Shown here: positions 1-64,000 of the stretch, one piece after another
How positions within the stretch are numbered: position 1 is the first letter of the stretch
How the letters are laid out: each line of letters begins with the position of its first letter
Source: Caenorhabditis remanei
Taxonomy: Eukaryota > Nematoda > Chromadorea > Rhabditida > Rhabditidae
Length of the DNA stretch: 64,000 nucleotides
Direction of reading: 5' to 3'
NCBI RefSeq assembly: GCF_010183535.1
Contig: NC_071331.1
Coordinates: forward strand, 1-64,000
Position numbers and translations under genes: made by a program
The notes under the pieces: generated by a model
Databases searched by the model: none
Seen by the model: the letters and a program-made list of their open reading frames with translations, nothing else
Told to the model about the DNA's origin: nothing

Positions 1-2017
1 CTCCAATGAGAGATGGCCATACTTTGAGTGATCGTCCAACTTTACTACCAAAACGGTTTCTTCTATAACTTTCTCAGTTTTTGTCGGATCTTGATGATTT
101 TTATACCAATCGAAAGAGCTTGTCTTTCTCTATCAATATGACCTAAGTTTATAAAATTTCCGTGAAAAATAAAGCCGTAATAAAGGATGGCCGAAGACGT
201 AAAAGTTGGTCCATTTCTTGGGTTTGTCAAACGTTTTTTCAACACATTTTCATTCGTAACTGGGTCACTTTTGGTCGGAGCGCAAAGATTTTTATACCAT
301 CAGAAAGCCCGCATTCCTCCTCTATCAAAATAACCTGGATTGAAAAAATTTTCATAAAAATGAAGCTCCAATGAGAGATGGCCATACTTTGAGTGATCGT
401 CCAACTTTACTACCAAAACGGTTTCTTCTATAACGTTCTCAGTTTTTGTCGGATCTTGATGATTTTTATACCAATCGAAAGAGCTTGTTTTTCTCTATCA
501 ATATGACCTAAGTTTATAAAATTTCCGTGAAAAATAAAGCCGTAATAAAGGATGGCCGAAGACGTAAAAGTTGGTCCATTTCTTGGGTTTGTCAAACGTT
601 TTTTCAACACATTTTCATTCGTAACTGGGTCACTTTTGGTCGGAGCGCAAAGATTTTATACCATCAGAAAGCCCGCATCCTCCTCTATCAAAATGACCTG
701 GATTAAAAAAATTTTCATAAAAAATGAAGCTCCAATGAGAGATGGCCATACTTTGAGTGATCGTCCAACTTTACTACCAAAACGGTTTCTTCTATAACGT
801 TCTCAGTTTTTGTCGAATCTCGAAGATTTTTATACCAATCGAAAGAGCTTGTTTTTCTCTATCAATATGACCTAAGTTTATAAAATTTCCGTGAAAAATA
901 AAGCCGTAATAAAGGATGGCCGAAGACGTAAAAGTTGGTCCATTTCTTGGGTTTGTCAAACGTTTTTTCAACACATTTTCATTCGTAACTGGGTCACTTT
1001 TGGTCGGAGCGCAAAGATTTTTATACCATCAGAAAGCCCGCATTCCTCCTCTATCAAAATAACCTGGATTGAAAAAATTTTCATAAAAAATGAAGCTCCA
1101 ATGAGAGATGGCCATACTTTGAGTGATCGTCCAACTTTACTACCAAAACGGTTTCTTCTATAACTTTCTCAGTTTTTGTCGGATCTCGAAGATTTTTATA
1201 CCAATCGAAAGAGCTTGTTTTTCTCTATCAATATGACCTAAGTTTATAAAATTTCCGTGAAAAATAAAGCCGTAATAAAGGATGGCCGAAGACGTAAAAG
1301 TTGGTCCATTTCTTGGGTTTGTCAAACGTTTTTTCAACACATTTTCATTCGTAACTGGGTCACTTTTGGTCGGAGCGCAAAGATTTTTATACCATCAGAA
1401 AGCCCGCATTCCTCCTCTATCAAAATAACCTGGATTGAAAAAATTTTCATAAAAAATGAAGCTCCAATGAGAGATGGCCATACTTTGAGTGATCGTCCAA
1501 CTTTACTACCAAAACGGTTTCTTCTATAACTTTCTCAGTTTTTGTCGGATCTTGAATGATTTTTATACCAATCGAAAGAGCTTGTCTTTCTCTATCAATA
1601 TGACCTAAGTTTATAAAATTTCCGTGAAAAATAAAGCCGTAATAAAGGATGGCCGAAGACGTAAAAGTTGGTCCATTTCTTGGGTTTGTCAAACGTTTTT
1701 TCAACACATTTTCATTCGTAACTGGGTCACTTTTGGTCGGAGCGCAAAGATTTTTATACCATCAGAAAGCCCGCATTCTCCTCTATCAAAATAACCTGGA
1801 TTGAAAAAATTTTCATAAAAAATGAAGCTCCAATGAGAGATGGCCATACTTTGAGTGATCGTCCAACTTTACTACCAAAACGGTTTCTTCTATAACTTTC
1901 TCAGTTTTTGTCGGATCTTGATGATTTTATACCAATCGAAAGAGCTTGTCTTTCTCTATCAATATGACCTAAGTTTATAAAATTTCCGTGAAAAATAAAG
2001 CCGTAATAAAGGATGGC
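1..2017. repeat. 365-bp satellite array, about 5.5 copies
   Basis: Tandem monomers begin at about 1, 366, 730, 1096, 1462 and 1828, each 364-366 bp and nearly identical (single-base and 1-bp indel differences). The short open frames in it recur once per monomer on both strands and are not genes. The array enters the window from the left and stops inside a monomer at 2017, where the expected GGATGGCCGAAG becomes GGATGGC followed by TTAGGC. That abrupt end is the first telomere-type junction of the unit array. Confidence 0.95.
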
Positions 2018-4489
2018 TTAGGCTCAGGCGCAGGCTCTGCCTGTGCCATTTGGGCTGTGACTTTTTGACTTTTCGAACCGATTCGGGATTTTATTATGCC
2101 AATTTGTTCCCCTGAGGGGGGGACCAGCGTCCACCAAAAATGAGCCCTGGTGGCCTGCTCCGAGCTGAGCTCTGAGAGCTCAAAGTTGGCTCAAAAAAAA
2201 CTTATATCGCCCATAACTTTTTTGTACGTGAATATTTTTCGGAAATTTTTTGTGATGAGTTAGAGCTTAGAGTTGTGCATCTGATGATGATATAGAATTT
2301 TTTTAAATCAATCGATAATCAATCGATAATCGAGATCTAGACTTTCAAAATGGCCGCATTCAAAATTTAACAATTTGTTTCGAATAAGATTCTGGACTTA
2401 AGTACGTCTCTTTTAGTAGTATCTTGTGAACTAGGGTGCATGACACCTCGTCCTTTAGTTTTTTTTTTTTTTGATTTTTAGCAAAAAATTTTCAGTTTTT
2501 GAATTTTTTGAGGGTGTCAAAGAGGAGGGACCGGTTTGGTCAGTACTAACAAAATGTAGCCCTACTTGGCAGCTATCACTTGATATGTTGATCTCCCCGG
2601 TGCGACACCTCTGAGCTGAGTTATGAACGTTTGAGTGTGCTCAGGCTCAGCTTAGGCTTAGCTTAGGCTTAGCTTAGGCTTAGCTTCGGCTTAGGCTTAA
2701 CACAAAAGTGTCGATAATCTAAATTTTTATGTTTGTATCGGATAGAGAATTGTTTGTTGAGTACCGTAAAAATATTTTAAATTTTTTTCTGACTGGTCCC
2801 TCTGAGTTAGACCCATATGTAGTTTTTGGTGAACTTTGTCTTATAACTGGTTTCGTTTTGTACTTCAAAGGTCAGTTGTTTCATGCCTACCTAACACTTC
2901 AGAAGGGCTATTTTATGCATTTGACTATGACCCTCTAGCTCTTATATGAACTGAGATCGAAGGGAGATAAGGTCGAAAACTCGAAAATGGTCAAAATTCA
3001 AGGTTGGATATTTGATGTTTTTTCAAAGCCATTTTGTTCAGCGTGTTTTATTTGATCGAAAAACATAAATATTTTAGAAAATTTCGTATCGAAAAAAATT
3101 TTTTTGGACTTTGAAAAATTTTGAAAATTTTAAATTTTTTTATTTTTTTGAAATAAAAATACAGCTTCATGTATTTGAGTTTGACAATTATTTCACTTTA
3201 TAGAATATTCTACGAGCTATTTGATGCACTTTAATTTGACCCAAGGGCTCTCATATGAACGGTGATCAAAGCAAGATAAGATCGAAAAATAGACATTAGA
3301 AGTGTGACATTTCACAGTTAGTTAAGCAATAGTCGTGGCGCGAAGCGTCACTACTCAGATTGCGTTTACGGTGACGCTGAGCGGAGCGAAGCGTCACCGT
3401 GAAGGCTACAAATATGAAACATACAACTCATTTTTTCACTTTTTACACATTTATACACACTTTTTTTCACTTTTTTACGTATTTTCACACTTTTCACACT
3501 TTTTTTCATTTTTTCAACTTTTTTTCCTTTACTTTGTTTCATACTGAAACAAAACTTGATTTGGGCTGCACTCGGGAATCTCTCGGCGCCATGAAAGACA
3601 GAAAATTCTTTCAAAAACTCAGGCGCCATGAAAGACAGAAAATTCTTTCAAAAACTCAAACGCCATGAAAGACAGAAAATTCTTTCAAAAACTCAGGCGC
3701 CATGAAAGACAGAAAATTCTTTTTCACACTTCTTGTGTAAAATTACAAAAAATTGCCCAAATTCGGCGAGCCTATTTTTTACGGGTATATAGAGTTTTTT
3801 GGTGATTAATTCTATGCATGTATCATTTCATTTTAAACTTGGTCAAGGGAATTCAAGAAACGTCAGTTAAAAAGAAAGTTACTGTTACTTGTGTTTTAAA
3901 TTATATCCAAAGATTTTAGATTCTTACAAGTGACTGTAGCTGAAAATCTTTATAAATTTTTTAATTTATGAGTGTGCAGTCCCATAACATAAATACAATT
4001 GCGTTTCGTTTGAAACAGTAGTATAAGAAATTATTAAAATGTGTTAATAAAGGCGCGAAGCGCCTTTATTTTAACACTTTTAATGATTTCTTATACTATT
4101 GTTTTGAACGGAAGGCCACAAAAAAGAATGAGTCTATCAAACTTGAATTTTATAGAGAATAATATTATTTTGAACAGAAACAGTGGATTTTATTACAATT
4201 TAGATATTTTTCGAACCACGCGAGCCGAATTTGGGCAATTTTTTGTAATTTTACACAAGAAGTGTGAAAAAGAATTTTCTGTCTTTCATGGCGCCTGAGT
4301 TTTTGAAAGAATTTTCTGTCTTTCATGGCGTTTGAGTTTTTGAAAGAATTTTCTGTCTTTCATGGCGCCTGAGTTTTTGAAAGAATTTTCTGTCTTTCAT
4401 GGCGCCGAGAGATTCCCGAGTGCAGCCCAAATCAAGTTTTGTTTCAGTATGAAACAAAGTAAAGGAAAAAAAGTTGAAAAAATGAAAAA
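2018..4489 (+). repeat. Telomere-linked unit U1 (type I)
   Basis: Starts with one TTAGGC (2018-2023), then the GC hairpin module from 2024. Inside are (ATCGATA)-type repeats near 2310-2335, a degenerate TTAGGC/TTAGC stretch at about 2640-2697, and a 10-bp-stem hairpin at 3369-3399 (CGGTGACGCT/AGCGTCACCG). The right third is an interrupted palindrome: left arm about 3504-3768, inner hairpin about 4018-4101, right arm 4224-4489. Both arms carry the same AAACGCC/GGCGTTT variant. The right arm ends directly in TTAGGC. No credible coding region was found. Confidence 0.9.
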
Positions 4490-5145
4490 TTAGGCTTAGG
4501 CTTAGAGCTAGGAAGCCTACGCGTAGACCCAACCCTCTCACTTTTTTTGGCTGCCAGCCTAATTTTTAGGCTTAGGCTTAGGCTAAGGGAGCACAAGCCC
4601 AAGCTTAGGGGTCAATAAAGCGTGAGCCTGGCCCTAGGGTGCCTCCTTGAGCCCTTTTTTCAGCATTTCTGTTTCATCTCAGATGAAAAAATCCCAAATG
4701 TTCGATTTTTTTAAAAACACCTCATTTTCCCCACTTTTTTGGCTGCCAGCCTAATTTTTTTCCGCGATTTCTAAGAAACCTAAGCCTGAGAGATTGGAAC
4801 AAATTTACACAATGTGCAGATTCCACCATTTCACGCCGAAAACAACTTTTACACGCGGAAAGTCCACAAACTGACAAGAAAAGTCCACCAACTGACACGG
4901 GAAAGTCACTTTCCGCACACGGAAAATGCTTCCAACATTTCTTAGGCTTAGGCTTCTTGGAAACCCGTCCCCCGGCGAACCAATCCACGCGAATTCCACC
5001 ATTTGCACCACGCGAATTCCACCATTTTGAACCACGCGAATTCCACCATTTTGGCGCGTTTTTTTGTTTTGCAGTGCACAAAATCAGCATTTTCTTAGGC
5101 TTAGGCTCAGGCGCAGGCTTCTGCCTGCGCCATTTGGGCTGAGGC
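4490..5145 (+). repeat. Mosaic block B1 (0.68-kb repeat)
   Basis: A block of fragments joined by short TTAGGC runs (4490-4501, 4566-4583, 4942-4953, 5095-5106). Segments lie at about 4502-4565, 4584-4941, 4954-5094 and 5107-5145. The third contains three copies of a 23-bp CCACGCGAATTCCACCATTT-type repeat. The last is the GC hairpin module alone, followed at once by TTAGGC. Long frames with KPKP or LRLR runs are only translations of telomere repeat. Confidence 0.85.
5107..5145 (+). repeat. Minimal GC hairpin module
   Basis: A 35-40 bp module with perfect 9-bp arms GGCGCAGGC/GCCTGCGCC, flanked on both sides by TTAGGC. It is the same sequence that begins every unit of the array, here standing alone. 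Further free-standing copies start at 5786, 9029 and 9708. Confidence 0.85.
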
Positions 5146-5181
5146 TTAGGCTTAGGCTTAGGCTTAGGCTTAGGCTTAGGC
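5146..5181 (+). repeat. TTAGGC telomeric run (6 copies)
   Basis: Perfect TTAGGC run between the minimal hairpin module and block B2. It is interstitial in this window. Confidence 0.97.
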
Positions 5182-5824
5182 TTAGAGCTAGGAAGCCTAC
5201 GCGTAGACCCAACCCTCTCACTTTTTTTGGCTGCCAGCCTAATTTTTAGGCTTAGGCTTAGGCTAAGGGAGCACAAGCCCAAGCTTAGGGGTCAATAAAG
5301 CGTGAGCCTGGCCCTAGGGTGCCTCCTTGAGCCCTTTTTTCAGCATTTCTGTTTCATCTCAGATGAAAAAATCCCAAATGTTCGATTTTTTTAAAAACAC
5401 CTCATTTTCCCCACTTTTTTGGCTGCCAGCCTAATTTTTTCCGCGATTTCTAAGAAACCTAAGCCTGAGAGATTGGAACAAATTTACACAATGTGCAGAT
5501 TCCACCATTTCACGCCGAAAACAACTTTTACACGCGGAAAGTCCACAAACTGACAAGAAAAGTCCACCAACTGACACGGGAAAGTCACTTTCCGCACACG
5601 GAAAATGCTTCCAACATTTCTTAGGCTTAGGCTTCTTGGAAACCCGTCCCCCGGCGAACCAATCCACGCGAATTCCACCATTTGCACCACGCGAATTCCA
5701 CCATTTTGAACCACGCGAATTCCACCATTTTGGCGCGTTTTTTTGTTTTGCAGTGCACAAAATCAGCATTTTCTTAGGCTTAGGCTCAGGCGCAGGCTTC
5801 TGCCTGCGCCATTTGGGCTGAGGC
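5182..5824 (+). repeat. Mosaic block B2
   Basis: Second copy of the B1 mosaic, 679 bp downstream, with the same internal fragments and TTAGGC joints. It ends in another minimal hairpin module (5786-5824) followed by a long telomeric run. Confidence 0.85.
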
Positions 5825-5944
5825 TTAGGCTTAGGCTTAGGCTTAGGCTTAGGCTTAGGCTTAGAGCTAGGCTTAGGCTTAGGCTTAGGCTTAGGCTTAG
5901 GCTTAGGCTTAGGCTTAGGCTTAGGCTTAGGCTTAGGCTTAGGC
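5825..5944 (+). repeat. TTAGGC telomeric run (about 20 copies, one variant)
   Basis: 120 bp of TTAGGC with one TTAGAGCTAGGC interruption near 5861. That interruption matches the first bases of the B blocks (TTAGAGCTAGG), so it could be a very short block start that was re-healed. Confidence 0.97.
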
Positions 5945-8411
5945 TCAGGCGCAGGCTCTGCCTGTGCCATTTGGGCTGTGACTTTTTGACTTTTCGAACC
6001 GATTCGGGATTTTATTATGCCAATTTGTTCCCCTGAGGGGGGGACCAGCGTCCACCAAAAATGAGCCCTGGTGGCCTGCTCCGAGCTGAGCTCTGAGAGC
6101 TCAAAGTTGGCTCAAAAAAAACTTATATCGCCCATAACTTTTTTGTACGTGAATATTTTTCGGAAATTTTTTTGTGATGAGTTAGAGCTTAGAGTTGTGC
6201 ATCTGATGATGATATAGAATTTTTTTAAATCAATCGATAATCAATCGATAATCGAGATCTAGACTTTCAAAATGGCCGCATTCAAAATTTAACAATTTGT
6301 TTCGAATAAGATTCTGGACTTAAGTACGTCTCTTTTAGTAGTATCTTGTGAACTAGGGTGCATGACACCTCGTCCTTTAGTTTTTTTTTTTTTGATTTTT
6401 AGCAAAAAATTTTCAGTTTTTGAATTTTTTGAGGGTGTCAAAGAGGAGGGACCGGTTTGGTCAGTACTAACAAAATGTAGCCCTACTTGGCAGCTATCAC
6501 TTGATATGTTGATCTCCCCGGTGCGACACCTCTGAGCTGAGTTATGAACGTTTGAGTGTGCTCAGGCTCAGCTTAGGCTTAGCTTAGGCTTAGCTTAGGC
6601 TTAGCTTCGGCTTAGGCTTAACACAAAAGTGTCGATAATCTAAATTTTTATGTTTGTATCGGATAGAGAATTGTTTGTTGAGTACCGTAAAAATATTTTA
6701 AATTTTTTTCTGACTGGTCCCTCTGAGTTAGACCCATATGTAGTTTTTGGTGAACTTTGTCTTATAACTGGTTTCGTTTTGTACTTCAAAGGTCAGTTGT
6801 TTCATGCCTACCTAACACTTCAGAAGGGCTATTTTATGCATTTGACTATGACCCTCTAGCTCTTATATGAACTGAGATCGAAGGGAGATAAGGTCGAAAA
6901 CTCGAAAATGGTCAAAATTCAAGGTTGGATATTTGATGTTTTTTCAAAGCCATTTTGTTCAGCGTGTTTTATTTGATCGAAAAACATAAATATTTTAGAA
7001 AATTTCGTATCGAAAAAAATTTTTTTGGACTTTGAAAAATTTTGAAAATTTTAAATTTTTTTATTTTTTTGAAATAAAAAATACAGCTTCATGTATTTGA
7101 GTTTGACAATTATTTCACTTTATAGAATATTCTACGAGCTATTTGATGCACTTTAATTTGACCCAAGGGCTCTCATATGAACGGTGATCAAAGCAAGATA
7201 AGATCGAAAAATAGACATTAGAAGTGTGACATTTCACAGTTAGTTAAGCAATAGTCGTGGCGCGAAGCGTCACTACTCAGATTGCGTTTACGGTGACGCT
7301 GAGCGGAGCGAAGCGTCACCGTGAAGGCTACAAATATGAAACATACAACTCATTTTTTCACTTTTTACACATTTATACACACTTTTTTTCACTTTTTTAC
7401 GTATTTTCACACTTTTCACACTTTTTTTCATTTTTTCAACTTTTTTTCCTTTACTTTGTTTCATACTGAAACAAAACTTGATTTGGGCTGCACTCGGGAA
7501 TCTCTCGGCGCCATGAAAGACAGAAAATTCTTTCAAAAACTCAGGCGCCATGAAAGACAGAAAATTCTTTCAAAAACTCAAACGCCATGAAAGACAGAAA
7601 ATTCTTTCAAAAACTCAGGCGCCATGAAAGACAGAAAATTCTTTTTCACACTTCTTGTGTAAAATTACAAAAAATTGCCCAAATTCGGCGAGCCTATTTT
7701 TTACGGGTATATAGAGTTTTTTGGTGATTAATTCTATGCATGTATCATTTCATTTTAAACTTGGTCAAGGGAATTCAAGAAACGTCAGTTAAAAAGAAAG
7801 TTACTGTTACTTGTGTTTTAAATTATATCCAAAGATTTTAGATTCTTACAAGTGACTGTAGCTGAAAATCTTTATAAATTTTTTAATTTATGAGTGTGCA
7901 GTCCCATAACATAAATACAATTGCGTTTCGTTTGAAACAGTAGTATAAGAAATTATTAAAATGTGTTAATAAAGGCGCGAAGCGCCTTTATTTTAACACT
8001 TTTAATGATTTCTTATACTATTGTTTTGAACGGAAGGCCACAAAAAAGAATGAGTCTATCAAACTTGAATTTTATAGAGAATAATATTATTTTGAACAGA
8101 AACAGTGGATTTTATTACAATTTAGATATTTTTCGAACCACGCGAGCCGAATTTGGGCAATTTTTTGTAATTTTACACAAGAAGTGTGAAAAAGAATTTT
8201 CTGTCTTTCATGGCGCCTGAGTTTTTGAAAGAATTTTCTGTCTTTCATGGCGTTTGAGTTTTTGAAAGAATTTTCTGTCTTTCATGGCGCCTGAGTTTTT
8301 GAAAGAATTTTCTGTCTTTCATGGCGCCGAGAGATTCCCGAGTGCAGCCCAAATCAAGTTTTGTTTCAGTATGAAACAAAGTAAAGGAAAAAAAGTTGAA
8401 AAAATGAAAAA
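5945..8411 (+). repeat. Telomere-linked unit U2 (type I)
   Basis: Near-identical to U1, about 3922 bp further on, so U1+B1+B2 and U2+B3+B4 form a 3.92-kb tandem repeat. Palindrome: left arm about 7426-7690, inner hairpin about 7940-8023, right arm about 8146-8411, ending in TTAGGC at the same point as U1. No credible gene. Confidence 0.9.
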
Positions 8412-9067
8412 TTAGGCTTAGGCTTAGAGCTAGGAAGCCTACGCGTAGACCCAACCCTCTCACTTTTTTTGGCTGCCAGCCTAATTTTTAGGCTTAGGCT
8501 TAGGCTAAGGGAGCACAAGCCCAAGCTTAGGGGTCAATAAAGCGTGAGCCTGGCCCTAGGGTGCCTCCTTGAGCCCTTTTTTCAGCATTTCTGTTTCATC
8601 TCAGATGAAAAAATCCCAAATGTTCGATTTTTTTTAAAAACACCTCATTTTCCCCACTTTTTTGGCTGCCAGCCTAATTTTTTCCGCGATTTCTAAGAAA
8701 CCTAAGCCTGAGAGATTGGAACAAATTTACACAATGTGCAGATTCCACCATTTCACGCCGAAAACAACTTTTACACGCGGAAAGTCCACAAACTGACAAG
8801 AAAAGTCCACCAACTGACACGGGAAAGTCACTTTCCGCACACGGAAAATGCTTCCAACATTTCTTAGGCTTAGGCTTCTTGGAAACCCGTCCCCCGGCGA
8901 ACCAATCCACGCGAATTCCACCATTTGCACCACGCGAATTCCACCATTTTGAACCACGCGAATTCCACCATTTTGGCGCGTTTTTTTGTTTTGCAGTGCA
9001 CAAAATCAGCATTTTCTTAGGCTTAGGCTCAGGCGCAGGCTTCTGCCTGCGCCATTTGGGCTGAGGC
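8412..9067 (+). repeat. Mosaic block B3
   Basis: Copy of B1 in the second 3.92-kb repeat, ending with a minimal hairpin module at 9029-9067. Confidence 0.85.
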
Positions 9068-9103
9068 TTAGGCTTAGGCTTAGGCTTAGGCTTAGGCTTA
9101 GGC
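9068..9103 (+). repeat. TTAGGC telomeric run (6 copies)
   Basis: Perfect run, the counterpart of 5146-5181. Confidence 0.97.
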
Positions 9104-9746
9104 TTAGAGCTAGGAAGCCTACGCGTAGACCCAACCCTCTCACTTTTTTTGGCTGCCAGCCTAATTTTTAGGCTTAGGCTTAGGCTAAGGGAGCACAAGC
9201 CCAAGCTTAGGGGTCAATAAAGCGTGAGCCTGGCCCTAGGGTGCCTCCTTGAGCCCTTTTTTCAGCATTTCTGTTTCATCTCAGATGAAAAAATCCCAAA
9301 TGTTCGATTTTTTTAAAAACACCTCATTTTCCCCACTTTTTTGGCTGCCAGCCTAATTTTTTCCGCGATTTCTAAGAAACCTAAGCCTGAGAGATTGGAA
9401 CAAATTTACACAATGTGCAGATTCCACCATTTCACGCCGAAAACAACTTTTACACGCGGAAAGTCCACAAACTGACAAGAAAAGTCCACCAACTGACACG
9501 GGAAAGTCACTTTCCGCACACGGAAAATGCTTCCAACATTTCTTAGGCTTAGGCTTCTTGGAAACCCGTCCCCCGGCGAACCAATCCACGCGAATTCCAC
9601 CATTTGCACCACGCGAATTCCACCATTTTGAACCACGCGAATTCCACCATTTTGGCGCGTTTTTTTGTTTTGCAGTGCACAAAATCAGCATTTTCTTAGG
9701 CTTAGGCTCAGGCGCAGGCTTCTGCCTGCGCCATTTGGGCTGAGGC
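9104..9746 (+). repeat. Mosaic block B4
   Basis: Copy of B2 in the second 3.92-kb repeat, ending with a minimal hairpin module at 9708-9746. Confidence 0.85.
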
Positions 9747-9866
9747 TTAGGCTTAGGCTTAGGCTTAGGCTTAGGCTTAGGCTTAGAGCTAGGCTTAGGC
9801 TTAGGCTTAGGCTTAGGCTTAGGCTTAGGCTTAGGCTTAGGCTTAGGCTTAGGCTTAGGCTTAGGC
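9747..9866 (+). repeat. TTAGGC telomeric run (about 20 copies, one variant)
   Basis: Counterpart of 5825-5944, with the same TTAGAGCTAGGC interruption. Confidence 0.97.
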
Positions 9867-12418
9867 TCAGGCGCAGGCTCTGCCTGTGCCATTTGGGCTG
9901 TGACTTTTTGACTTTTCGAACCGATTCGGGATTTTATTATGCCAATTTGTTCCCCTGAGGGGGGGACCAGCGTCCACCAAAAATGAGCCCTGGTGGCCTG
10001 CTCCGAGCTGAGCTCTGAGAGCTCAAAGTTGGCTCAAAAAAAACTTATATCGCCCATAACTTTTTTGTACGTGAATATTTTTCGGAAATTTTTTTGTGAT
10101 GAGTTAGAGCTTAGAGTTGTGCATCTGATGATGATATAGAATTTTTTTAAATCAATCGATAATCAATCGATAATCGAGATCTAGACTTTCAAAATGGCCG
10201 CATTCAAAATTTAACAATTTGTTTCGAATAAGATTCTGGACTTAAGTACGTCTCTTTTAGTAGTATCTTGTGAACTAGGGTGCATGACACCTCGTCCTTT
10301 AGTTTTTTTTTTTTTTGATTTTTAGCAAAAAATTTTCAGTTTTTGAATTTTTTGAGGGTGTCAAAGAGGAGGGACCGGTTTGGTCAGTACTAACAAAATG
10401 TAGCCCTACTTGGCAGCTATCACTTGATATGTTGATCTCCCCGGTGCGACACCTCTGAGCTGAGTTATGAACGTTTGAGTGTGCTCAGGCTCAGCTTAGG
10501 CTTAGCTTAGGCTTAGCTTAGGCTTAGCTTCGGCTTAGGCTTAACACAAAAGTGTCGATAATCTAAATTTTTATGTTTGTATCGGATAGAGAATTGTTTG
10601 TTGAGTACCGTAAAAATATTTTAAATTTTTTTCTGACTGGTCCCTCTGAGTTAGACCCATATGTAGTTTTTGGTGAACTTTGTCTTATAACTGGTTTCGT
10701 TTTGTACTTCAAAGGTCAGTTGTTTCATGCCTACCTAACACTTCAGAAGGGCTATTTTATGCATTTGACTATGACCCTCTAGCTCTTATATGAACTGAGA
10801 TCGAAGGGAGATAAGGTCGAAAACTCGAAAATGGTCAAAATTCAAGGTTGGATATTTGATGTTTTTTCAAAGCCATTTTGTTCAGCGTGTTTTATTTGAT
10901 CGAAAAACATAAATATTTTAGAAAATTTCGTATCGAAAAAAATTTTTTTGGACTTTGAAAAATTTTGAAAATTTTAAATTTTTTTATTTTTTTGAAATAA
11001 AAAATACAGCTTCATGTATTTGAGTTTGACAATTATTTCACTTTATAGAATATTCTACGAGCTATTTGATGCACTTTAATTTGACCCAAGGGCTCTCATA
11101 TGAACGGTGATCAAAGCAAGATAAGATCGAAAAATAGACATTAGAAGTGTGACATTTCACAGTTAGTTAAGCAATAGTCGTGGCGCGAAGCGTCACTACT
11201 CAGATTGCGTTTACGGTGACGCTGAGCGGAGCGAAGCGTCACCGTGAAGGCTACAAATATGAAACATACAACTCATTTTTTCACTTTTTACACATTTATA
11301 CACACTTTTTTTCACTTTTTTACGTATTTTCACACTTTTCACACTTTTTTTCATTTTTTCAACTTTTTTTCCTTTACTTTGTTTCATACTGAAACAAAAC
11401 TTGATTTGGGCTGCACTCGGGAATCTCTCGGCGCCATGAAAGACAGAAAATTCTTTCAAAAACTCAGGCGCCATGAAAGACAGAAAATTCTTTCAAAAAC
11501 TCAAACGCCATGAAAGACAGAAAATTCTTTCAAAAACTCAGGCGCCATGAAAGACAGAAAATTCTTTTTCACACTTCTTGTGTAAAATTACAAAAAATTG
11601 CCCAAATTCGGCGAGCCTATTTTTTACGGGTATATAGAGTTTTTTGGTGATTAATTCTATGCATGTATCATTTCATTTTAAACTTGGTCAAGGGAATTCA
11701 AGAAACGTCAGTTAAAAAGAAAGTTACTGTTACTTGTGTTTTAAATTATATCCAAAGATTTTAGATTCTTACAAGTGACTGTAGCTGAAAATCTTTATAA
11801 ATTTTTTAATTTATGAGTGTGCAGTCCCATAACATAAATACAATTGCGTTTCGTTTGAAACAGTAGTATAAGAAATTATTAAAATGTGTTAATAAAGGCG
11901 CGAAGCGCCTTTATTTTAACACTTTTAATGATTTCTTATACTATTGTTTTGAACGGAAGGCCACAAAAAAGAATGAGTCTATCAAACTTGAATTTTATAG
12001 AGAATAATATTATTTTGAACAGAAACAGTGGATTTTATTACAATTTAGATATTTTTCGAACCACGCGAGCCGAATTTGGGCAATTTTTTGTAATTTTACA
12101 CAAGAAGTGTGAAAAAGAATTTTCTGTCTTTCATGGCGCCTGAGTTTTTGAAAGAATTTTCTGTCTTTCATGGCGTTTGAGTTTTTGAAAGAATTTTCTG
12201 TCTTTCATGGCGCCTGAGTTTTTGAAAGAATTTTCTGTCTTTCATGGCGCCGAGAGATTCCCGAGTGCAGCCCAAATCAAGTTTTGTTTCAGTATGAAAC
12301 AAAGTAAAGGAAAAAAAGTTGAAAAAATGAAAAAAAGTGTGAAAAGTGTGAAAATACGTAAAAAAGTGAAAAAAAGTGTGTATAAATGTGTAAAAAGTGA
12401 AAAAATGAGTTGTATGTT
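9867..12418 (+). repeat. Telomere-linked unit U3 (type I)
   Basis: Third copy of the U1/U2 sequence, but the right palindrome arm is longer. Left arm is about 11262-11613, inner hairpin about 11863-11946, right arm about 12069-12418. The right arm ends GAGTTGTATGTT and joins TTAGGC. U1 and U2 stop about 85 bp earlier in the same arm and continue into B blocks, which U3 lacks. Confidence 0.9.
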
Positions 12419-12460
12419 TTAGGCTTAGGCTTAGGCTTAGGCTTAGGCTTAGGCTTAGGC
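12419..12460 (+). repeat. TTAGGC telomeric run (7 copies)
   Basis: Perfect run joining the U3 right arm to the U4 hairpin module. Confidence 0.97.
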
Positions 12461-14937
12461 TCAGGCGCAGGCTTCTGCCTGTGCCATTTGGGCTGTGACT
12501 TTTTGACTTTTCGAACCGATTCGGGATTTTATTATGCCAATTTGTTCCCCTGAGGGGGGGACCAGCGTCCACCAAAAATGAGCCCTGGTGGCCTGCTCCG
12601 AGCTGAGCTCTGAGAGCTCAAAGTCGGCTCAAAAAAAACTTATATCGCCCATAACTTTTTTGTACGTGAATATTTTTCGGAAATTTTTTTGTGATGAGTT
12701 AGAGCTTAGAGTTGTGCATCTGGTGATGATATAGAATTTTTCTAAATCAATCGATAATAGGTCGATAATCGAGATCTAGACTTTCAAAATGGCCGCATTC
12801 AAAATTTAACATGAGTTTTCAAATAAGATTCTGAACTTAAGTACGTCTCTGTTAGACGCAACTTTTGAACTAGGGTGCATGAAATTCCATCTGGCCAATT
12901 TTTTTTTTTTTGAATTTTAGTGAAAAATTTTTAGTTTTTGAATTTTTTGAGGGGGTCAAAGAGGAGGGACCGGTTTGATCAGTACTAAGAAAATGTAGCC
13001 CTACTTGGCAGCTATCACCTGATATGTTGATCTCCCCGGTGCGACACCTCTGAGCTGAGTTATGAACGTCTGAGTGTGCTCAGGCCTAGCTTAGGCTTAG
13101 CTTAGGCTTAGCTTAGGCTTAGCTTCGGCTTAGGCTTAACGCAAAAGTGTCGATAATCTGAATTTTTATAATTGTATCGGATAGAAAATTGTTTGGTGAG
13201 TACTGTAAAAATATTTTGAATTTTTTTCTGACCGGTCCCTGTAAGTTAGACCCATTTATAGTTTTTGGTGAACTTTGTCTTATAACTGGTTTCGTTTTGT
13301 ACTTTGAAGGTCAGTTATTTTATGTTTACCTAGAAGATTGAAAGGGCTATTTTATGCATTTTATCATGACCCTCTAGCTATTATATGAACTGAGATCGAA
13401 GGGAGATAAGGTCAAAAACTCGAAAATGGTCAAAATTCGAAGTTGGATATTTGATGTTTTTTCAAGGCCATTATGTTCAGCGTGTTTTATTTGATCGAAA
13501 AACATAAATATTTTAGAAAATTTCGTAACGAAAGAATTTTTTTTTGGACTTTGAAAAATTTTGAAAAATTTATTTTTTTTGGTATTTTCGAAATTAAAAA
13601 TACAGCTTCATATACATGAGTTTGACAATTATTTTACTTTATTGAGTATTTTACAAGCTATTTGATGCACTTTAATTTGACTCGAATGCTCTCATATGAA
13701 CGGAAGTCAAAGCGAGATAAGATCGAGAAATAGACACTAGAAGGGTGACATTTCACAATAAGTTAAGCAATAGTCGTGGCGCAAAGCGTCACTACTCAGA
13801 TTGCGTTAACGGTGACGCTGAGCGGAGCGAAGCGTCACCGTGAAGGCTACAAATATGAAACATACAACTCATTTTTTCACTTTTTACACACTTTTACACA
13901 CTTTTTTTTTCACTTTTTCACATATTTTCACACTTTTTTTACTTTTTCTACTTTTTTTCCTTTAATTTGTTTCATACTGAAACAAAACTTGATTTGGGCT
14001 GCACTCGGGAGTCTCTCGGCGCCATGAAAGACAGAAAATTCTTTCAGAATCTCAGGCGCCATGAAAGACAGAAAATTCTTTCAAAAACTCAGGCGCCATG
14101 AAAGACAGAAAATTCTTTTGTTATACTTCTTGTGTGAAATCACAAAAAATTGCCCAAATTCGGCGAGCCTATTTTTTACGGGTATATAGAGTTTTTTGGT
14201 GATTAATCATATGCATGTATCATTTCAATTTAAACTTGGTCATAGGAATTTAAGAAATGTCAGTTAAAAAGAAACTTACTAATACTTGTGTTTTAAATTA
14301 TATCCAAAGATTCTAGATTTTTTTTGTGACTGTAGCTGTAAATCTTTGTAAGTTTTTTGATTTCTACGTGTCTCAGTATGCAGTCCCATAACAGGAATAC
14401 AATTGCGTTTCGTTTGAAACAATAGTATAAGAAATTATTAAAATGTGTTAATAAAGGCGCGAAGCGCCTTTATTATGACACTTTTAATGATTTCTTATAC
14501 TATTGTTTTGAACGGAAGGCCACAAAAAAGAATGAGTCTATCAAACTTAAATTTTTTAGAGAATAATATTATTTTGAACAGAAACAGTGGATTTTATTAC
14601 AATTTAGATACTTTTTGAAACACGCGAGCCGAATTTGGGCAATTTTTTGTGATTTCACACAAGAAGTATAACAAAAGAATTTTCTGTCTTTCATGGCGCC
14701 TGAGTTTTTGAAAGAATTTTCTGTCTTTCATGGCGCCTGAGATTCTGAAAGAATTTTCTGTCTTTCATGGCGCCGAGAGACTCCCGAGTGCAGCCCAAAT
14801 CAAGTTTTGTTTCAGTATGAAACAAATTAAAGGAAAAAAAGTAGAAAAAGTAAAAAAAGTGTGAAAATATGTGAAAAAGTGAAAAAAAAAGTGTGTAAAA
14901 GTGTGTAAAAAGTGAAAAAATGAGTTGTATGTTTCAT
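12461..14937 (+). repeat. Telomere-linked unit U4 (type I)
   Basis: Diverged type I unit. Palindrome: left arm about 13855-14169, inner hairpin 14421-14504, right arm about 14628-14937, ending GTATGTTTCAT then TTAGGC. Both arms carry a variant not seen in other units, TTTAATTTG on the left and CAAATTAAA on the right. GC hairpin (GGTGACGCT/AGCGTCACC) near 13810-13840. No credible gene. Confidence 0.9.
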
Positions 14938-15038
14938 TTAGGCTTAGGCTTAGCTTAGGCTTAGGCTTAGGCTTAGGCTTAGGCTTAGGCTTAGGCTTAG
15001 GCTTAGGCTTAGGCTTAGGCTTAGGCTTAGGCTTAGGC
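14938..15038 (+). repeat. TTAGGC telomeric run (about 17 copies)
   Basis: Contains one shortened copy (TTAGC) near 14950; otherwise perfect. Confidence 0.97.
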
Positions 15039-17401
15039 TCAGGCGCAGGCTCTGCCTGTGCCATTTGGGCTGTGACTTTTTGACTTTTCGAACCGATTCG
15101 CGATTTTATTATGCCAATTTGTTCCCCTGAGGGGGGGACCAGCGTCCACCAAAAATGAGCCCTGGTGGCCTGCTCCGAGCCGAGCTCTGAGAGCTCAAAG
15201 TCGGCTCAAAAAAAACTTATATCGGCTCTAACTTTTTTGTACGTGAATATTTTTTGGAAATTTTTTTGTGATGAGTTAGAGCTTAGAGTTTTGCATCTGG
15301 TGATGATATAGAATTTTTTTAAATCAATCGATAATCGATCGATAATCGAGATCTAGACTTTCAAAATGGCCGCATTCAAAATTTAACAAGAGTTTTCGAA
15401 TAAGATTCTGGACTTAAGTACGTCTCTAGTAGACGCAACTTTTGAACTAGGGTGCATGAAATGCCATCTGGCCAATTTTTTTTTTTTTGATTTTTAGCAA
15501 AAAATTTTCAGTTTTTGAATTTTTTGAGGAGGTCAAAGAGGAGGGACCGGTTTGGTCAGTACTAACAAAATGTAGCCCTACTTGGCAGCTATCACCTGAT
15601 ATGTTGATCTCCGCGGTGCGATACCTCTGAGCTGAGTTATGAACGATTGAGTGTGCTTAGGGTCAGCTTAGGCTTAGCTTAGGCTTAGCTTAGGCTTAGC
15701 TTCGGCTTAGGCTTAACGCAAAAGTGTCGATAATCTGAATTTTTATGTTTGTATCGGATAGAGAATTGTTTGGTGAGTACCGTAAAAATATTTTAAATTT
15801 TTTTCTGACCGGTCCCTGTAAGTTAGACCCATATATAGTTTTTGGTGAACTTTGTTTTATAACTGGTTTCGTTTTGTACTTTGAAGGTCAGTTGTTTCAT
15901 GCCTACCTAACACTTCAGAAGGGCTATTTTATGCATTTTATTATGACCCTCTAGCTCTTATATGAACTGAGATCGAAGGGAGATAAGGTCGAAAACTCGA
16001 AAATGGTCAAAATTCAAGGTTGGATATTTGATGTTTTTTCAAATCCATTTTGTTAAGCGTGTTTTATTTGATCGAAAAACTTAAATATTTTAGAAAATTT
16101 CGTATCGAAAAAAATTTTTTTTGGACTTTGAAAAATTTTGAAAAATTTAATTTTTTTGTTTTTTCGAAATTGAAAATACAGCTTCATATACATGAGTTTG
16201 ACAATTATTTTACTTTATTGAGTATTTTACGAGCTATTTGATGCACTTTAATTTGACTCGAATGCTCTCATATGAACGGAAGTCAAAGCGAGATAAGATC
16301 GAGAAATAGACACTAGAAGGGTGACATTTCACAATAAGTTAAGCAATAGTCGTGGCGCGAAGCGTCACTACTCAGATTGCGTTTACGGTGACGCTGAGCG
16401 GAGCGAAGCGTCACCGTGAAGGCTACAAATATGAAACATACAACTCATTTTTTTCACTTTTTACACATATTTTCACACTTTTTTTACTTTTTCTACTTTT
16501 TTTCCTTTACTTTGTTTCATACTGAAACAAAACTTGATTTGGGCTGCACTCGGGAGTCTCTCGGCGCCATGAAAGACAGAAAATTCTTTCAGAATCTCAG
16601 GCGCCATGAAAGACAGAAAATTCTTTCAAAAACTCAGGCGCCATGAAAGACAGAAAATTCTTTTGTTATACTTCTTGTGTGAAATCACAAAAAATTGCCC
16701 AAATTCGGCGAGCCTATTATTTACGGGTGTATAGAGTTTTTTGGTGATTGATTATATGCATGTATCATTTCAATTTAAACTTGGTCATAGGAATTTAAGA
16801 AATGTCAGTTAAAAAGAAAGTTACAAATACTTGTGTTTTAAGTTATATCCAAAAATTCTAGATATTCACGATTGACTCTAGCTGTAAATATTTACAATTT
16901 TGTGAATTTCTACGTGTATGACTATGCAGTCCCATAACAGGAATACAATTACGTTTCGTTTGAAACAATAGTATAAGAAATTATTAAAATGTGTTAATAA
17001 AGGCGCGAAGCGCCTTTATTATGACACTTTTAATGATTTCTTATACTATTGTTTTAAATGGAAGGCCACAAAACAGAATGAGTGTATCAAACTTGAATTT
17101 TTTAGAAAATAATATTATTTTGAACAGAAACAGTGCATATTATGACAATTCAGATATTTTTTGGACCACGCGAGCCAAATTTGGGCAATTTTTTGTGATT
17201 TCACACAAGAAGTATAACAAAAGAATTTTCTGTCTTTCATGGCGCCTGAGTTTTTGAAAGAATTTTCTGTCTTTCATGGCGCCTGAGATTCTGAAAGAAT
17301 TTTCTGTCTTTCATGGCGCCGAGAGACTCCCGAGTGCAGCCCAAATCAAGTTTTGTTTCAGTATGAAACAAAGTAAAGGAAAAAAAGTAGAAAAAGTAAA
17401 A
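15039..17401 (+). repeat. Telomere-linked unit U5 (type I)
   Basis: Palindrome: left arm about 16482-16711, inner hairpin 16967-17050, right arm about 17174-17401, ending GTAGAAAAAGTAAAA then TTAGGC. The left region lacks part of the TTTTCAC tract found in U4. No credible gene. Confidence 0.9.
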
Positions 17402-17527
17402 TTAGGCTTAGGCTTAGGCTTAGGCTTAGGCTTAGGCTTAGGCTTAGGCTTAGGCTTAGGCTTAGGCTTAGGCTTAGGCTTAGGCTTAGGCTTAGGCTTA
17501 GGCTTAGGCTTAGGCTTAGGCTTAGGC
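17402..17527 (+). repeat. TTAGGC telomeric run (21 copies)
   Basis: Longest perfect run in the window, 126 bp. Confidence 0.98.
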
Positions 17528-20130
17528 TCAGGCGCAGGCTTCTGCCTGTGCCATTTGGGCTGTGACTTTTTGACTTTTCGAACCGATTCGGGATTTTATT
17601 ATGCCAATTTGTTCCCCTGAGGGGGGGACCAGCGTCCACCAAAAATGAGCCCTGGTGGCCTGCTCCGAGCTGAGCTCTGAGAGCTCAAAGTCGGCTCAAA
17701 AAAAACTTATATCGCCTCTAACTTTTTTGTACGTGAATCTTTTTCGGAAATTTTTTTGTGATGAGTTAGAGCTTAGAGTTGTGCATCTGATGATGATATA
17801 GAATTTTTTTAAATCAATCGATAATCGATCGATAATCGAGATCTAGACTTTCAAAATGGCCGCATTCAAAATTTAACAAGAGTTTTCGAATAAGATTCTG
17901 GACTTAAGTACGTCTCTAGTAGACGCAACTTTTGAACTAGGGTGCATGGTCCCTCGTCCTGGGGATTTTTTTTTTTTTGATTTTTAGCAAAAAATTTTCA
18001 GTTTTTGAATTTTTTGAGGGGGTCAAAGAGGAGGGACCGGTTTGGTCAGTACTAACAAAATGTAGCCCTACTTGGCAGCTATCACCTGATATGTTGATCT
18101 CCCCGGTGCGACACCTCTGAGCTGAGTTATGAACGTTTGAGTGTGCTCAGGCTCAGCTTAGGCTTAGCTTAGGCTTAGCTTAGGCTTAGCTTAGGCTTAA
18201 GCTTAACGCAAAAGTGTCGGTAATCTAAATTTTTATGTTTGTATCGAATAGAGAATTGTTTGGTGAGTACCGTAAAAATATTTTAAATTTTTTTCTGACC
18301 GGTCCCTCTGAGTTAGACCCATATCTAGTTTTCGGTGAACTTTGTTGTATAACTGATTTTGTTTACCACCTACAAGGTCATTTGTTTTATGATTACTTAG
18401 AACGTTGAAAGGGCTTTATTATGCATTTAATAATGACCCTCTATCTTTCATATGAACTGAGATCAATAAGAGATAAGGTCGAAAACTCAAAAATGGTCAA
18501 AATTCAAAGTTGGATATTGAATGGTTTTTTGACGCCATATTGTTTATCGTGTTTTATTTGATCGGAAAACACATACTTTCTAAAAGTTCGCTTCAAAAAA
18601 TTTTTTTTTGGACTTTGAAAATTTTTTAAAAATTTAATTTTTTTCGATTTTTTCGAAATTAAAAACACAGCTCTATACATATGAGGGAGGGGAAGGTCAG
18701 GTCATCAATCATTCTAACAACACCACCTGTCACTTTCTGTGGTGGGAAAATATGACTAGATAACGATCAGGTCAACCATTCTCACAAAAACATCTGTCAC
18801 GTGGATCAGAACCCTTATTTGAAAACAAGCTATTAATGGCTGCAATTGAACCAGTAGTCGTGGCGCGAAGCGACACTACTCAGATTGCGTTTACGGTGAC
18901 GCTGAGCGGAGCGAAGCGTCACCGTGAAGGCTACAAATACAGTACATACAACTCATTTTTTCCACTTTTTTCACGGTTTTCACACTTTTACACTCATTTT
19001 CTCATATTTTTCACATTTTTTCACACTTATACACATTTTTACATACTTTTACATTCTTTTTTTCCACTTTTCTAGTTTCGGAACGAAACAAAACTTGATT
19101 TGGGCTCAACAACCCTATATGAAAAGCTCGTTTCGCTCGCTTTCTCCGACGCCATGAAAGACAGAGAATTCCTTGAAAAGCTCGGACGCCATGAAAGACA
19201 GAAAATTCCTTCAAAAGCTCGGACGCCATGAAAGTTAGAAAATTCATTGAAAAGCTCGGACGCTATGAAAGTTAGAAAACTCTTTTTTATTTACGTTTGT
19301 ATGAGAATTCACAATAAATTGCCCAAATTCGGCGAGCTCTTGTCAGGATCTTGTGTTTTTGCCAGTGTAACTTAGAAAATGGACACTGCAAAAAATGTCA
19401 GTGCAAAATGTTAAAAATGTCATCATATCTTGTGTTTTGGAAGGAAACTGGAGATACTTTACCTTTATATATAAGTGAACTATAATTTTAATTTTTTTGC
19501 AATATACATCACATAGTAGTAAAAAATGTTGTATAAAATATACAATTGCGTTTCGTTTGAAACAGTAGTATAAGAAATTATTAAAATGTGTTAATGAAGG
19601 CGCGGAGCGCCTTCATTATGACACTTTTAATGATTTCTTATACTACTGTTTTGAACGGAAGGCCACAAACACGAATGAGTCTATTAAACTCGAAAAATGA
19701 AGGAAATAGCTTGATGTTTACAAAAACAGTGTATTTTTCATGGTTTTTTGTATCACACGAGCCGAATTTGGGCAATTTATTGTGAATTCTCATACAAACG
19801 TAAATAAAAAAGAGTTTTCTAACTTTCATAGCGTCCGAGCTTTTCAATGAATTTTCTAACTTTCATGGCGTCCGAGCTTTTGAAGGAATTTTCTGTCTTT
19901 CATGGCGTCCGAGCTTTTCAAGGAATTCTCTGTCTTTCATGGCGTCGGAGAAAGCGAGCGAAACGAGCTTTTCATATAGGGTTGTTGAGCCCAAATCAAG
20001 TTTTGTTTCGTTCCGAAACTAGAAAAGTGGAAAAAAAGAATGTAAAAGTATGTAAAAATGTGTATAAGTGTGAAAAAATGTGAAAAATATGAGAAAATGA
20101 GTGTAAAAGTGTGAAAACCGTGAAAAAAGT
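17528..20130 (+). repeat. Telomere-linked unit U6 (type I start, type II-like palindrome)
   Basis: Begins as type I. From about 18680 it carries the GGGGAAGGTCAGGTCATCAATC segment also found in U9 and U12, and the second palindrome version (GACGCC/GTCCGAGC arms). Left arm about 18964-19337, inner hairpin 19561-19650 (nearly perfect), right arm about 19760-20130, then TTAGGC. U8 is a near-identical copy 5083 bp away with a shorter right arm. Confidence 0.9.
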
Positions 20131-20184
20131 TTAGGCTTAGGCTTAGGCTTAGGCTTAGGCTTAGGCTTAGGCTTAGGCTTAGGC
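20131..20184 (+). repeat. TTAGGC telomeric run (9 copies)
   Basis: Perfect run between U6 and U7. Confidence 0.97.
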
Positions 20185-22531
20185 TCAGGCGCAGGCTCTG
20201 CCTGTGCCATTTGGGCTGTGACTTTTTGACTTTTCGAACCGATTCGCGATTTTATTATGCCAATTTGTTCCCCTGAGGGGGGGACCAGCGTCCACCAAAA
20301 ATGAGCCCTGGTGGGCTGCTCCGAGCCGAGCTCTGAGAGCTCAAAGTCGGCTCAAAAAAAACTTATATCGCCTCTAACTTTTTTGTACGTGAATATTTTT
20401 CGGGAATTTTTTTGTGATGAGTTAGAGCTTAGAGTTGTGCATCTGATGATAATATAGAATTTTTTAAAATCAATCGATAATCGATCGATAATTGAGATCT
20501 AGACTTTCAAAATGGCCGCATTCAAAATTTAACAAGAGTTTTCGAATAAGATTCTGGACTTAAGTACGTCTCTCGTAGACGCAACTTTTGAATTAGGGTG
20601 CATGGTCCCTCGTCCTGGGGATTTTTTTTTTTTGATTTTTAGCAAAAAATTTTCAGTTTTTGAATTTTTTGAGGGGGTCAAAGAGGAGGGACCGGTTTGG
20701 TCAGTACTAACAAAATGTAGCCCTACTTGGCAGCTATCACCTGATATGTTGATCTCCCCGGTGCGACACCTCTGAGCTGAGTTATGAACGTTTGAGTGTG
20801 CTCAGGCTCAGCTTAGGCTTAGCTTAGGCTTAGCTTAGGCTTAGCTTAGGCTTAGGCTTGACGCAAAAGTGTCGATAATCTGAATTTTTATGATTGTATC
20901 GGATAGAGAATTGTTTGGTGAGTATCGTAAAAATATTTTAAATTTTTTTCTGACCGGTCCCTGTAAGTTAGACCCATATATAGTTTTTGGTGAACTTTGT
21001 TTTATAACTGGTTTCGTTTTGTACTTTGAAGGTCAGTTGTTTCATGATTACTTAGAACGTTGAAAGGGCTTTATTATGCATTTAATAATGACCCTCTATC
21101 TTTTATATGAACTGAGATCGAAGGGAGATAAGGTCGAAAACTCGAAAATGGTCAAAATTCAAGGTTGGATATTTGATGTTTTTTCAAAGCCATTTTGTTC
21201 AGCGTGTTTTATTTGATCGAAAAACATAAATATTTTAGAAAATTTCGTATCGAAAAATTTTTTTTTTGGACTTTGAAAAATTTTGAAAAATTTAATTTTT
21301 TTGGTTTTTTCGAAATTAAAAATACAGCTTCATATACATGAGTTTGACAATTATTTTACTTTATTGAGTATGTAACGAGCTATTTGATGCACTTTAATTT
21401 GACTCGAATGCTCTCATATGAACGGAAGTCAAAGCGAGATAAGATCGAGAAATAGACACTAGAAGGGTGACATTTCACAATAAGTTAAGCAATAGTCGTG
21501 GCGCGAAGCGTCACTACTCAGATTGCGTTTACGGTGACGCTGAGCGGAGCGAAGCGTCACCGTGAAGGCTACAAATATGAAACATACAACTCATTTTTTC
21601 ACTTTTTACACACTTTTACACACTTTTTTTTTCACTTTTTCTACTTTTTTTCCTTCCCTTTGTTTCATACTGAAACAAAACTTGATTTGGGCTGCACTCG
21701 GGAGTCTCTCGGCGCCATGAAAGACAGAAAATTCTTTCAGAATATCAGGCGCCATGAAAGACAGAAAATTCTTTTGAAAACTCAGGCGCCATGAAAGACA
21801 GAAAATTCTTTTGTTATACTTCTTGTGTGAAATCACAAAAAATTGCCCAAATTCGGCGAGCCTATTTTTTACGGGTATATAGAGTTTTTTGGTGATTAAT
21901 AATATGCATGTATCATTTCAATTTAAACTTGGTCATAGAAATTTAAGAAATGTCAGTTAAAAAGAAAGTTACTAATACTTGTGTTTTAAGTTATATCCAA
22001 AAATTCTAGATATTCACGATTGACTCTAGCTGTAAATATTTACAATTTTGTGAATTTCTACGTGTATGACTATGCAGTCCCATAACAGGAATACAATTGC
22101 GTTTCGTTTGAAACAATAGTATAAGAAATTATTGAAATGTGTTAATAAAGGCGCGAAGCGCCTTTATTATGACACTTTTAATGATTTCTTATACTATTGT
22201 TTTAAATGGAAGGCCACAAAACAGAATGAGTCTATCAAACTTGAATTTTTTAGAAAATAATATTATTTTGAACAGAAACAGTGCATATTATGACAATTCA
22301 GATATTTTTTGGACCACGCGAGCCGAATTTGGGCAATTTTTTGTGATTTCACACAAGAAGTATAACAAAAGAATTTTCTGTCTTTCATGGCGCCTGAGTT
22401 TTCAAAAGAATTTTCTGTCTTTCATGGCGCCTGATATTCTGAAAGAATTTTCTGTCTTTCATGGCGCCGAGAGACTCCCGAGTGCAGCCCAAATCAAGTT
22501 TTGTTTCAGTATGAAACAAAGGGAAGGAAAA
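20185..22531 (+). repeat. Telomere-linked unit U7 (type I)
   Basis: Left arm about 21648-21860, inner hairpin 22111-22203, right arm about 22321-22531. Both arms carry a private variant (CCTTCCCTTTG left, CAAAGGGAAGG right) shared only with U11 and U13. Right arm ends GGGAAGGAAAA/TTAGGC. Confidence 0.9.
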
Positions 22532-22609
22532 TTAGGCTTAGGCTTAGGCTTAGGCTTAGGCTTAGGCTTAGGCTTAGGCTTAGGCTTAGGCTTAGGCTTA
22601 GGCTTAGGC
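22532..22609 (+). repeat. TTAGGC telomeric run (13 copies)
   Basis: Perfect run between U7 and U8. Confidence 0.97.
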
Positions 22610-25108
22610 TCAGGCGCAGGCTTCTGCCTGTGCCATTTGGGCTGTGACTTTTTGACTTTTCGAACCGATTCGGGATTTTATTATGCCAATTTGTTCCCCT
22701 GAGGGGGGGACCAGCGTCCACCAAAAATGAGCCCTGGTGGCCTGCTCCGAGCTGAGCTCTGAGAGCTCAAAGTCGGCTCAAAAAAAACTTATATCGCCTC
22801 TAACTTTTTTGTACGTGAATCTTTTTCGGAAATTTTTTTGTGATGAGTTAGAGCTTAGAGTTGTGCATCTGATGATGATATAGAATTTTTTTAAATCAAT
22901 CGATAATCGATCGATAATCGAGATCTAGACTTTCAAAATGGCCGCATTCAAAATTTAACAAGAGTTTTCGAATAAGATTCTGGACTTAAGTACGTCTCTA
23001 GTAGACGCAACTTTTGAACTAGGGTGCATGGTCCCTCGTCCTGGGGATTTTTTTTTTTTTGATTTTTAGCAAAAAATTTTCAGTTTTTGAATTTTTTGAG
23101 GGGGTCAAAGAGGAGGGACCGGTTTGGTCAGTACTAACAAAATGTAGCCCTACTTGGCAGCTATCACCTGATATGTTGATCTCCCCGGTGCGACACCTCT
23201 GAGCTGAGTTATGAACGTTTGAGTGTGCTCAGGCTCAGCTTAGGCTTAGCTTAGGCTTAGCTTAGGCTTAGCTTAGGCTTAAGCTTAACGCAAAAGTGTC
23301 GGTAATCTAAATTTTTATGTTTGTATCGAATAGAGAATTGTTTGGTGAGTACCGTAAAAATATTTTAAATTTTTTTCTGACCGGTCCCTCTGAGTTAGAC
23401 CCATATCTAGTTTTCGGTGAACTTTGTTGTATAACTGATTTTGTTTACCACCTACAAGGTCATTTGTTTTATGATTACTTAGAACGTTGAAAGGGCTTTA
23501 TTATGCATTTAATAATGACCCTCTATCTTTCATATGAACTGAGATCAATAAGAGATAAGGTCGAAAACTCAAAAATGGTCAAAATTCAAAGTTGGATATT
23601 GAATGGTTTTTTGACGCCATATTGTTTATCGTGTTTTATTTGATCGGAAAACACATACTTTCTAAAAAGTTCGCTTCAAAAAATTTTTTTTTGGACTTTG
23701 AAAATTTTTTAAAAATTTAATTTTTTTCGATTTTTTCGAAATTAAAAACACAGCTCTATACATATGAGGGAGGGGAAGGTCAGGTCATCAATCATTCTAA
23801 CAACACCACCTGTCACTTTCTGTGGTGGGAAAATATGACTAGATAACGATCAGGTCAACCATTCTCACAAAAACATCTGTCACGTGGATCAGAACCCTTA
23901 TTTGAAAACAAGCTATTAATGGCTGCAATTGAACCAGTAGTCGTGGCGCGAAGCGACACTACTCAGATTGCGTTTACGGTGACGCTGAGCGGAGCGAAGC
24001 GTCACCGTGAAGGCTACAAATACAGTACATACAACTCATTTTTTCCACTTTTTTCACGGTTTTCACACTTTTACACTCATTTTCTCATATTTTTCACATT
24101 TTTTCACACTTATACACATTTTTACATACTTTTACATTCTTTTTTTCCACTTTTCTAGTTTCGGAACGAAACAAAACTTGATTTGGGCTCAACAACCCTA
24201 TATGAAAAGCTCGTTTCGCTCGCTTTCTCCGACGCCATGAAAGACAGAGAATTCCTTGAAAAGCTCGGACGCCATGAAAGACAGAAAATTCCTTCAAAAG
24301 CTCGGACGCCATGAAAGTTAGAAAATTCATTGAAAAGCTCGGACGCTATGAAAGTTAGAAAACTCTTTTTTATTTACGTTTGTATGAGAATTCACAATAA
24401 ATTGCCCAAATTCGGCGAGCTCTTGTCAGGATCTTGTGTTTTTGCCAGTGTAACTTAGAAAATGGACACTGCAAAAAATGTCAGTGCAAAATGTTAAAAA
24501 TGTCATCATATCTTGTGTTTTGGAAGGAAACTGGAGATACTTTACCTTTATATATAAGTGAACTATAATTTTAATTTTTTTGCAATATACATCACATAGT
24601 AGTAAAAAATGTTGTATAAAATATACAATTGCGTTTCGTTTGAAACAGTAGTATAAGAAATTATTAAAATGTGTTAATGAAGGCGCGGAGCGCCTTCATT
24701 ATGACACTTTTAATGATTTCTTATACTACTGTTTTGAACGGAAGGCCACAAACACGAATGAGTCTATTAAACTCGAAAAATGAAGGAAATAGCTTGATGT
24801 TTACAAAAACAGTGTATTTTTCATGGTTTTTTGTATCACACGAGCCGAATTTGGGCAATTTATTGTGAATTCTCATACAAACGTAAATAAAAAAGAGTTT
24901 TCTAACTTTCATAGCGTCCGAGCTTTTCAATGAATTTTCTAACTTTCATGGCGTCCGAGCTTTTGAAGGAATTTTCTGTCTTTCATGGCGTCCGAGCTTT
25001 TCAAGGAATTCTCTGTCTTTCATGGCGTCGGAGAAAGCGAGCGAAACGAGCTTTTCATATAGGGTTGTTGAGCCCAAATCAAGTTTTGTTTCGTTCCGAA
25101 ACTAGAAA
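22610..25108 (+). repeat. Telomere-linked unit U8 (copy of U6)
   Basis: Near-identical to U6 at +5083 bp. Its right arm (about 24844-25108) stops after CGAAACTAGAAA, about 105 bp short of the U6 end, and joins TTAGGC. Left arm about 24153-24420, inner hairpin 24644-24733. Confidence 0.9.
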
Positions 25109-25210
25109 TTAGGCTTAGGCTTAGGCTTAGGCTTAGGCTTAGGCTTAGGCTTAGGCTTAGGCTTAGGCTTAGGCTTAGGCTTAGGCTTAGGCTTAGGCTT
25201 AGGCTTAGGC
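25109..25210 (+). repeat. TTAGGC telomeric run (17 copies)
   Basis: Perfect run before the type II unit U9. Confidence 0.97.
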
Positions 25211-26214
25211 TCAGGCGCAGGCTTCTGCCTGCGCCATTTGGGCTGAGGCGCGGACCCCCAAAATTTATTTCCGAGATTTTATGATTGGATCGGATAGCCC
25301 TTTGAAAATGAGGAAATATACCCTTTTTAGATTTTTGAAAAAATTAGGCCCCGCCCACTTATATCGATTTGAAAAAAATCGATAACTCACTAAACTCTTC
25401 GTAACTTTTTTCGGAGTGGAGCTTTTGGGGACTTTTTTTTTGATTGATATTAGAATTAGACGCTCTATCTGGAAAAAGTACATACGTCAGATGAAAAAAT
25501 CGATAATCAATCGATAATCGATTTTTTGAAAAAAAAACTTTTTTTTCTTAGGGATTTTCCGGAGACCTATACCATTCGATAGTCCCAAAGGTGTACTATA
25601 TAACCACCAAAGTTGGTAGGGGCCTCACATTTCCACTTCGTGAAAAATCGATAATAAGTTTTTGTCACTAAAACTGCTATAACTTTTGACTGATAAGAGG
25701 TAGATGGAAAGTGTTTTGATATTTCAATAGAGAATTAAGAGCTTGTACCCACACAGAAAAAAGTTTGAAAAAATATTGATTTTTGGAGCAAGTAGGTGCT
25801 CCGGAAAAAAATCGAAAAAAAATCTATACTTTGGATTTGAATGAAACCTATACCAATCGATAGAGCATGAAAAAGTAGCCCGGAAAACATATACCACTAG
25901 TCCATACAACTGGCCAATTTTTTGAAAAAAATTTTTGAAAATTTTTTTTGAAAATTTTTTCAAATTTTTTTTTGTTATTGATTTTTTGAAAAGGTTACGG
26001 TAGTTCTTTGTAGATTAAAATAGTTTGTCCCCCTGGAGAATTTAAAGGGCTACATTTTGGAACTTATTTTGTCCCGATACCTCTAACCGGAGCCGAGATC
26101 TAAGCAAGATAAGGTCATGGCTCAAAAAAAATCGGAATTTCAAAATGGGAATTTCGGAATTTTCTCAACGCCATATTATTCAGCGTGTTTTGTTTAGTCG
26201 ATCTATCTAAAAAA

Positions 26215-26746
26215 CTAGCGTCACCCGCCTGCCGGCGGGGTCCGCTATGCTTCCCGGGTCTTCAAGAGTTCCAGGGCCTGCGGCCCTGAGCCAGAGTAAA
26301 ACCGGGCCTTCGGCCCTGTTGCCCAGTGTCAGAAATGCTTCCCGGGACTTTAAGAGGGAATCGCCGCATACTTACTCCTAATTGAAATGAATGGAATTAA
26401 ATTTGTCACTGGTTTGGCCTTGGTCATTGAAAGGTCACGAATGTATTTTCACTGAAAAACACTTAAAAATACAAACTTTTCAAGCTAAAAAAGTGAATTT
26501 TACTCTACGGCTCACAGCTCGGCCACCAATGATGTTATCACACCCAAATTTTCCAGGAATGACGGGACAGCCTATTCCTAATTGTTGCAAAAAAATTAGG
26601 TGAAAATGTGAAAAACGGACAAAGTTATTAACGGTCAACAAAGCGTGACATTTTTGCTAGTGAGAAATGAAAAAATTGTAACGTTTTTCAAATTACAAAA
26701 CATTCACCCCCCATACCTAGTGGGTTTAAGAAGAGAAGGTTGCAGA
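26215..26746 (-). mobile_element. Helitron-type element a (short, non-autonomous)
   Basis: Read on the minus strand it begins TCTGCAACC at 26746 and ends in a GC hairpin (CCGCC GGCA GGCGG), a short spacer and CTAG at 26215, followed by T. These are Helitron termini: 5' TC, 3' hairpin plus CTRR, insertion between A and T. At 532 bp it is far shorter than its neighbours and has no Rep/helicase frame. Confidence 0.75.
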
Positions 26747-28671
26747 CTAGCGTCCCGAGCCTAACGGCTCGCTCCGCTAGGTGGGGCTTCGCCCCACGCG
26801 CAGTGCCCAGCAAGCTTTTAAATTTTCTTCTACGACCATTTTGAACCAAGTTATGAGCGATTTTCTATTTTATGTGACCCAAGCAAAGAGTAAGTGAAGA
26901 GCTTTCGAATGGTAGTAAGATGACGGTTCTACGACAATTTTGAGCCGAGTTAGAAGGTTTTGAAGTTTGGAGTCTGGCGCGCCGCGAGGCGCGAGGCTTC
27001 TGAAGTTTATCAGTGGGCTATCACCCTGTGAGGACACATCTGAGTGTCACCACGGCAAAACTGTAAATCTACCACCCTGTGGGGACACATGTGACGGTAT
27101 GGTGGGAAGGTGAGATCCTGGGTCAGAATCCACCCTTCTAAGGAATCAAGCGACATCAGGTGACGGATATCTGAATTCCGGGTCAGAATCCACCCTTCTA
27201 AGAAATCAAGCGACATCAGGTGACGGATATCTGAATTCCGGGTCAGAATCCACCCTTCTAAGGAATCAAGCGACATCAGGTGACGGATATCTGAATCCTG
27301 GGTCAGAATCCACCCTTTCCTTTGTCGCTCAAACAGTTTGCAAGAAAAAGTACGTCAAAAGTTCATCACCGGTCATGACCCCCACCTCTTTCCCCTTCCC
27401 AAAACAACCAAAATTCAAATATTCTTCCCAAAACCCAGATGAGAATCCGATAAGGGTGCCAAAGGGCAGTGGGTCAGGTCACACTCCCACAGAAAAAATC
27501 GTAAATAAGGCCTATTTGCACTTTGAAGCGAGTTATGACGATTGGAAAGTTTGAGCCACTGTAACTCGGCTCAAAATCAATATCTTTTGAAAATATTTTT
27601 TTTATCCATTAGATAATTTCAATAGCAATAACATATCCAAAATTCAGAATAATCCCACCAGAACCACCTGAGAAAAAAGCGGCAGAAGCGCGCCAACCCG
27701 AAAACACAGTGCAAAAGCTGTTTTCTCCACAGCTCAGCTCCCACCGGGCGGATTTGGCTGAAACTTGTATATTCCATTAGATAATTCTTGGTTGACCAAC
27801 ATAACAAAAAAGCAAAACTTTTTTAGTGAAAATTTTTTTCAGTGCGGGCCAAAAACACCTAAAAAACCGGAAAAAAACGCCTCCTGAAAAATTTTTTCAC
27901 TAAAAGTATTACAAATTTTATATCAGTTTGTTCAGATTTTTTTTCTACGTAATATATTTTTGTCAGAACCAAAAAATTCCAAAAACTAAGCGCGCTACAG
28001 GCGCCGGAAGAAATCCGGGGAATTTCGGGTTACTGTAGTTTTTTTCGGTTTCCCCGCAGACCACCGGCCGTAGCGGGCGGGGGGTGTCCCAAAGCAAGAT
28101 TTTGACGTAAAAAAGTGATTACCCGTTCACTTTTACATATATATACCAAGTTTCAAAAAGATTTGTCGAACAGAACTCGAGATCTATAGAAGAAAGTGAA
28201 AAAAATCGGAAAATTTCAAAAATTTCCATTTTTTTAATTTCCGCTCTGTAAAATTTTTTTGAAAAGAGGTATCGGGATAATTCTTTTTTCTCCACTTAGC
28301 CACGTTTTTCCCCTACGTAGTCATATAAAAATCTTGATTTATCATTCAAAACTATGCCCACAGCAAAAATCGAAAGTCAAAAAAACACTAAAAAACACAA
28401 ACTTTTCAAGCCAAAAAAAAATGACTTTCACTTATCACTTCACCAGTCAGCTGTCAGTAAAGATAACACTACCAAATTTTCCAGGAATGACGGGACAGTG
28501 AAGCCCGAATAGCCAAAAAAAGAATTAGGTCAAAAGCTTAAAAACGGGCAAAGTTATTAACGGTGCAAAAATGGGACAAAATTTGGACACATCGGCAAAA
28601 AATTTTGACGCGTGCGTCTTAAAAAAAGTACCACCCCATACCTAGGTGGGTTTGAGGGAGAAGTGGGCAGA
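26747..28671 (-). mobile_element. Helitron-type element b (non-autonomous)
   Basis: Minus-strand element of 1925 bp, 5' TCTGCCCAC at 28671 and 3' hairpin CGAGCC GTTA GGCTCG, spacer, CTAG at 26747. Its CTAG abuts the TC of element a with no host base between. It contains a 60-bp minisatellite and no Rep-helicase coding region. Confidence 0.8.
27119..27315. repeat. 60-bp minisatellite in Helitron b
   Basis: About 3.3 copies of a 60-bp unit beginning GGTCAGAATCCACCC, nearly identical, at 27120, 27180, 27240 and 27300. Element c lacks this array. Confidence 0.9.
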
Positions 28672-30575
28672 CTAGCGTCCCGAGCCTAACGGCTCGCTCC
28701 GCTAGGTGGGGCTTCGCCCCACGCGCAGTGCCCAGCAAGCTTTTAAATTTTCTTCTACGACCATTTTGAAGCAAGTTATGAGCGATTTTCTATTTTATGT
28801 GACCCAAGCAAAGAGTAAGTGAAGAGCTTTCGAATGGTAGTAAAACCAAGTCTGTACGACAATTTTGAGCCGAGTTAGAAGGTTTTGAAGTTTAGAGGCT
28901 GGGGCGCCGCGAGGCGCGAAGCTTCTGAAGTTTATCAGTGGGTTATCACCCTGTGGGGACACATCTGAAGCCGTGATGGGAAAGCTGTAAATCTACCACC
29001 CTGTGGGGACACATGTGACGTCATGGTGATAACCAGATTTTATTGATCTGAATTCAAAGGACCGCGGGTGCATGAAAGACCCCTCGAAATTCAAAAAATT
29101 AGGCCATTACACAAAAGTAGGTCAAAAGTTCATCACCGGTCATAGTCTCCACCCAGAAGACCCGAAATTCAAATATTCTTCCCATATCCCCGATGAGAAT
29201 CCGATAAGAGTTCCGACGGGCAGTGGGTCAGGTCGTCCTCCCACAGAAAAAATCGTAAATAAGGCCTATTTGCACTCTGAAGCGAGTTATGGCGTTTTGA
29301 AAGTTTGAGCCACTGTAACTCGGCTCAAAATCAATATTTTCTGAAAATCTTTTTTTTATTCATTAGATAATTTCAATGACAATAACATATTTGAAAATCA
29401 AAACAATCCCACCGAAACTACCCAAGAAAAAAGCGGCAGAAGCGCCCCAGCTCGAAAATCAGGCGAAAAAGCTGTTTTCTCCACAGCTTAGCTCCCACCG
29501 GGCCGATTTGGCTGAAACTTATATATTCCATTAGATAATTCCGAGTTGACCAACGTATCTAAAAAGCAAAACTTTTTTAGTGAAAAAAATTTTCAGTGCG
29601 GGCCAAAAACCCCTAAAAAACACGAAAAAAACGCCTCCTGAAATATTTTTTCACTAAAAGTATTACAAATTTTATATCAGTTTGTTCAGATTTTTTTTTA
29701 ACATAATATATTTTTGTCAGAACTGAAAAATTCCCAAAACTACGCGCGCTACAGGCGCCGGAAGAAAAAGGGGGGGAGGTGTCGGCAAGTCGCCTTTTTT
29801 GTGTATTTTGCGTGTTTGACGGGGTGTCTTGGGAAGACGGTCACTCCGATCATAAATCTTTTTATTTTATCTGATTCCCCGTCCATTTTTACGTATAATA
29901 GGTAAGTTTCAAGGAATAATATACAATACGACCCGAGATCGAAAGAAAAAAGTGAAAAAATCGAGAATTTTCAAAATTTCCGACATTTTTCCACTTTGCC
30001 GCTCATAAAAAATTTTTGAAAAAAGGTATCAATATAATTCTTTTTTCACTTTTTAGCCACATTCATCCTCTACAAACCTATATACTTTTGGCAGTCATAA
30101 CTATAAAAGTGATCCCACCAGAGAAAGGGAAAGTTGAAAAAATTTATTTTTTTTCGAAAATATCCGGAATTTTTCCACTTTGCCGCTCATAAAAATTTTT
30201 TGAAAAGAGTTATCAATATATTTTTTTTTTCTCCTTCAAGCCACATTCATCCTCTACAAACCTATATAGTTTTCATAGTCATAACTATAAAACTGTTCCC
30301 ACCAGAAGCTGTGGAAGTTGAAAAAATTTATTTTTTTTTGGGTCAAAAAAATTCAGACATCACTTATCAGCTTATCACTCAGCCCGTATCAGTGCTATCA
30401 TTACCAAAATTCACAGGCATGATGGGCCCTACTTTTGCTATCGATTAAAAAAAAAATTAGCCCAAAAGCTTTATTCCCAACCAAGTTATTAACGTCCAAC
30501 CAAGCGTGACACAAAATTTCTACAAAAAGTTGTGTCACCCCATACCTACGGGTTTTTAGGGAAGAGGGTGGCAGA
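28672..30575 (-). mobile_element. Helitron-type element c (non-autonomous)
   Basis: Minus-strand element of 1904 bp, a diverged copy of b. 5' TCTGCCACCC at 30575 is preceded by host A; the 3' CTAG at 28672 runs straight into the TC of b. Local AT-rich stretches, no credible gene. Tandem CTAG/TC joints are what rolling-circle concatemers would leave. Confidence 0.8.
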
Positions 30576-31210
30576 TGTTTAAAATTTCGACTCGGAATAT
30601 TTTTTTTTGGACTTGTAAAAATTTTCAAAATTTTCGAATTTTTGGTTTTTTCGAAATTTTACACGGGGTTTTGTAGGTATGATTTTCAAACTTGCTTCTC
30701 TTCCTAAAGAATTTTAAGGGCTATTATACGCATTTTAGTTTGACCCTATACCTCTAACCAGAGCCGAGATCTAAGCGAGATAAGGTCATGGCTGAAAAAA
30801 AATCGGAATTTCAAAATGGGAATTTCGGAATTTTTTCAACGGCATATTATTCAGCGTGATTAGTTTAATCGATCTATCTAAAAAAATTTCCAAATTTCGA
30901 CTCGGAATATTTTTTTTTGGACTTGTAAAATTTTTTAAACTTTTTAAAATTTTGGTTTTTATGAAATTTCACATACAGTTTTGCAAATATAATTTTCAAA
31001 TTTGTTTGTCTTCTTAGTGAATTTTAAGAGCTATTATATGCACTTCAGTTTGACCCGATATCTTTAACCCGAGCCGAGATCTAAGCGAGATAAGGTAGAA
31101 ATCTGAACAAGTCGAAATTTCAAAGTGCGAATTTTGGCATTTTTTTTAATCCCAGATTGTTCAGCGTGCTTTGTTTAGTCGAACTGTTCAAATACTTTTC
31201 GAAATTTGAC
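30576..31210. repeat. ~310-bp tandem monomers in U9
   Basis: About two monomers recognised by GAGCCGAGATCTAAGCGAGA at about 30761 and 31073, matching the larger array in U12 and the partial monomer before the Helitrons. Non-coding. Confidence 0.75.
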
Positions 31211-31903
31211 ATCCAACGTCTAATTTCACCTTATCAAGAGTGTGAACGAATAGCACTACGGGGGAGGGGAAGGTCAGGTCATAAATCATTTTAACAACAC
31301 CACCTGTCACTTTGTGTGGGAAAATATGACTAGATAACGATCAGGTCAACCATTCTCACAGAAACATCTGACACGTGGATCAGAACCCATATTTGAAAAC
31401 ACGCAATTGAACCAGTAGTCGTGGCGCGAAGCGACACTACTCAGATTGCGTTTACGGTGACGCTGAGCGGAGCGAAGCGTCACCGTGAAGGCTACAAATA
31501 CAGTACGTACAACTCATTTTTTTCACTTTTTTCACGTTTTTCACACTTTTACACTCATTTTCTCATATTTTTCACATTTTTTCACACTTTTTTCCACTTT
31601 TCTAGTTTCGGAACGAAACAAAACTTGATTTGGGCTCAACAACCCTATATGAAAAGCTCGCTTCGCTCGCTTTCTCCGACGCCATGAAAGACAGAAAATT
31701 CCTTGAAAAGCTCGGACGCCATGAAAGACAGAAAATTCCTTGAAAAGCTCGGACGCTATGAAAGTTAGAAAATTCCCTGAAAAGCTCGGACGCTATGAAA
31801 GTTAGAAAATTCTTTTTTATTTACTTTTGTATGAGATTTCACAATAAATTGCCCAAATTCGGCGAGCTCTTGTTAGGGTATGTTGTGTTTTTGTCAGCGT
31901 AAC

Positions 31904-31906
31904 TTA
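31904..31906. other. Target-site duplication TTA, left of the Maverick
   Basis: TTA directly precedes the left terminus. The uninterrupted paralogous sites in U6 (~19371), U8 (~24454) and U12 (~61313) read CTTAGAAAATGG once, so TTA has been doubled around the element. Confidence 0.7.
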
Positions 31907-32498
31907 TGCACCTATTCACGAAGAAAAAGTGCTAATTAAAATGCCACATTTTGCATTTTAATGCTATTCACGAATGCACTTTAATGTGCATAAAAACACT
32001 TTAATTCGAATTAATCTGCATTAAAAAGCGAATTAAAGTGCACATCGTGGCGAGATATCTTAATTAAAATGCATGCGCCTTTGATAAAATTCGTAAATCC
32101 ACACAAATCTTAAAGGCGCATGCACATTAGTAGTATAGAGTGCGTTTTCTGCCCCCGGAATGCGTTTTCCGCCCCAGCCCTCTTCCGCCCTATGTTTACA
32201 TAAGACGGACCTTCGGGCGAGGTTTGCCCCTGTCCAATTTCCCATGTCCAATTTCCCAAAATTCTTTTCTGTTATTTCAAATTATTTCAAATTCAAATTT
32301 TTTCAAATTTTTTCAAATTCAAATTTTTTCAAATTTTTTTTCAAATTCAAATTTTTTCAAATTTTTTCAAATTTTTTTCAAATTCAAAATTTTTTCAAAT
32401 TCAAATTTTCGTCAAATCTTTTTTCCATAAATTCTTTTCTAATTTTCAATTTTTCTCATTAATGGGTTACGGTGTGCAATCGAGTTCACTTTTTGTTT
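31907..32498 (+). repeat. Maverick left terminal inverted repeat
   Basis: About 592 bp matching the reverse complement of 52786-53311. It contains GCATTTTAATGC-rich outer DNA, a GC-rich middle (32140-32235), and an AT-rich TTTCAAATT tract (32270-32420). It is longer than the right copy because of a 55-bp hairpin insertion and different lengths of the AT-rich tract. Confidence 0.92.
32070..32124. repeat. Hairpin insertion present only in the left TIR
   Basis: Perfect 13-bp arms TGCATGCGCCTTT/AAAGGCGCATGCA around a 29-bp loop. The right TIR has only about 6 bases here (AATGTG), so the two TIRs differ by a recent insertion or deletion. Confidence 0.8.
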
Positions 32499-32590
32499 AT
32501 ACCTAAAACTTTTTTCAAGTGGATGCAGCTGGCTGCCAGATGTATAAACCATACTGTTTATATCTACAGAATGTTTACATCCACCGTATA
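32499..32590 (-). repeat. Single copy of the Maverick ~83-bp repeat (reverse orientation)
   Basis: Contains the reverse complement of TTTATACGTCTGGCAGCCAG and CATCCACTTGA, the core of the repeats at 39247-39437 and 50512-50905. It lies just inside the left TIR. Confidence 0.75.
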
Positions 32591-32653
32591 ACCAGGCTCC
32601 GCCCATACCCGTGCCCATCCAAAAAACGCAACCCTATTCATTCTTCTTCTGTA

Positions 32654-33170
32654 ATGGCCGAAGTCTACCTCCAAGCTCCCTTTAGTGGGCCTGGTATAAT
32701 GGTATTCAGTCTTGGGAATTGCTGCCGTAAAAGTCTTACTATAAAAGAAGGTGTAGCAAAACTCAATTTTTGTATGAGCTGTCAGAAGAAAACCTATGCG
32801 GCAAAATATCCGAATAACGCTCTGCGGGGTTTCGCAGTATTTTATGGTATGTTTTTTTTCCAAAACCCTAAACAATGTGCATTTCAGAAAACCGCAACCG
32901 AAAGAGATGGGTTGGCCCCGATTTCATCCCAGGAGACAAAATGTGGAAAAAAAGTAAGTGTTCCAAATATAATCTCGTAACAACCTCTTAATTTTTCAAG
33001 TTCTACCCTCAATCGTCATGGGCAATGGAGACCTCTTCTCAGTTTTTCTGGAGGAATGCTGCCGCAACAGCGTCACAATCGAAGAAAACATTCTAACTTT
33101 CAAATTTTGCACTACTTGTCAAGCCCGAAATTCTTTTGTATCAAAATACGATGCTGATGGTCGATATTAA
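32654..33170 (+). CDS. Small cysteine-motif protein A, 142 aa, 3 exons
   Basis: Exons 32654-32846, 32888-32953 and 33001-33170 keep frame through two introns of 41 and 47 bp with GT-AG ends (GTATGT, GTAAGT; TTTCAG, TTTCAAG). The protein holds two diverged copies of one motif, CCRKSLT-x9-FCMSC in exon 1 and CCRNSVT-x9-FCTTC in exon 3, each a CC pair followed by CxxC, so zinc binding is plausible. I chose the start MAEVYLQ; a frame upstream only translates the 83-bp repeat. It converges on protein B with 1 bp between stop codons. It resembles the C termini of proteins B and C of this element. Function unknown. Confidence 0.7.
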
Positions 33171-33171
33171 T

Positions 33172-33657
33172 TTATTTCAATAAACGAGTTTTACAAGTTT
33201 TACATAAGGGAATTTTCAAAACACTATCCTCAACCAAGATGGAGTCCTTACACGGTTCGCAAATATTAATGCTCACAAAAGATCTGCTTTCCCGTAAAAT
33301 GGGTTTCCTTTTTGGTATGGACGTCTTCCTCGGACCTCGTGGCTTCCTCTTGTTCATTTGAATCATCTGTTTGCCGGTCTTCCGATGCGGCGTTTTGAAG
33401 GAATCTGGAAGATATCGAAATAATTTACATTTTTTCAAAATTACACACATACCTTCGGTCAATGGTGGTAAGACAGGTGGAGGTGGCGGTGGAGGCAATA
33501 TCGGGTGTTGGGAGGGAGTTGGCAATACGGGGGTTGTTTGCGATGGCAGTGGAGGTGGTGATGGCGACAAGCAGGGGAACCATCCTGCGCTTGGCGTATA
33601 ATAATACGTTTGGTGTTGAGCAACAGCCGGGGTGGGGTCAAGAGAGAAGTCGGACAT
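33172..33657 (-). CDS. Proline-rich protein with CxxC pair (protein B), 145 aa, 2 exons
   Basis: Exons 33453-33657 and 33172-33404 flank a 48-bp intron (GTATGT...TTCCAG). Because the intron is a multiple of three and has no stop, an unspliced frame also exists. The start MSDFSLDP is preferred over upstream in-frame starts, which have no composition like a gene. The N-terminal half is rich in proline and serine, including an 8-proline run. The middle is basic, and the end carries CEPCKDSILV-x7-LCKTC, two CxxC pairs. The end pattern matches proteins A and C of this element. Function unknown; a DNA- or RNA-binding basic segment plus zinc knuckle is an inference. Confidence 0.65.
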   Translation of the reverse strand: MSDFSLDPTPAVAQHQTYYYTPSAGWFPCLSPSPPPLPSQTTPVLPTPSQHPILPPPPPPPVLPPLTEGMCVILKKCKLFRYLPDSFKTPHRKTGKQMIQMNKRKPRGPRKTSIPKRKPILRESRSFVSINICEPCKDSILVEDSVLKIPLCKTCKTRLLK

Positions 33658-33985
33658 GGTCACCAACTTGGACGGCGAAAAAAGATACAAATGAAAAGTT
33701 TTGCCAAAAAAAGTTTTTGGTAAAAAGTGGGCGGGGCTTACCCAAAACTTAAGCTCAACCATCGCTGAGCTTTTCGTTATGTAAATAAACATTCTCATAC
33801 CTGCTCGTGCATAGCATCCAAAACAGTTTATACTTTCAATATAAACACAAGTCATTCTACCAGTTTTGCCACACCCCCTTCAATGTAAACACATCTGTCT
33901 CCAAGGGTCCGTTGAAAATGCCTTCTGGGCACGAAAAAAGAATCAAACGTCATTTCCTGTTACACAACCACATCGACAACACCCG

Positions 33986-35488
33986 ATGAATGACTACAAT
34001 TTTAGCGCTGACCAGCAGAGAGTTTTTGACCGCATTATAGCGGCCGTCAATGATTTGGACAATCCGGTATGTCGTTTTTTCATTTTCGATTTTTTTTAAT
34101 TGTTTTCTTTAGATAAGATTGTTTGTATCGGGCACGGCAGGGACGGGGAAGTCGTATTTAATAAAAGCTCTCATCGACGAGCTCGGATATGGCCGTGTCT
34201 CCGTATGTGCACCAACAGGGATGGCAGCGAAATTAGTAGATGGCCGCACAATACATTCACTGTGCAAACTGGCTGTTGTTGAAGAAGGAGAAGAAAAGAA
34301 TCCCGATGACGGTGCCCCAGCCGCAAAGAAGTCAAGAAGAGATACAGGAATGCGGTTATTCATCATTGATGAAATAAGTATGTGTTCCGCCGAGCTATTG
34401 GATAATCTTGAAAAGGATCTGAGTTCAAAAAGAAAGGATCGAGGACCTTTTGGTGGATTCAACATCGTGGCATTCGGTGATTTGTATCAAATTCCTCCAG
34501 TGAAAGCAAAGTGGGTGTTCAAATGTAAGTCTTTTTCGAACAAATTTTTATAAACATTTATCATTCTTACAGCCGAATTGTGGAAGACACACTTTCAATA
34601 TGCAGAACTCAACTCTAATCACCGACAGCAAGCCGATCCAGAATTTGCTCAAATGCTGCAGCGTTTTCGAGTCGGAGAACTGACAGACTTGGATCGAGCA
34701 TTCCTCAAATCAAGAGTCGTACCAAATGAACCAGGCGACAATTTTGTGACCACTACGGCCACCGCATATAATAAAACGGCTAAAGGGCAAGCTCTCATTT
34801 TATTGCGAAGAAATAAGGTCATCCAAGATGTCAATAACGAGGTACCAGTTTTCTCTTCAAAAATAAATAAGCATGTTTCTTTTAGATTTTACGGCAAAAA
34901 TTTCCGGACCATATTGTACCAGTCGCCTCGCTACACTATAGGTTCAAACCCGGTCAAGAGAATGAGGACCCCGAACCACCACGGATCACGGAGAAGTGTA
35001 AAATTGCTCTGAATTCTAATGTGATGATAACCCAAAATATCCGGAGCTCAGGACTGCGTAATGGAGAAATAGGACAAGCAATCGAAATTCATGGAAAGGA
35101 TGCCGTCAATCGCGTCACAATTTTGTACGTTTTCGCGTGTGTTTTAATATGAAAAAAATCTTCTTATAGGTTTGAAGGAGGAAAGGCTGTCAACGTCTAC
35201 CGTATGAGAAAGTCTGGGTTTTTAAATAAGACCCGAACACTCGAGCTGCATCTACCTCTAACACCAGCCTATGCGCTCACCTACCATAAAGCTCAAGGTC
35301 AAACGCTGGATGAGGTTTTTCTCAACCTTACGCAAAGAATGGAAGCTTCTTTATTTTTTGTTGGAGCAAGCAGGGTCCGCACAAAGGAGGGTCTACGCAT
35401 TCTAGCCTACAGCGACAAGTTTGACATCGTCGTGGATGCCGATGTTGTGGCAGAGTATGAACGACTTCGTGCTCTCCCACAGATGTGA
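33986..35488 (+). CDS. PIF1-family DNA helicase, 439 aa, 5 exons
   Basis: Exons 33986-34066, 34113-34524, 34573-34841, 34886-35124 and 35170-35488 join in frame through introns of 44-48 bp. The product has the superfamily 1B motifs in order: Walker A GTAGTGKS at residues 34-41, motif Ia APTGMAA near 61, Walker B IIDEIS (D113-E114), motif III GDLYQIPP (149-156), and the C-terminal YALTYHKAQGQTLD near 367 with VGASRVR after it. PIF1 enzymes are 5'-3' ATP-dependent helicases that unwind forks and G-quadruplexes. At 439 residues it is a minimal core without a long N-terminal extension. A role in replicating the element is an inference from context. Start chosen at MNDYNF; further upstream exons cannot be excluded. 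Confidence 0.88.
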
Positions 35489-35596
35489 AAATTGTTTAAC
35501 TTTTATATTTTTTATTCGATATTCATAATATTTATATTAATAAAGTTTATAATTTAAAAAACTTATAATAAAAAACTTATAATAAAAAAAACTTAG

Positions 35597-35715
35597 ATGG
35601 TGTGTGGAGGGCGAGAGTCGACGGCAGGGCGGGGCGGGAGGAGCGAGAGTCGACGGCAGGGCGGGGCAGGAGGAGCGAGAGTCGACGGCAGGGCGGGGCG
35701 GGAGGGAAGGAGGGC
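35597..35715. repeat. 32-bp GC-rich minisatellite
   Basis: Three near-perfect copies of a 32-bp unit beginning GCGAGAGTCGACGGCAGGGC, in very G-rich DNA unlike the AT-rich flanks. The preceding 35489-35596 is AT-rich with AATAAA-like signals for the helicase gene. Confidence 0.9.
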
Positions 35716-35778
35716 GCCGGCTATAAAAATGTTATTTCTTATAGATTTTATGGATTTTTTTCATGACACTCACCTCCA

Positions 35779-36185
35779 TCATGGACGCCCATTCCATAGA
35801 TGGGCCGGACGACGCTCATCGCCCCAGAGGGGTTCCACCCGAACCTAAAAAAGGTATAAACGTTCACATTAGTTGGTTGAAATAAACTTACAATGTTCCG
35901 GGGATGGGGTGGCGGCGACGGTGGTGCTGGTGAGGGGGATGGGGCGGGAGACGGCGACGGTGTCCGGGTGGGGGGTGGCGAGGATGGTGGGGTAGTCCCC
36001 GGGGTCTGAACAGGGGTCAGACCCCCTACCTCCACCACCTCTGGCAGAGCATTCTGCCAGGCGGCGACGTGCCACACACCCTCCCACCAAACCCACACAC
36101 CTGTGGGGGTGAATACAACTTCTGTCTACAAAAAAGAATTGAAAAAACAACTTTCAAAAAAGGAATCACTTACGTTAACGGCCAT
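35779..36185 (-). CDS. Small proline/threonine-rich protein, 103 aa, 3 exons
   Basis: Exons 36174-36185, 35892-36125 and 35844-35779 keep phase 0 at both joints with GTAAGT donors and TTTGTAG/TTTTTAG acceptors. The second exon encodes a tryptophan-rich patch (VWVWWEGVWHVAAW) and then a long stretch of Pro, Ser and Thr. The short third exon is basic. The GC-rich third codon positions contrast with the capsid genes next door. No family recognised. The first exon is only four codons, so the start is uncertain. Confidence 0.5.
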
Positions 36186-36340
36186 TACCTCCATTTTTTT
36201 TTTCAAAGCTGGGGTGGGATGACTTTTTTGGGCTGATGTTGTAAGAATGAGGGTATTGCCCAGGTATGAATGTTTGGGCCCATGCCTGCCACGCCCCTTT
36301 CGTATAGAGTTACATGATAAGTACCATATACAATACTATT

Positions 36341-37675
36341 TTAAACAATTGTGTCGATTTGGGGATTACGCAATGCATCAAGAGCAAATAGCTGGTCGAA
36401 TTCGGCATAAACCACACAATACAATCCTCCTTCAGGTGTTTTGTCTTTAAAGTTTAGCCGAACACTAACATTGGTCTGTTTCACCAATTCGAATAAAGAA
36501 TTGTCTTGTGCGACTGGACTCAGCTCAAAACCGAAAATGGTGAAACCACCCTCTTTGAACATTCTCGTATTGATAGAGTTACAAGCCACATTATTACGTG
36601 TATGACCCAGAGTTTCTTGAAGTTGTAGATATGCCTCGATAAACTTGTTATTTGTAAAGTCTAGAGAGAACGGACGTCCAGGTAGAGTAATTCCACAATA
36701 ATCCACATGAATATCGGAAATGCCGTGAGGTTTGAAATTGAATGGAGACTTGTCATATGACCCATTATAAGCATCAGCATCAACAAGACCGACGAAAATT
36801 CGACGTGGCATTTTAGAAGTGAATAGTGTATTTGATGGTGCATCCATTCTATTTGGTTCAATGTAGAAACTTCGAACTTGTGAAGAAATGAGAGGGTATT
36901 GAATTGTCTTGTGTTCAATAACAGCCGCTTCTAAAGCATTGGATAAGCCATCCGCTAAATCAAATTCGTTAACCAAAGCATAAACATCTTTGATTTTGAA
37001 TTGAAGTTCTGTTGTGGTAGGTCGGTTGTAAGATTCAATCAAAAATTTGCTATCGTTAGGGTACACGGTTAGTTTGACGTTGCAACCATTCAACAAAACC
37101 CGTGGTTGATTCATCAAATCGATAGAAATGTTGGCCGCGACTTGAATAGGACCTTGGTTATGGATAGATTCACATCTTTTAATAAATCCGGGGCTTGTAA
37201 TATCGTCAACAGATGTATCGTGGTAAAACCCAGCAGCCGTCAATGTTGAATCCTTAATCTCCTGGCCATACATTAAAGCTTGTTCAAAATAACTCTTGTA
37301 GGCATAATTGGACGAGTTGTGAAAAGCCAACTGCGAGTTGATGTGTAAAGAAAAGTTTTTCACAATTGAATGAGCGATATTGTTTATGGGTGCAAATACA
37401 AACGGATTCTTTGGAGTAAGATCCATCGTGATTGGTTTTCCTGCACTATCCGTAATTTCAAAAGTAAAAATGAGATAGGTTCGTTTTAGATTTAGATAGG
37501 AACGTGAATTATTGGTCAAAATAAATTCAAACGGTCCTTGTGCTTGAAAAGTATTTTTGAGAGGCACAGGTGTCCAGCGAGAGTTTATAATACCAGATTG
37601 TGTGCCGGGCATAGTACTAAAGTCCAAAGAATCGACGATTACATCGTGCGATTTCGGATCCATACGGCTAATCAT
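36341..37675 (-). CDS. MCP: Major capsid protein (double jelly-roll), 444 aa
   Basis: Single-exon gene next to the pVI-like, protease and penton genes, the usual capsid cluster of Polintons. Length and features fit the hexon-like double jelly-roll major capsid protein: N-terminal FEFILTNNSRSYLNLKRTYL, FAPINNIAHSIVKNFSLHIN near the first barrel, a central region ending in EHKTIQYPLISSQVRSFYIE, MPRRIFVGLVDADAYNGS, and a conserved-type C-terminal half with FKPHGISDIHVDYCGITLPG. I took the ATG at 37675; two codons further upstream would need a TTG start. The start lies 2 bp after the stop of the pVI-like gene, with no TATA box of its own between them. In virions this protein would form the pseudo-hexameric capsomers. 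Confidence 0.9.
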   Translation of the reverse strand: MISRMDPKSHDVIVDSLDFSTMPGTQSGIINSRWTPVPLKNTFQAQGPFEFILTNNSRSYLNLKRTYLIFTFEITDSAGKPITMDLTPKNPFVFAPINNIAHSIVKNFSLHINSQLAFHNSSNYAYKSYFEQALMYGQEIKDSTLTAAGFYHDTSVDDITSPGFIKRCESIHNQGPIQVAANISIDLMNQPRVLLNGCNVKLTVYPNDSKFLIESYNRPTTTELQFKIKDVYALVNEFDLADGLSNALEAAVIEHKTIQYPLISSQVRSFYIEPNRMDAPSNTLFTSKMPRRIFVGLVDADAYNGSYDKSPFNFKPHGISDIHVDYCGITLPGRPFSLDFTNNKFIEAYLQLQETLGHTRNNVACNSINTRMFKEGGFTIFGFELSPVAQDNSLFELVKQTNVSVRLNFKDKTPEGGLYCVVYAEFDQLFALDALRNPQIDTIV

Positions 37676-37677
37676 TT

Positions 37678-38076
37678 TCAAAGAAAGTTGTCGCGAGTCG
37701 TCTGAGAGGCGAAATGAGGTTTCAACACGGTCACACTCCGTCCTTTTATATGTTTTTTTGCAGGACGACGACCGTTTCCGGATAACTGGCGCATCTTTTT
37801 TTGGGCAACGCTTTTAAGACTCGATTTTAAATTTTGTCCTTGGGCCAATTCCGATACCAAATCTTTTCCGGCACTCACGAGTTGTTGCCCAGCAAATGAG
37901 CTCATAAATTTTGGTATGAAGCTAGCTACAGCACCCAAAACACCGCCCAGGCCACCACCGCGCACATTGCCGCCGCGTTGATATCTCATGCCCATAAAAT
38001 GCCCTGAACCCGGAACATTTTTACGTAGCAATTGTCGATAATCAATTTTCGAAAGGTCGACAGGGACTGGAGCCAT
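37678..38076 (-). CDS. pVI-like minor virion protein, 132 aa
   Basis: Single-exon gene directly upstream of the major capsid gene. The protein has a short polar N-terminus, a glycine-rich segment (residues about 32-48, RYQRGGNVRGGGLGG), a hydrophobic/amphipathic stretch VLGAVASFIPKFMSSFAGQQ, and a strongly basic C-terminal third. This layout matches the small basic protein that Polintons and adenoviruses encode beside the capsid genes (pVI/pX class), which is processed by the viral protease. The double glycines resemble protease sites but none fits the adenovirus consensus exactly. Assignment rests on position and composition, not on a clear sequence match. Confidence 0.6.
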   Translation of the reverse strand: MAPVPVDLSKIDYRQLLRKNVPGSGHFMGMRYQRGGNVRGGGLGGVLGAVASFIPKFMSSFAGQQLVSAGKDLVSELAQGQNLKSSLKSVAQKKMRQLSGNGRRPAKKHIKGRSVTVLKPHFASQTTRDNFL

Positions 38077-38085
38077 TATAAAAGG
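38077..38085 (+). promoter_or_regulatory. TATA box for the protease gene
   Basis: TATAAAAGG, 44 bp before the protease ATG at 38121. It abuts the start codon of the divergent pVI-like gene. Confidence 0.7.
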
Positions 38086-38110
38086 ATGAGCTTTTCACGC
38101 GTTTTCACCG

Positions 38111-38119
38111 CTATTTATA
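38111..38119 (-). promoter_or_regulatory. TATA box for the pVI-like/capsid pair
   Basis: TATAAATAG on the minus strand, 43 bp before the ATG at 38076. It abuts the protease start codon, so the two divergent promoters overlap head to head. Confidence 0.7.
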
Positions 38120-38120
38120 C

Positions 38121-38585
38121 ATGTTTTCCAGTCAGATCAATACGATTTTAAAAGCTGATCCGTATGCAAAACACACATTCCTTGGTGTGTATTGTGCTGA
38201 TGAACTTGCGAATCTTTCTTCAAGAAAAAAGAAATATGGAATTATTGTGAACACGGATACGAGTGATCAACCGGGGCGTCATTGGCAGAGCATATTCATC
38301 GATCACAAACGCACATGTCATTTTTTCTGCTCACTTGGGGAGAAACCAAATCAACTAATACACAATTTTCTTAAGAAATTTCCGCGATGTGTTTTTAATA
38401 CACGAAAACATCAGAAATCCGACACAATAACTTGTGGTGGTTATTGCATTTTTGTACAATCTAATATGGCTCGAGGATACTCTTTCGAAACTATTTGTAA
38501 CGTATTTGACCAGATCGTAGACGACGATATGTTTATAATAAACTATTTGGATGTGGCTCATCATTTTACGGCCTCTATCCGTTGA
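38121..38585 (+). CDS. PRO: Adenovirus-like cysteine protease (maturation protease), 154 aa
   Basis: Single exon. Motifs follow the adenain/Ulp1-like fold: H54-W55 (GRHWQSIFID), a hydrophobic strand ending FFCSLGE at 68-74, Q98 for the oxyanion hole, and the nucleophile C105 in TCGGYC. The expected catalytic acid in the F-[DE]-S-x-G position is a cysteine here (C70). D61 lies nearby but not at the usual place. The family cleaves capsid and core precursors during virion maturation. Whether this copy is active is open. It sits between the pVI-like and zinc-finger genes, with its own TATA box. Confidence 0.85.
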   Translation: MFSSQINTILKADPYAKHTFLGVYCADELANLSSRKKKYGIIVNTDTSDQPGRHWQSIFIDHKRTCHFFCSLGEKPNQLIHNFLKKFPRCVFNTRKHQKSDTITCGGYCIFVQSNMARGYSFETICNVFDQIVDDDMFIINYLDVAHHFTASIR

Positions 38586-38648
38586 GAGAGGGTCATTTTG
38601 ATACTCTACCGTCATACCGAGTGGTGACCCCCCTTTGCTCTCTCAAAA
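38583..38648. repeat. Imperfect inverted repeat before the zinc-finger gene
   Basis: TTGAGAGAGGGTCA at the protease stop codon is mirrored by TGACCCCCC...CTCTCTCAA just before the next ATG. It could be a terminator-like hairpin in the RNA or an operator; there is no TATA box here. Confidence 0.45.
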
Positions 38649-39112
38649 ATGTCATTCGAAGCGTTTTGTCGTGAATGTGACAGACATTTTGCTGACCCTG
38701 CCGCAAAAGTCAACCATGTGGCCCTGTTCCATTACGGAATAACTCCACAACCACCTGCAATCCCTGAAACTATATTCTATGCTATCAATGCGAGCAATCC
38801 TCAAGTCAAGGCCAAAACGTGTCCTGTATGCTGGCTTCATTTCCCAAACCTCGCTCATTGTATTGCCCATGTGGCCGACAAACATCCTGTCAAGCCGATA
38901 ACGACCAGCTCGGCTCCGACACGCGATCACGTTGTTGCAGATTGGAAGGAACTCGCCAAAGCTCAATATCCAAAATATTTCAATGAGGTTTGTCTATTTT
39001 CAAAATGTTTTTTTTCTAAACTTTACATTTATAGTTCCAACGTTCTGATGATGATTCGGATTTCGAGGTTCAATCGGTCGACTTCAGTGACATCGATTCC
39101 TTTCGCGTATAA
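38649..39112 (+). CDS. C2H2 zinc-finger protein, 138 aa, 2 exons
   Basis: Exons 38649-38987 and 39035-39112 are joined in phase 0 over a 47-bp intron (GTTTGT...TTATAG). Two classical C2H2 fingers are visible: C7-x2-C10-x12-H23-x4/5-H at the N-terminus and CPVC-x12-H-x5-H near residues 57-78. The second exon adds an acidic tail (SDDDSDFEVQSVDFSDIDSF). The fingers suggest nucleic-acid binding, and the acidic tail could act in transcription or protein contacts. It lies in the capsid cluster between the protease and penton genes. No named family recognised. Confidence 0.75.
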
Positions 39113-39246
39113 TCGTCTGTAACCATTTTTCATACCACTCTTAATATTAACTTTCACATTTTGGTATAATAAACACATTTATTCAATCTTTTTGAGAATG
39201 CAATACAATCGCTGTGCCTCCACAATTCAATGACTCACAGAAAAAT

Positions 39247-39437
39247 TTTGTATAAGTTTTATACGTCTGGCAGCCAGCTACATCCACTTGAGAAAAGTTT
39301 AGGTAGTTTTAATATAAACAGAATAGTTTATACGTCTGGCAGCCAGCTGCATCCACTTGAACAAAGTTTTAGGTAGTTTTAATATAAACAGTATAGTTTA
39401 TACGTCTGTCAACCAGATGCTCCACTTGAGAAAAGTT
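39247..39437 (+). repeat. Maverick ~83-bp repeat, three copies
   Basis: Each copy has TTTATACGTCTGGCAGCCAG, CATCCACTTGA and an AATATAAACA stretch. It fills most of the intergenic space between the zinc-finger gene (+) and the penton gene (-), both transcribed toward it. Confidence 0.85.
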
Positions 39438-39459
39438 GAAGTATAAACACAATATACAC

Positions 39460-41373
39460 TTATTCGAGCTTTTTAAAATGCAATACAATTATTGTGCTTC
39501 CCCAATTGAAATCAATTGGTTCATCAAACTCGGATAATAGGTCAACACGAATACTATCGATTGTGGAATTCATAAGTGGTAAATATCGAGGGTAAGCAAC
39601 TGTGTGATGAATCATTTCTCCATAACTGCCACGACATGGTATTACTGATAGCAGTGAACTTTTTGTGTTTCCGACAATAATAGGGTCCACAACATCACAA
39701 TACAAATACAATGTGCTGACGTTTCCAAAAAAGTCGACCTTATTTGGAGCCGTTGCGCTTTCCTTTACAATTGTGTCTGTATATCCCAAAAAATAGGCAC
39801 ATCGATCGTCCAATTCAACAAATGCTATATCCGGTTGTAAAAAGTTTACGTGAACTCTACCATTTTGCTCAACAAACTCTAGAAAATCACGAGCCGATAT
39901 TAGGGCATCAGTCTGAATTTTCGCACGCAGATTTTTGAATGCTTCTATGGTTTCTGCTTTTGGTGATGACTCCAACATTAACAGTTGTAATTCTGTATAC
40001 ATTTTCCAATTTTCCTCATTCTCCTTTTGCATTTCGATCAGTAGTTGAAAGTCAGACAGACCCCCATTTGTTGGATTCAGATTGCGGAGAGTATTTTGAA
40101 TGTTTCCCAAACCGTCGATTATTTGCAGAACTGTAGTGGCCGGAGGTTGTTTATCGATGGTATCAACTGGTTGTACGTTTCCCAACTCATCAATTTGTTG
40201 GGATTGTTCATTGTTAACAATAGAAGGTTGTTTAGAGATGGTGGTTCCTGTGGTCTTTGCGTCGGTTACATTCACACCTAACCGAGCAGGAAGGGGGTTA
40301 GTAGGGGTGTTATTTGACTGAGTATTCCCAAACTCATCAATTTGCTGCCCATCTTTAACAGCAGGATGTTGTTTAGTGACGGTTGCAGACGGTTTTGTAG
40401 ACTTTGTTTCCTCCGGATGCTGAGTATTCCCAAACTCATCAATTTGCTGCCCATCTTTAACAGCAGGATGTTGTTTAGTGACGGTTGCAGACGGTTTTGT
40501 AGACTTTGTTTCCTCCGGATGCTGAGTATTCCCAAACTCATCAATTTGCTGCCCATCTTTAACAGCAGGATGTTGTTTAGTGACGGTTGCAGATGGTTTT
40601 GTGGACTTTGTTTCTTTAGGATTCTCAATGTTAACAACCGGAGCCGATTTAGTGCCAATTGCCTGTGTATTCCCTAAATCATCAATTTCTTTTGGTTGGT
40701 CAACATTAACAGCAGGAGATTGTTTGATTGTCGTGTCAATTGAATGTGTATTGCCCAAACCGTCGATCAGTTTTGGTTGTCCATCTTCAAGAACCGGGGG
40801 AAGTTTAACTGTCCCAATTGATTGTGTATTACCCAAACCATCAATTTTTTGTGGTTTCGCATCTTTACCACCAAGGGTCGGTTTAGTTATTGTTGTGGTA
40901 CCGATAGTAGATACATTACCCAAACCATCGATGTGTTTTGTTTGCCCATCTTGAATAGGGTCAGGCTCAGATTGAATGTTCCCCAAGTTGTCTATTGCTT
41001 TGGGTGCCTCCCGCTTGATACGTTTTGCCTGATCAATCACATTTACCAATTCGGCATCGATAGCATTGCGTTTTTGACGAACTGTTTTTTTCACTCCATT
41101 CAAAGTCTCGATTATTTGGTTAAGATCTGCATAGTGGGCTGGTGGGAATGTAATATGAGCAGGTGGGGTTTTTGATTTAAAGTGTATCCAAAAATTTAGT
41201 GGTTTCACAACGTTCACAAATGAATACGGGTATATTATATCGGTGGCAGCAACAACATATTTATCGCGTTCTAGATTCAACACTTCGGGAAGTCTTGTGA
41301 CATATCGCGATGATGTATTTTTGAATTGTGAATTTGGAGCCGACGAGGGGAGCGTGACATAAAAGTCGTTCAT
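39460..41373 (-). CDS. Minor capsid (penton) protein with large repeat insertion, 637 aa
   Basis: Single exon. The N-terminus MNDFYVTLPSS and the following RLPEVLNLERDKYVVAATDI are the typical opening of the Polinton penton protein. The C-terminal 200 residues carry the rest of the fold (FLGYTDTIV, LYLYCDVVDPIIVGNTKSSL). Between them, about residues 115-430, lies a low-complexity insertion of some 11 units built on ID[GE][LF]GN-x-Q. Three consecutive units are 34-residue (102-bp) near-perfect copies at about 40325-40630. The protein is therefore much longer than usual for the family. Start taken at the ATG at 41373; an upstream TTG is not used. A minus-strand TATA box lies 38 bp upstream. It would form the capsid vertex. 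Confidence 0.82.
   Translation of the reverse strand: MNDFYVTLPSSAPNSQFKNTSSRYVTRLPEVLNLERDKYVVAATDIIYPYSFVNVVKPLNFWIHFKSKTPPAHITFPPAHYADLNQIIETLNGVKKTVRQKRNAIDAELVNVIDQAKRIKREAPKAIDNLGNIQSEPDPIQDGQTKHIDGLGNVSTIGTTTITKPTLGGKDAKPQKIDGLGNTQSIGTVKLPPVLEDGQPKLIDGLGNTHSIDTTIKQSPAVNVDQPKEIDDLGNTQAIGTKSAPVVNIENPKETKSTKPSATVTKQHPAVKDGQQIDEFGNTQHPEETKSTKPSATVTKQHPAVKDGQQIDEFGNTQHPEETKSTKPSATVTKQHPAVKDGQQIDEFGNTQSNNTPTNPLPARLGVNVTDAKTTGTTISKQPSIVNNEQSQQIDELGNVQPVDTIDKQPPATTVLQIIDGLGNIQNTLRNLNPTNGGLSDFQLLIEMQKENEENWKMYTELQLLMLESSPKAETIEAFKNLRAKIQTDALISARDFLEFVEQNGRVHVNFLQPDIAFVELDDRCAYFLGYTDTIVKESATAPNKVDFFGNVSTLYLYCDVVDPIIVGNTKSSLLSVIPCRGSYGEMIHHTVAYPRYLPLMNSTIDSIRVDLLSEFDEPIDFNWGSTIIVLHFKKLE
40320..40632 (-). 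repeat. 102-bp coding repeat in the penton gene
   Basis: Three near-identical in-frame 102-bp units encoding 34 residues each, with KPSATVTKQHP and DGQQIDEFGN. They are much more alike than the other ID-x-GN units, so the expansion is recent. Confidence 0.9.
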
Positions 41374-41403
41374 TTCTGATATCAAACCTGCAAACGGAAT
41401 TTG

Positions 41404-41411
41404 CTTTTATA
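41404..41411 (-). promoter_or_regulatory. TATA box for the penton gene
   Basis: TATAAAAG on the minus strand, 38 bp before the ATG at 41373. Confidence 0.65.
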
Positions 41412-41435
41412 GTGTTTTTTCCACGGAGCAAAAAG

Positions 41436-41444
41436 TATAAAAGG
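41436..41444 (+). promoter_or_regulatory. TATA box for the small membrane protein/ATPase pair
   Basis: TATAAAAGG, 34 bp before the ATG at 41470. It is divergent from the penton TATA box 25 bp away. Confidence 0.7.
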
Positions 41445-41469
41445 ACACACGATTCGGTTGAAAAGAACA

Positions 41470-41646
41470 ATGAGTAACACAACTGATACATTTCTTGGAG
41501 CTCACCAAACCCTTCTTTATCCAATAACAATTAACATATTTGTGACAGTGTCCATATTTTTTGCCATCTGCCCATGTCTTTACAAACTAATTCAACGAGG
41601 CAAAGTGCAGGATTCCAATTCCGATTCCCCTCTCAAACTACCATAA
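41470..41646 (+). CDS. Small single-span membrane protein, 58 aa
   Basis: First start codon after the TATA box. The protein has a polar N-terminus of about 15 residues, one hydrophobic span (about residues 17-42, LLYPITINIFVTVSIFFAIC), then a short basic and polar tail. The last 73 bp overlap the start of the ATPase gene in another frame. The promoter position argues that this frame is real. No homologue recognised; a small virion or host-membrane protein is possible. Confidence 0.55.
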   Translation: MSNTTDTFLGAHQTLLYPITINIFVTVSIFFAICPCLYKLIQRGKVQDSNSDSPLKLP

Positions 41647-42233
41647 TTGGGGCAACTCAATCGGGGAAAACCACCATGCTCAAAAAGATTTTAGAAAGTG
41701 ATGCAATGTTCGAAGCACCAATAGACAATATATTTTGGTTTTATGGGTGTGATACCCCTGGAATACCGAGACATTGGTCAAAGTTGCGAGCATTCGAAGG
41801 AATGCCTGATGTCGATGTTTTGAAACAATACAAGAACCAAAATAACATTGTAGTTTGTGACGACCTTATGAACTTTTTTGCTCGAGACAAAAAGTCACTA
41901 AACTTGCTCAACGATCTTTTCTGTGTTTATGCACATCACCTCAATTGTGCCATCTTCAACCTAGTTCAATCTGCGTTTGCATTACCACCGGTTACACGGA
42001 ACAACAGCACATATCTAATTTTGATGCGCAATTTGTCTGATGCGGCTCAAATTAAAAATCTTTTGGTACAACAGTTTGGTGACAAATGGCGAGGAGCATA
42101 TCAAGCATACCAGGAAGTTATGAGTAAGCCATACCAAGCATTGATGATCAATAATGACCCTCTGGCCAATCCAATGATGCGAATTTTGTCCGATTTTACC
42201 GGAGACTATCCAAAAGCGCATGTGCCCGTCTGA
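41574..42233 (+). CDS. ATP: FtsK/HerA-type genome-packaging ATPase, 219 aa
   Basis: Single exon. Walker A GATQSGKT at residues 26-33 follows a short N-terminal strand (FRFPSQTTIIG). Walker B VVCDD at 93-97 ends in two acids. A later N-rich segment (RNNSTYLILMRN) fits the sensor region. Length is normal for the A32-like ATPases of Polintons and related double jelly-roll viruses, which drive DNA into capsids. Its start lies inside the small membrane protein gene, so both would come from one transcript unless there is a second start site. Confidence 0.9.
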   Translation: MSLQTNSTRQSAGFQFRFPSQTTIIGATQSGKTTMLKKILESDAMFEAPIDNIFWFYGCDTPGIPRHWSKLRAFEGMPDVDVLKQYKNQNNIVVCDDLMNFFARDKKSLNLLNDLFCVYAHHLNCAIFNLVQSAFALPPVTRNNSTYLILMRNLSDAAQIKNLLVQQFGDKWRGAYQAYQEVMSKPYQALMINNDPLANPMMRILSDFTGDYPKAHVPV

Positions 42234-42241
42234 GAAAACAC

Positions 42242-42251
42242 TATAAAAAGG
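42242..42251 (+). promoter_or_regulatory. TATA box for the 103-aa/392-aa pair
   Basis: TATAAAAAGG just after the ATPase stop codon, 38 bp before the ATG at 42280. An out-of-frame ATG at 42261 lies upstream of the likely start of transcription. Confidence 0.7.
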
Positions 42252-42279
42252 ATTTGCACAATGTGGACTTTCACCCAAA

Positions 42280-42591
42280 ATGGCCGCACAATTGATTGTT
42301 CACTCTGATTTTTTGAATAAAGTGTTGAGGCATAATAAAGCTGCTTTACGTCAGGCCACATCAAAACAAATTAATATTCTAGTCGAAATAGTCTACAATC
42401 TACTAAACTCAAAAAATATACCTCTCGACGCTACTGAATTGACAATTCTACGTCCAATTCATTCACAATTGACAACACTTTCACGCACAAATAGTGTTGA
42501 AAGTGCTCGGAAAATTCTATATAAGCTGACCAAATCACAGCTAACATCATTCATTATTCCTGCATTAATAGCAGCGCGTCTACGACGATGA
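42280..42591 (+). CDS. Conserved-type small helical protein, 103 aa, unknown function
   Basis: Single exon, predicted mostly helical and basic. Its leucine-rich layout (LRQATSKQINILVEIVYNLL, a spacer, KLTKSQLTSFIIPAL) and position beside the ATPase and a basic protein resemble a small ORF of unknown function that I recall next to the core genes of animal Polintons and adintoviruses. I could not check this by alignment. Its stop overlaps the next start as ATGA. Confidence 0.6.
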   Translation: MAAQLIVHSDFLNKVLRHNKAALRQATSKQINILVEIVYNLLNSKNIPLDATELTILRPIHSQLTTLSRTNSVESARKILYKLTKSQLTSFIIPALIAARLRR

Positions 42592-43766
42592 AGCTCGTTC
42601 GAAAGTATCACGTTGTTCCTTATGAAGATGGTTCTGCTGTGGAGTCGGCTAAACGATTTTTGGAAGTTATTCTCAACGATGAAACCTTGGATGCTACAAC
42701 AAAATGTCGATTCTATCAAGATTTGCTTTATCGCATTCGTCAATATAAGGATTTGCCTATTGTCAATCACGAAATGTTTGATATTCTCAAAGAAAACTAT
42801 TTTAAACACACCCCCACACAACAAGCCCCAAGACGCTCGAATATCGACGAGGTAATAGTGTCTAAACGGAGCAAAATTGAACCAAAGGTAGAACCAAAGA
42901 TGGAACCAAAGGTGGAACCAAAGGTGGAACCAAAAGTAGAGGAAAAATTTGAGCCAATAGTCACACCAATCATTGAGCCGAAACTAGAACCGAAAGTTGA
43001 ACCATATGTCGAGAGACAAATGGAATATGCACCTATGCCACGAGCACAAGTGGTGGCAACTCAACCAACGCGTCGCGCACACAAACGGACTCGCCCTATT
43101 TCACAGGCCAAAGTACCACGAAAGAGAGGCAGAACCGACTCTCCACCTCGCCAATATGTAGAACCGCACTCGTATGTAGACGATCGTCGCGAACCAGGCG
43201 CATTGAAGCCTTTGCGATCCCGCAAAGACTACCGCTTTGCACCATATCCAAACAGAAAACCCGGTAGAAAGATTGTGAAAAAGAGCAAACGCAAGCCAAA
43301 AATAGAAGATGTGGATGTGAAGCCTGATTTCAAACTGGACATTAAGCCCGACATTAAACCCGACATTAAACCAGACATCAAACCTGACATTAAACCTGAT
43401 GTGAAGCCTGATATAAAACCCGATGTCAAACCTGACATCAAACCACGAATAAAACCAAAGGCGGAAATTAAAACCGAACTTGATGATGATTGGGATATCA
43501 GACCAGACATTAAACCAGACATTAAACCGGACGTGAAGCCCAAGCGAAAACTTAAAGTGGAATCGACGAGACGCGGCACAAAAAGAATGTACAAGGCTGA
43601 CGAACGAGATGTCCCGCCCGTATCAAAAAAGAAAAAACTTGGGTTGAAAAGGCCGAGGCAGGCTGAACCGGGAATTGTTGGTACGCAACCAAAGAAGCGA
43701 AGGACTCTACCAGGATTTGGTGCTCCACCTGGCTCGCGTATATATTGCCGATTGTGGAAATTTTAA
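42588..43766 (+). CDS. Basic repeat-rich protein (KPDIKPD / EPKVEPK), 392 aa
   Basis: The N-terminal 70 residues look folded (KLVRKYHVVPYEDGS, then a helical CRFYQDLLYRIRQY segment ending NHEMFDIL). The rest is low complexity. About residues 97-135 repeat EPKVEPK. About 245-300 and 305-325 repeat the five-residue D[IV]KP-P-type unit more than 15 times. Basic clusters (KRTRPISQAKVPRKRGR, KKKKLGLKRPRQ) look like nuclear or DNA-binding signals. It overlaps the 103-aa gene by ATGA, so the two are likely co-expressed. Possibly a core or genome-associated virion protein; that role is inferred only. Confidence 0.65.
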   Translation: MKLVRKYHVVPYEDGSAVESAKRFLEVILNDETLDATTKCRFYQDLLYRIRQYKDLPIVNHEMFDILKENYFKHTPTQQAPRRSNIDEVIVSKRSKIEPKVEPKMEPKVEPKVEPKVEEKFEPIVTPIIEPKLEPKVEPYVERQMEYAPMPRAQVVATQPTRRAHKRTRPISQAKVPRKRGRTDSPPRQYVEPHSYVDDRREPGALKPLRSRKDYRFAPYPNRKPGRKIVKKSKRKPKIEDVDVKPDFKLDIKPDIKPDIKPDIKPDIKPDVKPDIKPDVKPDIKPRIKPKAEIKTELDDDWDIRPDIKPDIKPDVKPKRKLKVESTRRGTKRMYKADERDVPPVSKKKKLGLKRPRQAEPGIVGTQPKKRRTLPGFGAPPGSRIYCRLWKF

Positions 43767-43770
43767 ATAC

Positions 43771-43778
43771 TATATAAG
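43771..43778 (+). promoter_or_regulatory. TATA box for the integrase gene
   Basis: TATATAAG, 38 bp before the ATG at 43809. Confidence 0.6.
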
Positions 43779-43808
43779 TGTTGTTCTTCTCTTCTATTTT
43801 ATTCTATA

Positions 43809-44870
43809 ATGGACGCCGATATTAAAAATGTTTATACTAATAAAGATTATCCTTGTGCATTCACTTCTGTTGCAAGTGTTTACAATTTCCTCAAAGAAAA
43901 GTACCCCACACTAACATATGAGCACGTCGAACAAGTTTTGGAAGATGTCGAGAGTTTTACGTTACATAGACCCAATCGAAAACGATTTCCTCGTTTGAAA
44001 ACAGTGGGTGTTGGTGTATACACGGATCTTCAAGCAGACTTGGTGGACATGTCCAAATACAAGACACAAAATGACTCTATCACATTTCTATTGACGGTTA
44101 TCGACATTTACACTAGAATTCTGTTTGTGCGCCCTCTAAAGGCAAAGGGTGGTGCTGGTGTCGCTGCAGCTTTCGAGAACATTTTCAATGAGATGGGTAT
44201 GACTCCGCACATTGTTTTCACCGATGATGGAAAAGAATTTTACAACACACATGTTCAAACCTTGTTCAAAAAACACAATGTTTCACTTGTTTCACCGAAA
44301 AACGACACTAAATGTGGTGTTGTTGAGCGTGTAAATCGGACATTGAAGACAAGACTCGCAAAGTATATGACACATGTCTATAAACATCGTTATATTGATG
44401 CCTTGCCAAAAGTGGTATTAGGTATCAACAATAGTGTAAATCGCGGAATTGGAAAAAAACCCGTCGAAGTAAAGCTGGGAGACTTTCCAATACCGATTCC
44501 TGATGGTAAAACTTTTAAAATCAAGTTTAAAATTGGCGATCATGTGCGTCTTGCATCCAAACGAGGTCTTTTCGACAAGGGATATGAACAAGGGTGGACA
44601 ACAGAGGTTTTTGTGGTTAGTAAAGTTATGCCGGGTCGACCAGTCACATTCAATGTTGTGGATACAAATGGTGAGAAAGTGGAGGGCATTTTTTACACAA
44701 AGGAGCTCACCAAGTGCACATATCGAGCAGACGGGACATACCGCATAGAGTCTGTCATATCGAGAAGAACGCGAAGAGGAATACGAGAGTGCTTGGTTCG
44801 ATGGGAGGGATATACGGCCGATTCAGACAGCTGGGTGCCCGAAAGCGCAATTCTACATTTGGATTTATAA
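43809..44870 (+). CDS. INT: Retroviral-type integrase with C-terminal chromodomain, 353 aa
   Basis: Single exon. The rve catalytic core shows D77 (LQADLVDM), D139 (FTDDGKEF) and E173 (VVERVNRTLK), a D,D,~34,E arrangement. An N-terminal helical region precedes it, and an SH3-like basic region follows (FKIGDHVRLASKRGLFDKG). The last 48 residues form a chromodomain: YRIESVISRRTRRGIRECLV, RWEGY, DSWVPES. Integrases of this class cut and join element ends. The chromodomain may steer insertion to marked chromatin. All three catalytic acids are present, so the enzyme looks functional. It converges on the polymerase gene. Confidence 0.95.
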   Translation: MDADIKNVYTNKDYPCAFTSVASVYNFLKEKYPTLTYEHVEQVLEDVESFTLHRPNRKRFPRLKTVGVGVYTDLQADLVDMSKYKTQNDSITFLLTVIDIYTRILFVRPLKAKGGAGVAAAFENIFNEMGMTPHIVFTDDGKEFYNTHVQTLFKKHNVSLVSPKNDTKCGVVERVNRTLKTRLAKYMTHVYKHRYIDALPKVVLGINNSVNRGIGKKPVEVKLGDFPIPIPDGKTFKIKFKIGDHVRLASKRGLFDKGYEQGWTTEVFVVSKVMPGRPVTFNVVDTNGEKVEGIFYTKELTKCTYRADGTYRIESVISRRTRRGIRECLVRWEGYTADSDSWVPESAILHLDL

Positions 44871-44924
44871 CACTTTTTATATTTATAAACAATTTTATTT
44901 TTTTAAAACCGGGTTAAAAATACA

Positions 44925-45060
44925 TATATACTCGTTAAACAATAAAAAATACATACTCGTAACAAAAAATACATACACGTAACAAAAAAATACATACTCG
45001 TAACAAAAAATACATACTCGTAACAAAAAATACATACTCGTAACAAAAAAATACTATTAA
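44925..45060. repeat. ~20-bp tandem repeat between integrase and polymerase
   Basis: About six copies of AAAAAATACATACTCGTAAC between the two convergent gene ends. It may hold the polyadenylation signals of both genes. Confidence 0.85.
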
Positions 45061-45069
45061 CAAAAAACA

Positions 45070-48000
45070 TTACATAAAGGGATAATTTGCTACTACTTTT
45101 GTTTGCGCAGGAAGAGTACCGTATGCGAGTGTCCGACCGCTGTTGAACTCTCCCTTATCCGTCACCGGTCGCATTCTCTTTGGATTGAGCTGATTGTGAT
45201 GCGGGTCGAATGGTCTCTTTATTCCTTGTCGCATGGAGAGTTTGACACCATTCAGAGGAGTCACAGGTTGTTGTGCGATGTGGTCCAGCATCTGTAAATA
45301 CACTCATAAATTTTTTTTAATGCAAATAGAAAGCTTACCATCTTCTTCATATTGTCGAATGAGACGCATTTTAAAGTCTCACAGTTTAGGGTCATCCCCT
45401 TTGCTTTGATGGAGTAGTTCACCTCGCCCTTCTCATCCTCCATCTTTAGAGCGTACACTTTGGGTGCCACTGTCACAACTTCTGTGATCCGTTTGCCAGC
45501 CGGTACCTCGTTGGTCAGCATCCCAAGACCATCACCCTTCAAAGATTTGAGTGGGTCCTCTCCAATTTTCTGGCGGAAGATGACGCTGTCGGTGTCTGCA
45601 AATATACTTTTTCTAATTTTTTGAAAACTCGAACATACCGCAATAAATCAAGTTCTCCGGTCCAACGAGCATCATAGCCTTATAGAGACGGATACGGGCG
45701 ATGGCAGTCGTTATTGATCCATAAACCACATTCGTGAACTTTCCGGCCGATAGTCCCTCTTTGAGTGGTTCGCGTGAGGCCAAGATGTGTCGCTGTCCAA
45801 ACCTGTCCATTGTCTTTGGCTCGTGCAGATTCGAATTGAGAAACTGGAAAATGCCATCACCATCGTTGACGTTGAATAGCTTGACCTCGGTCTTCATAGG
45901 GTTTTGCGCAAATTTACCCCAGGCGCTATTTAAAAATAGCTTCGCCATTTGTCGGAGCGCGGGGTTCTTTTTCACTTTATCTGCACATATTAAGACTCCA
46001 TCATTCTCGAAAATAGCTTTGATGTGGTCCTCTTTTTCCTTATCAGACATGTTGGGTCGTGGCCATCCGGACGCTTCATGTTTCATTTTCAAAAGTGGCT
46101 CCAGATATTTTCGGAAGAATCCTCCTTTAAACCACTTCGAGTCGTCCCAATGCCAGACTTCATGGATCTTCTTTACTTGGTAGCCCATCTCGATAGCCAA
46201 GTTGAGCTCCTCGGTGACCCAGCATCCAGTCAAGTATCGTTGCTTCTCCTCAGTGTGTGTGCACTTTTTACCATTGGATTGCGTCGCACAGGTTCTACAC
46301 AATGGGAAGAGTAGTTTATGATTGGAGCGGTGAGGCAGGACACCAAATGCTGTGTCTGGTGGTGCAAGCATATCACAGAACACAACACCTCGGTACTTGA
46401 GTGCCTTTCCAGGGATTATCGCATCGAAATCCTTTTTCAGGACAGTCGGCTGTCCTTTTGGGTAAAACGCGCCCATCATATTAGTCCATGGGTAAAGACT
46501 ACAATAGTCGAGATACTCAATTGTATACTGACTATCTGCCTTCACATAGGACTGGAATGGTTGCGTCCTCCCACCGAACATGCTCTCACGGGGCCTCAAG
46601 TTGTGTGTGTGGCGACACTGTAAGAATGGCTGGTGCTACATTTTTTAACGACACAAAAACTTACATCTTCGAAAAAGGTCTTCATTTCTGGGTTTTTCGC
46701 TATTTGAGCACGGAGCTCGCATTCCCAGATAGCCTTAACAGTGTGTCCTTTTTGAGTGATATTCTTCTCACGGTCCTTCGTGGCCTCAAACAAATCCCGG
46801 AACGTCGAATCTGGTTTGCAGGGGCACTTGGCGTCACGCTCGGGGAAGCACATTTCACATCCATGCCACATACAACCATTGACCTATAAAATGGACTTCA
46901 TGACTTGCTGAAAATATCAAACAAACTAACCTCGTAGACAGTGTCTTTTGGTTTGGAATAGCCATCGACATAGTATGAGCTCGCTCCATTTGTAATCTTG
47001 TACTCTCCACCGTTAAGGGAGTGCTGGATCTCCAACTCTGGATTTTTTTCATTCAACCATTGAAGGTATTTGAGAGCCAGAACTGAATTGGAGCGGCCGG
47101 GGTTGGGGAATCCGTTCTCAGGGATGTATCCAACAACTCCCTTTTCGAAATGCTCGTGTTTCATAACAAACATGACGAATCCTGCCAGAGTGCATGTTTG
47201 GACGATCGGGTTCCAATTATTGAAGATTTGTGAGCAAATCTGTAATGAATTTGAATTTAAATGCGTTTGAATATGAATCAAATTTGAAAACATACCTCAA
47301 TGTACTTGCCGATCGCCTTGACAAGAATGTTCACATCATCTTCGCAGTATTGGAGAATCTCCTTATCAAAATCAAACTCCTTATCTTTATTCTTCTCATA
47401 CCACTCATCAAATTTCGCCTTATTCGGGGGGGTCATCAACTCTGGCTGGTAGTACGCTTTGTTCGGGAGGCTCGAGAACTTTTTACCATAATGATCTTCA
47501 TGATTGAACATGTATGGGAATGTTCCTTTACACAACTCCTCGAATCCGAACGCGGCGGGCATTTGACTGAGAGCCATCGGCAGGAAGTTAAAGGTGTCTT
47601 TAAAAATGACCTTTATTTTGTCATTTAACACCACTTCTGCCTGAATAATCTGATTTCCATTCATCAGAATATTCGGCGTGGCTCCCGTCGCGGCAATCAC
47701 CTCAGCCAATATGTAGCTGTGGTCATATTTACCACCGTTGTGCGCGAGAATGACACAATTGTTGAATCGAATGTCGTTGCTCATGAACTCCACAAATCGC
47801 TTCATCGCCGGTCCTTTGGTCGCTTCATCCTTATACGTGAATTGATGTTGCGGTCCGCAGTAATGGCATCCCGACTCTCCGACGCACTTTTCGCACATGA
47901 ATTGACCACAAATAACGTTTGGAACGTGTCCGGGTCCTTTCGTAGCACTTCCGGTCGGCGGAGAACTTGAAGACGTGACTTTGCTTTCGATGTCCACAAC

Positions 48001-50302
48001 AAACAATCGATATTCCTTTTGCTTCTTCAAGCAATCTTGTCTATTCTTAGCGCTCGGTAAAGAGTGAGCACAATCATGACCCTGTTGACGATATTGGCAG
48101 CACACCGGACAATACTTGTCGCCACATTTATGATCTCCCGAGCGAACTTTGCGAGTGCATATTTCACATCTGAAACATTTGTATGGGTTATTAACGTTAT
48201 TTTTGAGAAAAAAACTCACAATCTATACAAGTCACAATGGCTTTTCGGGTTCACAGGGCTCGAGCTCTTCACCAAATGGCTCTCATAGCACGCTTTTGCA
48301 TTAAATGTCACCCGGCATGTATCGCATTTCTTATTATACTTGGCCGCCAAATCTTCCAGGGTGGGCAGGGCACAGTTGAGAACTCCACATCGACGACACT
48401 TTGCAGCGCACAGCTTATTGTGGTTTTTTCGAGAAGCCTGCGACGCGTCCGTGATGATCTTCTGACAATGCTCACAATAGTATATGTTGGCTACCAGCGA
48501 TTTCTTGGTGATGTCGAAGGGTTCAAAATGACTCTGTTCCATATATAGAGCAATTATATTTGGAGCTCCATCGTTGTAGATAGGGAAGTCGGTGGATAGT
48601 GTGACCGTTTGTATTCCGAGTTTAACGCACACGCAGATTCGATATGTGGGTAAGGCTTTGGCCAATTTCTCCAAATCATCCTGATTGTGTACACCTTGGT
48701 TTACATCCATACCACAATCAAGCAGCAATTGACGTGCAGCTTCCATCTGGTTGTGCGCCGTAGCTCCTGTTTTTTTCTTATCGGCTCGGGTAATTTGGCG
48801 ATATTCGTTCTCGAGCTTTTTCCGAAGAATTTTGTCTTTGCAATTCTTATACTCGGCATGCTTTCGACCAATGACGAGTGATACAGGGAGGCAATGGGTT
48901 TCGGTTTGAACAAGTTGTCGGTTTAGTCCAAGACTTTGCTGCAAATCGTCATTTTACATTTTTTTGGCCGTTTTTTTGATTCAACATACCAATGTTCGTT
49001 GTGACAATACTATTTTTCCGGCGCCACTAGGATTTTGCTTCTTGAAAAAGAACATTCCAATGTGCAGACCCCCATCCAATTGTAGCGATTTGTTCGATTG
49101 CATGTGGAGCGCAAGTCTATTCATCAGGTGGTGACCAGTTCCTTTGACGTATGTCGTGTGGTTCATATAAAATTTGCTCTGTACGTCAGATGCGTGAGTC
49201 AGCCTGAATAATGAAAATAGAAACGTGTCAGTGGGAAATGTTTACTCACCGAACCCAATAGATGGTATCTTCCAGAGTGCCGCCAACTTTTTCAATCATT
49301 TTTCGAATAAATATGTCAAATAATTTCTCGATATGTTGATGAAGTGTCACTCCGTCTTCCAAAGAATCCAAATTGATCAGAACAAATCCATTATCAGCAA
49401 CACTGTGTAACCGGTGATTGAGAGCTTCCGGTTCAGCACCCTCATATTCCACATATCTCTCCAAGTAAGCGAGCTCCTCAGTCGTCGGGAAATTCATGTT
49501 CGGCACAAAATCAACAGCCGCTGGTGGTGGGACAGGGGCTCCGGCGCCATCTGTGGAGAAATAAATCAGTTTTTTTTTTCAAATCAAAAGTGAAAACAAA
49601 CTTACAGTGATCACGGTTTTGTGAATCGTCGGACCTGGAATCATCATTTCCGATTGATCCTGACTCAACTTGGGCTGCAGGGAGAGGTTCCTCATTGTCT
49701 ATAATGTTAGTATTGACACGCGAAAGAATAGGAAAAAACTCACGATTCGATGCGGGGATATTTTCATCGTCATCATGATGCATTCCGTTGAAAACATTGC
49801 TTTGATCTGATCCAATATCATTATCCTCAGCTCGAACATCACTATCTCCAGAAAATATATATTCGAAAATATTACTCACGTCCCCATCATCTTCATCTTC
49901 ATTAAGCATTTCAACTTCTTGGATGTTAACGAGTGGTTCCTCATTGTCTATAATGATAGTATTAACACGTGAAAGAATTGGACAAAACTCACGATTCGGT
50001 GCAGGGATATTTTCATCATCATGATGCATTTCATTGAAAACATTGCTTTGATCAGCATCATTATCTTCAGCTCGAACATCACTATCTTCAGAGCATATAT
50101 ATTCGAAAATATTACTCACATCCCCATCATCATCACCTTCATTATCTTCATTAAGCATTTCAACTTCTTGGATGTTAGCGAGTGGTTCTTCGTCGACTAT
50201 AAAATTAATAATGACACTGGAAAGAATCTGTAAAAACTTACAAAGGGCCTGTGCATAGTTTCCGTGGCCTTGTCCCTCTTGGAAAGAATCGTCGCTATCC
50301 AT
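45070..50302 (-). CDS. pPolB: Protein-primed DNA polymerase B, 1551 aa, 13 exons
   Basis: Exons (high to low): 50302-50242, 50196-49993, 49947-49744, 49698-49606, 49550-49250, 49203-48990, 48938-48220, 48169-47296, 47239-46931, 46883-46665, 46617-45639, 45595-45339, 45291-45070; all joints keep frame with GT-AG ends. The N-terminal 190 residues are acidic, encoded partly by a duplicated 204-bp exon. Cysteine pairs lie near residues 525-640. The exonuclease has ExoI DIE (658-660), ExoII N743...YD748 and ExoIII Y873...D877. Next come VNGCMWHGC (about 994), FGGR (1080-1083), Pol A DYCSLYP (1103-1109), Pol B K1292...NSAWG, and Pol C DTDS (1393-1396). It replicates the element by protein priming. 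No disabling change seen. Confidence 0.93.
49699..50196 (-). repeat. Tandem exon duplication in the polymerase gene
   Basis: Two successive 249-bp units, each a 204-bp exon plus a 45-bp intron, are near-identical (50196-49948 and 49947-49699). The start of exon 4 repeats the same beginning. The encoded segment reads EEPL, NIQEVEML, GDVSNIFEYI, DSDVRAEDND, HHDDENIPA. Confidence 0.88.
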
Positions 50303-50336
50303 GTTGAGATGTGAGATTTCTGACGGTCCGGAAGAA

Positions 50337-50346
50337 CCTTTTTATA
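50337..50346 (-). promoter_or_regulatory. TATA box for the polymerase gene
   Basis: TATAAAAAGG on the minus strand, 44 bp before the ATG at 50302. Confidence 0.7.
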
Positions 50347-50354
50347 TGAAGATA

Positions 50355-50462
50355 CTCCCTACCCCTCAGATGGGTGGAGCGTAGCCTGGCTACCCTACTA
50401 CGTACACACCCACCTTCAGATGGGTGGAACCTAGCCTGGCTACCCTTCCTACGAACACACAA
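50355..50462. repeat. ~53-bp direct repeat, two copies
   Basis: Two copies of a unit with CAGATGGGTGGA, TAGCCTGGCTACCCT and TACGNACACAC, upstream of the polymerase promoter. AGCCTGGCT is a small palindrome, so these could be protein-binding sites. Confidence 0.75.
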
Positions 50463-50511
50463 ATCTTACTAACACACTTAAAAAAGAAGTTCGTTAGATT
50501 ATACATTTTTG

Positions 50512-50905
50512 AATATAAACGACATAGTTTATACGTCTGGTAGCCAGCTGCACCACTTGAGAAAAAGTTTTAGGTATAAACAAGATATATTTGGAATATA
50601 AACAGTATAGTTTATACGTTTGGCAGCCAGCTGCATCCACTTGAGAAAAAAGTTTTAGGTATAAACAAGATATATTTGGAATATAAACGGCATAGTTTAT
50701 ACGTCTGGTAGCTAGCTGCACCACTTGAGAAAAAGTTTTAGGTATAAACAAGATATATTTGGAATATAAACAACATAGTTTATACGTCTGGTAGCCAGCT
50801 GCACCACTTGAGAAAAAAGTTTTAGGTATAAACAAGATATATTTGGAATATAAACAGTATAGTTTATACGTTTGGCAGCCAGCTGCATCCACTTGGAAAA
50901 AGTTT
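50512..50905 (+). repeat. Maverick ~83-bp repeat, five copies
   Basis: Tandem copies with TTTATACGT at about 50528, 50611, 50696, 50779 and 50861, each with the TGGCAGCCA or variant palindrome and CCACTTGAGAAAAAG. Same family as 39247-39437 and 32499-32590. Its frames are not genes. Confidence 0.9.
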
Positions 50906-51038
50906 TGGTACATTTTTATAAGGTAATTTGATGCTTTTTGGTCATTTCTGCCTTTGTCGCTGACAATCTACAATTGTCGTGGACAAGAAGTCTACATTTT
51001 TGCTCCGCCCACACGAGACTCCTCCCACTTTTGACCAG

Positions 51039-51045
51039 TATATAA
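51039..51045 (+). promoter_or_regulatory. Possible TATA box for protein C
   Basis: TATATAA, 69 bp before the ATG at 51108, further away than for the core genes. Confidence 0.45.
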
Positions 51046-51107
51046 TTCGAGAGCATCTAGTTAGAAACAAGTCACTTTGTTACTTACTTTGCCACCCTGC
51101 CGTCCAT

Positions 51108-51627
51108 ATGGATTCGCCACCAGCTAAAAAGTTTGCCGGAGGATCCCGCTCTCCTATTGAGAACCATTCGAATGCTGAGGAAGCGACACGAAAGGAGAAT
51201 ATTCCGCCTGTTGCAACAAAAAAATCCGGAAGTGTATTCAAGAAATACGAGGTCAGTTTCTTTCAATATTTATTTCCTTTTGAGAATATTTTTTCAGAAT
51301 TATCTTGAAGAGAAAGCAAAGACGATTCATTTGCCGACTGCTGAGGAATCGAAGCTTACTCCGCGCTTCCTCTTCGACGACTCTGTCCTCATCGTGCACA
51401 TGTGTCACCCGTGTAGAGCTGTGAATCGTGCCCTCCCCGCAATCCAAGTTGATGGCGAGTACCAGGAAATGGGTAACAGTTTTTAGAGTTTTCTCTAAAA
51501 TAATAATTATTATTTTCCAGCACTACGTCTATGCAACATTTGCTGCTCGACACTCAAGGCGATGAAAACAAGCAAGTTCTTCAAACATGATTTACCCTGT
51601 GTTAAAAGAAATTCTGCTGAAAAGTAA
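51108..51627 (+). CDS. Small cysteine-motif protein C, 141 aa, 3 exons
   Basis: Exons 51108-51251, 51298-51472 and 51521-51627 join in frame with GT-AG introns of 46 and 48 bp. The N-terminal third is polar and rich in S, P, E and K. The second exon ends in MCHPCRAVNRALPAIQVDG and the third begins RLCNICCSTLKAMKTSKFF. Together they give a CxxC-x~21-CxxC pair, likely a zinc knuckle. Its length, exon count and cysteine layout match protein A at the other end of the element, and the motif matches the end of protein B. Function unknown. Confidence 0.7.
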
Positions 51628-52166
51628 TAAATCTTTTTTTAAATCAGCTCTTTCTTTATTCAAACAACAACAACAAACAGGAGAAAGAGGTTTAACAAGG
51701 TTTTTTATCAACAAAAAATGCATTAAAAATGACGAGCTTACGATTTTTTGTCGGAAAATGATGATTTTTGGTGAAAAAGTATTTGGGTTTAGGGAAAAAG
51801 TGATGTTTTTGCAGCGGAAAATTCAGATTATTTCAAAAAATTTGAGTTTTTTCGGTGGAAAACATTGGTTTTTGTCGAAAACTGTTTCTGTTTTTTCAGA
51901 AAAAAATTGTGTTTTTCATCGAAATAATCAGATTATCTTGAAATAACTTGATATTTTTTCACTGTGTAAACGTTTTTTTCGTTTTTTTGGAGGGAAATTA
52001 GGTTTTTTTGCCGAAAAAGTGATATTTTTGCCGAAAAAGTGATATTTTTACCGAAAAAGTGATATTTTAGCCGAAAAAAAGTGCTACATTTTAAAAGATT
52101 TTTCGTTTTTTCATCGTAATTCTCATCGAACTAGTCGTTTTTTAATGCATTTTTTTGATAAATTAC
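51628..52166. other. AT-rich non-coding stretch with short repeats
   Basis: No supported gene. It contains a 20-bp tandem (GTGATATTTTTGCCGAAAAA, about four copies at 52005-52080) and looser relatives of it from about 51720. It separates two convergent genes. Confidence 0.6.
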
Positions 52167-52612
52167 CTAAACAACACGATTAACTGGCTGCGCTTCGTCG
52201 TCGGCCTCGTCGATGTCGAAGCATAAGAAGAGGCAGCAGACGAATCGAGCCCACAACCACGCAGTCTCGACGGCACGTCCTGGCCAGGAATCGGGGTGAC
52301 GGATACCATAGACGACGAGACATCCGAGGATGAAAATGATGAGGGCGGCGACTCCGAAGCAGACGAGCGCACCGGTCGACATCAATGGCATCTGAAACAT
52401 CTTTTATTATATTTTATTTCGGCGAAAAAAAACTTACATAGTTCTCGATCGGAACACGCTGAACACAAAACAGATTTCCGTTCGAGTTCTGGCCGCAGGT
52501 TGAGGCGGGTGGGCAAACGGAGCATTTGACCGAAGTGGAAGTGGTGAGCTGAAACATTTTTGATGAACAATTTTCATAATTTCGCGAAAAAACTTACAAT
52601 TTCCGAGCTCAT
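52167..52612 (-). CDS. Small cysteine-rich single-span membrane protein, 116 aa, 3 exons
   Basis: Exons 52612-52598, 52548-52438 and 52391-52167 join in phase 0 with GTAAGT donors and TTTCAG acceptors. The N-terminal 42 residues hold four cysteines (KCSVCPPASTCGQNSNGNLF then C) and look extracellular or luminal, with no cleavable signal peptide. One strong hydrophobic span follows (about residues 48-73, GALVCFGVAALIIFILGCLV). The tail has a cysteine cluster next to a hydrophobic patch (RFVCCLFLCF), a plausible palmitoylation site, and ends acidic. No family recognised. Small viral membrane or fusion proteins share such a layout, but that is only a resemblance. Confidence 0.65.
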
Positions 52613-52785
52613 TGTCAAATTTATCGATTTTTACAATAAAAAATCGACAGAACACGGCAGAAAATACAGATTTTTTATGAAAATCACCGAAAAATTCGGC
52701 GGAGGCGAGGAGAGAAATGTTAAAAAACATGTTTTTCGAATGTTCACCGACATGTGCACACAGTTTCTTACCGTAACCTTTAAAA

Positions 52786-53311
52786 AAACAAAAAAGTGTA
52801 CTCGATTGCACACCGTAACCCATTAATGGGAAAAATTTGGAAATTAGAAAAGAATTTATGGAAAAAAGATTTGAAAATATTTTGAAAAAAATATTTTGAA
52901 AAATTTTGAATTTGAAAAAAATTTGAAAATTTGAAAAATTTTGAATTTGAATTTGAAAAAATTTGAATTTGAATTTGAATTTGAAATAATTTGAAATAAC
53001 AGAAAAGAATTTTGGGAAATTGGGCAGGGGTGTCCGCCAAACAATGCTCGCTCGATGGTCCGTCTCCCTCTTATGTAAACATAGGGCGGAGAAGGGCTGG
53101 GGCGGAAAACGCATCCCGGGGGCAGAAAACGCACTCTATACTACTCACATTAATTAAGATATCTCGCCACGATGTGCATTTTAATTCGCTTTTTAATGCA
53201 GATTAATTCGAATTAAAGTGTTTTTTATGCACATTAAAGTGCATTCGTGAATAGCATTAAAATGCAAAATGTGGCATTTTAATTAGCACTTTTTCTTCGT
53301 GAATAGGTGCA
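52786..53311 (-). repeat. Maverick right terminal inverted repeat
   Basis: About 526 bp, the reverse complement of 31907-32498 apart from the left-only hairpin and changes in the AT-rich tract. Long frames across it are not genes. Confidence 0.92.
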
Positions 53312-53314
53312 TTA
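53312..53314. other. Target-site duplication TTA, right of the Maverick
   Basis: Matches the TTA at 31904-31906; host sequence then resumes as GAAAATGGACACTGC. Confidence 0.7.
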
Positions 53315-53496
53315 GAAAATGGACACTGCAAAGAATTTCTGTGCAAAAGGTTGAATATGCCATTATATTTTGTGTTTTGGGAGAAAACTGGAGATACTTG
53401 ACTTTTACATATTGGTGAACTATAACTTTAATTTTTTGCAAAATACACAGATAGTAGAAAAAAAGTTATATAAGGTATACAATTGCGTTTCGTTTG

Positions 53497-53586
53497 AAAC
53501 AATAGTATAAGAAATCATTAAAAGTGTCATAATGAAGGCGCTCCGCGCCTTCATTAACACATTTTAATAATTTCTTATACTATTGT
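53497..53586 (-). repeat. Inner hairpin of U9, in flipped orientation
   Basis: The central hairpin of the palindrome reads GGCGCTCCGCGCC here. U6, U8 and U12 read GGCGCGGAGCGCC. The stem differences (AAAGTGTCATAAT before, ATTAACACATTTT after) are exactly reversed relative to those units, while the flanks keep the normal orientation. Confidence 0.85.
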
Positions 53587-54070
53587 TTTGAACGGAAGGC
53601 CACAAACACGAATGAGTCTATTAAACTCGAAAATGGAGGAATTAGCTTGATGTTTAACAAAACCAGTGTATTTTATTGGAATTTGGTGGTTTTTTGTATC
53701 ACACGAGCCGAATTTGGGCAATTTATTGTGAAATCTCATACAAAAGTAAATAAAAAAGAATTTTCTAACTTTCATAGCGTCCGAGCTTTTCAGGGAATTT
53801 TCTAACTTTCATAGCGTCCGAGCTTTTCAAGGAATTTTCTGTCTTTCATGGCGTCCGAGCTTTTCAAGGAATTTTCTGTCTTTCATGGCGTCGGAGAAAG
53901 CGAGCGAAGCGAGCTTTTCATATAGGGTTGTTGAGCCCAAATCAAGTTTTGTTTCGTTCCGAAACTAGAAAAGTGGAAAAAAGTGTGAAAAAATGTGAAA
54001 AATATGAGAAAATGAGTGTAAAAGTGTGAAAAACGTGAAAAAAGTGAAAAAAATGAGTTGTACGTACTGT

Positions 54071-54088
54071 TTAGGCTTAGGCTTAGGC
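54071..54088 (+). repeat. TTAGGC telomeric run (3 copies)
   Basis: Joins the U9 right arm (GAGTTGTACGTACTGT) to the U10 hairpin module. Confidence 0.95.
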
Positions 54089-56468
54089 TCAGGCGCAGGC
54101 TCTGCCTGTGCCATTTGGGCTGAGGCTAAATGACTTTTCGAACCGATTCGGGATTTTATTATGCCAATTTGTTCCCCTGAGGGGGGGACCAGCGTCCACG
54201 AAAAATGAGCCCTGGTGGCCTGCTCTGAGCTGAGCTCTGAGAGCTCAAAGTCGGCTCAAAAAAAACTTATATTGCTTCTAACTTTTTTGTACGTAAATAT
54301 TTTTCGGAAATTTTTTTGTGATGAGTTAGAGCTTAGAGTTGTGCACCCGATGAAGATATAGAAATTTTTTAAATCAATCGATAATCGATCGATAATCGAG
54401 ATCTAGACTTTCAAAATGGCCGCATTCAAAATTGTGAGAAGCGATTTTGATTAAACTTTAAACTTAAGTACGTCTCTAGTAGACGCAACTTTTGAACTAG
54501 GGTGCATGGTCCCTCGTCCTGGGGATTTTTTTTTTTTTGATTTTTAGCAAAAAATTTTCAGTTTTTGAATTTTTTGAAGGGGTCATAGAGGAGGGACCGG
54601 TTTGGTCAGTACTAACAAAATGTAGCCCTACTTGGCAGCTATCACCTGATATGTTGTTCTCCGCGGTGCGACACCTCTGAGCTGAGTTATGAACGTTTGA
54701 GTGTGCTCAGGCTCAGCTTAGGCTTAGCTTAGGCTTAGCTTCGGCTTAGGCTTAACGCAAAAGTGTCGATAATCTGAATTTTTATGATTGTATCGGATAG
54801 AGAATTGTTTGGTGAGTATCGTAAAAATATTTTAAATTTTTTTCTGACCGGTCCCTGTAAGTTAGACCCATATGTAGTTTTTGGTGAACTTTGTTTTATA
54901 ACTGGTTTCGTTTTGTACTTTGAAGGTCAGTTGTTTCATGCCTACCTAACACTTGAGAAGGGCTATTTTATGCATTTTATTATGATCCTCTAGCTCTTAT
55001 ATGAACTGAGATCGAAGGGAGATAAGGTCGAAAACTCGAAAATGGTCAAAATTCAAGGTTGGATATTTGATGTTTTTTCAAAGCCATTTTGTTCAGCGTG
55101 TTTTATTTGATCGAAAAACAGAAATATTTTAGAAAATTTCGTATCGAAAAATTTTTTTTTTGGACTTTGAAAAATTTTGAAAAATTTAATTTTTTTGGTT
55201 TTTTCGAAATTAAAAATACAGCTTCATATACATGAGTTTGACAATTATTTTACTTTATTAAGTATGTAACGAGCTATTTGATGCACTTTAATTTGACTCG
55301 AATGCTCTCATATGAACGGAAGTCAAAGCGAGATAAGATCGAGAAATAGACACTAGAAGGGTGACATTTCACAATAAGTTAAGCAATAGTCGTGGCGCGA
55401 AGCGTCACTACTCAGATTGCGTTTACGGTGACGCTGAGCGGAGCGAAGCGTCACCGTGAAGGCTACAAATATGAAACATACAACTCATTTTTTCACTTTT
55501 TACACATTTATACACACTTTTTTTCACTTTTTTACGTATTTTCACACTTTTCACATTTTTTTTTTCATTTTTTCAACTTTTTTTCCTTTACTTTGTTTCA
55601 TACTGAAACAAAACTTGATTTGGGCTGCACTCGGGAGTCTCTCGGCGCCATGAAAGACAGAAAATTCATTCAGAAACTCAGGCGCCATGAAAGACAGAAA
55701 ATTCTTTCAAAAACTCAGGCGCCATGAAAGACAGAAAATTCTTTTTCACACTTCTTGTGTAAAATTACAAAAAATTGCCCAAATTCGGCGAGCCTATTTT
55801 TTACGGGTATATAGAGTTTTTTGGTGATTAATTCTATGCATGTATCATTTCATTTTAAACTTGGTCAAAGGAATTCAAGAAACGTCAGTTAAAAAGAAAG
55901 TTACTGTTACTTGTGTTTTAAATTATATCCAAAGATTTTAGATTCTTACAAGTGACTGTAGCTGTAAATCTTTATAAATTTTTTTAATTTATGAGTGTGC
56001 AGTCCCATAACATAAATACAATTGCGTTTCGTTTGAAACAGTAGTATAAGAAATTATTAAAATGTGTTAATAAAGGCGCGAAGCGCCTTTATTTTAACAC
56101 TTTTAATGATTTCTTATACTATTGTTTTGAACGGAAGGCCACAAAAAAGAATGAGTCTATCAAACTTGAATTTTATAGAGAATAATATTATTTTGAACAG
56201 AAACAGTGGATTTTATTACAATTTAGATATTTTTCGAACCACGCGAGCCGAATTTGGGCAATTTTTTGTAATTTTACACAAGAAGTGTGAAAAAGAATTT
56301 TCTGTCTTTCATGGCGCCTGAGTTTTTGAAAGAATTTTCTGTCTTTCATGGCGCCTGAGTTTCTGAATGAATTTTCTGTCTTTCATGGCGCCGAGAGACT
56401 CCCGAGTGCAGCCCAAATCAAGTTTTGTTTCAGTATGAAACAAAGTAAAGGAAAAAAAGTTGAAAAAA
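54089..56468 (+). repeat. Telomere-linked unit U10 (type I)
   Basis: Type I unit with a small change after the module (AGGCTAAATGACTTTTCG). Left arm about 55568-55790, inner hairpin 56036-56127, right arm about 56246-56468, ending GTTGAAAAAA then TTAGGC. Private variants ATTCATTCAG (left) and CTGAATGAAT (right) are in both arms. Confidence 0.9.
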
Positions 56469-56480
56469 TTAGGCTTAGGC
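56469..56480 (+). repeat. TTAGGC telomeric run (2 copies)
   Basis: Joins U10 to U11. Confidence 0.93.
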
Positions 56481-58822
56481 TCAGGCGCAGGCTCTGCCTG
56501 TGCCATTTGGGCTGTGACTTTTTGACTTTTCGAACCGATTCGCGATTTTATTATGCCAATTTGTTCCCCTGAGGGGGGGACCAGCGTCCACCAAAAATGA
56601 GCCCTGGTGGGCTGCTCCGAGCCGAGCTCTGAGAGCTCAAAGTCGGCTCAAAAAAAACTTATATCGCCTCTAACTTTTTTGTACGTGAATATTTTTCGGG
56701 AATTTTTTTGTGATGAGTTAGAGCTTAGAGTTGTGCATCTGATGATAATATAGAATTTTTTAAAATCAATCGATAATCGATCGATAATTGAGATCTAGAC
56801 TTTCAAAATGGCCGCATTCAAAATTTAACAAGAGTTTTCGAATAAGATTCTGGACTTAAGTACGTCTCTCGTAGACGCAACTTTTGAATTAGGGTGCATG
56901 GTCCCTCGTCCTGGGGATTTTTTTTTTTTTGATTTTTAGCAAAAAATTTTCAGTTTTTGAATTTTTTGAGGGGGTCAAAGAGGAGGGACCGGTTTGGTCA
57001 GTACTAACAAAATGTAGCCCTACTTGGCAGCTATCACCTGATATGTTGATCTCCCCGGTGCGACACCTCTGAGCTGAGTTATGAACGTTTGAGTGTGCTC
57101 AGGCTCAGCTTAGGCTTAGCTTAGGCTTAGCTTAGGCTTAGCTTAGGCTTAGGCTTGACGCAAAAGTGTCGATAATCTGAATTTTTATGATTGTATCGGA
57201 TAGAGAATTGTTTGGTGAGTATCGTAAAAATATTTTAAATTTTTTTCTGACCGGTCCCTGTAAGTTAGACCCATATATAGTTTTTGGTGAACTTTGTTTT
57301 ATAACTGGTTTCGTTTTGTACTTTGAAGGTCAGTTGTTTCATGATTACTTAGAACGTTGAAAGGGCTTTATTATGCATTTAATAATGACCCTCTATCTTT
57401 TATATGAACTGAGATCGAAGGGAGATAAGGTCGAAAACTCGAAAATGGTCAAAATTCAAGGTTGGATATTTGATGTTTTTTCAAAGCCATTTTGTTCAGC
57501 GTGTTTTATTTGATCGAAAAACATAAATATTTTAGAAAATTTCGTATCGAAAAATTTTTTTTTTGGACTTTGAAAAATTTTGAAAAATTTAATTTTTTTG
57601 GTTTTTTCGAAATTAAAAATACAGCTTCATATACATGAGTTTGACAATTATTTTACTTTATTGAGTATGTAACGAGCTATTTGATGCACTTTAATTTGAC
57701 TCGAATGCTCTCATATGAACGGAAGTCAAAGCGAGATAAGATCGAGAAATAGACACTAGAAGGGTGACATTTCACAATAAGTTAAGCAATAGTCGTGGCG
57801 CGAAGCGTCACTACTCAGATTGCGTTTACGGTGACGCTGAGCGGAGCGAAGCGTCACCGTGAAGGCTACAAATATGAAACATACAACTCATTTTTTCACT
57901 TTTTACACACTTTTACACACTTTTTTTTTCACTTTTTCTACTTTTTTTCCTTCCCTTTGTTTCATACTGAAACAAAACTTGATTTGGGCTGCACTCGGGA
58001 GTCTCTCGGCGCCATGAAAGACAGAAAATTCTTTCAGAATATCAGGCGCCATGAAAGACAGAAAATTCTTTTGAAAACTCAGGCGCCATGAAAGACAGAA
58101 AATTCTTTTGTTATACTTCTTGTGTGAAATCACAAAAAATTGCCCAAATTCGGCGAGCCTATTTTTTACGGGTATATAGAGTTTTTTGGTGATTAATAAT
58201 ATGCATGTATCATTTCAATTTAAACTTGGTCATAGAAATTTAAGAAATGTCAGTTAAAAAGAAAGTTACTAATACTTGTGTTTTAAGTTATATCCAAAAA
58301 TTCTAGATATTCACGATTGACTCTAGCTGTAAATATTTACAATTTTGTGAATTTCTACGTGTATGACTATGCAGTCCCATAACAGGAATACAATTGCGTT
58401 TCGTTTGAAACAATAGTATAAGAAATTATTGAAATGTGTTAATAAAGGCGCGAAGCGCCTTTATTATGACACTTTTAATGATTTCTTATACTATTGTTTT
58501 AAATGGAAGGCCACAAAACAGAATGAGTCTATCAAACTTGAATTTTTTAGAAAATAATATTATTTTGAACAGAAACAGTGCATATTATGACAATTCAGAT
58601 ATTTTTTGGACCACGCGAGCCGAATTTGGGCAATTTTTTGTGATTTCACACAAGAAGTATAACAAAAGAATTTTCTGTCTTTCATGGCGCCTGAGTTTTC
58701 AAAAGAATTTTCTGTCTTTCATGGCGCCTGATATTCTGAAAGAATTTTCTGTCTTTCATGGCGCCGAGAGACTCCCGAGTGCAGCCCAAATCAAGTTTTG
58801 TTTCAGTATGAAACAAAGGGAA
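56481..58822 (+). repeat. Telomere-linked unit U11 (copy of U7)
   Basis: Near-identical to U7 at +36296/36297 bp. Left arm about 57952-58157, inner hairpin 58408-58500, right arm about 58618-58822. The right arm stops after CAAAGGGA, about 7 bp short of the U7 end, and joins TTAGGC. Confidence 0.9.
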
Positions 58823-58840
58823 TTAGGCTTAGGCTTAGGC
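58823..58840 (+). repeat. TTAGGC telomeric run (3 copies)
   Basis: Joins U11 to the type II unit U12. Confidence 0.95.
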
Positions 58841-61800
58841 TCAGGCGCAGGCTTCTGCCTGCGCCATTTGGGCTGAGGCGCGGACCCCCAAAATTTATTT
58901 CCGAGATTTTATGATTGGATCGGATAGCCCTTTGAAAATGAGGAAATATACCCTTTTTAGATTTTTGAAAAAATTAGGCCCCGCCCACTTATATCGATTT
59001 GAAAAAAATCGATAACTCACTAAACTCTTCGTAACTTTTTTCGGAGTGGAGCTTTTGGGGACTTTTTTTTTGATTGATATTAGAATTAGACGCTCTATCT
59101 GGAAAAAGTACATACGTCAGATGAAAAAATCGATAATCAATCGATAATCGATTTTTTGAAAAAAAAACTTTTTTTTCTTAGGGATTTTCCGGAGACCTAT
59201 ACCATTCGATAGTCCCAAAGGTGTACTATATAACCACCAAAGTTGGTAGGGGCCTCACATTTCCACTTCGTGAAAAATCGATAATAAGTTTTTTTCACTA
59301 AAACTGCTATAACTTTTGACTGATAAGAGGTAGATGAAAAGTGTTTTGATATTTCGATAGAGAATTAAGAGTTTGTACCCACGCTATAAAAAAGTTTGAA
59401 AAATATTGATTTTTGGAGCAAGTAGGTGCTCCGGAAAAAAATCGAAAAAAAATTGTCCAGTTCTATGGTTATAAAACCTATACCATTCGATAGAGCATAA
59501 AAAAGTACCCCGGAAAACATATACCACTAAGGGCTCTCAACGTCAATTTTCGAGAAAAAAATTTTCAAAGTTTTTTTTCTGAAAATTTTTGAAAATTTTT
59601 TTTTGTTATTGATTTTTTGAGGGGGTCATACTAACATTTTGTAAATTAAAATAGTTTGTCCCCCTAGAGATTTTAAAGGGCTACATTTTGGAACTTATTA
59701 TGTCCCGATACCTTTGACCGGAGCCGAGATCTAAGCGAGATAAGGTCATGGCTCAAAAAAAATCGGAATTTCAAAATGGGAATTTCGGAATTTTTTCAAC
59801 GGCATATTATTCAGCGTGATTAGTTTAGTCGATTTATCTAAAAAAATATCGAATTTTCGACTCGGAATATTTTTTTTTTGGACTTGTAAAATTTTTCAAA
59901 ATTTTCAAAATTTTGGTTTTTTTGAAATTTCAAAGGGGGTTTTGCAGATATGATTTTCAAACTTGTTTCTCTTCCTAGAGAATTTTAAGGGCTATTATAT
60001 GCACTTTAGTATGACCCGATACCTCTGACCGGAGCCGAGATCTAAGCGAGATAAGGTCATGGCTCAAAAAAAATCGGATTTTCAAAATGGGAATTTCGGA
60101 ATTTTTTCAACGGCATATTATTCAGCGTAATTAGTTTAGTCGATTTATCTGAAAACATTTTGAAATTTCGACTCGGAATATTTTTTTTGGACTTGTAAAA
60201 TTTTTCAAAATTTTCAAAATTTTGATTTTTTCGAAATTTTACACGGGGTTTTGTAGGTATGATTTTCAAACTTGTTTTTCTTTTTAGAGAATTTCAAGGG
60301 CTTTTCTATGCACTTGAGTTTGACCCGATACCTCTGACCGGAGCCGAGATCTAACCGAGATAAGGTCATGGCTCAAAAATAATCGGAATTTCAAAGTGCG
60401 AATTTCCAAGTTTTTTCAACGCCATATTATTTAGCGTGCTTTGTTTAGTCGAACTATCAGAAAAAATTTCAACTTTTCAATTGGGAAAATTTTTTTTTTG
60501 GACTTGTAAAATTTTTCAAATTTTTCAAAATTTTGGTTTTTTTGAAGTTTCACATACAGTTTTACAGGTATGATTTTCAAACTTGTTTCTCTTCCTAGAC
60601 AATTTTAAGGGCTATTATACGCACTTTAGTTTGACCCGATACCTCTGACCGGAGCCGAGATCTAAGCAAGATAAGGTCGAAATCTGGAAAAAGTCAAATA
60701 TTCAAAGTGCGAATTTTGTAATTTTTTTAATGCCAGATTGTTCATCGTGCTTTGTTTAGTCGAACTATTTAAATACTTTTTGAAATTTGACATCCAAAGT
60801 TTCTAATTTCACCTTATCAAGAGTGTGAACGACTAGCACTACGGGGGGAGGGGAAGGTCAAGTCATCAATCACTCTAACAACACCACCTGTCACTTTGTG
60901 TGGGAAAATATGACTAGATAACGATCAGGTCATCCATTCTCACGAAAACATCTGTCTTTTACGTTTTTCACACTTTTACACGCATTTTCTCATTTTTTCC
61001 ACATTTTTTCACACTTAAACTCATTTTTACATACTTTTTTCCACTTTTCTAGTTTCGGAACGAAACAAAACTTGATTTGGGCTCAACAACCCTATATTAA
61101 AAGCTCGCTTCGCTCGCTTTCTCCGACGCCATGAAAGACAGAAAATTCCTTGAAAAGCTCGGACGCCATGAAAGTTAGAAAATTCCTTGAAAAGCTCGGA
61201 CGCCATGAAAGTTAGAAAATTCTTTTTTATTCACTTTTGTATGAGATTTCACAATAAATTGCCCAAATTCGGCGAGCTCTTGTCAGGGTATCTTGTATTT
61301 CTGCCAGTGTGACTTAGAAAATGGATACTGCAAAAAACGTCAGTGCAAAAAGTTAGAAATGTCATCATATCTTGTGTTTTGAAAAAAAACTAGAAATACT
61401 TGAACCTCATATATTAGTGAACTATAAATTTAATTTTTTGCAATATACATCACATAGTAGTAAAAAATGTTAAATAAAATATACAATTGCGTTTCGTTCA
61501 AAACAATAGTATAAGAAATTATTAAAATGTGTTAATGAAGGCGCGGAGCGCCTTCATTATGACACTTTTAATGATTTCTTATACTATTGTTTTGAACGGA
61601 AGGCCACAAACATGAATGAGTCTATTGCACTGTAAAAATGAAGGAAATAGCTTTATTTTTAATAAAAACAGTGTATTTAATAGGAATCTAGTGATTTTTT
61701 GTATCACACGAGCCGAATTTGGGCAATTTATTGTGAAATCTCATACAAAAGTGAATAAAAAAGAATTTTCTAACTTTCATGGCGTCCGAGCTTTTCAAGG

Positions 61801-62229
61801 AATTTTCTAACTTTCATGGCGTCCGAGCTTTTCAAGGAATTTTCTGTCTTTCATGGCGTCGGAGAAAGCGAGCGAAGCGAGCTTTTAATATAGGGTTGTT
61901 GAGCCCAAATCAAGTTTTGTTTCGTTCCGAAACTAGAAAAGTGGAAAAAAGTATGTAAAAATGAGTTTAAGTGTGAAAAAATGTGGAAAAAATGAGAAAA
62001 TGCGTGTAAAAGTGTGAAAAACGTAAAAGACAGATGTTTTCGTGAGAATGGATGACCTGATCGTTATCTAGTCATATTTTCCCACACAAAGTGACAGGTG
62101 GTGTTGTTAGAGTGATTGATGACTTGACCTTCCCCTCCCCCCGTAGTGCTAGTCGTTCACACTCTTGATAAGGTGAAATTAGAAACTTTGGATGTCAAAT
62201 TTCAAAAAGTATTTAAATAGTTCGACTAA
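58841..62229 (+). repeat. Telomere-linked unit U12 (type II, uninterrupted)
   Basis: The first kilobase matches U9 from 25211. It holds about 3.5 monomers of the ~310-bp tandem (59640-60755) and then the longest palindrome of the window: left arm 60756-61277, inner hairpin 61501-61593, right arm 61712-62229. The arm runs past the usual palindrome into the type II sequence and ends TAGTTCGACTAA before TTAGGC. No Helitron or Maverick, so it shows the empty sites for both. Confidence 0.9.
59640..60755. repeat. ~310-bp tandem array in U12
   Basis: Monomers marked by GAGCCGAGATCTAA at about 59722, 60027, 60343 and 60652. Each carries TATTATTCAGCGTG-like and TTTTTTGGACTTGTAAAA segments. Non-coding. 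Confidence 0.85.
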
Positions 62230-62241
62230 TTAGGCTTAGGC
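62230..62241 (+). repeat. TTAGGC telomeric run (2 copies)
   Basis: Joins U12 to U13. Confidence 0.93.
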
Positions 62242-64000
62242 TCAGGCGCAGGCTCTGCCTGTGCCATTTGGGCTGTGACTTTTTGACTTTTCGAACCGAT
62301 TCGCGATTTTATTATGCCAATTTGTTCCCCTGAGGGGGGGACCAGCGTCCACCAAAAATGAGCCCTGGTGGGCTGCTCCGAGCCGAGCTCTGAGAGCTCA
62401 AAGTCGGCTCAAAAAAAACTTATATCGCCTCTAACTTTTTTGTACGTGAATATTTTTCGGGAATTTTTTTGTGATGAGTTAGAGCTTAGAGTTGTGCATC
62501 TGATGATAATATAGAATTTTTTAAAATCAATCGATAATCGATCGATAATTGAGATCTAGACTTTCAAAATGGCCGCATTCAAAATTTAACAAGAGTTTTC
62601 GAATAAGATTCTGGACTTAAGTACGTCTCTCGTAGACGCAACTTTTGAATTAGGGTGCATGGTCCCTCGTCCTGGGGATTTTTTTTTTTTTGATTTTTAG
62701 CAAAAAATTTTCAGTTTTTGAATTTTTTGAGGGGGTCAAAGAGGAGGGACCGGTTTGGTCAGTACTAACAAAATGTAGCCCTACTTGGCAGCTATCACCT
62801 GATATGTTGATCTCCCCGGTGCGACACCTCTGAGCTGAGTTATGAACGTTTGAGTGTGCTCAGGCTCAGCTTAGGCTTAGCTTAGGCTTAGCTTAGGCTT
62901 AGCTTAGGCTTAGGCTTGACGCAAAAGTGTCGATAATCTGAATTTTTATGATTGTATCGGATAGAGAATTGTTTGGTGAGTATCGTAAAAATATTTTAAA
63001 TTTTTTTCTGACCGGTCCCTGTAAGTTAGACCCATATATAGTTTTTGGTGAACTTTGTTTTATAACTGGTTTCGTTTTGTACTTTGAAGGTCAGTTGTTT
63101 CATGATTACTTAGAACGTTGAAAGGGCTTTATTATGCATTTAATAATGACCCTCTATCTTTTATATGAACTGAGATCGAAGGGAGATAAGGTCGAAAACT
63201 CGAAAATGGTCAAAATTCAAGGTTGGATATTTGATGTTTTTTCAAAGCCATTTTGTTCAGCGTGTTTTATTTGATCGAAAAACATAAATATTTTAGAAAA
63301 TTTCGTATCGAAAAATTTTTTTTTTGGACTTTGAAAAATTTTGAAAAATTTAATTTTTTTGGTTTTTTCGAAATTAAAAATACAGCTTCATATACATGAG
63401 TTTGACAATTATTTTACTTTATTGAGTATGTAACGAGCTATTTGATGCACTTTAATTTGACTCGAATGCTCTCATATGAACGGAAGTCAAAGCGAGATAA
63501 GATCGAGAAATAGACACTAGAAGGGTGACATTTCACAATAAGTTAAGCAATAGTCGTGGCGCGAAGCGTCACTACTCAGATTGCGTTTACGGTGACGCTG
63601 AGCGGAGCGAAGCGTCACCGTGAAGGCTACAAATATGAAACATACAACTCATTTTTTCACTTTTTACACACTTTTACACACTTTTTTTTTCACTTTTTCT
63701 ACTTTTTTTCCTTCCCTTTGTTTCATACTGAAACAAAACTTGATTTGGGCTGCACTCGGGAGTCTCTCGGCGCCATGAAAGACAGAAAATTCTTTCAGAA
63801 TATCAGGCGCCATGAAAGACAGAAAATTCTTTTGAAAACTCAGGCGCCATGAAAGACAGAAAATTCTTTTGTTATACTTCTTGTGTGAAATCACAAAAAA
63901 TTGCCCAAATTCGGCGAGCCTATTTTTTACGGGTATATAGAGTTTTTTGGTGATTAATAATATGCATGTATCATTTCAATTTAAACTTGGTCATAGAAAT
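62242..64000 (+). repeat. Telomere-linked unit U13 (copy of U7/U11, cut by window end)
   Basis: Matches U11 at +5761 bp as far as the window goes, including the CCTTCCCTTTG variant in the left arm. The inner hairpin and right arm lie beyond 64000. Confidence 0.9.

Follow-up and report, generated by a model that had tools for sequence, protein, structure and literature searches.

An array of probable non-autonomous Helitrons with palindromic ends, joined to telomere repeats in Caenorhabditis remanei

The HeT-A, TART and TAHRE elements of Drosophila are retroelements that exist without a telomerase repeat and form one-way terminal arrays in which one side of each element is fixed and the other is variable. 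The C. remanei array described here is alike in form, but it probably consists of a DNA transposon and it has telomere repeat between its units. The bdelloid Terminons (Athena), in the part of their description available to us, are similar to it as giant telomeric elements in head-to-tail arrays that are truncated by telomere repeats, some of them with Rep proteins, and differ from it in carrying reverse transcriptase and attaching by their 3' end (PMC6431247). TALT1 and TALT2 of C. elegans resemble our units as blocks flanked by telomere-like repeat and stacked at chromosome ends, but they are host DNA and spread in telomerase mutants; that text has no word that starts with palindrom-, inverted or helitron (PMC4595603).

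Helitrons at nematode chromosome ends are already known. As far as the accessible sections of the Oscheius tipulae report go, helitron-like helicase genes occur almost exclusively in chromosome-end extensions (in 11 of the 12, plus one match elsewhere), three helitron-like components follow one another at the right end of X, and the elements score poorly as ordinary helitrons (PMC8022731). They are like the C. remanei array in placing Helitron-type genes at chromosome ends but, unlike here, the end extensions that hold them occur in a minority of copies; in the same sections we found no description of a joining phase, snap-back ends or arrays of short derivatives (PMC8022731). Within Caenorhabditis, Helitrons are enriched at the ends in 5 of 26 non-eliminating species, C. 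elegans included; this enrichment is statistical, and neither an element anatomy nor a mechanism was found in the available part of that study (PMC13370393). The end anatomy reported below was not found described in the portions of the related literature at hand, and those on nematode-end Helitrons gave no mechanism that joins Helitrons to the ends.

The window, a stretch of 64,000 nucleotides (64 kb), contains 13 units, all on the + strand and each with TTAGGC directly 5' of its head, while the right end of all 12 complete units directly abuts TTAGGC. This agrees with the first-pass annotation, which had listed 13 units of one orientation, a fixed left junction after TTAGGC and 12 right junctions, every one of which exists with TTAGGC as its next bases. 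Its further claim of variable right ends holds across the units with the exception of U1 and U2, which share one end and are likely to be a duplication. The units fall into two body classes, class A with 11 units and class B with the units at 25211 and 58841, and the short ones span 2.3-4 kb. In pairwise comparison they share long stretches of ~78-100% identity, many of at least 90% over kilobases, and this similarity is beyond chance. The features are as follows.

1..2017, strand not assigned: 366-bp satellite, 5.5 copies (TRF), taken as the proximal side of the array
2024, 5945, 9867, 12461, 15039, 17528, 20185, 22610, 25211, 54089, 56481, 58841 and 62242, +: the 13 unit heads
5107, 5786, 9029 and 9708: four extra head-only fragments
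2024..4489, +: U1, class A, probable non-autonomous Helitron unit; arms 3502-3767 / 4224-4489, 266 nt, perfect
4490..5944, +: inter-unit stretch with TTAGGC, another subtelomeric piece and the head-only fragments 5107 and 5786 with TTAGGC runs
5945..8411, +: U2, class A, apparent tandem duplicate of U1; arms 7424-7689 / 8146-8411
9867..12418, +: U3, class A; arms 11263-11612 / 12069-12418
12461..14937, +: U4, class A; arm2 310 nt, perfect, ending at 14937
15039..17401, +: U5, class A; arms 16482-16709 / 17174-17401, 1 mismatch in 228
17528..20130, +: U6, class A; arms 18964-19333 / 19761-20130, 370 nt, perfect
20185..22531, +: U7, class A; arm2 210 nt, perfect
20185..20223, +: head example, a GC hairpin straight after TTAGGC, whose first bases in classes A and B are TC
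22322..22531, +: arm2 example, inner start GCCGAATTTGGGCAA, hairpin GTTTCAGTATGAAAC, then the variable end
22610..25108, +: U8, class A; arms 24152-24416 / 24844-25108
25211..54070, +: U9, class B head with a longer body; arms 31500-31863 / 53707-54070, 364 nt, perfect; Maverick in the spacer
31903..53315, strand not assigned: Maverick/Polinton in the 22-kb spacer of U9; inverted repeats 31903-32498 / 52786-53315, approximate limits
54089..56468, +: U10, class A, variant head flank; arm2 222 nt, perfect
56481..58822, +: U11, class A; arm2 204 nt, perfect; 99.96% identical to U7
58841..62229, +: U12, class B; arms 60756-61273 / 61712-62229, 518 nt, perfect
62242..64000, +: U13, class A, cut by the window edge; ends at C4:64615; arm2 236 nt

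Units of nearly the same sequence end at different places. U3 is 99.9% identical to U1 and U2, yet its right end lies 85 bp further out; U6 and U8 are 99.96% identical with different ends, U8 being 104 bp shorter; and U7, U11 and U13 are 99.94-100% identical with different right ends. The layout of 4490..5944 recurs at 8412-9866, and since U1 and U2 have in common both their right end and this downstream layout of ~1.45 kb, they look like one event followed by a tandem duplication of ~3.9 kb. U13 also shares its right end with the unit at C3:17870685. Recombination thus shapes the arrays as well, as whole segments have been copied in both cases.

The same units are present at other chromosome ends of this C. 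remanei genome. A genome search with the class A unit U7 as query gave 436 matches, and those listed all lie at the right end of C1, the right end of C3, the start of C4 or on small unplaced contigs; ~100% copies among them are on C4 (two), C3 (two) and C1 (one), and no internal unit with target-site duplications is among them. The arrays on C1 and C3 run into TTAGGC at the contig end. Both the chromosome-end location and the occurrence of the module at other ends, which the first-pass annotation had suggested checking, are thereby borne out. The window itself makes up the opening 64 kb of a contig piece, which ends inside a unit at a 100-N gap (C4:68,582-68,681); the window's position at the left end of C4 depends on scaffolding across a gap, and the contig is probably inverted, since its telomere direction points inward.

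The left junction is fixed as TTAGGC/TCAGGCGC..., and 50 of the 51 heads in the array DNA examined follow TTAGGC in a single phase (left flank GGC/). A canonical Helitron has TC at its 5' end; here TC is seen in the heads of classes A and B, whereas class C heads have TA and family 2 has GC, the start base being ambiguous beside TTAGGC except at C1:17240760. On the right side TTAGGC also begins in one phase, mostly without microhomology: it is preceded by C in 4 and by GGC in 1 of the 36 palindrome-bearing ends. The interstitial runs comprise 2-64 TTAGGC repeats, whereas a normal nematode telomere is longer. Simple end joining does not explain these short runs. One could suppose that Helitrons were inserted within an existing telomere tract at C/TTAGGC, so that both flanks are old telomere. 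A C/T cut would give both junctions in one phase (GGC/ left, /TTAGGC right), as observed, and the fold-back ends disregard microhomology, for example ...TTAG/TTAGGC and ...GTG/TTAGGC. However, a 101-nt unit stub on C1 (17240659-17240760) is joined directly to the head of a full unit with no TTAGGC between them, the remainder of the stub's unit is not resumed afterwards, and exact heads on C1, C3 and C4 point in one direction in 30 of 30 cases. We regard tract insertion as rather unlikely in its own right, although it overlaps our main explanation as a sub-variant.

The right ends carry palindromes. Among 36 ends that were selected for carrying one, the outer arm (arm2) is 202-727 nt long and reaches within 1 nt of the TTAGGC junction in 34; the arms are perfect in 30 and imperfect in six, namely U5 with 1 mismatch and five others. 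Arm2 repeats, in inverted orientation, the arm1 of the same unit. In 28 units compared there are 14 distinct arm1 sequences with a mean difference of 20%, and arm1 and arm2 within a unit show zero differences over 195 nt in 27 of the 28. The inner arm boundary is fixed, the outer end is variable and the spacer between the arms is of near-constant length. In an unselected test, 92 runs of at least two TTAGGC in the examined arrays were compared with 660 random anchor points. An anchored inverted arm was present at 35 runs (at least 100 nt long in 33), and an inverted arm of at least 100 nt at 62 of the random points; most of the other 57 are second runs within a single telomere block, internal repeats, head-only pieces, a chromosome flank, ends that a contig start truncates, and U9, the arm of which is beyond the reach of the test owing to the 22-kb spacer. 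A covarying GTTTC..GAAAC hairpin precedes 32 of the 36 ends by 5-485 nt, the shortest ends lying 5-14 nt beyond it, and one end (C129:5921) falls inside it. In other classes GTTTCAGTATGAAAC is replaced by GTTTCGTTCCGAAAC, a change of one compensatory pair. A 3' terminal hairpin, a Helitron trait, is present here, its mirror copy sitting in arm1. Ends without palindrome are the 39-nt head-only pieces, the C1 stub, the last unit of C3 (795 nt) and C129:3202. A second Helitron family on C1 (family 2, 17219002-17230740) has a perfect 229-nt arm ending at TTAGGC; at the family-2-like end C1:17218866 the anchor test found no anchored arm.

Arms of 200-730 nt with a near-constant spacer resemble long terminal inverted repeats, such as those of a cut-and-paste or foldback transposon that targets telomeres and keeps its repeats identical via gene conversion. 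However, the arms stop at TTAGGC without sharing an outer end, the inner boundary is the fixed one, and no copy was seen with a constant outer repeat end and target duplications, which makes such a transposon hardly credible. Gene conversion between inherited arms could give the perfect inner 200 nt and the fixed turn point, but it does not account for outer ends meeting TTAGGC at differing places. The self-matching arms and the fixed inner boundary indicate snap-back copying from a fixed turn point. The first-pass annotation had taken each end as the place where copying stops; we find instead an inverted self-copy from a fixed turn point with TTAGGC in one phase. In parvovirus rolling-hairpin replication, second-strand synthesis is primed by a terminal palindrome that snaps back. 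The likeness lies in this snap-back priming and is an analogy only.

A candidate mobiliser is encoded in the same genome. On the unplaced contig C18, a class B head lies at 9233, together with 1.69 kb that is 88-91% identical to class B. Downstream on that strand come a Helitron Rep frame (Helitron_like_N at 6.8e-27, DUF6570 at 1e-20) and, after it, the beginning of the palindrome module. The frame contains QHVHCVLW and NYITAYTTK, which we take to be the HUH and the two-tyrosine (Y2) motifs. The frames on C18 have PIF1 (0.0027) and Pif1_2B (0.00034) matches that are under the Pfam cut-offs, the first frame being cut by the locus end; a database protein (P0001) 99% identical to this Rep unites Helitron_like_N and PIF1 in a single protein. 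Contig C90 has the coding 3' end as on C18 and then 514-nt perfect arms up to TTAGGC. The coding copy therefore shares its head (C18) and its right end (C90) with the short units, as a copy pieced from C18, which stops inside the palindrome, and the 3' part on C90, and not seen on one contig. From the head, Rep frame and end-module start on C18, the units are most simply non-autonomous derivatives of telomere-restricted Helitrons. Rep frames of this type at 98-100% and without stops are found on five unplaced contigs (C18, C90, C116, C129 and C119), four of which also carry unit heads; relatives at 33-51% occur on C53, at the C1 array and within 460 kb of the start of C3, and matches in chromosome interiors reach 26-32% only. 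The 3' CTRR of Helitrons is absent from the 36 ends, which stop at many different bases, and so is the A/T insertion target, the flanks being GGC/TC on the left and /TTAGGC on the right; a target duplication could not be visible within telomere repeat.

These coding copies bear on two further explanations, both raised by the first-pass annotation. In an ALT- or TALT-type process, a TTAGGC end would invade telomere-like repeat beside a template and be extended by break-induced replication without a transposase. A block flanked by telomere-like repeats did spread to the ends in C. elegans telomerase mutants, according to the available part of that report (PMC4595603), near-identical units occur on C1, C3 and C4, and U1 and U2 resemble a tandem segment duplication. 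Array copying would, however, be expected to move several units and TTAGGC runs together, whereas the units spread one by one with a fixed left base and differing right ends; it predicts neither self-mirrored arms nor a locked phase, and a Helitron Rep gene sits between the same head and end-module start. We consider it quite unlikely. Target-primed reverse transcription at the telomere (as in HeT-A, Athena/Terminon or TRAS/SART-like elements), with the left junction as the RNA 3' end and the right one as 5' truncation, would fit a fixed proximal end, a variable distal end and one orientation. The C1 stub joined to a full unit resembles template jumping, and Terminons attach via a 3' fold beside telomere repeat in the portion of their description at hand (PMC6431247). 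Against this, Rep and helicase domains were found and a reverse transcriptase domain in none of 30 ORFs scanned, the longer frames of the examined DNA (window and array contigs, 9 in the Maverick). Ends outside the palindrome are few, and arm2 is a mirror of arm1 from the same unit. The C18 Rep frame is read in the direction leading away from the head, which makes the fixed end a 5' end and counts against retrotransposition. With a long Helitron Rep copy that carries the same head in this genome, the retroelement analogy is not supported, and we judge reverse transcription to be very improbable.

The explanation we prefer, and hold to be probable, is that the units of the array are non-autonomous members of a Helitron lineage restricted to telomeres (HUH/Y2 Rep and PIF1 helicase) and have snap-back ends. 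A Rep-helicase, presumably encoded by the long copy elsewhere in this genome, would couple the single-stranded element by its 5' end (the GC-hairpin head, TCAGGCGC...) to the telomeric G-strand 3' end ...TTAGGC-3'. The free 3' end may then snap back at the inverted repeat in the 3' part of the element and be extended by a polymerase, copying the unit's own sequence backwards from the fixed turn point over a variable ~200-730 nt; the order of the steps is likewise our proposal. TTAGGC would then be added in a fixed phase, either in the default register of telomerase or by Rep rejoining a G strand cut at C/TTAGGC. The next element would attach to the new end, and arrays would hence extend outward in a single orientation. 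Repeated addition onto a TTAGGC end at a fixed junction, as the first-pass annotation had proposed, is supported by the structure of units and junctions. More tentatively, this Helitron lineage may have turned into an obligate telomeric element, whose Rep targets the exposed TTAGGC 3' end uncut and whose long terminal single strand, lacking a primer downstream, becomes double-stranded through its own 3' snap-back hairpin. If true, it would be a DNA-transposon counterpart of telomeric retroelements and a third way, beside telomerase and recombination, to extend chromosome ends.

With its phase-locked 5' junction, self-copied 3' end and telomere repeat, the array is a readable record of how Helitrons may reach and persist at chromosome ends, and the stacked telomere-joined Helitrons suggest a DNA-transposon way of adding DNA to them. 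They tie rolling-circle transposition to end replication in a testable way, supply a natural origin for subtelomeric expansion and inverted repeats, and may also be the root from which chromosome-end elements arose in worms that trim their ends during development. Perfect palindromes at worm telomeres are also not necessarily assembly errors.

Some further features accompany the arrays. On C53 the Helitron coding direction is opposite to the heads, a point against the preferred explanation. The Maverick/Polinton in U9 encodes PolB (two frames), an integrase with a chromodomain, an A32-like ATPase and a PIF1-like helicase. A satellite 70-73% similar to that of the window is located at ~17.210-17.215 Mb of C1, inward of the C1 array and separated from it by a gap.

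The window occupies bases 1-64000 of contig C4 (25,790,997 bases), in a genome of 130,466,896 bases and 186 contigs. The contig piece which contains it is closed by a 100-N gap at C4:68,582-68,681, the break falling inside a unit, and TTAGGC in the C4 array is directed away from the contig start. The first-pass annotation had asked whether the array lies at a chromosome end. Such a position is indicated by the presence of the same units on C1 and C3, where they face outward and the contigs terminate in TTAGGC (C1 has 99 repeats, C3 about 105 in a broken run). No N runs are present on C3 from 17,855,001 to the contig end. Just inward of the C3 array lie 2.6 kb whose first 1.76 kb match satellite sequence that is also present on C62, on C176 and at the C6 start, and whose final 0.5 kb correspond to a dispersed repeat. 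The window opens with 2,017 bases of a 366-bp satellite, 70-73% similar to a satellite on C1 (about 17.210-17.215 Mb) which sits inward of the C1 array with a gap between. Our inference is that the array in the window lies at a chromosome end and that its contig was placed inverted. Genome-wide, (TTAGGC)4 was found 929 times in forward and 2 times in reverse orientation, so that left chromosome ends appear to be without an assembled telomere.

The exact head sequence TTAGGCTCAGGCGCAGGCT, from the fixed start of the units, was located at 51 genomic positions, 46 of them forward and 5 reverse, with 5 copies on C1, 5 on C3, 20 on C4 and 21 on eight small contigs; the search for the same module at other ends, suggested on first reading, was thus positive. 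All 30 copies on C1, C3 and C4 are forward. A looser head pattern gave 51 heads in the fetched DNA, 50 of them following TTAGGC in one phase, in agreement with the initial description of a single orientation and a fixed start fused to TTAGGC. The exception, C1:17240760, comes directly after a 101-nt class B stub, and no telomere repeat separates the two. The arrays have one orientation, a fixed and phase-locked 5′ junction and phase-locked TTAGGC. Class A units measure 2.3-2.6 kb and class B units, which carry 310-bp internal repeats, 2.7-4.1 kb (unit U9 is longer); class C units are located on C33 and C53. C1, C3 and C4 all carry copies about 100% identical to unit U7, whose right ends mostly differ. 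Head-only pieces, each about 39 nt long and leading into TTAGGC runs, are seen at window positions 5107, 5786, 9029 and 9708 and at C4:67796, within a different subtelomeric repeat, some 0.6 kb long.

Many right ends carry a palindrome. Among 92 unselected runs of at least two TTAGGC in the fetched arrays, 35 serve as the anchor of an inverted arm; anchored arms of at least 100 nt occur at 33/92 runs as compared to 62/660 random anchor points. For scoring, 36 unit ends with the palindrome inside fetched DNA were used. The outer arm (arm2) extends to within one base of TTAGGC in 33 of these by the scoring script, which matched U5 with its neighbour's arm; a separate comparison adds U5 as the 34th, and in the other two arm2 is 3 and 19 bases off. 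Arms are perfect at 30 of the 36 ends. Across the 33 ends arm2 is 202-727 nt long (mean 340). The arm spacer measures 427-464 nt in classes A and B, 888 nt in the coding copy, 498 nt in family 2 (the second Helitron family, on C1), 303 nt in class C and 21,843 nt in U9, where it holds a Maverick. The inner start of arm2 has one motif common to classes A and B, exact in 31/49 segments and one base off in U5, with 18/49 segments skipped as having no exact inner motif or no palindrome.

Outside the set of 36 are the truncated, palindrome-less ends C3:17877207 and C129:3202, with GGC before TTAGGC; C1:17218866, where the arm was not found; C18:2137, C53:969 and C101:313, where contig starts would cut any palindrome; C33:15296 and C33:15329, whose anchored arms (124 and 157 nt) lie within another palindrome; and C33:17750, C53:24102, C53:28700, the C1 stub and the head-only pieces of C4. 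A comparison of arm sequences was made on 28 cleaner ends, leaving out C4:8412 (a duplicate of 4490), family 2 on C1, C90:14614 and five ends with imperfect arms.

Unit ends with imperfect arms, left out of the 28-unit comparison
C33:25198, 250/251
C33:28903, 258/261
C63:6278, 301/308
C90:18178, 408/414
C101:7471, 716/725

These 28 units contain 14 distinct inner sequences of the first arm (arm1), with a mean difference of 20%, and within the unit arm1 and arm2 show no difference in 27 of the 28; all 2548 unit-by-variable-column cells are mirrored. Arm2 is therefore an inverted copy of its own unit's arm1, either copied from it or corrected to it, and copying is the simpler reading because the outer end of arm2 varies and meets TTAGGC. 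The first-pass annotation had described variable ends with TTAGGC directly attached; the variation stands, with the end itself now identified as this inverted copy. Another palindrome on C33 (L013:4243-5340), with TTAGGC-containing repeats, resembles the 3′ end of family 2 on C1.

Arm2 contains a hairpin at 32/36 ends, either GTTTCAGTATGAAAC or, differing by one compensatory pair, GTTTCGTTCCGAAAC, and at these 32 the unit ends 5-485 nt after it; at C129:5921 the end falls inside the hairpin. It looks like a rolling-circle terminator which may have been overrun by a snap-back copy. Phase was counted from the first full TTAGGC of the run, where a shared extra T is indistinguishable. It is preceded by C at 4 of the 36 ends, by GC at 3 and by GGC at 1, and the starting phase of the repeat is therefore not random. 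At junctions such as ...TTAG|TTAGGC and ...GTG|TTAGGC, pairing-guided healing by telomerase would be expected to give GC next. The palindrome-less ends C3:17877207 and C129:3202 carry in-phase bases, although two ends are too few for a test.

A Helitron Rep gene, the candidate mobiliser, is flanked on one side by the unit head and on the other by the beginning of the units' 3′ module. On C18 a class B head at 9233 leads into 1.69 kb of sequence of that class and then into long + strand frames matching Helitron_like_N (6.8e-27) and DUF6570 (1e-20), with PIF1, Pif1_2B and UCH matches all under their cut-offs; HUH and two-tyrosine motifs are readable in this Rep, and the palindrome module starts close to the contig end. 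A database protein 99% identical to it (P0001) unites Helitron_like_N, DUF6570 and PIF1. On C90 the same coding end leads into perfect 514-nt arms up to TTAGGC. A whole-genome Rep ORF search (43 matches) gave stop-free copies of 98-100% identity on C18, C90, C116, C129 and C119, relatives of 33-51% on C53, at the C1 array and within the initial 460 kb of C3 (where several contain stops), and chromosome-interior matches of 26-32%. The C3 relatives (33-45%) lie at 69-72, 125-128, 270-276 and 458 kb, at the opposite end from the C3 array. Relatives elsewhere include C. tropicalis (55%), C. brenneri (37%), C. remanei (41%), C. briggsae (60% over a fifth) and two fishes (26-27%). The family 2 Helitron (C1:17219002-17230740) has a Y2-like DYICGYTTK and PIF1 (3.6e-18), and its terminal arm, 229 nt and perfect, meets TTAGGC; no anchored arm was found at the similar end C1:17218866. 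The proteins give good support for Helitron membership, and these elements lack the canonical end features CTRR and an A|T target. UCH-like frames lie near the helicase in telomeric Helitrons, above the Pfam cut-off at L015:4980-6242 and L019:796-2310 and below it at L012:2845-4319.

Rep would join the element 5′ end (TCAGGCGC) to a telomeric 3′-OH (...GGC-3′), the free 3′ strand would fold and be extended, and a presumed supplier would then add the next TTAGGC. A telomerase gene family search gave no match, as in the control genomes. Insertion at C|TTAGGC, a serious though somewhat less probable alternative, is suggested by the phase at both junction sides; end joining is retained as the mildly preferred reading because of the C1 stub. 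Other readings were rejected. A reverse transcriptase domain was found in 0 of 30 ORFs scanned, so the retroelement reading falls and the earlier remark that no unit encodes this enzyme holds for these ORFs. Cut-and-paste transposition through terminal inverted repeats does not suit arms without a common outer end, and self-priming on the spacer's small inner palindrome was discarded as the arm-adjacent spacer is not complementary. Programmed DNA elimination as the cause was set aside, being reported absent, in the available part of a preprint (PMC13370393), from the other Caenorhabditis species examined there.

That part of the preprint also reports Helitron enrichment at Caenorhabditis chromosome ends, and telomeric helitrons appear in the part available of the O. 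tipulae assembly paper (PMC8022731). The anatomy seen here is not described in the available portions of these two or of PMC9071541, PMC12921731, PMC4595603 and PMC6431247; other papers, subscription ones among them, may describe it.

C129 (1-18187) consists of two inverted 8.9-kb arms, 99.85% identical, with a 414-nt spacer between them, and is centred on the turn point common to the unit palindromes; the first arm contains a unit with its head, TTAGGC and the unit before, all of which the second arm repeats in reverse. It fits a run-on snap-back, to which we give little weight because the structure may be an artefact of sequencing or assembly. C63 was dropped as a second long fold-back, its head-to-head units being only 95% alike. 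At C53:3230-23459, between two + heads, Helitron coding sequence on the strand opposite to the heads and an innexin-like frame are present, perhaps a long fold-back or another insertion. The Maverick/Polinton inside the U9 spacer (window 31903-53315) carries PolB in two frames, an integrase with a chromodomain, an A32-like ATPase and a PIF1-like helicase frame.
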